From: an uncultured Lachnospira sp.
Lineage (GTDB): Bacteria; Bacillota; Clostridia; Lachnospirales; Lachnospiraceae
Direction of reading: 5' to 3'
NCBI GenBank assembly: GCA_934358235.1
Contig: CAKRKK010000002.1
Location: 1-35,464 of the forward strand
Length of the DNA stretch: 35,464 nucleotides
The position numbers and the translations under genes are program-made. Positions 1 to 35,464 of this stretch are shown here, piece after piece. The notes under the pieces were generated by a model. That model saw only the letters and a program-made list of their open reading frames with translations, was not told the origin of the DNA and searched no databases. Numbering within the stretch: position 1 is the first letter of the stretch; every line of letters begins with the position of its first letter.

Positions 1-111
1 TTCTTGTACCTTCTTGTCTGCTTCCTTATACACATTTTTATCTGTATTAGTATTACTTATGTTATTGTTTACATTATTGTTTACATTATCACTATAATTT
101 ATCTTTCCCAT
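1..111 (-). CDS. N-terminal fragment of an unidentified Asn-rich protein
   Basis: The minus strand reads ATG at 111-109 and stays open to the window edge, giving 37 codons with no stop. The peptide begins MGKINYSDNVNNN and is rich in Asn, Val and Thr before turning charged (KEADKKVQE). Its NVNN stretch is encoded by a 12-bp DNA repeat. AGGAG and GAAGG lie upstream of the ATG and could serve as ribosome binding sites. The Asn-rich start resembles that of the coiled-coil protein ending at 3395, so the two may belong to one family; this is a guess. No function can be assigned because the rest of the gene lies outside the window. Confidence 0.55.
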   Translation of the reverse strand, partial: MGKINYSDNVNNNVNNNISNTNTDKNVYKEADKKVQE

Positions 112-311
112 ATAGCCTTCACTCCTACTCTGTCCTGTAATGCGAACTTGTCCTAATCTTACAATATGATGTGAGTATCAAAAGTAAATTCTGACACTCA
201 CTGCTGTGACCGGATTGCTTCATTAGCTATGCAATTCCCGCAATCCTCGAACACCTCAAACTCCATAATCATATTTTACATCATTATTATCTGCACTTGC
301 AATATCACTTA
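112..311. other. Intergenic region with two inverted repeats
   Basis: This is the spacer between the divergent Asn-rich gene and the PadR operon. It holds GTGAGTATC (171-179) facing GACACTCAC (193-201), and GGATTGC (212-218) facing GCAATCC (240-246). Neither is followed by a clear T-run. They could be operators or leader structure for the minus-strand gene. I see no coding sequence and no convincing minus-strand promoter here. Confidence 0.35.
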
Positions 312-340
312 TTGACATCTTATATTATATATGATATATA
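312..340 (+). promoter_or_regulatory. Sigma-A promoter of the PadR operon
   Basis: TTGACA at 312-317 (perfect -35) is separated by 17 bp from TATATA at 335-340 (-10, one mismatch). It lies 74 bp upstream of the PadR start codon. The candidate PadR operator begins at the -10 element, which would suit autorepression. Confidence 0.7.
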
Positions 341-374
341 TACTACGTCAGACATACTACGTCTATCGTAGTAT
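340..374 (+). promoter_or_regulatory. Candidate PadR operator
   Basis: ATACTACG (354-361) and CGTAGTAT (367-374) form a perfect 8-bp inverted repeat around a 5-bp centre. A further half-site, ATACTACGT, lies at 340-348. Dimeric winged-helix PadR repressors bind such dyads. The position over and just after the -10 of the operon promoter points to autoregulation. The assignment is by inference. Confidence 0.6.
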
Positions 375-414
375 TATATGTGCATTATTTATATAATGAA
401 GGAGGATTTGATAT

Positions 415-747
415 ATGGCTGGAATCAGCAGCGATATCATAAGGGGATACAATGATACTATAATTCTATATCTTCTGCTTGACAAACCATCCTATGGCTA
501 TGAAATATCAAAGCAGATTAAAGCTTTATCAGAAGAAAAATATATTATGAAGGAAACCACCCTTTACTCTGCATTTACACGTATGGAAAAGAATGGCTAC
601 ATAACATCTTTTCCGGGCGTTGGTGAGAATGGAGGTAAAAAGCGCACTTATTACAGCATTACAGATGCTGGGCGTGAATATTATAAAGCAAGATGTGAGG
701 AATGGGCACTGACTAAAGAAGTCATTGAACATTTCATCCGCAAATAA
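415..747 (+). CDS. PadR family transcriptional regulator
   Basis: This 110-residue protein has the PadR winged-helix fold: a helix-turn-helix around LYLLLDKPSYGYEISKQI, a recognition helix near ETTLYSAFTRMEKNGYI and a wing at GGKKRTYYSIT. It is short, with only a brief C-terminal dimerisation helix, as in the stand-alone PadR-s2 type. GAAGGAGG precedes the ATG. It is the first gene of an operon with a DUF1700 membrane protein and a DUF4097 protein, a grouping common in Firmicutes, where the regulator is thought to respond to envelope or drug stress. The dyad at 354-374 is its likely operator. The actual ligand is unknown. Confidence 0.9.
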   Translation: MAGISSDIIRGYNDTIILYLLLDKPSYGYEISKQIKALSEEKYIMKETTLYSAFTRMEKNGYITSFPGVGENGGKKRTYYSITDAGREYYKARCEEWALTKEVIEHFIRK

Positions 748-771
748 CACATATATAAATGAGGAGGACCT

Positions 772-1755
772 ATGAATACAATTAAAAGCTATCTTGAAGC
801 TATGTTTGCCAATATGCCAGACACGCCTGAAGTAATCAAAGCAAAAGATGAACTTCTTGGTATGATGGAGGATAAATATAACGAACTTATATCTGAGGGA
901 AAAAGCGAAAATGAAGCTGTTGGAACCGTTATATCAGAATTCGGTAACCTTGATGAACTTGCCGACTCTCTCGGACTTAACAGCACAACACAGGAAACAG
1001 CAAAGCAATCCCCTATTTCTAATAAACAAACTCTGTCGCTTGATGCAGCTAAGCATTATATACGTGCATATACGAAACGCAGTCTGCTTATTTCATTTGG
1101 TGTTATGTTGTGCATATTTTCACCAATATTTCCTATCATAGGCGATATAACAGATACATTAATCTTAGAAAACATAATGATATCGCTTATGTTTGTCACT
1201 ATTGCAGTAGCTGTGGCAATGTTCATATTGGCCGGTCTCTCTCTTAAAGATTATGACGATATAACAAAGCACCGATGCATACTTGATAGTGAGACGCTCC
1301 AACATGTAAAAAAAGAAAAAGAACATATGAAACCTTTATACGCCTTATGCCTTGCTATTGGAGTAATATTATGTATAGTATGCGTTATACCACCTATAAT
1401 TATGGATAGTTTTGACCTTGATATACTTGACGATATTTCAGGCGCTCTTGTTCTTGCAATATGCTCTGTAGGTGTTATGCTGATAGTTTTTCAGGCAAAT
1501 GCAGCTACATCCTACAGAAGGCTTTTATCCCTTAACAATTCTGAAGCAATATCAGATAATTATAATTATACCGAAAATAATGAAGAAGAATATATTAATT
1601 CTACTGTTGCTGCTATTATATCTGTATTCTGGCCGACTATTTCCTGCCTGTATCTATGTATCAGCTTTCTTTCCTTTGAATGGGCAACTACATGGATAAT
1701 ATGGCCTGTCGCCGCTATTGTTTATAAAATACTTAAAACCTTCGCATATAAATAA
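772..1755 (+). CDS. DUF1700-type membrane protein with permease-prefix domain
   Basis: The protein has 327 residues. Residues 1-70 form a soluble helical domain (AKDELLGMMEDKYNELISEG, ending GNLDELADSLGL) typical of the DUF1700 / permease-prefix family. About six hydrophobic segments follow, at roughly 101-122, 134-157, 190-212, 222-243, 279-300 and 304-325. It begins 24 bp after the PadR stop behind GGAGG. PadR plus DUF1700 plus DUF4097 is a recurrent operon, and the membrane protein is thought to act as a sensor or partner for the regulator. No transporter motif is visible, so export function is not claimed. Confidence 0.8.
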   Translation: MNTIKSYLEAMFANMPDTPEVIKAKDELLGMMEDKYNELISEGKSENEAVGTVISEFGNLDELADSLGLNSTTQETAKQSPISNKQTLSLDAAKHYIRAYTKRSLLISFGVMLCIFSPIFPIIGDITDTLILENIMISLMFVTIAVAVAMFILAGLSLKDYDDITKHRCILDSETLQHVKKEKEHMKPLYALCLAIGVILCIVCVIPPIIMDSFDLDILDDISGALVLAICSVGVMLIVFQANAATSYRRLLSLNNSEAISDNYNYTENNEEEYINSTVAAIISVFWPTISCLYLCISFLSFEWATTWIIWPVAAIVYKILKTFAYK

Positions 1756-1834
1756 AGTTTTAATATATCTGACACATTTAAGAATTGTGCACGTTAAACA
1801 TACGCGCAGAACCTGCGCAGAAATGAGGATTAAT

Positions 1835-2590
1835 ATGGGTAAAAAAATATATTTAAGTATTATATACAGTATAACAGCCATATGTATAGTAGCTGGAATT
1901 ATAATTAATGTATGGTCTGTTCCTTCTTTATCGTGGAAAAATGGCTTTATCAGAGGCCGAAATTATATAACCATAAACGATACCTTAGACGCCTTTTATA
2001 ATCTTGATATTGATGTTTCCATAGCTAATATCAATATATCCACAGGCGACTCATTTGCCATAAGTTATAAAGGCAGCCAGGCATACCGTCCTGAATATTA
2101 TATTTATGATAATACGCTTAAGGTAAATCAATCAGCTAATACTGGCCATATTACTAATGCCTTACGAAATTCCAAATCAGAATTAACCATAACGGTTCCA
2201 GCAGATATATCTCTTACTAATATAAGCTGTAATATTAATGCTGGTAATTGTAACCTTTCAGATATCAAAGGTTCCGATATAACAATCCATGCAGATATGG
2301 GAAATCTTGGTTTAGCTTTATGTAGCTTCAATGATTATAACCTTAATGTAAATATGGGAAATGTTGACGTAAGTCAATGTTCTTTTGATAATATGTATCT
2401 TAATACTGATATGGGAAACATCTCTGTTAACCTTCCTCATTCTGTCACTTGCGCTTATAAGCTTGATACAGATCTTGGAAATATAAATGTATATGGAACA
2501 AATCACAAAAACAGCTTTTCTGACAACTTAACTGCCGATAAAGTTGTTACTGCAAAAACAAGTATGGGTAATGTAAATATTAATAATTAA
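1835..2590 (+). CDS. DUF4097-type adhesin-like beta-repeat protein, membrane anchored
   Basis: I choose the ATG at 1835 because GAGG lies six bases upstream; the frame is open from further upstream but would then overlap the previous gene. The 251-residue protein has an N-terminal membrane segment (residues about 4-28). It then has a beta-rich domain with repeated turns carrying DMGN, NMGN, DMGN, DLGN and SMGN, spaced about 19-24 residues apart, as in DUF4097 proteins that form a right-handed beta-helix. It is the last gene of the PadR operon and is followed by a strong hairpin. The role is probably at the cell surface; biochemical function is unknown. Confidence 0.75.
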   Translation: MGKKIYLSIIYSITAICIVAGIIINVWSVPSLSWKNGFIRGRNYITINDTLDAFYNLDIDVSIANINISTGDSFAISYKGSQAYRPEYYIYDNTLKVNQSANTGHITNALRNSKSELTITVPADISLTNISCNINAGNCNLSDIKGSDITIHADMGNLGLALCSFNDYNLNVNMGNVDVSQCSFDNMYLNTDMGNISVNLPHSVTCAYKLDTDLGNINVYGTNHKNSFSDNLTADKVVTAKTSMGNVNINN

Positions 2591-2612
2591 AGTATTACAC
2601 TCTCACAATAAT

Positions 2613-2655
2613 GGGGTGTGGCATTAAGAATTTCTTATTGCCACACCCCTATTGT
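2613..2655 (+). terminator. Terminator of the PadR operon
   Basis: GGGGTGTGGCA (2613-2623) pairs perfectly with TGCCACACCCC (2639-2649). The inner TAAGAA/TTCTTA extends the stem. A moderately T-rich tail follows on the plus strand. It lies between convergent genes and could act in both directions. Confidence 0.75.
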
Positions 2656-2698
2656 TTTATATTCTCTTTCTTATATGTCACTTAATTAAGTTAATATC

Positions 2699-2731
2699 AT
2701 TTCAATTACTTATCAATTACTTATCAATCAC
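2699..2731 (-). repeat. 11-bp tandem repeat directly after the stop codon of the coiled-coil gene
   Basis: Reading the minus strand from the TAG stop, the next bases are GTGATTGATAA, GTAATTGATAA and a diverged GTAATTGAAAT. That makes three contiguous 11-bp units starting at the base after the stop. Confidence 0.7.
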
Positions 2732-3337
2732 CTAAAAGTTCAGGTCAATCTCGATTCCCTTAATATCCTCATTAATTAGATTATTCTTCTTCATAATCTG
2801 GGCGACCTTACTCTGGGCTTCTTCCATATTATTAGTTTTCTCATCAGTTATTGATATGCTTTCTTCAAGCTTTTTAGCTTCAGTATCACCTTCAATAATT
2901 GCCTGTTCTTCCTCCCTCTTCTGCTTTGCTTCATCAATCTGCTCTTTTTGTTCTTCCTTCTTCTTTTCAGCTTCCTCTGCTTTTTCTTTATTCTCTTCTA
3001 ACTTATCATCTATATTATTCTTTCCTTCATTAATAAGATTTCCATATATATCCTTTTCGGCAGCTTCTATTATACTGTCGGCAGCATCCTGTGCTTTTAG
3101 CATATCTTGTGACTTAGCCTGCTCTTTTCTTGCCTCACCAATCGACATTGTAAGACACATAGCCTTGGTTTCATTCTTATCAATTTCATCATATATAGCA
3201 TCTTTACCTGCATTAATTGAAAGTGCTTTTTTCTGATATTCCGTAAGTGGCTGACTCTCGAGCTCCTTTAACCTTTTTATTTCTTCCTTTGAGAATCTGT
3301 CATTAAACACTCCAGTCTTATTGTCCTGATACTTCAT
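2732..3337 (-). CDS. Coiled-coil protein, probably the downstream part of a TGA-interrupted gene
   Basis: This is a 201-residue, highly charged protein without signal peptide or membrane segment. Residues about 15-175 are predicted helical, with a long EEKKKEEQKEQ-type coiled coil around 110-150. It lies in the same reading frame as the upstream gene (3395-3715). The 19 codons between that gene's TGA and this ATG contain no stop and read as charged coil (for example KDSQEQKDREL). The ATG has a possible GGGAG site, so independent translation is possible. Either these are two cistrons or one 328-codon gene has acquired a nonsense codon. No function is recognised. Confidence 0.6.
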   Translation of the reverse strand: MKYQDNKTGVFNDRFSKEEIKRLKELESQPLTEYQKKALSINAGKDAIYDEIDKNETKAMCLTMSIGEARKEQAKSQDMLKAQDAADSIIEAAEKDIYGNLINEGKNNIDDKLEENKEKAEEAEKKKEEQKEQIDEAKQKREEEQAIIEGDTEAKKLEESISITDEKTNNMEEAQSKVAQIMKKNNLINEDIKGIEIDLNF

Positions 3338-3394
3338 TAAAAGCTCCCGATCTTTTTGTTCCTGCGAGTCTTTATCAACTCCACACTCTTCTCT

Positions 3395-3715
3395 TCAGGC
3401 TTCCTGTCTATTTTCTATATCTTTAAGCTTCGACTTTAGTTCATTGTTTCTTATTGCTAAATCATCCTTTGTCTTAGCCATACTATTGATGTCATCTGCC
3501 GCCTTTTTATCACTGCTCCAAGCATCAGCTATAAGCTTCATAGCCTGTTTTCTGGCGCCTGTTCTCTTTTCATTCATCATCTGTTCTCTGTTAGTCAGCT
3601 TATTAAGATTAAGGTTATTAGCATTTATTGACTTTATCTGCTTCTTAACACCTGTTTTTTCATTCTTAATATTCATATCTGAATTATTCACGTTAATATT
3701 AATACTAAGTGGCAT
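3395..3715 (-). CDS. Asn-rich/coiled-coil protein ending at an in-frame TGA
   Basis: This 106-residue protein starts MPLSININVNNSD behind a good GAGG site. It has an Asn-rich N-terminus and then a charged helical region to KDIENRQEA. It ends at TGA (3397-3395). The frame then stays open through the next gene without another stop, suggesting a nonsense mutation or split gene. It starts 27 bp after the stop of the 204-residue coiled-coil gene and shares its operon and the sigma-D-like promoters. The family is unknown to me. Confidence 0.6.
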   Translation of the reverse strand: MPLSININVNNSDMNIKNEKTGVKKQIKSINANNLNLNKLTNREQMMNEKRTGARKQAMKLIADAWSSDKKAADDINSMAKTKDDLAIRNNELKSKLKDIENRQEA

Positions 3716-3742
3716 ATATTTACCTCGTTCTTTCGTATATTA

Positions 3743-4357
3743 TTAATCCTGATGATTATTACTATCCATATTACTATAACCTGTATTACTCATAACTTCA
3801 GAAGCTTCAACTATCTGTGGTGATTCTCCCTGTGCGGTTGCATTAGCACCAACCTCATCGGGATCCTGATATTTCTTTTCTTCTTCATTCTCCCATAGTG
3901 ACTTATGCTTCTTTCGTTTCTCTGCCTTAGCCAATTCTCCCATATTCTTAGCCATCTGATACAATTTATCATTATATTCCATAAGCTTTCTTTCATCTGT
4001 TGATGGGACAATATCACCCTTCATAAGACGCCTTGCAACTTCCATAATCTTTGCCATATCATCATAATAATCCTTCATGGCATCACCCTGCTGCTTGGCA
4101 GACTCAGCATTCGCCCACAGGCACCACTGTTCTGTAAGCTTACTCATATAATCATAATATTCATCCTGTTTATCCCGCAATTCTTTGTAGGTAAGTTCAA
4201 TAGTGGCAGCTTCCTTATCAAGTATATCCTTATCTGTTCCACTTGCATTCTTAAGAGCTTCCTGTATCTCTTTTTTTCTTTTTGAAACAGCCGACATTTC
4301 ACTTTGATAATCTTGTATTACTGCGCGATATTTTTGCTGTGCATCTCTTATTTTCAT
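3743..4357 (-). CDS. Coiled-coil protein of unknown function in a sigma-D-like operon
   Basis: The protein has 204 residues with no signal peptide. Residues 1-75 form an amphipathic coil (KYRAVIQDYQSEMSAVSKRK). A Trp-containing helical core follows (EQWCLWANAESAKQQGDAM) and then a conserved-looking block around KIMEVARRLMKGDIVPSTDE. The C-terminal 50 residues are low-complexity and acidic. It is the first gene of the operon, with AAGGTG upstream of the ATG. Two matches to the sigma-D consensus lie 44 and 73 bp upstream, so expression with late motility genes is likely. The protein may therefore be a motility-linked cytoplasmic factor, but no homologue is recognised with certainty. Confidence 0.65.
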   Translation of the reverse strand: MKIRDAQQKYRAVIQDYQSEMSAVSKRKKEIQEALKNASGTDKDILDKEAATIELTYKELRDKQDEYYDYMSKLTEQWCLWANAESAKQQGDAMKDYYDDMAKIMEVARRLMKGDIVPSTDERKLMEYNDKLYQMAKNMGELAKAEKRKKHKSLWENEEEKKYQDPDEVGANATAQGESPQIVEASEVMSNTGYSNMDSNNHQD

Positions 4358-4400
4358 ATGTACACCTTCTTAAGTAAAACCACATTCCCATAAGATTATT

Positions 4401-4427
4401 TTATCGGATAATTTAGTTATATATTTA
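4401..4427 (-). promoter_or_regulatory. Sigma-D (FliA)-like promoter, proximal
   Basis: On the minus strand TAAA (4427-4424) is followed by exactly 15 bp and then TCCGATAA (4408-4401). The sigma-28/sigma-D consensus is TAAA-N15-GCCGATAA, so only one base differs. It lies 44 bp upstream of the coiled-coil operon start. Confidence 0.7.
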
Positions 4428-4429
4428 TA

Positions 4430-4456
4430 TTATCGGATTTATATATATAGAATTAA
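4430..4456 (-). promoter_or_regulatory. Sigma-D (FliA)-like promoter, distal
   Basis: On the minus strand TTAA (4456-4453), 15 bp, then TCCGATAA (4437-4430): two mismatches to the sigma-D consensus. It duplicates the proximal promoter 29 bp further upstream with the same -10 octamer. Confidence 0.5.
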
Positions 4457-4666
4457 CTACTTATTTAGAATATTTTCCTTCCTTTTCTAAAACATTTTTA
4501 TATTAAGCTTGCGCGGATACAAACTCGTTATAATTATTACTTAATTAATCGAGCACTATTTTATTAATTATTTATAAACTTTCAATATACACTTGACTAA
4601 ATCCCCTGTCTTATAATAGCATTATGATTTGTTTTGGAAAGTTTTTTAAATATTAAGAAATCTTTA

Positions 4667-4695
4667 TTTTTTTAATAACAGTTTTATGCTATAAT
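4667..4695 (+). promoter_or_regulatory. Extended -10 promoter of the EAL gene
   Basis: TGCTATAAT at 4687-4695 is a perfect extended -10 (TGnTATAAT). The -35 position is only a T-run (4667-4672). It lies about 95 bp upstream of the start codon, leaving a long AT-rich leader. Confidence 0.55.
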
Positions 4696-4789
4696 AAGAA
4701 AAAGTTTTATGTTCGTTTTTGTTAATGTTTATATAGCAACTTTTTTATGCAATATTTTTGCGGGGCATTTTTAGATTGGAGAATACATA

Positions 4790-6463
4790 ATGAGTACTAA
4801 AGATTTATTCTGGAAAGACATGACCTCTTCTTTTCCTGACATTATAAAAGCGATAACCTCGCTTTCCAAGAAGTCTTATATCTCTATCACTAACCTGAAT
4901 ACAGATATAACCTGGTGGTCACAAAGAGCTATGGACTACTTTAACCTGGATGAGAATTATACAATCAAGGGAAAGGAAAAGGGAAACCATTCAATACATC
5001 CTGATGATTTAACAGCCTTTAAGGAAGGCTTTAAGGAGCGTCTTGAAGGCAGGAATCTTGATAAGGCGTGGGAATATCGTATTAAAGATGGGGAGAATTA
5101 TCATCGTTTTAGTGCTAAAGCAAGACTGATATATGATAACAATAACTCACCCTTATATATAATAATACGCTACGATAACTATGGTATATCTGATGATATT
5201 GATTCTGTTACCGGACTTTATACAGACTCGCTTCTTAATCAGCGTATTACGGATCTTACCTCCTGTACGAATAACCAGACTGTGCTTCTTAAGGTCGGTA
5301 TTAATCAGTTCAGCCATATTAATGTTATGTATGGAGTGACCTTTTCAGACATGATACTTAATAATGTAGCTCAGATTATGCTTAATATAACAAGAAATAA
5401 AGGAACCGTATACCGTTCATCAGGAGCTAACTTTATCATAAGCTTTAAAAGCATGACCAGAGATGATTTACAACATATATATGATGAGCTAACTGATTCA
5501 TTGTCGAATAACATTATTATAAAAGATATGAAGGTTCCTCTTAAAATATGTGCCGGAGCCATATATATTGAACCTCATATGACAGAAATCAACGCAATAA
5601 GAAGCCGTCTTACATATGCTATCAATCATTCTAAGACAGCCCACCACGGTGAGCTTGTTATATTTAATGATGAAATAAATGGTAATAGCGACTATCAGTT
5701 TAACCTTATAAGTCTTATCCACAAAAGTGCAACCTCTGACTTTAAAGGCTTCCGTCTGTTCTATCAGCCTATTGCTGATACGAAAACAGGTGCTATAAAA
5801 GGCATGGAGGCACTTATAAGATGGGAGCTTGAACCTTATGGCGTTGTTTCTCCTGGAATATTTATGGAGTGGCTCGAACAGGATCCTTGTATATTTGACC
5901 TTGGCAACTGGATTATAAGGACTGCTCTTACAGATATAAAGAGCTTAAGAAGGGGACACCCTGACTTCTTTGTGAATGTAAACATAGCTGCTGCACAGCT
6001 TGAAAGAAAGGAATTCCGTGATTCAGTATTATCTATCCTAAAGGAAACCAGCTCTTCACCTGATGAGCTATGCCTTGAACTGACAGAACGCTGCCGCGAC
6101 CTTGATGTCAATTTTCTTAAGGAAGAGGTTGCCTTTTTCCGTTCGCAGGGCATTAAGATTGCCCTTGATGATTTCGGCACAGGAAACAGCTCTTTAAGTC
6201 TTGCTCTTGAGCTTCATTTTGATGAGCTTAAGGTAGATATGAGTTTTATTAAGGATATAAAGAATAAGCCTCAGAATCAGGCTATGGTCCAGTCAATAAT
6301 AGACTATGCTAAAAGGACTCATACAGAAACCTGCATAGAAGGTATAGAAGATGCTAATGTTGATGATTATATAAGACATTTTGGTGCAACGTGGCATCAG
6401 GGCTATTATTACTCACGTCCCGTTCCTATTAGCGAGTTTGAAAAGCTGCTCACTAATAATTAA
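4790..6463 (+). CDS. PAS-like / degenerate GGDEF / EAL c-di-GMP phosphodiesterase
   Basis: The protein has 557 residues and no membrane segment. Residues about 20-130 form a PAS-like sensor domain, with a PAC-type end at PLYIIIRYDN. Residues 137-295 form a GGDEF domain whose signature is SGANF (211-215), so cyclase activity is very unlikely. Residues 305-555 form an EAL domain with the usual ligands: EAL at 340-342, N398, E430 in ELTE, DDFGTG at 460-465, K481, E517 and Q537. It therefore probably hydrolyses c-di-GMP to pGpG, with the dead GGDEF domain as a possible GTP sensor. GGAG precedes the ATG by 8 bases. It ends five bases before the stop of the convergent flavodoxin-like gene. Confidence 0.9.
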   Translation: MSTKDLFWKDMTSSFPDIIKAITSLSKKSYISITNLNTDITWWSQRAMDYFNLDENYTIKGKEKGNHSIHPDDLTAFKEGFKERLEGRNLDKAWEYRIKDGENYHRFSAKARLIYDNNNSPLYIIIRYDNYGISDDIDSVTGLYTDSLLNQRITDLTSCTNNQTVLLKVGINQFSHINVMYGVTFSDMILNNVAQIMLNITRNKGTVYRSSGANFIISFKSMTRDDLQHIYDELTDSLSNNIIIKDMKVPLKICAGAIYIEPHMTEINAIRSRLTYAINHSKTAHHGELVIFNDEINGNSDYQFNLISLIHKSATSDFKGFRLFYQPIADTKTGAIKGMEALIRWELEPYGVVSPGIFMEWLEQDPCIFDLGNWIIRTALTDIKSLRRGHPDFFVNVNIAAAQLERKEFRDSVLSILKETSSSPDELCLELTERCRDLDVNFLKEEVAFFRSQGIKIALDDFGTGNSSLSLALELHFDELKVDMSFIKDIKNKPQNQAMVQSIIDYAKRTHTETCIEGIEDANVDDYIRHFGATWHQGYYYSRPVPISEFEKLLTNN

Positions 6464-6468
6464 CTATA

Positions 6469-7056
6469 TCAATTCTTCAAATCAACAACTTCTGCTTCAC
6501 TAACAAGAGATATTCCAAGACCTTTAAGCCAGCTCTCAATATCTCTTCGTGAGGCAGACTTGTCCAGCTTTCCACCTGTAAGCCAGACAGCACCAGACGT
6601 CATATTCCCAAGCTCATTAACAGCTTCCGTCCACGCCCCAGACGAATCATATATAGGTATTATTGTCTTACCATCAAGATAATCTTCATCGGCAAGCTGT
6701 TCTAATATTCTTATACTGCCTGTACTTTCCCCACACATATTTATAAAATAGGTGGAATAAGCGGACAGGTCTATGTCTTCATACGTTCTTGTATATCCAG
6801 CAGTAATCTGTGGCTTATATATATCTGCCTTAAGCAGCTCTGCAAGTTCATCAACGGCCACAGCCTCCTCATCCCACGTTATGATAAGAAACTTACTTCC
6901 AGCCACTCTGCTATCTTTTACTTCTGGCTCGTCTGGTTCATAAACCTCGCTATACACAATATCTTTATGTCTGATAGTGTTATAAGTATAACCAGATATA
7001 ATCAATCCTGCCACTATTGTTACTACTATCCATTTCAACCTGCATAACTTACACAA
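6469..7056 (-). CDS. Membrane-anchored flavodoxin-like protein
   Basis: The start is TTG at 7056, with GGAGG nine bases upstream; no ATG fits. The 195-residue product has one N-terminal membrane helix (about 9-25), a short linker, then a flavodoxin-fold domain. The domain begins SKFLIITWDE and includes YSTYFINMCGESTGSI, GKTIIPIYDSSG and a final helix SRRDIESWLKGLGI. The usual phosphate-binding loop (SxTGNT) after the first strand is absent, so FMN binding is doubtful. The domain probably faces outside. It stands alone between the EAL gene and the amidase operon; its role is unknown. Confidence 0.55.
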   Translation of the reverse strand: MCKLCRLKWIVVTIVAGLIISGYTYNTIRHKDIVYSEVYEPDEPEVKDSRVAGSKFLIITWDEEAVAVDELAELLKADIYKPQITAGYTRTYEDIDLSAYSTYFINMCGESTGSIRILEQLADEDYLDGKTIIPIYDSSGAWTEAVNELGNMTSGAVWLTGGKLDKSASRRDIESWLKGLGISLVSEAEVVDLKN

Positions 7057-7208
7057 CCTGTATTACCTCCATTCACTTTCGCTTATCATAGTGCTTAAGT
7101 GTTCAAATACTCTCATATACCATATATAATGTATCCTTATATATATTCTATGTCTAATACCTGTTATTAATGCTAAGTTATGCCTAAAATGTATAATTAT
7201 TTCCGTCT

Positions 7209-7256
7209 ATTTTAATACAACTTCTATTATTTTTATTTTAATATAGTTTCTATTAT
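7209..7256 (-). repeat. 26-bp tandem duplication of the amidase 3' end including the stop codon
   Basis: The last eight codons and TAA stop of the amidase gene are followed by a second, diverged copy at a 26-bp offset that ends in TAG. Both copies contain AATAATAGAA and ATTAAAATA. The second copy is not translated with the gene. Confidence 0.65.
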
Positions 7257-8399
7257 TCCTGCTGCATCAGCTCTTGCCAGAGCATCCAGTTGTACATCTG
7301 TACTAAGATAATTTCTGTAGTCACTCTCGTTACTTAAAAATGCATGTTCAACTATAATAGTTGGTATACCTGCACACGTTCCCTCATTGATAAGCCCATA
7401 ATAATCAGCTACGGAACCATCAGGATATAATTCACCTGCTGTATTATATCTCTGGAGTATTCCATCTTTATATTCGTTTCCATTCCAACTGTCATTGGCT
7501 ATAGGAATACCAATACCATTAAGCTTTGAAAGTATAGAATATGCAAGCGTTCTCTCTTTATCATAAATACTGCCAAACCTTGCATTATCCGGCTGATATC
7601 TGCTGCAGCTCATAAGCACCATGCAGCCGTGTGCATCAAGCTCATCAGTACTTTTACTATTAATATGCATTGATATAACATAATCTGCAGCTTGCTCTGC
7701 AGCATACTCAATACGTCCCGCAAGGCTTACTGAATAGTCTGAATCCCTTGTCATCACAACTCTTATATTATCATTCTGCTCAAGATAATACTTTAACTTA
7801 CGTGCTATCGCCATAGTTACATTCTTTTCTTTGATTAGTACTCCATCATAGGTTTCTTTCGTACCTTCATTGCTCCCGCCATGTCCAGGATCTATACATA
7901 TAGTGATTCTGTTGTCTTCTTCCTTTGGCGTATCTGGCTCTGGGGTGGCTTCTGTCATAGTTTTTTCTTCATCCTCAGTTTCAGCTTCGCTCTTAGCCTT
8001 TTCATTATCCCAGGTTTCAGCTTCGGTCTTAGTGCTTTCTTCATCTCCGGTTTCAGCTTCGTTCTTAGCCTTTTCTTCATCCCCGGTTTCAGCTTCGGTC
8101 TTAGCCTTTTCTTCATCCTCGGTTTCAGCTTCTATCTCAGCTTTTTCTTCATCCTCAGTAATTGCTTTAGTTTCTGACAGCTTATCATCTGTATCCTGTG
8201 CATAAGCTGAGGATTGATTACTTATTTCACTAATATTAATATCACTGCCAGCATCAGTTCCTTTACTCTGGCTTTCTCCACATCCTGACATACACATCAC
8301 CAAGGTAAAAGCTAATATAATCAGCGCAATATTTCTTAATGCGCTTAAGCTATATTTATTTCTATATTTATTTTTATACTCATTTATTAGTCTTTTCAC
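7233..8399 (-). CDS. N-acetylmuramoyl-L-alanine amidase lipoprotein (Amidase_3)
   Basis: This 388-residue protein starts at GTG (8399), which overlaps the previous gene's stop as GTGA, so translation is coupled. A signal peptide ends in a lipobox with Cys40 (CMSGC). Residues 81-150 are six copies of an acidic 12-residue repeat (consensus EAETEDEEKAKT), a likely spacer through the wall. The catalytic domain runs from 164 to 388 and has the Zn ligands H173 (DPGHGG), E191 and H245 (SMHINS) and the catalytic E351 (IIVEHAFLS). It should cleave the amide bond between MurNAc and the stem peptide. It is the last gene of the operon with the AAA+ ATPase. Confidence 0.93.
   Translation of the reverse strand: MKRLINEYKNKYRNKYSLSALRNIALIILAFTLVMCMSGCGESQSKGTDAGSDINISEISNQSSAYAQDTDDKLSETKAITEDEEKAEIEAETEDEEKAKTEAETGDEEKAKNEAETGDEESTKTEAETWDNEKAKSEAETEDEEKTMTEATPEPDTPKEEDNRITICIDPGHGGSNEGTKETYDGVLIKEKNVTMAIARKLKYYLEQNDNIRVVMTRDSDYSVSLAGRIEYAAEQAADYVISMHINSKSTDELDAHGCMVLMSCSRYQPDNARFGSIYDKERTLAYSILSKLNGIGIPIANDSWNGNEYKDGILQRYNTAGELYPDGSVADYYGLINEGTCAGIPTIIVEHAFLSNESDYRNYLSTDVQLDALARADAAGIIETILK
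7950..8159 (-). repeat. 36-bp coding repeat in the amidase linker
   Basis: About six tandem 36-bp units encode the acidic 12-residue repeat EAETEDEEKAKT and variants between the lipobox and the catalytic domain. The DNA copies differ at scattered positions. Such arrays usually change length by slippage. Confidence 0.8.
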
Positions 8400-8623
8400 T
8401 TTTTCTTTGCCACTACCTTCTTAAGATACTCGCTTTTCAGCTCACTTTCTGCCTTAAGTCTTTCATTCTCTGCTTTAAGATAAGCGTAATATTCCTTAGC
8501 CAGCTTAACGCCGCCCCTGACAGCTATATCATCGTGTCCTTCCATATCCTCGAGCCATTGCATAAGAGACTTTTCCCTGATGTCATTATATGTATTATCT
8601 TCAATATTCCTGAAACCTAACAT
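8396..8623 (-). CDS. Small coiled-coil protein between ATPase and amidase
   Basis: This is a 75-residue protein with an AGGAAG site before the ATG. The N-terminal half is acidic (QWLEDMEGHDDIAVRGGVKLAKEYYAY) and the C-terminal half is a charged coil ending KKVVAKKK. It starts 19 bp after the AAA+ gene stop and overlaps the amidase start by four bases, so the three genes form one coupled operon. No family is recognised; it may be an adaptor for the ATPase. Confidence 0.7.
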   Translation of the reverse strand: MLGFRNIEDNTYNDIREKSLMQWLEDMEGHDDIAVRGGVKLAKEYYAYLKAENERLKAESELKSEYLKKVVAKKK

Positions 8624-8642
8624 CTATTCTTCCTTTTCACAT

Positions 8643-10121
8643 TTACTCAAATAATTCTCTGACCATATCTGCATCATACGAAACACTCTTTGCATGCTCT
8701 ACCTCGATAAGATAAAGTGCATGTGCTGCCAGATGCTCTGCTGCCTGCTCAAGATCTCGTATACCTGTTGTGTCCCTGAATATATCAAGTACTACATCAA
8801 GTCCTTCATCAGTTATAGTACATTCATCCTCGTGAAGTCCTATCTTTTTAAGAACCTTTGGAAGAGAGAATCTGTTAAATATTGTCTTCTTTTCCTCTCT
8901 GGTATAATCAGGAATATCGATTATTGCGAATCTTGAAAGTAAAGGTGCACTTATCTGCTCCTTATAATTAGCCGTTGCTATTGGATATACCCCTGAGGTT
9001 GGAATAAGACATTCCATATAATTATCTGTAAATCCAAGATTATCGAGTAATGTAAGCAGTACATCTGCAGGATTGGCATTGCCATTACTTGATGTTGCCT
9101 TGTCCAGCTCATTTATAATAAATACAAGATTAGATTCACCTGCATTGCTGTATGCCTCCATAATAATACCCGGCTTTGCATTTGAATATATTCTTGATGA
9201 ACCTGTGAGCTGTTCTGCATCATTAATAGAGCTCATATCAAGAGTAGTCCAAGGCATCTTAAGAATCTTAGCAACAAGATAGGCTATCTGTGACTTTCCT
9301 GTACCCGCTGGTCCTACAAGAAGTATTCCATAGGAAGGCAGAGTATGTGTTCTATTAATCTGTATAACTGTTTCAATTATACGCTGCTTAACTGATTCCA
9401 TGCCAAAAAGCTCCTCATCCAGGATTCTTCTGGCTTCTACTGGATCTATTGATTCAAAGTAATTGCTCTTCCACTTTATGTTAAGCATAATAGAAAGTGC
9501 TCTTTGTGCGTGCCTTTTCTCTTCTGGTGTTACCTCGCTTGAACGTGCAACTGCAAGATTACGTCTTGCCCACAATCTTATATTTTCAGGAAGTGTCATA
9601 CCTGCACAGTTAAGAAAATCAGATATACTTGTTATGCTTGTAAGCTTCATGCTGTCGCCGGATTCATCAAGGTCTTCATCTACATTCTCAGCAACGATGC
9701 TGCTTTCGAGCAATCTCTCAATCATATACTGAAGAAAGCCATCCTCTGATGACAGCTTCTGGCTGTTATTGAAGGCTATCTCCTGAATTCTGTATACAGC
9801 ATATCCCTCCTGTGTATTCTCACCTGTCAGCTTAACCTTGATACGGTTCTCACCAAGCCACTTGATAAGTGCTGTAAAACGGGCATCCACCTTAAGAATA
9901 TTACTTAATATATTAGCTTCCCCTGTCTGGAATTCGAAAGCTGTCTTCTTGTAGGGATTGGCAAACATGCCAACTGTATTAAGCTCCCACTTCTGTTCTG
10001 AATTATCAAGAACTAATATAGGATGTTCCTTAGTAGCGATATTATTATCTGAATTAAATGTTGTATATGTGCATTCAAATGATGATGAGTTACTTGCATT
10101 TTTAAAATCAAATACTGGCAT
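8643..10121 (-). CDS. Lon-like AAA+ ATPase without protease domain
   Basis: The ATG at 10121 is chosen because AGGAG lies eight bases upstream; the open frame extends further but has no ribosome site. The 492-residue protein has an N-terminal region of about 220 residues of unknown fold. A Lon-like linker follows (RRILDEELFGMESVKQRI, 231-248), then Walker A GPAGTGKS (270-277), Walker B FIINELDK (334-341), sensor-1 IATANY (381-386) and arginine finger region LLSRF (394-398). The C-terminal lid includes TGIRDLEQA. The order and spacing match the Lon ATPase module, but the protein ends where the Ser-Lys protease domain would begin. It is the first gene of an operon with a cell-wall amidase. Substrate unknown. 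Confidence 0.8.
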   Translation of the reverse strand: MPVFDFKNASNSSSFECTYTTFNSDNNIATKEHPILVLDNSEQKWELNTVGMFANPYKKTAFEFQTGEANILSNILKVDARFTALIKWLGENRIKVKLTGENTQEGYAVYRIQEIAFNNSQKLSSEDGFLQYMIERLLESSIVAENVDEDLDESGDSMKLTSITSISDFLNCAGMTLPENIRLWARRNLAVARSSEVTPEEKRHAQRALSIMLNIKWKSNYFESIDPVEARRILDEELFGMESVKQRIIETVIQINRTHTLPSYGILLVGPAGTGKSQIAYLVAKILKMPWTTLDMSSINDAEQLTGSSRIYSNAKPGIIMEAYSNAGESNLVFIINELDKATSSNGNANPADVLLTLLDNLGFTDNYMECLIPTSGVYPIATANYKEQISAPLLSRFAIIDIPDYTREEKKTIFNRFSLPKVLKKIGLHEDECTITDEGLDVVLDIFRDTTGIRDLEQAAEHLAAHALYLIEVEHAKSVSYDADMVRELFE

Positions 10122-10250
10122 AATATTATCTCCTGTTTTTATTGTTCTTGTGCATATCTTTATATGCCTGCTGCTTCCCCAGCAAATGCATATATAATAC
10201 CACACTTTATGGCTGTCTGCCATATATTTCGCACTTGAAATATACGCTTG

Positions 10251-10320
10251 AATATATTATCTTAAAGCCGGCGGCGTTTAAAATATATTATCTTAAAGCA
10301 CGCGGTTCTTTAAACATAAG
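10251..10320. repeat. 31-bp tandem duplication upstream of the ATPase gene
   Basis: AATATATTATCTTAAAGC occurs at 10251-10268 and again at 10282-10299, a 31-bp period. Each copy is followed by a short GC-rich core and then TTTAA, so each can form a small imperfect dyad (TTAAAG facing CTTTAA in the second copy). It lies between galM and the divergent-facing upstream side of the ATPase gene. Confidence 0.55.
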
Positions 10321-10332
10321 TAAAAAATATAT

Positions 10333-10360
10333 CTTATAAAATAGCTCTTATAAAATATCC
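10333..10360 (-). repeat. 14-bp tandem repeat at the galM stop codon
   Basis: CTTATAAAATAGCT (10333-10346) and CTTATAAAATATCC (10347-10360) are adjacent direct copies that abut the galM stop codon at 10360-10362. Confidence 0.6.
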
Positions 10361-11439
10361 TATAATCCAGCTTTATCAAAGGTATAGCGGATTCTTTTAT
10401 TGAATCTGTCTAAAGCCCTGCATACAGGACTTACAAAGTTACTGTGATTAACTGCATCTGGATAGTATTGTGGCTCAAAGCACACTCCATCACGTTCTGA
10501 ATATATGTGTCCTTTCTTACCCTTAACTCCTCTTCTTCTGTTACTTATAAAATTACCTGTATACATCTGCATGCCTGGGTAATCTGTCTCAATCTGCATA
10601 TGTATACCTGATATATCTCCTGTCACATCAACTATTCTGTGTAGTTTTCCTGATTCCTCCGTTATCCAGTTATGGTCATAACCATTAGCATTCCGAAGCT
10701 GGTCATAATCTTCATTAATATCCTGCCCTATCGTCTTACACCTTCTAAAGTCCATAGGGGAATTTTCAACACTTCTTATCTCTCCCGTTGGAATTGCATC
10801 CCTGCCCGATGGTGTGAATCTGTCAGCATATATAACAAGCTTATGCTTGTATATACTTCCACTACCTTCACCATTAAGATTAAAGTAACTGTGATTAGTC
10901 ATATTTATAACTGTATCCTTATCCGGTATACCGTCATATTCTATCTCAAAGGAATTGTCTGACAGAAACCTATATGTAATATATATTATAAGATTTCCCG
11001 GAAAGCCCTGATCCATATCCTTACTATTAAGCACAAAGGTTACACTGCTTTCATCTGAATCTGCATATGTCCACTTTCTGCGGCAATAGGCATATGTACC
11101 GCTATGTATGGTATTATCTCCATCATTTAACTCTAACTGGTATTCATTCCCGCTAATAACCATATGACCTTTAGCTATTCTGTTAACGCATCTGCCCATA
11201 TTACAGCCCATATTATTGTCTGCATCATTTTCATATTCATATACGTTATCATAGCCAAGCACAATATCCGTCCACTGGCCATTATTATCCAACACCTCAA
11301 GACTTACAAGCGTTGTTCCATAATCTATTATTCCCAGCTTTAAGCTTTTTGTCTGTAGCTTATACATAGTTATTTCTTCGCCTGTGCTTGTCTTTCCAAA
11401 ACTTCCGATAGTCATATTCATATTAATGTTATTATCCAT
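10360..11439 (-). CDS. galM: Aldose 1-epimerase (mutarotase)
   Basis: This 359-residue enzyme interconverts the alpha and beta anomers of glucose and galactose. Visible motifs are NMTNHSYFNLNGEGSG, with the catalytic His, the substrate-binding segment AYCRRKWTY, and CFEPQYYPDAVNH, which carries the catalytic Glu near the C-terminus. Length and motif order fit the GalM family. GGAGG lies seven bases before the ATG. It lies 132 bp downstream of upp on the same strand; no other galactose gene is in the window, so it may simply be read through from the pyrimidine genes. Confidence 0.93.
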   Translation of the reverse strand: MDNNINMNMTIGSFGKTSTGEEITMYKLQTKSLKLGIIDYGTTLVSLEVLDNNGQWTDIVLGYDNVYEYENDADNNMGCNMGRCVNRIAKGHMVISGNEYQLELNDGDNTIHSGTYAYCRRKWTYADSDESSVTFVLNSKDMDQGFPGNLIIYITYRFLSDNSFEIEYDGIPDKDTVINMTNHSYFNLNGEGSGSIYKHKLVIYADRFTPSGRDAIPTGEIRSVENSPMDFRRCKTIGQDINEDYDQLRNANGYDHNWITEESGKLHRIVDVTGDISGIHMQIETDYPGMQMYTGNFISNRRRGVKGKKGHIYSERDGVCFEPQYYPDAVNHSNFVSPVCRALDRFNKRIRYTFDKAGL

Positions 11440-11500
11440 GCTTCCCCCTCCCTGCTTATTTAAAATGTCCTTTCAGCCCCTATTCTGTCTGGCACTATTT

Positions 11501-11542
11501 TATGTGGAATATCCCTGCCAGAAGGCTGGAATACTCCACATA
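11501..11542 (-). terminator. Long hairpin between upp and galM
   Basis: TATGTGGAATATCCC (11501-11515) and GGAATACTCCACATA (11528-11542) form a 15-bp stem in which the two non-Watson-Crick positions are G-U pairs in the minus-strand RNA. No T-run follows on the minus strand, so it may be an RNA-stabilising or weak termination structure rather than a classical terminator. Confidence 0.4.
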
Positions 11543-11571
11543 ACTATTTCTTACTTTACACTCTATAATAC

Positions 11572-12216
11572 TTACTTTGTTCCAAATATTCTATCTCCGG
11601 CATCTCCAAGTCCTGGACAGATATATCCATTTTCATTAAGTCTCTTATCAAGCTGTCCTACATATATCTGTACATCCGGATGAGCCTGATGAAGTCTTTC
11701 AAGTCCCTCCTCTGCTGCAAGAATACACATAAACTTAATTCTTCTGCCGCCATGCTTCTTTATCTGATTGATGGCATCAATAGCAGAACCACCTGTTGCA
11801 AGCATAGGATCTGTTACTACAATAAGTCTTTCCTCGATTGGGTTAGGAAGCTTACAGTAATATTCGTGTGGCTCAAGTGTTTCTTCATCTCTGTACATAC
11901 CGATATGTCCTACCTTTGCTGTTGGTACAAGTGCAAGTATACCTGAAACCATGCCAAGTCCGGCTCTTAAAATAGGTACCACTGCTAACTTTCTACCTGC
12001 TATCTTAGGTGTCATACACTTCTCAATAGGTGTTTCAACCTCTACATCTTCAAGCTCAAGATCTCCCATAGCTTCAAAGCCTTCAAGCATAGCTATTTCT
12101 TCAACTAACTTTCTGAACTCATTAGTGCCTGTATTCTTATCGCGAAGAAGTGAAATCTTGTGTTTAATGAGCGGATGCTCAAATACTGTGATATTTTTTT
12201 CTTCTTTAATATTCAT
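11572..12216 (-). CDS. upp: Uracil phosphoribosyltransferase
   Basis: This 214-residue cytoplasmic enzyme makes UMP from uracil and PRPP. It carries [14 protein letters not shown], the PRPP-binding loop [14 protein letters not shown] and the family C-terminal signature [11 protein letters not shown]. Length is normal. GAGG precedes the ATG. It lies 263 bp downstream of uraA on the same strand, and together they take up and trap uracil. The spacer contains a terminator-like hairpin and other dyads, so upp may have its own promoter or be partly uncoupled from uraA. Confidence 0.97.
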
Positions 12217-12252
12217 AATATTCCTCGTTTCTGCGTACTCTTATTAATTCAA

Positions 12253-12359
12253 TGATACCAGTATCAAAAGATCTAAACCCACTTAAGCTCGCTCATAGGT
12301 GGGTAAAAGACCTTGTGGCCCACCTCGATATGAGCATAAAAGTGGGATAAAAATCCCAC
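12253..12359 (-). ncRNA. Structured uraA-upp intergenic segment
   Basis: On the plus strand GCTCATAGGTGGG (12291-12303) pairs with CCCACC (12319-12324) and TATGAGC (12329-12335), a 13-bp stem with a 4-base bulge. A second hairpin, GTGGGAT/ATCCCAC (12342-12359), is followed on the minus strand by TTTTA and could terminate uraA transcripts. AAGTGGG (12340-12346) can alternatively pair with CCCACTT (12278-12284). A perfect dyad TGATAC-CA-GTATCA sits at 12253-12266 near upp. No known riboswitch or PyrR-site consensus was recognised. It could be a terminator plus leader of upp. Confidence 0.4.
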
Positions 12360-12419
12360 GATATGCGAATATTGTGGCGGGTGCTATGTGCCAGCTACGC
12401 CCTGACACATATTCTGTTA

Positions 12420-12455
12420 TTTTCTCTGTTGTTTTCTCTGTTCTTTTCTCTGTTC
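12420..12455 (-). repeat. 12-bp tandem repeat downstream of uraA
   Basis: Three contiguous units, TTTTCTCTGTTG, TTTTCTCTGTTC and TTTTCTCTGTTC, lie 25-60 bp beyond the uraA stop and before the terminator-like hairpin. Confidence 0.75.
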
Positions 12456-12479
12456 TATTAATGTACAGATTACGTTCGT

Positions 12480-13883
12480 CTACTTATTATCAGTATTACT
12501 TACATATACTCCCCTGCTCTGGTCACCTTCAGGGTTTACGCCAAAGTTATAATCATTACCTGGTAATACTGCATTAAGAATAATACCCATTATTGCTGCT
12601 ATTGCAAGCGCTGTAAGTGTGATATGTGTACCTGCTACTGTAAATGTAAGGCCATCTGTAAAACCAAGTCCACATACGAATATAACACCTGCGATTATAA
12701 GATTACGCGACTTTGTAAGGTCAACCTTGTTCTCAACAACATTTCTAACACCGATAGCCGATATCATACCATAAAGCATAAATGATACACCACCAATAAT
12801 TGCTGCCGGCATAGTTGATATAACTGCTGAAAACTTAGGAATAAATGATAATATAATTGCAAGTCCTGCAGCAATTCTTATAACTCTTGGATCATATACC
12901 TTAGATAGCTCAAGCACACCTGTATTCTCTCCATAGGTTGTATTAGCCGGACCACCTATTAAACCTGCAAATGCTGTTGCAAGTCCGTCACCCATAAGTG
13001 TGCGGTGCAATCCCGGATCAGCAATAAAGTTCTCTTCTACTGTTGCTGATATAGCCGACATATCACCAACATGCTCCATCATAGTTGCTATTGCAATAGG
13101 TGCCATAACCAGTATTGATGTAATATCAAACTTACATAACTGGAATTGTGGTATACCTATCCAGCCTGAGGAAGCTATTGAGGTAAAGTCAAGTATTGCA
13201 GAACCATCTGGGTTCGTAACTCCGAATGCATTAAGTATAAGTGCGAATACGTACGCTATGACAACTCCCATAAGAATAGGTATTATCTTAAACATTCCCT
13301 TCCCCCAGATATTAAATACTATAATAACTGCAAGTGCTGTTACTGCCAGAAGCCAGTTTGTTGAAGCATTTGCTATGGCTGAGGAGGCGAGTGAAAGTCC
13401 AATGCATATAATAATAGGACCTGTTACTACTGGTGGAAGGAATCTCATAACTCTGTTTACACCTACAAGCTTAAATATAAGTGCTGCCACCAGATAAAAA
13501 ACACCTGCCACTACAATACCACCGCAGGCATATGCTGCTTTTTCATTCGCTCCCATCTGTGCATACATTCCGCTATTAAGATTGGCTACTGTATAAAAGC
13601 CTCCCAGAAATGCAAAGGACGAGCCTAGAAATGCAGGCACCTTAAGCTTAGAACACACATGGAATATGAGTGTTCCCACCCCTGCACAAAACAGAGTTAC
13701 CGAGACTGTAAGTCCCCTTGATAGTGGTTCATTACACGCAGCCTGAAAATAGCCCGATACAAGAATTGGTACAAGTATAGTTGCACCAAACATCGCAAAC
13801 ATATGCTGGATACCAAGTATAAGCATCTTAGGTATTCCAAGCCTTCGTGCATCACGAACAACTGTCTGATTGTTTTCGTTCAT
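12480..13883 (-). CDS. uraA: Uracil permease (NCS2 family)
   Basis: This 467-residue integral membrane protein imports uracil, coupled to protons in the characterised homologue. About 14 hydrophobic segments cover residues 18-445. The family signature GPANTTYGENTGVLELSKVYD lies near residue 300 and the substrate-region motif MMEHVGDMSAISATVEENF precedes it. AAAGGAG stands before the ATG. The gene is upstream of upp, giving an uptake and salvage pair. It diverges from the LCP gene across a 244-bp spacer; no clear promoter was identified on the minus strand. Confidence 0.95.
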   Translation of the reverse strand: MNENNQTVVRDARRLGIPKMLILGIQHMFAMFGATILVPILVSGYFQAACNEPLSRGLTVSVTLFCAGVGTLIFHVCSKLKVPAFLGSSFAFLGGFYTVANLNSGMYAQMGANEKAAYACGGIVVAGVFYLVAALIFKLVGVNRVMRFLPPVVTGPIIICIGLSLASSAIANASTNWLLAVTALAVIIVFNIWGKGMFKIIPILMGVVIAYVFALILNAFGVTNPDGSAILDFTSIASSGWIGIPQFQLCKFDITSILVMAPIAIATMMEHVGDMSAISATVEENFIADPGLHRTLMGDGLATAFAGLIGGPANTTYGENTGVLELSKVYDPRVIRIAAGLAIILSFIPKFSAVISTMPAAIIGGVSFMLYGMISAIGVRNVVENKVDLTKSRNLIIAGVIFVCGLGFTDGLTFTVAGTHITLTALAIAAIMGIILNAVLPGNDYNFGVNPEGDQSRGVYVSNTDNK

Positions 13884-14060
13884 TTATTTTCTCCTTTATT
13901 TGTTGTTATTAATTATAATATCATATAGAATTATAACTTTAAAGCATACATACTAAGTTTACTATTACATTTCGTAATATCTTCAGGCAATATCTAAAAT
14001 ATGATGATATTGTTGGAGCAAAAGCATATTTTGTCTCTATAATATTTTTTGTATCATTTC

Positions 14061-14089
14061 TTTATTTTATTATGTATATATGCTAAAAT
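14061..14089 (+). promoter_or_regulatory. Extended -10 promoter of the LCP gene
   Basis: TGCTAAAAT at 14081-14089 matches the extended -10 consensus with one mismatch. TTTATT at 14061-14066 sits at the 17-bp -35 position but is weak. It lies 38 bp upstream of the chosen start codon. Confidence 0.5.
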
Positions 14090-14127
14090 AGACAGGATTT
14101 TTAAAAATGTATAAATGGAGGTTTATT

Positions 14128-15825
14128 ATGTCAAAGCCATCACCTTCGGGAAAAGACTTAAAATATATATTCAGATCTAATGTCAGCCTGTCGAAAACAG
14201 AACGCAGAAAAAAACGCCGTGGCATCGGACTTGCAGCAGGCCTGATACTTGTTACAATTCAGCTTGTACTCACGATTCTGTTCCAGATTACTATATTTAA
14301 GCTGGATATGCTTCCTGTTAAGTATCTGATTATGCTAAATATAATTCTGATTCTTATTCTGCTATATGATTTCACTTCACAGTTTTCAAGAGCTCATATA
14401 CTAGGTAAACTCATATCTATATTGCTGTCAGTACTTATTCTGTTCTCATACCTGTTTACGTCTAAGTTTGATACGGTTCTGTCACGTTTCGGAATTGCTG
14501 ACACCTCTGTGGATATTGTAGATGTATGTGTGCTTGCTAGTGACAGCGCCATCACTCTTTCTGATACGGTTAACTATAAATATGCCTACAACTCGGTTGC
14601 TGCAAGTGAGAATGTTCCTTCTGCACTTACAAGCATCCAATCAGAAACCGGACACACTATGAATGTCAAACAATATTCAACCTGGAATGAACTTATAGAT
14701 GCCTTTTATGCCAATAAAGATGTTCAGGCTATTGTCATTAACCACTCAATGATAAACATGATTTCACAGGATTATGAAGGCTTTGAGAATCATATCAGAA
14801 TAATAAAAACGTACCGTTATGAAAAGGAGATTTCGATTGATACAGCTAATATCAACGTGAAAAAAGATCCCTTTATAATATATGTTTCAGGTATATCAAG
14901 CGATGACGGGGCTGATACAACACTTTCAGATAATTCCCTGAGTGATGTAAATATCCTTGCAGTTGTTAATCCAAAAACAAAGCAGGTGCTGCTTGTTACA
15001 ACACCTAGAGATTCCTATATCAAGATATCTAATAACAAAGGCGTATCCGGATATGATAAGCTTACACATGCAGGTAACTATGGCGTAGAGAAATCAATGG
15101 AAGCTCTTGAGAATTTATATGGCATAAATATTGACTATTATGTAAAAATCAACTTCTTAGGAAGCAAGTCTATCGTTGATGCTCTCGGTGGCATAACCAT
15201 TGACTCAGATGTAGAATTCACCAATGGATGGGAAGCTGCACCTGTTTCCTACCACTTTGTCAGAGGAGAGAATGAATGTGATGGTGATAAGACCATTGCA
15301 TTTGCACGAGAAAGAAAGGCCTTTGCCGCCGGAGATTTCCAGCGCGGACGCAACCAGATGGCAGTAATCAAGGGCATTATCCAGAAAGCCTCTTCACCAG
15401 CCATACTCACCAAATACTCTGCAGTTATGGATGCCGTAAGTGACTTATTCCTTACTAACATTCCTAACAAAGCGATATCTGACCTTGTTAAAATGCAGTT
15501 AAGCAACAACACTCCTTGGAATATACAATCCTATGGAATTAACGGAGATACTGATGAAAAAAGACACTTAGAGGTTGTCGGAGCATATAATGCTTCCATA
15601 GTACTTCCATATGTTGATGACATAAGCAATGCATCTGCTATGATTAATAAAGTCCTCTCTGGTGATATATTCGATGTTGACGAATATGTAATGGAGCACG
15701 AAGCATCAACTAAAACAATGGATCCATATAAGAGCAGTTCATCCAAGAGTTCTTCATCCAAGAGCTCTTCATCTGCTTCCACAACAAGCACATCTAATAC
15801 AAGCTCTGCCAAAAGCAGAAACTAA
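14128..15825 (+). CDS. LytR-CpsA-Psr (LCP) family cell-wall polymer ligase
   Basis: The ATG at 14128 has GGAGG seven bases upstream and is preferred over the in-frame ATG at 14107. The 565-residue protein has a basic cytoplasmic N-terminus, three membrane segments (about 34-57, 66-84, 92-112) and a large outside domain. The LCP core (about 270-430) shows TTPRDSYIKI, DKLTHAGNYG, VDALGGITID, FARERKAF and GDFQRGRNQ, which carry the Arg and Asp residues used for polyprenyl-phosphate and metal binding. Such enzymes attach teichoic acids or capsule to peptidoglycan. The C-terminus is a Ser/Thr/Lys-rich tail, partly encoded by 15-bp repeats. It is transcribed alone. Confidence 0.92.
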   Translation: MSKPSPSGKDLKYIFRSNVSLSKTERRKKRRGIGLAAGLILVTIQLVLTILFQITIFKLDMLPVKYLIMLNIILILILLYDFTSQFSRAHILGKLISILLSVLILFSYLFTSKFDTVLSRFGIADTSVDIVDVCVLASDSAITLSDTVNYKYAYNSVAASENVPSALTSIQSETGHTMNVKQYSTWNELIDAFYANKDVQAIVINHSMINMISQDYEGFENHIRIIKTYRYEKEISIDTANINVKKDPFIIYVSGISSDDGADTTLSDNSLSDVNILAVVNPKTKQVLLVTTPRDSYIKISNNKGVSGYDKLTHAGNYGVEKSMEALENLYGINIDYYVKINFLGSKSIVDALGGITIDSDVEFTNGWEAAPVSYHFVRGENECDGDKTIAFARERKAFAAGDFQRGRNQMAVIKGIIQKASSPAILTKYSAVMDAVSDLFLTNIPNKAISDLVKMQLSNNTPWNIQSYGINGDTDEKRHLEVVGAYNASIVLPYVDDISNASAMINKVLSGDIFDVDEYVMEHEASTKTMDPYKSSSSKSSSSKSSSSASTTSTSNTSSAKSRN

Positions 15826-15882
15826 ACAAAACTTAATAAACTTCACGACATTAATAACCTTAAACAAACTTAATAAATTCAA
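15823..15882 (+). repeat. 38-bp-period duplication starting at the LCP stop codon
   Basis: TAAACAAAACTTAATAAA begins at the stop codon (15823) and a near copy, TAAACAAACTTAATAAA, begins at 15861. The copies are 22-23 bp long and are separated by related AT-rich sequence. Confidence 0.5.
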
Positions 15883-15887
15883 GCATT

Positions 15888-15951
15888 AAAAAAGCACATA
15901 TTATGATAATAAAAGAGATGTACTCCTATTTATCATGACATGTGCTTTTTT
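15888..15951. terminator. Bidirectional terminator between LCP and PilZ genes
   Basis: AAAAAAGCACAT (15888-15899) pairs with ATGTGCTTTTTT (15940-15951), giving a T-run on either strand. An inner ATGATAA/TTATCAT pairing extends the hairpin. It serves both convergent genes. Confidence 0.85.
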
Positions 15952-15972
15952 ATATATTGCTTTTCATATATA

Positions 15973-16350
15973 TTACTTTATTGCAGCATTCTTCTCAGCC
16001 TCATCAACTATCTGATACACGCTTATCTTAAATCTGTCCTCAGGACTTATACCAATAAATCTACAACCATAAGTAGTATCCTTATCCCCATTATTCAGTT
16101 CTCTTACTATCTCAATGACTGTGGCAATAGTTTCCTTATTGGAAAGTGTAATAACTGTATCATAATAAGAATTCTTTTTAAATTCGTGATCAGACTTAAA
16201 AGCTATTCCATCCTGTGAAATATCTATTACGTGTACCTCCACAGATTCAGGCGAAAATCCTGATACAAAGTTATCTCCTAACTGCCTTATATAAATTTCT
16301 ACACTAACATCTGTTCTTTTCGACCTTCTTTTCTCAATGGTCATACACAT
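15973..16350 (-). CDS. PilZ domain c-di-GMP receptor
   Basis: This 125-residue single-domain protein carries both c-di-GMP-binding motifs of PilZ: RRSKR (residues 8-12, RxxxR type) and DISQDG (43-48, DxSxxG type). Beta strands follow to residue 105. No membrane segment is present. A GAGGG site lies 4 bases before the first ATG and 10 bases before a second ATG (M3), so either may be used. It is monocistronic between two terminators. Together with the EAL and HD-GYP proteins in this window it suggests active c-di-GMP signalling, possibly controlling motility or surface structures. Confidence 0.88.
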   Translation of the reverse strand: MCMTIEKRRSKRTDVSVEIYIRQLGDNFVSGFSPESVEVHVIDISQDGIAFKSDHEFKKNSYYDTVITLSNKETIATVIEIVRELNNGDKDTTYGCRFIGISPEDRFKISVYQIVDEAEKNAAIK

Positions 16351-16475
16351 AAACCCTCTTTTGTATTAATACACACTATTATACTATTAAACGTATTATA
16401 TTTATTATAATACAATATCTTAATTCTTTCAACCTATTGCACCACAAAATAAAGTCTTCAATTATATATATTCCT

Positions 16476-16590
16476 TCGCTTGCTTTGACCTAGATTAGCT
16501 TTTTTGCGTACAGAGTCAAAGTTCCCGTCTCAATCTTCTCGCTAGTTATGACTTAGATCAGCTTTTTTCATACAGGGTCAAAGTTCCCTT
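16476..16590. repeat. Two 53-bp direct repeats, each with an internal dyad
   Basis: Copy 1 spans 16476-16529 and copy 2 spans 16539-16590, a 63-bp period. Shared blocks are TCGCT, TAGAT-AGCTTTTTT, TACAG and GTCAAAGTTCCC. In copy 1 TTTGAC and GTCAAA flank the core and can form a hairpin. A weak third trace (TTGCTAGTTTCC) follows. The function is unknown; it may be a mobile intergenic repeat or a regulatory array upstream of PilZ. Confidence 0.65.
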
Positions 16591-16648
16591 GTGCACCTTG
16601 CTAGTTTCCTAGCTAATTTCCCCTGCTATCTGCCTCAATAGGGAATGC

Positions 16649-16688
16649 AAAGGGGATTGAGCACAGATGATGCACTCAATCCCCTTTT
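16649..16688 (-). terminator. Terminator of yqeY
   Basis: GGGGATTGAG (16652-16661) pairs with CTCAATCCCC (16675-16684). A-runs and T-runs flank both sides, so it could work in both directions. It lies just past the yqeY stop on the minus strand. Confidence 0.75.
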
Positions 16689-16726
16689 ATTCTCTGTTAT
16701 TTAAGTAATTTCTCAGTTATTAAACA

Positions 16727-16750
16727 CTATTACTTACATTATTACTTACA
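16727..16750 (-). repeat. 12-bp tandem duplication across the yqeY stop codon
   Basis: CTATTACTTACA and TTATTACTTACA are adjacent. On the minus strand this gives TGT AAG TAA TAA, then TGT AAG TAA TAG: the last two codons and the stop are repeated. Confidence 0.6.
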
Positions 16751-17179
16751 ATATTCAGCTACAACTGTATTGATAACCTTACCATCTGCCTTCCCCTTGA
16801 GTTCAGCCATAACTGCCTTCATAATCTGTCCTTTATTCTTTGTTGCAAGAACATCTGCAAACTTCTCGTTAAGTATAGTTCTTACCTCTTCTTCTGATAA
16901 CATCTTTGGTGCAAACTCTGACATGACAGCCAGACGGGCATTATACTCCTCTAAAAGCTCTGTTCTGTCGGCAGGGCAGGTATCAATCTGCTCTTTTACA
17001 CTCTTAATTTCCTTAAGAATAGCCTGATCCACCATATCCTCAGGTATATCTTCCCTGCAGCCTGCATCTATTGCAAGCTTCTTGGCTGCTGACACAAGAA
17101 CAGCTATTGAATCCTTTCTCTGCTTATCTCTTGCCTTCATTGCATCAATCATAGCCTTCTGTAAAACATTGAACTGCAT
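16742..17179 (-). CDS. yqeY: GatB/YqeY domain protein
   Basis: This 145-residue protein matches the stand-alone YqeY family in length and pattern. It begins MQFNVLQKAMIDAMKARDK, has a helical N-terminal half, EYNARLAVMSEFAPKMLSEEEV in the middle, and the helical tail domain with NKGQIMKAVMAELKGKADGK that resembles the tRNA-binding tail of GatB. It is cytoplasmic. The exact role is unknown, though a tRNA-linked function is inferred from GatB. It is monocistronic with its own terminator. Confidence 0.92.
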   Translation of the reverse strand: MQFNVLQKAMIDAMKARDKQRKDSIAVLVSAAKKLAIDAGCREDIPEDMVDQAILKEIKSVKEQIDTCPADRTELLEEYNARLAVMSEFAPKMLSEEEVRTILNEKFADVLATKNKGQIMKAVMAELKGKADGKVINTVVAEYCK

Positions 17180-17489
17180 AATACCATGTTCCTTCTTTCT
17201 TCACTTTGTTTTCGATAATTGTAAATCAATTTATACACAATTACAAGTATATTTACATATATAACCAATATATAGCTCTATAATACCTCTATAATAGCTC
17301 AATAATACCTCTATAATGGCTCTACACTACCTCTATAATGGCTCTATAATAATTCTATAATAACCATTCTTTCAGCGTATTGCTCAACATCATATAATAA
17401 ATAATTATTCTATAATAACTCTATAATACCCCATAATAACCTCATAATAACCTCATAATAACCCCATTATAACCAGACAAAGGATTATA
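17180..17489. other. 310-bp spacer dominated by an 11-bp repeat array
   Basis: It lies between the start of yqeY and the end of the SipW operon, both on the minus strand. The yqeY-proximal 90 bp is AT-rich and must hold the yqeY promoter. The rest is the 11-bp array. No hairpin terminator for the SipW operon is visible. Confidence 0.6.
17276..17473. repeat. Array of fourteen 11-bp units behind the SipW operon
   Basis: Block 1 (17276-17363) has eight contiguous 11-bp units, consensus CTCTATAATAC on the plus strand. Block 2 (17408-17473) has six units grading to CTCATAATAAC. A 44-bp unrelated gap separates them. Most units contain TATAAT or ATAATA. The array starts 17 bp after the stop codon of the last operon gene. 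It is not a CRISPR: units are too short and there are no spacers. Confidence 0.85.
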
Positions 17490-18239
17490 CTACTGCAGAT
17501 ATTCTGCCTGCAACTCTGCTATTCCCTCTGCCAGAACCCTTAACTCCAGATGTGTTCCCTCCTGTATTTCACCATTATATATTACAGACTCTAGCAGCTT
17601 ATCAGATATTTCACCCGGAGCCAACGCAGATGTATAATAATAATATCTGTCATTAATATCCTTAGTTGGAGCTTCTTTATACATCCATCTTGCATTACTG
17701 CTATTGTTATCTCCGTTTCCTGCTTTATATTCCTCCTCTGACACAACACCCTCAGCTAATATATAATCTATCTTATCTCTTATATCAGCCGGTACTGTCT
17801 GCCCTGCTATTCCTGCATTCTGATTTTCTTCATTATCATCATATACAATCAGCGGAACCAGTCTTACTCTTACTAATGTATCAGTTGTTGGATAATCAGG
17901 TGAAGTTATATTCTTTACTGACACTTCCTTTGTAACCATTTTATTATCAGTATCTATGCTGCTTAATATATTGTTATTATATTTATTATTTTCATCATAA
18001 TTATAATCACTAGCAGAATTACCCTTATTATCCGTTCCTGCATCTTCAAGAACCACTTCGTTGTTATCCTTATTTTTCTCAACAACGCCTATATTAACGC
18101 AGGCTCCGCTAAAATCGTTGACAACACTATCTGTTCTTGAACTAAGACGCGCATAAGTAACCCCGGCAGCAAGAATTGTAATAGCAGCTATAACTACCGC
18201 TGATACTACTATTTTCTTAATTGTAATAATTCTATCCAC
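17490..18239 (-). CDS. SipW-type exported protein, last gene of the operon
   Basis: The start is taken as GTG at 18239, with AAAGGAG eight bases upstream; an in-frame TTG at 18299 would overlap the peptidase gene. The 249-residue product begins VDRIITIKK and has a hydrophobic export signal ending ILAAGVTYARLS, like SipW-dependent precursors. A beta-rich domain follows. It includes VSVKNITSPDYPTTDTLVRVRLVPL and ends with an Ala-Pro-Gly (SALAPGEISDKLLESV) segment like those in TasA-type proteins. It probably is a matrix or pilin-like subunit processed by the adjacent SipW. Sequence similarity to the other subunits is low. Confidence 0.65.
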   Translation of the reverse strand: MDRIITIKKIVVSAVVIAAITILAAGVTYARLSSRTDSVVNDFSGACVNIGVVEKNKDNNEVVLEDAGTDNKGNSASDYNYDENNKYNNNILSSIDTDNKMVTKEVSVKNITSPDYPTTDTLVRVRLVPLIVYDDNEENQNAGIAGQTVPADIRDKIDYILAEGVVSEEEYKAGNGDNNSSNARWMYKEAPTKDINDRYYYYTSALAPGEISDKLLESVIYNGEIQEGTHLELRVLAEGIAELQAEYLQ

Positions 18240-18277
18240 GCCACAAGCTCCTTTCCTTTCCTTTACTATATTTTTAT

Positions 18278-18781
18278 TTATTGCAGTACTTTTCTGCAAT
18301 TCATCCTTTCAAACCAGTTGGACAGAAGCTCCAGGCTGGTTATTAGCAAAAGGCTTCCTATTACAATACATTTTCCATATAATGAACACATTACCGATGA
18401 AACATAACCAAGCAGAGGTACATCGAATACAGCCTTACCCACTATGCTGCTGTATGCAACTACACCTCCGTCATTCACGTTATTAGCATCTCCTTTAGTA
18501 ATAAACCCATTATCGTTACTGGCTTTTTCTATCACACGATGGGTAACAAGCGTACTTTCATTAATATAAAAGGTTATGACATCCCCTGGAGATATTTCAC
18601 TCTCATCTATCTGTTTTACGTATACAAGACTTCCAACAGGATATTCCGGCTCCATGCTTGCCGATAATACTCTATAGCTCTTATATCCTGCAACTATGGG
18701 TAGATACATAACCGCTATAAGAACAGTCAATAGTATAAATAAAACATTTGTTATAATTCTTATGATTCTGCCAATTTTCAT
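18278..18781 (-). CDS. sipW: SipW-type (ER-type) signal peptidase I
   Basis: This 167-residue membrane protein has a helix at about 10-30 and a second one at 136-156. The catalytic Ser is in LSASMEPEYPVGS (Ser42). In place of the usual Lys there is His in LVTHRVIE, and the downstream GDAN motif is present, so this is the archaeal/ER-type peptidase. In Bacillus SipW removes signal peptides from TasA and TapA. AAGGAG precedes the ATG. It sits between the fibro-slime gene and a small exported-protein gene, in the same operon as all its likely substrates. Confidence 0.9.
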   Translation of the reverse strand: MKIGRIIRIITNVLFILLTVLIAVMYLPIVAGYKSYRVLSASMEPEYPVGSLVYVKQIDESEISPGDVITFYINESTLVTHRVIEKASNDNGFITKGDANNVNDGGVVAYSSIVGKAVFDVPLLGYVSSVMCSLYGKCIVIGSLLLITSLELLSNWFERMNCRKVLQ

Positions 18782-18810
18782 ACTGCTCCTTATTCCAATC
18801 TATCCTATAT

Positions 18811-18873
18811 GTTTATCTTTTCTATCTTTCCTATCTGTCTATCTTTCCTGCCTATCTTTTCTATCTGTCTATA
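18811..18873 (-). repeat. 8-9-bp repeats across the stop codon of the fibro-slime gene
   Basis: About seven units of CTATCTTTC, CTATCTGT and CTATCTTTT follow one another on the plus strand. They run from inside the last codons of the fibro-slime gene into the spacer before sipW. On the minus strand each unit contains GATAG, so the TAG stop is repeated in several frames. Confidence 0.6.
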
Positions 18874-21656
18874 CCTGCTGAAAAGCTATTAACTGCAGAT
18901 GCCGCATCACTAAGCCATCTCCAATTAGCGGCCTTTTTATTGATGAATTCTGTTACTGCTGGTTCACCATCTGCAAACCGCCCATAGCGTAAGCTGTCAA
19001 GACCATAAAACTCTGCCTTTATATTATTAGAATAATCGGCTTTTCTCATCCTTGCACCTATAAACATATCAGTTGCTTCTTCCATTCTGATACCAGTATT
19101 GCCATTATAATTGCTACTACCATTGCCACTACCACTGCTACTAACATTGCCACCAGCATTGTCACTATCATTACCACTATAATTATCTGACTTACCAGAA
19201 AGGCTGTATTCCTTAGCCCAGTTAGTATCCTCTGTTACTGTATACAGGCCTTTCTTTAAGCCGCTGATGACTGCTGTTTTTCTTACTGCCACGCCGTTGG
19301 CATCAAATGCTATTGGCTGATAGAATACCGCCTCAAGCTCTCCTTTTTGTATGCCTTTCTCTGTTTCATTAGCCTTATACTGTTCTATTCTGAATACATA
19401 TGTCTGGTTAGCTCTTATTATCCTGTTATTGGTATACTGCTCATCAATACATTTAGTTATATCAAGCTGTCCTTTTACAACATGAACTGTATACATAGCA
19501 TAATCATAGCTGTTATTATTTATATCCTTTTCCTTATTGTATAAAGTTTCATCTGCAATATGTCCGTTAGAATTCTTTGTACAGGTATCATCCTCATCAA
19601 CTCTGCTTACGGCATACTTCACCCTTACTTTATAAGATATATCCGAGTCTGGCTCAGTATTCATAACAGCCTGCTCATCCACCGGCTCATCTTTTTTGTA
19701 CCACAGGATTGTGAAATCTTCATCAGAAAGTGTATTTCCGTCCTCTCTTAACACACAGCCCTGCGTATCAAGAATTCTTTCCAACAGCTCAGACTTCTCA
19801 CATATTTCAGAACAGGCATCTCCATAAAATATTACATCTTCAATATTATTAATAACCGGGAGTGTTCTTACGTTAACCCTTGGCTGTGGAAATTCCTTGA
19901 AGCTGCCATCAACTATTACGCCAGAGCCTTCACCATTAGTATTTACATTATTACCACCAGCATAATAAGGCGATGCCTTTACCTGTATAACTCTTTTCCA
20001 ACCGTATTTCTTTACTGCTGAAGCCTCAGCCACATTATCCTTGTACTCATTGTCATAAACAGCCTCACCTTCTGTATCACTTGTATCTCTTATATTACTT
20101 GCATCACTTATAGCTTCTACTGTCTGGTCAAGCCATTCAACATACACCATATTCTTATCTTTATCATACCCTATAGTGCCGTCCTTTACTGTAAGCACTT
20201 CATCACCAAAAATATATGCATAATCACTATGCTCGTTAGCATAAGCCTCATCTGTTGTCACTATTTTTCCATTATCAGCAATAACATTAAACCTGTTATC
20301 TATATAATCTCTTACGGCAACCTGCTTTATTGCCTCAGGTTTCACACCGTTTATATCCTTTAATGAAGCTGTAAGCTCAACATCATAAGTTCTTGCTTCC
20401 CAGTCTTTAAGCGTAGCTGTTTTATCCACATCATAATCGTCAATAGTTATAATACGTGCAGTATCAGGTACTGTGAACTTCATATTGCAGTTAGAAAGAT
20501 TACCACCTCTTTCCATATAAAGTACTGTTATAATGTGCTTTCTGTTCTGGTCAACCGACAACTTATTATTATCTGCTGCCATAAGTTCTCTGGCAAGTGG
20601 ACCAGTCTTCCATAAATCAACATCGCCTCCACATTCAGGATGTATACCACCTAAATCTAATACCAGTTCACCATCCAGAAATACCCACAAATCGTCATCT
20701 CCTGTAAATTTATAAAGAAGCTCATCATCATAACCATTTAATGAGAATTCTACATCATAACGCATTCCAAAATAATAATTAGTTCCTACATTTCCATCCG
20801 GAGAACTATATCCCTGATCTGGGACATTGGAGGCTGAATCATTTAAAGGAAAGAAATTATCTCCCGCTGCTGTTTTATTTCCTTTCGGTGATAATACGTG
20901 GTTTAACGTATATGTTGAACTTCCATTTCCCTCATCCTTTTTATCAAACACGAGCTTATAGTCCTTTATAACTGTCTTGCCTGTTTTCTCTTCGTCTGAA
21001 AAAAGCCCCGGTTCATCAACATTAAATATAACCCTTCTGTAATCCTCCTTATCCAGCTCCTTGATTATTCCCTGCGATGCCAGATAATACTCCTTCGTTG
21101 TACCATCAAAGGTTCCTACTGTCTTAAATTTACCATCGTTATAAAATATACATGTATTCACATCAAGACCATTCACCTTGCAGCTATATCTGTTTTTACT
21201 ATAATTCTGATCTTTCGTTCCTACTGTAAGCTTCGCCTTGCCATTGTTAGAATAGTTTGAAGCTGTATTAATACTTTTTTTATAATACTCCTTATATCCC
21301 GGTCTGTATTTAGCTCCTGTATATGGCGCAACAACATAATCATAAAATGTACAATACCCCACAAGACTGCTGTCTGTACTATCCTCACCACCAACAGCTT
21401 CCTCAGTATTAACGGCATTGACATATATATTATCTGCTGTGCTAAGCTTACTATTAATAACTGTTGCCTCACCTGCCAAGCTGTCAGCTTTATCCTGTTT
21501 GTTTGCATATTCTTCCTTTTTTTCATCGTGTAAAAATGCTATACCTGATGCTCCATTCCTACCTGCAATCGACCATATGACGCTGCCGGACATCACAAAT
21601 GCACAAATGCACACCAGTATAATTAACAGTTTCTTATGCTTTAACCTGCTAAACAT
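18861..21656 (-). CDS. Fibro-slime domain surface protein
   Basis: This 931-residue protein has a hydrophobic N-terminal signal (about 8-30). Residues about 200-420 form a fibro-slime (PA14-like) domain, with YYFGMRYDVEFSLNG, FTGDDDLWVFLDGELVLDL and GGIHPECGG as landmark motifs. Beta-rich modules follow, including one near 770-840 with GLKKGLYTVTEDTNWAKEY, similar to Cna-B-like turns. A Gly/Ser/Asn-rich linker lies near 845-870. There is no LPXTG or C-terminal membrane helix, so it is secreted or held by partners. AAGGAG precedes the ATG. It lies between the BTAD regulator and sipW. A role as carbohydrate-binding adhesin or fibre cap is inferred. Confidence 0.85.
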   Translation of the reverse strand: MFSRLKHKKLLIILVCICAFVMSGSVIWSIAGRNGASGIAFLHDEKKEEYANKQDKADSLAGEATVINSKLSTADNIYVNAVNTEEAVGGEDSTDSSLVGYCTFYDYVVAPYTGAKYRPGYKEYYKKSINTASNYSNNGKAKLTVGTKDQNYSKNRYSCKVNGLDVNTCIFYNDGKFKTVGTFDGTTKEYYLASQGIIKELDKEDYRRVIFNVDEPGLFSDEEKTGKTVIKDYKLVFDKKDEGNGSSTYTLNHVLSPKGNKTAAGDNFFPLNDSASNVPDQGYSSPDGNVGTNYYFGMRYDVEFSLNGYDDELLYKFTGDDDLWVFLDGELVLDLGGIHPECGGDVDLWKTGPLARELMAADNNKLSVDQNRKHIITVLYMERGGNLSNCNMKFTVPDTARIITIDDYDVDKTATLKDWEARTYDVELTASLKDINGVKPEAIKQVAVRDYIDNRFNVIADNGKIVTTDEAYANEHSDYAYIFGDEVLTVKDGTIGYDKDKNMVYVEWLDQTVEAISDASNIRDTSDTEGEAVYDNEYKDNVAEASAVKKYGWKRVIQVKASPYYAGGNNVNTNGEGSGVIVDGSFKEFPQPRVNVRTLPVINNIEDVIFYGDACSEICEKSELLERILDTQGCVLREDGNTLSDEDFTILWYKKDEPVDEQAVMNTEPDSDISYKVRVKYAVSRVDEDDTCTKNSNGHIADETLYNKEKDINNNSYDYAMYTVHVVKGQLDITKCIDEQYTNNRIIRANQTYVFRIEQYKANETEKGIQKGELEAVFYQPIAFDANGVAVRKTAVISGLKKGLYTVTEDTNWAKEYSLSGKSDNYSGNDSDNAGGNVSSSGSGNGSSNYNGNTGIRMEEATDMFIGARMRKADYSNNIKAEFYGLDSLRYGRFADGEPAVTEFINKKAANWRWLSDAASAVNSFSAGIDR

Positions 21657-21746
21657 ATTCTCTCCTTCCAGATTAATATTACCAGTTGTTCTGTCAGATA
21701 ATATTTTTTCTTTTATTCAGAATATCCTTCGTACCTGTGTTCTTAT

Positions 21747-21852
21747 ATTTCATCCCTAACCTCTGCTATCAGCGGCAAGTTTTTCAAGCTTATATTATGA
21801 TTTCATCCTCAGCCTCTACTATCGCTGACAAGCTTTTCAAGCTTGTATTCTG
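21747..21852 (-). repeat. 53-bp tandem duplication of the 3' end of the BTAD gene
   Basis: 21800-21852 contains the last 14 codons and TGA stop of the regulator gene. 21747-21799 is an ungapped copy matching at 42 of 53 positions. In the copy the stop position reads TAG. The copy lies wholly downstream of the gene. Confidence 0.85.
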
Positions 21853-22981
21853 TCAGTCCAATAAGTCTTTTCCTTCTGCAGTTATCTAATATCCGGTTTA
21901 TTATGTCTTTGGCATCATCCATTTTGCAATCACTAAGTAATATAATATAGTGTTTTTCATCATACATTGAAACAACATCGCTTTCCCTTAGTGAGTGCAC
22001 AATTATCTGCAAAAATATATCTGTTGAATCAGCACTTGCACCCTCTGCACTTTTATATATGCCATCCACCTTATAGTGAGTACCTTCCTTAGCTTCGAAT
22101 TCTACTGTACAGGCACTGCTGCAGTTTCTTTGTATACGCCGTTTTTCTATCTCGCAGTTTCTTCTAAACATTTCATAATCACATACTACCGCCCCTCGTG
22201 AAGCTCTGTGAAGCATATTATTTCCAGCTTCTGCCAACAGCATCAGCTTACACAGCTTCTTAGATGGCTGTGCACATAGCCGCTCATAAAACAGTTTCTC
22301 CATCTTTTCATAGTGTTCTTTCATATCAGCAGTTCTGCCCTGACTTATAAGTGCCCTCATATACTGATAATGCACTTCTTCTGAAAGCTCATCTAGCATA
22401 AGCGCCTGACTGCATACCCCCTCCATAAGCTTGTAGTCACTATGCTCATACAACAGCTTGGATAGTTCTGTAACTCCTCTTATATACATTGTATGATAAT
22501 AAGCATTTCTTGTAATAATCCAGTAACAATCTGCATACTGCTCTAGAAAATGCTTTTTATAACAGGAAAGTGCCGCCCTAAGATGTTCTATTTTTCCTTC
22601 ATCCAATGCATCTGTTTCTGCTTTCCTGCACATATGCTCAAAGCTCTCAGCATCAATGTTTACATATATATCCTTGTTCCAGCTATAATACCCTCTTCCT
22701 GTCCTTATGAATTCTATCTGTCCGAAATACTTCTTTAACATATTCCTTGACCTATACACAAGATTCTTTAATGCATTGGCAGGATTATCACTTTCTTCCT
22801 CACTCCATAACGCTTCTGACAGCTCTCCCACCGATATATTATTGTTACGGTGAATTAATATATAGGAGAGCAGCCTGATTATCTTATCCGAATTTATCAT
22901 ATAAGTATCAAGTATTATTCCGTTGTATGTCATACAAAAATCATCCAGAAACGTAACATATACAATTCCACACTCCTGCAA
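21809..22981 (-). CDS. SARP/BTAD transcriptional regulator with degenerate GGDEF-like C-terminus
   Basis: The start is TTG at 22981, with AGGTG five bases upstream; the gene begins 12 bases after the previous stop. The 390-residue protein has an OmpR-like winged helix (1-105, with ISVGELSEALWSEEESDNPANALKNLVYR and a wing at RTGRGYYSW). A bacterial transcriptional activation domain follows (about 112-255, TPR-like, with LSEEVHYQYMRALISQG). The last 110 residues resemble a nucleotidyl-cyclase fold: LRESDVVSMYDEKHYIILLS occupies the place of RxGGDEF without catalytic residues. It is embedded in the operon it probably activates, and the heptamer repeats at 26808-26825 are its likely target. Confidence 0.8.
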   Translation of the reverse strand: MQECGIVYVTFLDDFCMTYNGIILDTYMINSDKIIRLLSYILIHRNNNISVGELSEALWSEEESDNPANALKNLVYRSRNMLKKYFGQIEFIRTGRGYYSWNKDIYVNIDAESFEHMCRKAETDALDEGKIEHLRAALSCYKKHFLEQYADCYWIITRNAYYHTMYIRGVTELSKLLYEHSDYKLMEGVCSQALMLDELSEEVHYQYMRALISQGRTADMKEHYEKMEKLFYERLCAQPSKKLCKLMLLAEAGNNMLHRASRGAVVCDYEMFRRNCEIEKRRIQRNCSSACTVEFEAKEGTHYKVDGIYKSAEGASADSTDIFLQIIVHSLRESDVVSMYDEKHYIILLSDCKMDDAKDIINRILDNCRRKRLIGLTEYKLEKLVSDSRG

Positions 22982-22992
22982 GGCATCACCTG

Positions 22993-24423
22993 TTATATAT
23001 CTTTATTGACTACATTATTCCTTCTCTTTCTTCCTGCATACATTCCCGATATAGTTCCTATGCATGCAACACCTGCTATTATGGCAAGCACTCCATATAC
23101 CATAATTAAGGAATTATCGCCTGTTTTAACTGTATTACGGGTAGAGGTCTCCTTTTCTGCCTCCTGTGCACTTATATTAATTCTTAAGCAGCCTTGTTTA
23201 TTCATATAACTGTTATCCATTGTCTTTCCATCAAGTGCTATAACTATCTTTATAGCTGTACCTTCTTTACTAGAAAGCGTGGTAAGATACTGATCTTTAA
23301 TAAGCATATTATCATAAGACGTATCATCGCTTCCTATTGTCCCATCATATAACAGGGAATATTCATTGTTCTCCATCTGTTTATATATCCATATATTATA
23401 TTTTCCTGTACCAGCTCCCTCATCTGCAATATTCTTTATAAGTTCACTACTGATATAGAATTTCATGTCCTTGTCAGAGTTATTATATAAGCTTACTTTT
23501 CCCTCACGCATTTCACCTGGCTCCATATTAAGATAATCTATATCCTTTTCCACAACGCCAAAGCCAGAGGCAGCATTTTCAAGAATTATGGCTGTTGTTG
23601 CAGCATTATCCTGCGCCATAGCATTATCCTGCGCCGTAGCATTATCTTGCGCCATAGCAGTTACCTGTGCTGCTGCATTTTCTAAGATATTATCAGTATT
23701 GGCTGTGTACTCTGTAAGCTCATATGTTTCCTGTGCTTTTGGATATTTTATGCTCTTTATCTCGCCATTATCAGCTATATCTGCAAGCACACCCCACTCA
23801 TATAACATAGCTGGTCTTACTGCAACAGTCTGGATGGCATCAGCAGAATAATCCACCTTAACTGACAGATCTCTATATATATTAGTATTGGCATCTACTC
23901 CATCAAGAATTGTATACGCCTCCATAAAATCACTCGTACTTTCTCCAGGCTGTACTATTTTTTTATAATACAGATATCCCGTATTATCTGTCTCCTCTTC
24001 ATATGTTTTCTTATCTTCCTCATCCGCTGCACCATATATATTCTGTGCTGGTGCTGCGTATATCCAGTCCTCAGTATTTATATAATCTATTCCGATGTAA
24101 TCCTTATTAAGCTCTTCCCCGTCACAGCTATCAACCTCTTTATCTTCCCTAAGCCATTCCTTATCTACTTTAACTCTTACATACTGCGGCCTGCTTCCAG
24201 TATTTCTGGCTGATACTCTCTGTTCAACACGCTGCCCTGTACTTATGTTTCCCTTTATCTTTTCCTTGGAAGACTCATCAATATTCAGACTAACTCCTAT
24301 TGAAGATGTTGATATTGTCTTATCTGTGTGCGTTGCGGCTCTGTATACAGCCATAGTTCCACCAGTTATGGAACCAGCCGAAATTATTATTGCAGCCGCA
24401 GTAATTAACAGCTTCTTTCTCAT
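22993..24423 (-). CDS. SipW-type surface protein with C-terminal membrane anchor
   Basis: The ATG at 24423 has GAGG six bases upstream. The 476-residue precursor begins with a SipW-type signal (MRKKLLITAAAI, ending GSITGGTMAVYRA). Two TasA-like beta domains follow, each starting with a 'respect the reference' type segment (VEQRVSARNTGSRPQYVRV and MREGKVSLYNNSDKDMKF). A short Ala/Gln/Asp/Asn repeat separates them. The C-terminus has VKTGD, a membrane helix (about 445-465) and a basic tail (GRKRRN), the layout of a sortase substrate but without a true LPXTG. It could anchor a fibre to the envelope, a role like that of TapA. It is gene four of the operon. Confidence 0.75.
   Translation of the reverse strand: MRKKLLITAAAIIISAGSITGGTMAVYRAATHTDKTISTSSIGVSLNIDESSKEKIKGNISTGQRVEQRVSARNTGSRPQYVRVKVDKEWLREDKEVDSCDGEELNKDYIGIDYINTEDWIYAAPAQNIYGAADEEDKKTYEEETDNTGYLYYKKIVQPGESTSDFMEAYTILDGVDANTNIYRDLSVKVDYSADAIQTVAVRPAMLYEWGVLADIADNGEIKSIKYPKAQETYELTEYTANTDNILENAAAQVTAMAQDNATAQDNAMAQDNAATTAIILENAASGFGVVEKDIDYLNMEPGEMREGKVSLYNNSDKDMKFYISSELIKNIADEGAGTGKYNIWIYKQMENNEYSLLYDGTIGSDDTSYDNMLIKDQYLTTLSSKEGTAIKIVIALDGKTMDNSYMNKQGCLRINISAQEAEKETSTRNTVKTGDNSLIMVYGVLAIIAGVACIGTISGMYAGRKRRNNVVNKDI
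23603..23656 (-). repeat. 18-bp coding repeat in the anchored surface protein
   Basis: Three contiguous 18-bp units based on GCATTATCCTGCGCCATA encode the linker motif AQDNAM / AQDNAT between the two beta domains. Confidence 0.75.
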
Positions 24424-24557
24424 AACAATCCTCATTTCTTATTGTTGTCAGTTTCACACAAACGGGGCAAATCAATCAATTTGCCCCGTTTTCACACACT
24501 TTCTATTCTATGACTGATATGTCTTATTTATGACATATTTTTATTTATATAGATTAC

Positions 24558-24583
24558 TTCTCATTATTCATTCTCATTATGCA
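24558..24583 (-). repeat. 13-bp tandem duplication across a stop codon
   Basis: TTCTCATTATTCA (24558-24570) and TTCTCATTATGCA (24571-24583) are adjacent. The TAA stop of the exported-protein gene (24579-24577) lies in the gene-proximal unit and is copied in the next one. Confidence 0.65.
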
Positions 24584-25176
24584 TTCCTTATACTTACATT
24601 GCCCCATCCGGTTATGTTACCCTCTGTATCTTTTTCAGGTACAAAGTTATCTGCCTGGATAAACTCTGCTCTGGCATCAATATTAAAGGTCTTTTCTGCC
24701 ATTTCATTTCCCCACTTAACTGGTATAGTTACCTTAGTAAATACTGTTGCAGACTTTACTGCATTCTCCTTGTTAGAAAGCACCTCACTATAATAATAAT
24801 ATCCATCCTCTGACTTAGCCCAGCCTTCCTGAATATCAAGTGCTGCCTCAATATCTGCTGCCTGCTCCTGTGTAAGTCCACTATAATCAAGCTTTACTCT
24901 TACATAAGCATCCTGGGAATCTGCTTTAAGCTTAACTGTTGGATCCTTTGCTAACACATCCCCTGGCTTTACATTGCTATAATCCTTACCTGTTGTATTA
25001 TCATCACGCTTATGTTCATCTGTTTCTGTAAGTGTACCCGTCACATGACCTAATGTTACAACATTAGAACGCGAATCCTTATCAGTAAAATATGCCAAGG
25101 TTCCACCAATAACTGATGTTAAGCATAGTGCTGAAGCAGTAATGCCTATTACAAGCTTTTTTCTATATTTAACCAT
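24577..25176 (-). CDS. TasA/camelysin-like SipW-dependent protein
   Basis: The 199-residue precursor has the hallmark SipW signal: basic MVKYRKK, a hydrophobic core, then GGTLAYFTDKDSRSN. The mature part is a single beta-sandwich domain that opens VVTLGHVTGTLTE and has NVKPGDVLAKDPTVKLK and DAYVRVKLDYSG, the pattern of TasA/camelysin (Peptidase_M73-like) proteins. TasA forms biofilm fibres in Bacillus; a protease activity is not implied here. GAGG precedes the ATG by ten bases. It is third in the operon, 44 bp after the previous gene. Confidence 0.85.
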   Translation of the reverse strand: MVKYRKKLVIGITASALCLTSVIGGTLAYFTDKDSRSNVVTLGHVTGTLTETDEHKRDDNTTGKDYSNVKPGDVLAKDPTVKLKADSQDAYVRVKLDYSGLTQEQAADIEAALDIQEGWAKSEDGYYYYSEVLSNKENAVKSATVFTKVTIPVKWGNEMAEKTFNIDARAEFIQADNFVPEKDTEGNITGWGNVSIRNA

Positions 25177-25220
25177 TCTTATTAATCCTCATTTCTATAC
25201 TAATTAACCCGATATCTATT

Positions 25221-25976
25221 CTATAACTCAAACTGTGAGTCTGCTGCTGCCCTGCTGTTTACAAGTTTTACAAGCTCTGGCTTTGCAGTCTTATAATCTG
25301 CAAATGTAGAAGCCTGGACTGCAAAACCTGTAACCCTGATATTAAAGGTTGGAAGTGTGCCTGCATCAACAATATTATTATCCTCATCTTTATAAATAAC
25401 TGTAGGTTCATACTCTTCTTTTTCTGTATCAATAACAGCTATTTTATTACCATCGGCATCGCATCTGTATACCTTCTTTGTCTTTGTAAGGGCAGACCAT
25501 TCCTCTGTTATACCAGCATTTACCTCTACATTGTTGAATAACGCCTCTGTTGAAGAAGCTGCCTCAACTGCCGTCTTATAAACCCAGATTTCACTTCCAT
25601 CTGCATTTACACTAATCTTTTCCCAGTTACTTGTATCATAATCAGTAACAGAAGCATATTTTGAAAATGTATCAGCGTCCATCAGCTCTCCGTCTGCAGC
25701 TTCATAATCTACCCTGATAGCCATATATACTGGCTGGTCTGATTCATTATTCATTACTGGATTCTTTCTGATAACATCACCAGGTAAATAATCTTTTCCT
25801 GAGTCACTAGTCCATTCTGTCTCTGTAAGTGTTGTTGTTATATTCTTACCCGATGTAAATGTATTAGTCTTAGTCTCCGTTACAGAATTAAGATATGCAA
25901 GAGTTCCTCCTACTGCAAGAACTGCTGAAAGTGCCATAGCTGCCGCTGTTGCTGTTATTTTCTTTATCTTATTCAT
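25221..25976 (-). CDS. TasA/camelysin-like SipW-dependent protein
   Basis: The 251-residue precursor starts MNKIKKITATAAAM and has the signal end VGGTLAYLNSVTETKTNTF typical of SipW substrates. The mature beta domain has LPGDVIRKNPVMNNESDQPVYMAIRVDYEA, a pattern close to that in the neighbouring subunits, and ends with FNIRVTGFAVQAS. GGAGGG lies upstream of the ATG. It is second in the operon. It is most like the following 239-residue protein (shared TKTNTF/TETNVF and FNI-VT-FA/YAIQA segments), so the two probably arose by duplication and may form mixed fibres. Confidence 0.85.
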   Translation of the reverse strand: MNKIKKITATAAAMALSAVLAVGGTLAYLNSVTETKTNTFTSGKNITTTLTETEWTSDSGKDYLPGDVIRKNPVMNNESDQPVYMAIRVDYEAADGELMDADTFSKYASVTDYDTSNWEKISVNADGSEIWVYKTAVEAASSTEALFNNVEVNAGITEEWSALTKTKKVYRCDADGNKIAVIDTEKEEYEPTVIYKDEDNNIVDAGTLPTFNIRVTGFAVQASTFADYKTAKPELVKLVNSRAAADSQFEL

Positions 25977-26033
25977 TAATATAATCCCTCCACATTTTAT
26001 ATTTAGCTGTTATCAGCTACTATATTTCCTGAC

Positions 26034-26753
26034 TTAGGCAGAAATACCTCTGATATAATCAAGCAATTCTGTTTTAGCGTTCTCATATGTGATTCCTTGT
26101 GCCTGAATTGCATACGCTGTTACCTTTATATTAAAGTCTGGCAGTCTTTTGGTTTCTTTATCCTGCATAATATCTTTGCTAAGATATACCCGCGTGAATA
26201 GTGGTTCGGTTATATTCTGTTCTATTTCTCCCATCTTGTTATCATGGCTTAATATATTCTTATATATATATACTTCACCATAAGCTGTATCAGAAAGACC
26301 AGCATATTCCCACATATCTGAATAATCTATCCCAGCGCTGTCAGCTTCCTCCGATGCTTCCTTATTAAGATACAGATTGGTAAACTCTTCTCCTGTAAGC
26401 TCCTGATTGCTGCCATTAAAATACTGCACCTTTAATGCAACATAAGAAGCTGCACTTCCATTTTCCAATGTAACTGTCGGATCCTTATCAATCCTCTGGC
26501 CTGGAACATAAGCAGAAGCCTCCAGCCTTCCATGTTCTTCCCATTCTGGTTCATCTAGCGTTATCTTTATATGTTTATCTGATTGGAACACATTCGTTTC
26601 TGTTGGTGTAACTGTCTTTAATATCGCATATGTCACTACTGTTCCTGTGAATATAAGACCTGCAACAGCACATAATATTAATAATTTACTATTAATCCTG
26701 TGTTTAAGGCCTGATGGCACCTTCATATGAAGCCATTCCGGCTTTTTATTCAT
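26034..26753 (-). CDS. TasA/camelysin-like exported protein, first gene of the operon
   Basis: The 239-residue precursor has a longer basic N-terminus (MNKKPEWLHMKVPSGLKHR) and a hydrophobic signal near 26-48, ending GTVVTYAILKTVTPTETNVF. The GGTLAY box is thus replaced by VVTYAIL. The mature domain has YVPGQRIDKDPTVTLENGS and ASYVALKVQYFNG, then ends FNIKVTAYAIQAQG. AAGGAG precedes the ATG. As first gene it lies directly behind the proposed SARP-controlled promoter. Its divergent signal could mean that it is retained in the membrane rather than cleaved. Confidence 0.8.
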   Translation of the reverse strand: MNKKPEWLHMKVPSGLKHRINSKLLILCAVAGLIFTGTVVTYAILKTVTPTETNVFQSDKHIKITLDEPEWEEHGRLEASAYVPGQRIDKDPTVTLENGSAASYVALKVQYFNGSNQELTGEEFTNLYLNKEASEEADSAGIDYSDMWEYAGLSDTAYGEVYIYKNILSHDNKMGEIEQNITEPLFTRVYLSKDIMQDKETKRLPDFNIKVTAYAIQAQGITYENAKTELLDYIRGISA

Positions 26754-26791
26754 CAGCTAACTCCTTTCTTTAAATATATACTACGGTAGCT

Positions 26792-26825
26792 ATTATGAAT
26801 ACCTACAGTCACACAATGGTCACAC
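26792..26825 (-). promoter_or_regulatory. Candidate SARP operator and promoter of the SipW operon
   Basis: On the minus strand GTGTGAC (26825-26819), four bases, then GTGTGAC (26814-26808): identical heptamers at an 11-bp period. Ten bases further is CATAAT (26797-26792), a -10-like hexamer. No -35 is visible. SARP activators bind heptamer direct repeats with 11-bp periodicity just upstream of the -10, so this fits the BTAD regulator encoded in the operon. The spacing to the -10 is about two bases longer than in typical SARP promoters. Confidence 0.6.
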
Positions 26826-26874
26826 CGCCACCTTATCACAAAGATAAGAATAAATTTTTTCTCACACCCATACA

Positions 26875-26913
26875 TAAAAAAAGTATATGCAGCTTATATT
26901 AGCCGCATATACT
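26875..26913 (-). terminator. Terminator of the nuclease gene
   Basis: On the minus strand AGTATATGC (26913-26905) pairs with GCATATACT (26890-26882), followed by seven T. It separates the nuclease transcript from the SipW operon promoter. Confidence 0.88.
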
Positions 26914-26970
26914 CTTGCCTTCTATACTTTTATTATTATTTAATTGTCCACAAAGCCGTTATCAGGCGTT

Positions 26971-27819
26971 TTATTTATCCTGTATATGACTCTCACCTGT
27001 TGCATAATCTATTACTATTCCCGGCTGGACATTATAACAGTATACGTTAAACAGAATTCCTTCTCCCTTATCCTCAACAGACTGTGCTTCCATAAGTACA
27101 CCTCTGGCAACAAGCTCATCCCCGGTGAATATCGGCGTAACCCTATACAATACATGATTGTTGGTTTCTTTAATATAATCCGCAACCATATTCTCGAAAG
27201 GAAGCATTCCATCGACGTTAAGATATCTTGTTCCGGTAATAAGATTCTGCTTATTCGCATTCTCCGCCGTTAGCTGGTAACCAATAAGATGACATCTGTT
27301 ATACAGATACTTTCCATCAACGCTGTCGTACTTTACCGTCTGCCATCCAGTAGGTTTAACCGAGCCTATTGAACCTCTTTTCTGTGTTGGCATAAGATCT
27401 TTTCCAACATTAGCATATGCCGTGCTGCATCTTCCAAGTGAATCCAGCTCGCCATATTCCTCAAATGATGAGGTAGTCATATCAGCTTCTGTAAAAAATG
27501 GCACATTGTCATTAACAATAATATACGGACTGCCCGTATATTCTGGCAGGTTATCATATGCAGCAATAAAATCCTTATAATCTGTACTATTAACGCCCTG
27601 CGACTCTGTTGTGCCTGTATTCTGCACAGCACTATCTGTTGCCAGACCTGCCTGGGAAGCTTGCGTTGAGCTTGTTGAATCTGTTACTGTACCTGTTGTT
27701 GAGCCTGTCCTTAAATCTGCTGTTGAGCACGCCACAGACTGTATACTTATGACTAACACTGCTGCAATAAGCAATATTGCACGCAGTCTTAGCGTTTTTT
27801 CTTTTATTCTATTAAACAT
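26971..27819 (-). CDS. Secreted DNA/RNA non-specific endonuclease, lipoprotein
   Basis: The 282-residue protein has a signal peptide with a lipobox (QSVAC), a Ser/Thr-rich spacer to about residue 75, then a beta-beta-alpha-metal nuclease domain. The catalytic His lies in YNRCHLIGYQLTAENANKQN, in the position of the DRGH motif, and the metal-binding Asn in NLITGTRYLNVDG. The end (GILFNVYCYNVQPGIVIDY) is typical of the family. It should degrade extracellular DNA or RNA for nutrients or defence, or remodel matrix DNA. It follows the 135-residue gene by 43 bp and is ended by a strong terminator. Confidence 0.9.
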   Translation of the reverse strand: MFNRIKEKTLRLRAILLIAAVLVISIQSVACSTADLRTGSTTGTVTDSTSSTQASQAGLATDSAVQNTGTTESQGVNSTDYKDFIAAYDNLPEYTGSPYIIVNDNVPFFTEADMTTSSFEEYGELDSLGRCSTAYANVGKDLMPTQKRGSIGSVKPTGWQTVKYDSVDGKYLYNRCHLIGYQLTAENANKQNLITGTRYLNVDGMLPFENMVADYIKETNNHVLYRVTPIFTGDELVARGVLMEAQSVEDKGEGILFNVYCYNVQPGIVIDYATGESHIQDK

Positions 27820-27842
27820 ATAATCCTAATCCTGTCTTTATA

Positions 27843-27880
27843 TAACTATTTCTTTTATATCACTATTTCTTTCTTTTATA
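27843..27880 (-). repeat. 17/21-bp duplication of a gene end with its stop codon
   Basis: On the minus strand TATAAAAGAAAGAAATAGTGA (the last codons, stop and three bases) is followed by TATAAAAGAAATAGTTA, the same sequence lacking one GAAA. Confidence 0.6.
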
Positions 27881-28270
27881 TATTTCTTCTGTTATCTTAT
27901 CGTGAGAGTTTCCCTGGAATTCATCCGAGCTTTCAAGCACGAATTCGTCAAGCAGTTCCTCCGGAAATGTAGTGTCTGAAGGATATTCCCTGTTCCACCT
28001 GTAAAGATAAACCATATCAATATGCTCTTTCACATCTGATATTTTATCATCCTCTATAAAACAATAATCGTCTTTATCAGCCTGTGCAAAATTCTGGCTT
28101 AACACTATGTTCCCGCTATGTGGAAATAAAGCTTTTGTATACAAGGATACCCATAACTTATGTTCCTTTGTAAGTTCATTTATTCTATCTATAAGGACAG
28201 CATCCTTACTTTGTCTTCTGTTATTAAACATCATTCCATAATTATCATCTATTACTGCTATTAACTTCAT
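27863..28270 (-). CDS. Conserved protein of unknown function
   Basis: This is a 135-residue protein without signal peptide. It begins MKLIAVIDDNYGMMFNNRRQSKD, a dihydrofolate-reductase-like first strand and loop. It then has a strand ending LYTKALFPHSGNIVLSQ and a DKDDYCFIEDD segment, and later VYLYRWNREYPSDTTF. Proteins of this shape are common in Lachnospiraceae; I do not trust the enzyme names sometimes given to them. GGAGG lies before the ATG. It is in one transcript with the nuclease downstream. Confidence 0.75.
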   Translation of the reverse strand: MKLIAVIDDNYGMMFNNRRQSKDAVLIDRINELTKEHKLWVSLYTKALFPHSGNIVLSQNFAQADKDDYCFIEDDKISDVKEHIDMVYLYRWNREYPSDTTFPEELLDEFVLESSDEFQGNSHDKITEEIYKRKK

Positions 28271-28305
28271 AAGAAATCCTCCATTCTTATCTTTTTTTCA
28301 TAAGC

Positions 28306-28334
28306 ATTTTAGCACAATCTATATTATGATGAAA
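28306..28334 (-). promoter_or_regulatory. Extended -10 promoter of the unknown gene and nuclease
   Basis: On the minus strand TGCTAAAAT (28314-28306) is an extended -10 with one mismatch. The -35 position 17 bp upstream reads TTTCAT, a poor match. A perfect TTGACA is also present about 24 bp upstream of the -10, too far for standard spacing. Confidence 0.5.
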
Positions 28335-28354
28335 GTGTCAAGAATATAAAAATC

Positions 28355-28399
28355 ATAAAAAAGACTGCAGGAGGACTCTATAATAGTAAGCCCTCCTGC
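28355..28399 (-). terminator. Terminator of the endonuclease IV operon
   Basis: On the minus strand GCAGGAGG (28399-28392) pairs with CCTCCTGC (28374-28367), followed by a run of T. It closes the HD-GYP / endonuclease IV transcript. Confidence 0.85.
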
Positions 28400-28401
28400 A
28401 T

Positions 28402-28445
28402 CTGTATTATTCCTGTATTATTCCTATATTATCCCTGTATATACA
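28402..28445 (-). repeat. 11-bp tandem repeat downstream of endonuclease IV
   Basis: CTGTATTATTC, CTGTATTATTC, CTATATTATCC and a partial CTGTATATACA follow in direct order at an 11-bp period between the stop codon (28454) and the terminator. Confidence 0.75.
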
Positions 28446-28453
28446 TTTTTATA

Positions 28454-29317
28454 CTACTTAATAAGCCACGCTATTTCCTCTTTATATGGAGGAAGCTTCT
28501 TATCACCATCACCGTCTGCTATCCAAGGTGTTTCAAGTATCTTAGGCACATCAGCAAATCTCTCATCATGCACAAGTCTGTGAAGTGTTTCATATCCTAT
28601 ACTGCCCTTATCAACATTAGCATGTCTGTCCTTATGTGCTCCTAATTGATTCATGCTATCGTTGATATGAAATACTGCTATCTGGTCAAGACCTATAACC
28701 TTATCAAACTCCTCAAAGACCTCATCATAATGATTAACTATATCATATCCTGCATCATTAACATGACAGGTATCAAAGCATACCCTTAATCTGTCAGACC
28801 TTTCTACACCATCATATATTGCTTTTATTTCTTCAAAGGATCTGCCTATTTCACTGCCCTTGCCTGCCATAGTTTCAAGTGCGATATACACATCATCTGT
28901 ATTCTGGTTTAATACTGTATTAAGGCCTTTTATTATCTGTGCCGTTCCTGCTTCTACGCCTGCATTCACATGGCTTCCCGGATGAAGAACGAGTATATGG
29001 CTCTTCATAGCCGCTGTTCTTACTATTTCCTTTTCAAGGAATTCTACTGCCAGCTCATAGGTTTCTTTCTTAACTGTATTGGCAAGATTAATAATATATG
29101 GTGCATGTACCACAATTTCATTTATCCCATGGGCATGTGCATATTCCCAGCCAGCCTCTATATTTAATTCCGATATTTCCTTTCTTCTTGTGTTCTGTGG
29201 TGCACCTGTATACAACATAAACACATTAGCTCCATAGGAAGCTGCCTCCTTTGCTGAGGCTAAAAACATTTCTTTTCCTGCCATACCCACATGACAGCCT
29301 AGCTTTATCTCTGACAT
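28454..29317 (-). CDS. nfo: Endonuclease IV (AP endonuclease)
   Basis: The ATG at 29317 has GGAG nine bases upstream; an earlier ATG at 29332 has no ribosome site. The 287-residue enzyme cuts DNA 5' of abasic sites in base excision repair, using three Zn ions. Visible motifs include the start [60 protein letters not shown] with GSIG, and LETPW near the end. Length is standard. It is the last gene behind the two HD-GYP genes, with 20 bp between. Confidence 0.96.
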
Positions 29318-29337
29318 AATCTTATTCTCCATTTTAT

Positions 29338-30516
29338 TTACATTCTATTATCTGCCTGCTGTGAAACAAGTATACCTTCCATTATCCTTGCATCCTCCGG
29401 ATCAAACTTATCACCTGACAATATTCTTAGCTTTCTTATGACAATACTTCTGCTTTCGCCCTTTCTTAAATGCCTGTCTGTATAATCTGCAACCATAATG
29501 ATTCTTGCAAGCAGAGGAATCTGGTCACCCTTAAGCCCCTGTGGATATCCGCTTCCATCATAATTCTCCCTGTGATAATGAATCGCAGTAGCTATACTTT
29601 CTGCACTTGCAGTTTTAAGCATGCTTACAATCTCATAGCTTTTATCTACATAGGTTTTAAATATCTCATATTCCTCATCCGTAAGGTCATTCCTTTGTAT
29701 AAGTTCATCAGGAATACCAATCATTCCAATTTCATGAAGAAGTCCTGCATTATAAGCATTCATGCACATTTTATGATCTAAGCCCTTGCGCGTGGCTATC
29801 TCCTTTGCATATTCTGCAACCTGTGTTAAATGTGCCTCTTCACCATATATCTTTGCCCCAAGTGCATGCACCATAGTATTCATGACATTCATTGATATAC
29901 TCTCAAGTCTTGCATTCTCTTTATCTATCCTGCTCTCAAGCTTATGCTTTGCCTTGCTTTTATCAAGCCAGTATTTCTGGATAATAAACATAAGACAATA
30001 TATAACAAGCACCATACATATCAATAAATACGGTAATCTTAGAACTGTATTAGCACCATATATATCTATCAGCCTGTGATTACTGTTAATTCTGCAGTTA
30101 TATATAATAGAAAACACACTGATAATATTAATCGACAGACTATACTTTATTCCAAGGGCAAATATTGCACCACACGAAAATATTACCGGGTACATTATAC
30201 TAAAATCTTCAATATATGCACAGAATAATATTCGATATACAGGTATACTCATAATTATAAATGTAATATAATCTATCCATATATTATAATTCCTTACTGA
30301 TATAATTATATTAATTCCAAGCACAAGAACAATTACAGCTACCATCACTATATATTCCTGTGTAACACCAAATAGTATACCGGCTGGAATATTAATAAGC
30401 CACACTAATCCAAATGCAAGCTTAACCCAGAGTGCAAGCATTTTATCCTCATAAGGACAGGATATTATTTCCCAGAAATTCATATCCTTCCATGACTTTT
30501 TAAGTCTAAACTTCAT
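29338..30516 (-). CDS. Membrane HD-GYP protein with degenerate active site
   Basis: The ATG at 30516 has GGAAG upstream; an in-frame ATG further up has no site. The 392-residue protein has about six membrane segments (residues 30-180), a short coil and an HD-GYP domain (about 205-385). Several metal ligands are changed: HD is HE (261-262), the following Lys is M265, the next His is Y289 and the HHE motif reads HRE (315-317). GSGYP (321-325) is kept. It is therefore probably not an active phosphodiesterase and may act as a c-di-GMP sensor or a partner of the canonical paralogue encoded just upstream. Confidence 0.8.
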
Positions 30517-30614
30517 ATATTCTTCCTTTTTCAAATAGTAACAACCTCTAAAGCTTCTATCTGGCCAACTGACCAGAATATACATATATCTGACATAGTA
30601 AGCTTACATAACAC

Positions 30615-31802
30615 CTACAATAATTCTCCTCTTTCTATCATATCAATGACAGTTTTTGCAACACGCTTATCAAACTGCTTTCCCGCACCCTTTTCAAATT
30701 CACTTATAATATACGCCTTGTCACATTGCTTTCTATAACATCTGTTTGAATTCATAGCATCAAGTGAATCAGCAGCACTTATTATCATCACCATGGCAGG
30801 AAGCTGGTCTGAATTAACTCCATATGGATAGCCCCTTCCATCCACACGCTCGTGATGATATATAGCACCAAGATCTGCCTGTGGAAGGAACTCAAGATCT
30901 TTAAGTATTTTACCTCCCCAGATTGTATGCAGCTTCATTATATTATATTCTTCATCTGTAAGCCGGTCCGGCTTGTTAAGAATCATATCAGGAACTGCTA
31001 TCTTACCTATATCATGCAATAATGCACTTCTATATATAGCCTCCAGCTCTTTATCTGTGAAATTCCAGCCAATATTCTTAGCAATCATCAGAGAATACTC
31101 TGCAACTCTCTTGGAATGCTGCTGTGTATACCCATCCTTCGCATCAAGCATCTGGCTTATGGCTGTAACTGCATCTATCATAAGCTTCTTTCTGTCTGCA
31201 AGTGCACCTGCCACATCCCTTTCAAGCTGCTTTTCATTCTCCTCCTGATTCATCTGATACAGCTTGAAGAATATATCCATAATAACAACTATTATACAGA
31301 AGGACCAGTAAAATAGTGGATAGTAGCACAGATAATACTTGGAATAATTGTATACAAGCAGGCTTCTTAGTGGTGTATAAAACATAATCGTAACATACAA
31401 GCCAAAGCTTACACTCACAGGAATACCAAACGGCATTCCCAAAAGAACAATCGATATTATGGGTACAAGAAAATACCACAACATTGAAAAGCCTTCATTT
31501 GGTGCAAAAATAGAAATAGGCACAGCTAATATAAGAAAAGCAATTACGGCAGCCATACATATTTTATATATATTATCAGAATAACCAAGCGCAAATATAG
31601 CTGCTATACCAACTATTGAAACAGCAAACGTCATAGACGTTACAAGATATTCTCCCAGCTTGAAATTCTGTATATCAATGAGCAGCATAACTACAACGAA
31701 TATTATCATAACACTCTGTAACGCACGTATATCAACCCGGGATCTTTTCTCATACTGATATACTGCCTTTATACTATCTATCACTCTTGTGCCTATTCTC
31801 AT
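30615..31802 (-). CDS. Membrane HD-GYP c-di-GMP phosphodiesterase
   Basis: This 395-residue protein has about six membrane segments in residues 30-180, a coil and an HD-GYP domain (about 205-390). All expected residues are present: H229, HDIGK (263-267), H292, HHE (316-318), GRGYP (322-326) and D345. It should cleave c-di-GMP to GMP. GAGG precedes the ATG. It is the first gene of an operon with the degenerate paralogue and endonuclease IV; the gap to the next gene is about 100 bp. The N-terminal membrane domain is unassigned and may sense a ligand. Confidence 0.9.
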   Translation of the reverse strand: MRIGTRVIDSIKAVYQYEKRSRVDIRALQSVMIIFVVVMLLIDIQNFKLGEYLVTSMTFAVSIVGIAAIFALGYSDNIYKICMAAVIAFLILAVPISIFAPNEGFSMLWYFLVPIISIVLLGMPFGIPVSVSFGLYVTIMFYTPLRSLLVYNYSKYYLCYYPLFYWSFCIIVVIMDIFFKLYQMNQEENEKQLERDVAGALADRKKLMIDAVTAISQMLDAKDGYTQQHSKRVAEYSLMIAKNIGWNFTDKELEAIYRSALLHDIGKIAVPDMILNKPDRLTDEEYNIMKLHTIWGGKILKDLEFLPQADLGAIYHHERVDGRGYPYGVNSDQLPAMVMIISAADSLDAMNSNRCYRKQCDKAYIISEFEKGAGKQFDKRVAKTVIDMIERGELL

Positions 31803-31948
31803 TAAATACCTCTTTCGTATATTATGTAATGTATCGCCACTTGCAATATGCTATTTGCCATTTGCCATTTGCAATACCAATAAATACCAACTATATATAA
31901 AGAGTATCATATTATTTGTATTTTTTCAATTTTTTATAGACCGTATTG

Positions 31949-31957
31949 TGTTATAAT
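31949..31957 (+). promoter_or_regulatory. Extended -10 promoter of the 94-residue gene
   Basis: TGTTATAAT is a perfect extended -10 (TGnTATAAT). No good -35 is present. It lies 58 bp upstream of the start codon. Confidence 0.6.
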
Positions 31958-32015
31958 AATTTATATTTAATGTACTATACCTGAACATCATGGTTGAAAG
32001 AACGAGGCATAATAT

Positions 32016-32300
32016 ATGAAACCAAGAACAGAAGTAAGCATGCAATTATATAAGCTTATGCTTGACAGAGGATATGATGAGGAATTCTGCGATATTATAA
32101 CAAAGAATCTTAATACTGATTTTACTGCACAGCGCATGATAGGATATTTATATCATTATGAACATCCACCTGTTGAGGAAATAGCTGACGAAATGATATC
32201 CATTCTTTCTGACAGAAACAGAATTATGCAGAAAAAAGAGCTTGAAGAAGTCAACAAAAAATGGAATGACTTTCTTATGAATGGCTTCACAGATGACTAA
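32016..32300 (+). CDS. Small protein of unknown function
   Basis: This is a 94-residue, mostly helical acidic protein without signal peptide or membrane segment. It begins MKPRTEVSMQLYKLMLDRGY and has a pattern of short helices (FTAQRMIGYLYHYE, EEIADEMISILSDRNR) ending in a charged coil (QKKELEEVNKKWNDF). GAACGAGG lies upstream of the ATG. It has its own extended -10 promoter and stands alone between divergent and convergent neighbours. No family is recognised. Confidence 0.75.
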   Translation: MKPRTEVSMQLYKLMLDRGYDEEFCDIITKNLNTDFTAQRMIGYLYHYEHPPVEEIADEMISILSDRNRIMQKKELEEVNKKWNDFLMNGFTDD

Positions 32301-32324
32301 ATAATTACTTTTTAAGCATATAGC

Positions 32325-32359
32325 GGGATGTAAGATAACCTTCTGGCTTCTTACACCCC
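32325..32359. terminator. Hairpin between the small gene and trpD
   Basis: GGGATGTAAGA (32325-32335) faces TCTTACACCCC (32349-32359). In the minus-strand RNA the odd positions become G-U pairs, and the stem extends to about 14 bp. Neither side has a strong T-run, so it is a weak or factor-dependent terminator for the convergent pair. Confidence 0.5.
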
Positions 32360-32376
32360 ACTATAATAATAGCTTT

Positions 32377-32398
32377 ATCTACTGCTTATCTATTGCTT
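32377..32398 (-). repeat. 11-bp tandem duplication at the trpD stop codon
   Basis: ATCTACTGCTT (32377-32387) and ATCTATTGCTT (32388-32398) are adjacent. The stop codon (32388-32386) lies at their junction, and the copied unit again contains TAGATAA. Confidence 0.55.
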
Positions 32399-33402
32399 AC
32401 TTCAATGAATTTATCAAGCACCTTATTAGCCTTACCTGAATCAATAAGCTCTGCTGCTAACTTTATACCATCTGCAAGGCTGTCTGCCTTTCCACCTATA
32501 TAAAGTGAAGCACCTGCATTCATAAGAACTGCATCTGTCTTAGGTCCTTTTTCACCATTAAGTATAGCTCTTGTTATTCTTGCATTTTCTTCTGGTGCAC
32601 CACCCTTAAGCTCCTCCTTCGTACAACGTGTAAGTCCGAAATCCTCAGGCTTGATAATGTATGATTTCATCCAGCCATCGCGGATTTCACATACCTTAGT
32701 TGGTGCACTCATAGATATCTCATCTAACTTATCCATGCCATATACTACCATTCCCCTCTTTACTCCAAGGCTGACAAGCACCTGTGCTAAAGGTTCTACC
32801 AGATATTCATCATATACACCAAGTAACTGCATAGATGGTGAGCCTGGATTAGTAAGTGGTCCAAGAATATTGAATACTGTTCTTACACCAAGCTCCTTAC
32901 GGATAGCGCCTACATATTTCATTGATGTGTGATATTTCTGTGCAAAGAAGAAGCACATTCCAACTTCTTTAAGAAGTTCCACACATTTTTGAGGTTCCTG
33001 CTGTATATTAACGCCAAGTGCTTCAAGACAGTCTGCTGTTCCACACTTAGAAGAGGCTGCCCTGTTTCCATGCTTAGCAACCTTCATACCGCCTGCTGCG
33101 GCTACAAGTGCAGATGTCGTAGATATATTAAAGCTCTGTGCGTTATCACCTCCGGTACCTACTATCTCGAATATATCCATGCCTGTTTCAACCTTAACAG
33201 CATGCTCTCTCATGGCTGCTGCACATCCTGCTATCTCGTCAATAGTCTCTGCCTTGGCACTCTTAGTTGAAAGTGCTGCAAGAAATGCTGCATTTTGTGT
33301 AGGAGTGGTTTCTCCATTCATAATCTCATTCATAACAGCATAAGCCTCATCATAGCTCAAATCACCTTTGTTTACAATCTTAACAATCGCTTCTTTAATC
33401 AT
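32386..33402 (-). CDS. trpD: Anthranilate phosphoribosyltransferase
   Basis: This 338-residue enzyme transfers phosphoribose from PRPP to anthranilate in tryptophan synthesis. It carries the signature [14 protein letters not shown], then [16 protein letters not shown] and, further on, [19 protein letters not shown], all in normal order and length. GGAGG precedes the ATG. No other trp gene is in the window, so it is a detached trp gene, at least here. It is controlled by a T-box leader with a Trp specifier, so it should be induced by uncharged tRNA-Trp. Confidence 0.96.
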
Positions 33403-33827
33403 ATAATCCTCCTTGTTTTATATCTGTCACAGGATAATTATTAGTATATTTTTCTCCTCGCCACTCTTTGTTAGTAACGATTGCATTATATGCTCCCAAG
33501 CCTTCATCAATGCATAAAAAAAGTCCCTGACAGAATCATACTTTCTGTCAAGGACGAATAATGTGCTTATATTATATTCACTATCCGCGGTGCCACCTTG
33601 AATTCATGATATTAATCATGCTCTTAGCAGGATACAAACATACCCTCGGCATATAACGCCTGCCTGCAACGTCACTCCATACTCTGTATATTATTAATCT
33701 ACATTTCCCTCGTGCCCTCAGCGGTCCATTTGACAACCTGTTTCTTATCTGTATCTCAGCATCACAGATTCTCTGTATAGACATTATTGCCGTTATCTCC
33801 GCTTCAACGGTTTAACTTATTAAATTA
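33403..33827 (-). ncRNA. Tryptophan T-box leader of trpD
   Basis: On the minus strand the leader carries the T-box AGGTGGCACCGCGG (33598-33585), 30 bases before a terminator hairpin. The candidate specifier codon is UGG (33728-33726) followed by A and CCGC, which pairs with GCGG at the base of stem I; this agrees with the downstream trpD. Uncharged tRNA-Trp would pair with both sites and favour antitermination. Stems II and III were not traced in detail. The whole 509-bp spacer between trpD and the SlyD-like gene is explained by this leader and its promoter. Confidence 0.9.
33515..33555 (-). terminator. T-box terminator hairpin
   Basis: On the minus strand GTCCTTGACAGAA (33555-33543) pairs with TTCTGTCAGGGAC (33535-33523), then seven T. 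Its 5' side overlaps the region that would be sequestered by the antiterminator. Confidence 0.9.
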
Positions 33828-33833
33828 GTTAGA

Positions 33834-33862
33834 ATGATAGCACTCAGCTTTGCATTAGTCAA
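33834..33862 (-). promoter_or_regulatory. Sigma-A promoter of the T-box / trpD transcript
   Basis: On the minus strand TTGACT (33862-33857) is separated by 17 bp from TATCAT (33839-33834). Transcription would begin near 33827, just before the first leader stem (CCGTT/AACGG). Confidence 0.75.
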
Positions 33863-33911
33863 TATATCATTATTATTTTTTATTATTTCGTTTTATTATT
33901 TATCTTATCTT

Positions 33912-34805
33912 CTACTGCACATCAACAAGCTCTATGCTGAAATTAAGCTCTTTTCCAGCCATCTCATGGTTAGCATCAAATGTTATCTCATCATCTGTAA
34001 GTGCCGTTACTCTTGCTGTGAAATGCTGACCAAATGAATTCTGAAGATATACTGTATCACCAGCCTTAAGATTATCTGCACTGCTGCCAAGCTCCTTTAT
34101 TGGCATAGTAATAATTGCTTCAGGCTCAACCTCTCCATAGGCCTCTGATGGCATAAGATGTACATCTATAACCTCACCAACCTTCATTGTTGCCACTGCC
34201 CTGTCGAAGCCAAGTATCATCATGCCTGTACCACATACGAATTCAAGTGGTTCTCCTCTATCATAAGATGAGTCAAACTGTGTTCCATCGTTAAAGGTTC
34301 CCTTATAATGTACCCTGCAGGTCTTACCAACATTAGGTCCATCAAAAGGTGGAGTATAGCTTCCACCGCAGCCTGAACAGCCGCCACAGCCCTGTCCCTC
34401 GTCATCACCACAACTTCCGCAGCCACATCCTTCATCATCACTTTCACAATGTCCACAGCTATGTCCTTCTCCACTATGATGCTCACAGTTAACCCCCTGT
34501 GATTCAAGCGAGCCATTAAGATATTCTGCCACTGCCTCGTCAGCATTGCCAGATACTCCTGAGCACACCTCTATGCCACTCTGAATAAGTGCAGTCATAG
34601 CTCCATCGCCTATACCACCACATATTAAAGCATCTACCTGAAGCTTATCAAGCATCGCCGCAAGTGCGCTATGACCAGAACCTTCTGTTTCTATAAGTCT
34701 GCTATCAACAATATTCTTACCCTCTGTCTCATATATTTTAAACAGCTTAGAATGCCCAAAATGCTGGAATATATTACCTTCCTCGTATGATACTGCTATT
34801 TTCAT
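33912..34805 (-). CDS. NifX/NifB-like domain fused to SlyD-like FKBP peptidyl-prolyl isomerase
   Basis: The ATG at 34805 has AGGAGG nine bases upstream, inside the previous gene, with which it overlaps by 32 bp. The 297-residue protein has three parts. Residues 1-105 resemble the dinitrogenase iron-molybdenum cofactor (NifX) fold: MKIAVSYEEGNIFQHFGHSK, and DALICGGIGDGAMTAL. Residues about 108-155 form a Cys/His/Gly-rich linker with many Cys (CGHCESDDEGCGCGSCG), likely metal-binding. Residues about 160-297 form an FKBP/SlyD domain with RVHYKGTFNDGTQFDSS and an insert-in-flap region. SlyD proteins help fold metalloproteins and bind nickel, so a metallochaperone role is inferred. Confidence 0.85.
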   Translation of the reverse strand: MKIAVSYEEGNIFQHFGHSKLFKIYETEGKNIVDSRLIETEGSGHSALAAMLDKLQVDALICGGIGDGAMTALIQSGIEVCSGVSGNADEAVAEYLNGSLESQGVNCEHHSGEGHSCGHCESDDEGCGCGSCGDDEGQGCGGCSGCGGSYTPPFDGPNVGKTCRVHYKGTFNDGTQFDSSYDRGEPLEFVCGTGMMILGFDRAVATMKVGEVIDVHLMPSEAYGEVEPEAIITMPIKELGSSADNLKAGDTVYLQNSFGQHFTARVTALTDDEITFDANHEMAGKELNFSIELVDVQ

Positions 34806-35436
34806 TAATAAAATCCTCCTTGTAATTGTTATTTTGTTCTGCCTGCTTATCAAGTATCTCCTTTAATGTCCGTGGCTCATAATTCATATATGGCATCATG
34901 CAGCCAACATTGTAAGCCCTTGCAATCTCCGGACATTCATTCTGTATCCGTTCAAAATTATACATATTAAGCTCATACAGGCATTTCTGGTAAAAGGTAT
35001 GCTCATCTGTATTATGTGTATGACCATATAAATGTATTGCTCCCCTGTGCTGCCCATTCCACATAAGTATAGGATAATGGCTTAATACAAGTCTATAAGA
35101 ATCCTGCCCTATATGATCTGTAATTTCTTTATAATCGCATATTTCCTCAAACAGATTCTTATATCTTAGGTCTGACACACAATCATGATTACCCTTAATC
35201 AGAACCTTTTTGCCTTTTAATCTGGCAACATATGCTATAAGCTCCTCATTAGTGCCACGCATAGAAATATCACCAAGTATATACACAGTATCACCATTGG
35301 TAATTCTGCTGTTCCACTTTTCCTTCATAACTCTGTGCATTTCCTCTACTGTTTCAAAAGGACGGTTATCAAAATTCTTTCCAGCCTTCGTTACATTCTT
35401 ATGGAAAAAATGCATGTCACTAATATAGTAATTCAT
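34774..35436 (-). CDS. Calcineurin-like metallophosphoesterase
   Basis: This 220-residue cytoplasmic protein shows the five metal-binding blocks of the family in order: YYISDMHFFH, YILGDIS, IKGNHD, LSHYP and YGHTH. The size and spacing resemble small bacterial phosphodiesterases, but the substrate is not known. The start at 35436 has a GGGG/AGGA-rich stretch upstream. Its 3' end contains the ribosome site and start of the NifX-SlyD gene, so the two are probably co-translated. Its promoter lies outside or at the window edge. Confidence 0.88.
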   Translation of the reverse strand: MNYYISDMHFFHKNVTKAGKNFDNRPFETVEEMHRVMKEKWNSRITNGDTVYILGDISMRGTNEELIAYVARLKGKKVLIKGNHDCVSDLRYKNLFEEICDYKEITDHIGQDSYRLVLSHYPILMWNGQHRGAIHLYGHTHNTDEHTFYQKCLYELNMYNFERIQNECPEIARAYNVGCMMPYMNYEPRTLKEILDKQAEQNNNYKEDFINENSSIIRGR

Positions 35437-35464
35437 TATATTCCTATACCCCTTTTATATTCTT

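Follow-up and report, generated by a model that had tools for sequence, protein, structure and literature searches.

Many genes in the window, a 35,464-nt stretch of DNA from an uncultured Lachnospira sp., carry short tandem duplications at or just past their stop codons, far more often than expected by chance, and this stop-side duplication is a trait of the lineage rather than a rule of the genus. Each of the 13 stop codons at which the first-pass annotation had listed direct repeats overlaps or lies no more than 25 nt from a row of Tandem Repeats Finder (TRF; score of at least 30), the row at 15825 being weak, and rows are also present at two stops absent from that list, 2590 (2569-2597, by TRF only) and 33912 (33869-33903) (Table 1). 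The claim that about a dozen stops are affected was therefore borne out, as was the suggestion that the repeats are a record of tail duplication, since they mark duplicated gene tails. The array includes the stop codon at 7233, 10360 (in the weaker row only), 16742, 18861, 21809, 24577, 27863, and 32386, or 8 of the 13 listed stops, and begins past it at the remaining 5. Units had been described as 8 to 53 bp, most commonly 11 to 13 bp; the TRF periods at the listed stops correct this range to 9 to 53 bp, and most duplication units measure 11 to 17 bp. The copies at the listed stops are 65% to 100% identical, and more than three copies (up to eight) occur in several arrays, which points to a continuing process.

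Table 1. Tandem arrays at or past stop codons in the window, as located by TRF, and the appearance of orthologous tails inspected by eye
Array	Strand	Unit	Gene and position of array	Orthologous tails
2569..2597	+	15 bp x1.9	1835-2590; spans stop	
2702..2728	-	11 bp x2.5, 100% match	2732-3337; 3 nt past stop	none seen in G001 and G002
7208..7257	-	26 bp x1.9; first copy with TAA, second with TAG	amidase, 7233-8399; spans stop	absent from G001, which stops at same codon
10324..10380	-	14 bp past stop, plus weaker 26-bp row across stop	aldose epimerase, 10360-11439	none seen in G001
12413..12456	-	12 bp x3.7	NCS2 permease, 12480-13883; 23 nt past stop	
15829..15877	+	weak degenerate 9 bp, 65% match, score 40	LCP transferase, 14107-15825; past stop	
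16724..16755	-	12 bp x2.7	YqeY-like, 16742-17179; spans stop	absent from G001, which stops at same codon
17412-17474, 17272-17362	-	two adjoining degenerate 11-bp arrays (11/22/33)	17490-18299; downstream	none seen in G001 and G002
18814..18872	-	nested degenerate 9- to 17-bp repeats	931-aa product, 18861-21656; across stop	none seen in G001
21743..21849	-	53 bp x2, 82% match, indels	21809-22981; holds last codons and stop	none seen in G001
24558..24586	-	13 bp x2.2	24577-25176; spans stop	absent from G001, which stops at same codon
27837..27895	-	17-bp and 16-bp repeats	27863-28270; span stop	absent from G001, which stops at same codon
28402..28440	-	11 bp x3.5	28454-29332; 13 nt past stop	none seen in G001 and G002
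32375..32399	-	11 bp x2.3	trpD, 32386-33402; spans stop	absent from G001 TrpD (97% identical), which stops at same codon
33869..33903	-	13 bp	33912-34853; past stop	

The concentration at stops was seen by two ways of counting. Under a gapless criterion, which is blind to arrays with indels (7233 and 21809) and also missed the array past 15825, 11 near-stop arrays were found, that at 33912 being gained. These 11 duplications fall in the 1,157 bp lying within 50 nt past stops, compared with 1 duplication in 3,938 bp of other noncoding DNA (binomial P = 8e-7; 32 hand-set genes, excluding the uncertain open reading frames 15940-16350 and 32016-32300, of which the automatically called set retains 15973-16344 and 32016-32300). 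The AT contents of the two classes were 0.72 and 0.68, respectively. Of the 43 arrays obtained by merging 60 TRF rows by hand, 15 lay near stops, 22 in coding DNA, 3 in other noncoding DNA, and 1 near a start (P = 3e-7); the 2 omitted arrays (62-89 and 321-339) lie upstream of the first gene, and noncoding totals cover only the DNA from the first to the last gene of a stretch. Twenty dinucleotide shuffles of the noncoding DNA gave 1 to 4 near-stop TRF arrays each, against the 15 observed, which upholds the earlier view that the pattern is too frequent to be a curiosity of one gene. In the window the duplications fade beyond about 50 nt past the stop. A dispersed repeat near 12250-12390 is explained as the Rfam Clostridiales-1 RNA, whose match adjoins the array at 12413..12456.

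By sequence comparison, the window derives from an unsampled Lachnospira species, represented here by this one 35-kb stretch. An 879-bp query at an E value of 1e-180 matched only G001, the nearest relative, and G002 among 200 family genomes drawn evenly, and two protein scans of IMG/VR for same-species DNA confirmed no relative. Several window genes match a 627-kb contig (C2) of a further congener, G011.

Among stops followed by at least 80 nt of noncoding DNA, 9 of 15 in the window carry an array, compared with 40 of 1,043 in 13 congeners (P = 2e-9; the count was made under both cut-offs used in this work), where individual genomes range from 0 to 6%. In 70 more distant loci, mostly Lachnospiraceae by title, 5 of 385 stops with room do so. 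A genus-wide rule was rejected, since the pooled relatives lack a sharp stop peak and G001 and G011 lack any. The first-pass annotation had proposed comparing stop-side density with that of other noncoding DNA; the excess was found in the window and, in milder form, in the congener G013 (8 duplications in 8,784 bp near stops versus 1 in 18,501 bp of other noncoding DNA [P = 7e-4], with 23 of 24 stretches from a single contig). It was not significant in G002 (P = 0.12) or G001 (P = 0.43), and G011 had no duplications near stops. Duplication density in the pooled relatives was 0.68 per kb close to stops, compared with 0.41 per kb for other noncoding DNA, divergent regions included. The gapless count in the window, the pooled profiles, the frame counts, and the count in the G001 loci used a looser cut-off than the per-genome tests. 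Genes in the relatives were called by our own script (codon log-odds with approximate starts), so that start-side distances are rough. A property of the region rather than of the lineage was likewise rejected, as no abundance of arrays was seen in the G001 loci that include the syntenic contig C47 (2 of 41 stops). When 13 orthologous G001 tails were inspected by eye, none of the window's arrays was seen in them, and in 9 of the 13 the protein ends at the same codon, indicating that the extra copy was added past the stop.

Duplications within coding DNA are filtered by frame: the unit is a multiple of three in 6 of 7 coding duplications in the window and 79 of 93 in the 13 relatives, compared with only 4 of 12 near-stop units in the window. 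Across the relatives, 17 duplications fell in the final 60 nt of genes (129.9 kb in all) and 111 in gene interiors (1,930 kb). DNA past stops also turns over quickly in congeners. The proportion of G011 positions deleted or unaligned 0 to 100 nt past stops was 35 to 40% against G019 and 40 to 58% against G021, compared with 12 to 18% before starts and 3 to 9% in genes (64 to 566 aligned bases per noncoding class, a small sample).

We consider it probable that these arrays reflect slippage-type duplication that is frequent in this lineage and retained where the unit length is harmless. Slipped-strand copying during replication would create independent short tandem duplications, mostly of 11 to 17 bp, which would subsequently mutate or expand; we infer that such events are commoner in this lineage than among its congeners and survive where they are neutral. 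A duplication spanning a stop would leave the protein unaltered whatever its unit length, because the first copy keeps the full tail and the stop, and nothing would be broken by a duplication that lies past the stop but ahead of the terminator or the next promoter. Coding DNA would keep mainly units that are multiples of three, and near starts duplications would upset promoters and ribosome-binding sites. The stop-side excess and the array-free G001 tails are consistent with the earlier suggestion of slippage tolerated in gene tails. Exact noncoding duplications of at least 10 bp extend beyond a full copy by a mean of 2.1 bases (27 of 30 rows), compared with 0.8 expected from blunt copying, as microhomology-aided slippage would produce, although partial third copies inflate this mean and 20 of the 30 rows extend only 0 to 2 bases.

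Other observations count against slippage and tolerance as the whole account. A uniform rise in duplication rate with an unchanged filter predicts equal folds, but the ratio of the window to its congeners is 14 near stops, 4 in coding DNA, and 0.7 in other noncoding DNA, and a test for a common fold gave P values of 3e-4 for near-stop versus other noncoding DNA and 0.01 for near-stop versus coding DNA. Furthermore, indel turnover in congeners is still high out to 100 nt past stops, yet the window's duplications fade at about half that distance; the lack of a stop-side peak in G001 and G011 and the densities in the pooled relatives also speak against this reading. The first-pass annotation had suggested a process linked to termination of translation or transcription, which may be at work here: the stop-side excess is larger than a uniform rise in rate would give, but the nearest relative has no such peak. 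The uneven folds leave room for a hotspot of mutation that depends on translation termination, an alternative that we regard as possible but unlikely. Nascent RNA past the stop would lose its ribosome cover and give rise to RNA-DNA hybrids or paused polymerases, and replication through these would copy about one helical turn (11 to 12 bp) twice. The exact near-stop duplications in the window include three of 11 bp and two of 12 bp and none of 7 to 10 bp (shuffling expects 0.8), and in the pooled Lachnospira, window included, duplications of 9 to 10 bp and of 11 to 12 bp numbered 3 and 13 near stops and 9 and 6 in other noncoding DNA (P = 0.03). A 12-bp-unit array at 8350-8385 also lies just beyond the stop at 8396, within the next gene. 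Against such a hotspot, neither the nearest relative nor G011 has a stop-side peak, coding DNA is likewise raised, about fourfold, and in the relatives gene starts within 50 nt past another stop (2 in 24.1 kb) and other gene starts (8 in 106.1 kb) are about equally affected. That translation stops are the hotspot, that replication in this lineage doubles about one helical turn of DNA within 50 nt past the stop and so scars more than half of the tails with room, and that the G013 excess reflects this process at a reduced rate is, taken together, a doubtful proposition.

Selection for a function past the stop, whether back-up stops or a repeated signal setting 3' mRNA ends or terminator spacing, seems improbable. 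TAG stops are enriched among duplicated tails (8 of 14 versus 2 of 18, P = 0.008, post hoc), and by eye the arrays at 16742 and 28454 are flanked by the stop on one side and, on the other, by a hairpin with T-rich DNA behind it; these two were not among the sites listed by consensus terminator scans. The proposal that copied stops serve as back-ups was not supported: an in-frame stop follows within five codons in 9 of 14 duplicated tails (the 13 listed plus 33912, with 2590 counted as nonduplicated) and 8 of 18 others (P = 0.31), most units are not multiples of three, their sequences vary from gene to gene, and the arrays were not seen in orthologous genes. Chance, a repeat-seeking choice of window, or an assembly fault is very unlikely. 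The window was indeed chosen because repeats were noticed, and it is a single contig without reads; however, the difference from congeners would withstand a scan of many thousand windows, no stretch examined in four relatives has more than three such stops, and imperfect copies at many separate loci would be unlike an assembler's product. Target duplications of mobile elements have a size range that includes 9 to 14 bp, which units of that length fit; scars left upon excision are nevertheless extremely unlikely here, given arrays of three to eight copies, units of up to 53 bp, and differing unit sequences, instead of copy pairs of a single fixed length at dispersed sites.

If tolerance alone is at work, the window offers a clean natural display of where genes absorb duplications of any length, with possible strain-typing markers in a common gut genus. 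Under the hotspot reading, translation termination would be tied to a specific type of mutation in bacteria.

Among the matches listed in the open-access literature (title and start of abstract), none had duplications anchored at bacterial stop codons as its subject. The noncoding DNA of Ehrlichia ruminantium holds many tandem repeats of variable copy number, with expansion and contraction reported there (PMC10710844); the window similarly has head-to-tail direct repeats above chance in noncoding DNA, compared here between species as presence versus absence. Ehrlichia belongs to another phylum, and stop codons do not figure in the part of that report consulted. The TAACTGA heptamer repeats of Beggiatoaceae and cyanobacteria are, like the window's arrays, intergenic direct repeats at many sites, some overlapping stop codons (PMC4679880). 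Unlike the window's units of 9 to 53 bp, which differ in sequence at the listed stops and lie at or past stops, they share one 7-nt unit and, in the Beggiatoaceae genome, sit mostly just before starts, where the window has a single array. In yeast rad27 (flap endonuclease) mutants, ABA sequences become ABABA duplications, for example with a 16-bp unit, and change copy number (PMC5677150). The extension beyond full copies described above might correspond to the direct repeats at the edges of that form in this laboratory mutant, but 20 of the 30 rows extend by no more than 2 bases. De novo short tandem duplications have also been described in a bacterial beta-lactamase gene and credited partly to direct repeats and slippage (PMC4169377); those arose inside a gene under drug selection, whereas the arrays in the window lie at gene ends.

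Tandem Repeats Finder (TRF) placed an array at all 13 of the stop codons, named by the end coordinate of the gene, at which the first-pass annotation had described repeats, that at 15825 being weak (65% match), and at two additional stops, 2590 and 33912. The repeats had been said to begin at, span, or follow the stop; the array covered the stop codon in 8 of the 13 cases (at 10360 via a weaker row only) and began past it in the other 5. As printed, the tails of 7233, 16742, 21809, 24577, 27863, and 32386 carry a repeated unit that includes the last codons and the stop. Gapless tandem duplications (without indels; unit, 8 to 60 bp), counted on 32 genes set by hand, numbered 11 in the 1157 bp within 50 nt past stops, compared with 1 in 3938 bp of other noncoding DNA (P = 8e-7) and 8 in coding DNA. 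TRF arrays, excluding 2 that precede the first gene, numbered 15 near stops, 4 in other noncoding DNA, and 22 in coding DNA (P = 3e-7). Shuffled noncoding DNA yielded 1 to 4 near-stop TRF arrays in 20 runs versus the 15 observed, and repeat coverage at ≤60 nt from stops was 0.213 versus 0.006 in 3 shuffles. These numbers exceed chance and uphold the claim that the repeats are too frequent to be a curiosity of one gene.

Near-stop units in the window measured 9 to 17 bp by the gapless criterion, and TRF added units of 26 and 53 bp. Two-copy units below about 11 bp are hidden in the other scans, so the lower size edge is set by exact-duplication counts only. Exact full near-stop duplications in the window occurred at chance level at 4 to 6 bp, were absent at 7 to 10 bp (0.8 expected), and numbered three at 11 bp and two at 12 bp (about 0.01 expected). 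When Lachnospira was pooled with the window, exact near-stop duplications of 11 bp numbered 7, those of 12 bp numbered 6 (zero expected for either), and those of 9 to 10 bp numbered 3, compared with 6 at 11 to 12 bp and 9 at 9 to 10 bp in other noncoding DNA (P = 0.03); near stops, units of 6 to 8 bp were close to shuffle level.

By the same count, duplications touched 12 of 33 stops in the window, 10 of 268 in G001 (Lachnospira sp. UBA5912), 14 of 271 in G002 (the strain ATCC 27753 record), 5 of 352 in G011, 6 of 73 in G013, and 0 to 2 stops per genome in the other nine of 13 congeners. Among stops that have ≥80 nt of noncoding DNA, 9 of 15 in the window versus 40 of 1043 in pooled congeners were duplicated at a looser cutoff (P = 2e-9) and 8 of 15 versus 25 of 1043 at a stricter one; seven of the 13 congeners had none even at the looser cutoff, and 70 more distant loci had 5 among 385 stops with room. 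In larger samples counted at the stricter cutoff, a stop-side excess was present in G013, for which a single contig supplied 23 of the 24 stretches (8 in 8784 bp versus 1 in 18501 bp; P = 7e-4), weak in G002 (6 in 13094 versus 5 in 26718 bp; P = 0.12), and absent from G001 (4 in 7646 versus 7 in 17736 bp; P = 0.43) and G011 (0 near stops versus 1 elsewhere in noncoding DNA). The few cases in the 13 congeners and the lack of a sharp peak at stops in pooled relatives led us to reject stop-anchored duplications as a general rule. The outlier is the window's lineage, and the stop-side concentration of short tandem duplications is real, strong, and lineage limited.

The window (GC content, 36.8%) belongs to Lachnospira; the AAA protein encoded at 8643 to 10223 is 95% identical (best segment) to that of UBA5912 and 90% to that of ATCC 27753. 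None of 22 genus genomes searched was a nearer relative than G001, and an even draw of 200 genomes across the family gave matches in G001 and G002 only. DNA matches of G001 contig C47 were scattered over 11.6 to 34.8 kb of the window at 68 to 90% identity; mean identity was 75% over 17.6 kb aligned with the first 20 kb of that contig (L121).

When orthologous tails were compared by eye, the window's array was seen in 0 of 13 G001 tails and was also unseen in those G002 tails that were compared. The G001 protein had the same final codon in nine of the 13 cases (2732, 7233, 12480, 16742, 17490, 24577, 27863, 28454, and 32386); the ortholog of 21809 was of equal length, but its final three residues did not align, and ends differed by about 1 codon at 18861, 4 at 10360, and 11 at 15825. 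G001 TrpD is 97% identical with an identical end codon, and the DNA past its stop appears unrelated to the window's. Since the window's arrays are not seen in the G001 tails and protein ends are mostly unchanged, the coding copy of stop-spanning units is the older, with the extra copy gained downstream. In a reverse case, G001 carries an array at the ortholog of the gene at 4790 to 6463, where the window has none.

The first-pass annotation had proposed slippage tolerated in gene tails. Among coding duplications, 6 of 7 from the window and 79 of 93 from relatives had units that were multiples of three, compared with 4 of 12 near stops in the window; frame is filtered within genes and unfiltered at stops. 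In congeners, a large share of the first 100 nt past stops was deleted or unaligned relative to G019 and G021; at 100 to 200 nt, this share climbed from 0.10 to 0.215 against the closer G004 and fell to 0.02 against G019, so the turnover profile is rough. Frame filtering and post-stop turnover thus support tolerance after stops, yet a uniform increase did not hold: the fold over congeners was 14 near stops, 4 in coding DNA, and 0.7 in other noncoding DNA, and a common fold was rejected (P = 3e-4). Tolerance is therefore an incomplete account, and either the filter differs in the window's lineage or formation is biased to stops. The contrast between near-stop and other noncoding folds favors the idea that duplication formation itself may be so biased in this lineage; in relatives, however, gene starts just past another stop were no richer than other starts (2 in 24.1 kb versus 8 in 106.1 kb). 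Slippage plus tolerance is the most likely cause, whereby slippage would create short duplications that would be retained after stops through tolerance.

A role for the copies as back-up stops was not borne out, with an in-frame stop within five codons in 9 of 14 duplicated tails versus 8 of 18 others (P = 0.31). TAG was overrepresented as the stop in duplicated tails (8 of 14 versus 2 of 18; P = 0.008), a post hoc contrast noticed by looking; selection acts on stop codon identity, according to excerpts of one report (PMC6006363).

Other features of the window are listed in the table. The gene row with camelysin-like members resembles a TasA-type matrix cluster, and several cyclic-di-GMP genes likely lie within this one window. 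The Clostridiales-1 RNA has dispersed DNA matches (76 to 94% identity) in G001, G002, and G003. A 12-bp in-frame duplication at 8350 to 8385 occupies the opening codons of the amidase gene, a position that is also just past stop 8396.

Other features of the window and their coordinates
Feature	Coordinates	Score	Context
Rfam Clostridiales-1 RNA (RF01699)	12253-12393	62.7 bits	Between upp and NCS2 permease gene
36/72/108-bp repeat array	7948-8189		Inside N-acetylmuramoyl-L-alanine amidase gene; reads as acidic, lysine-rich linker
Gene row	18278-25976		Signal peptidase-like, fibro-slime domain, BTAD regulator, SipW-dependent matrix-like (assignment under curated cutoff), two M73/camelysin-like
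GGDEF-EAL type protein gene	4790-6463		Set with 28454-31802
Two adjoining HD-domain phosphodiesterase-like genes	28454-31802		Beside xylose-isomerase-like TIM-barrel gene

Comparable duplications arise in yeast rad27 (PMC5677150) and in beta-lactamase (PMC4169377), where direct repeats, slippage, or template switching are named as the source in excerpts of the two reports taken together. Beggiatoaceae heptamer repeats, as excerpted (PMC4679880), are unlike the window arrays in unit and in placement. The closest known kind is the noncoding repeats of Ehrlichia ruminantium, which in the excerpted account are actively expanding and contracting (PMC10710844).
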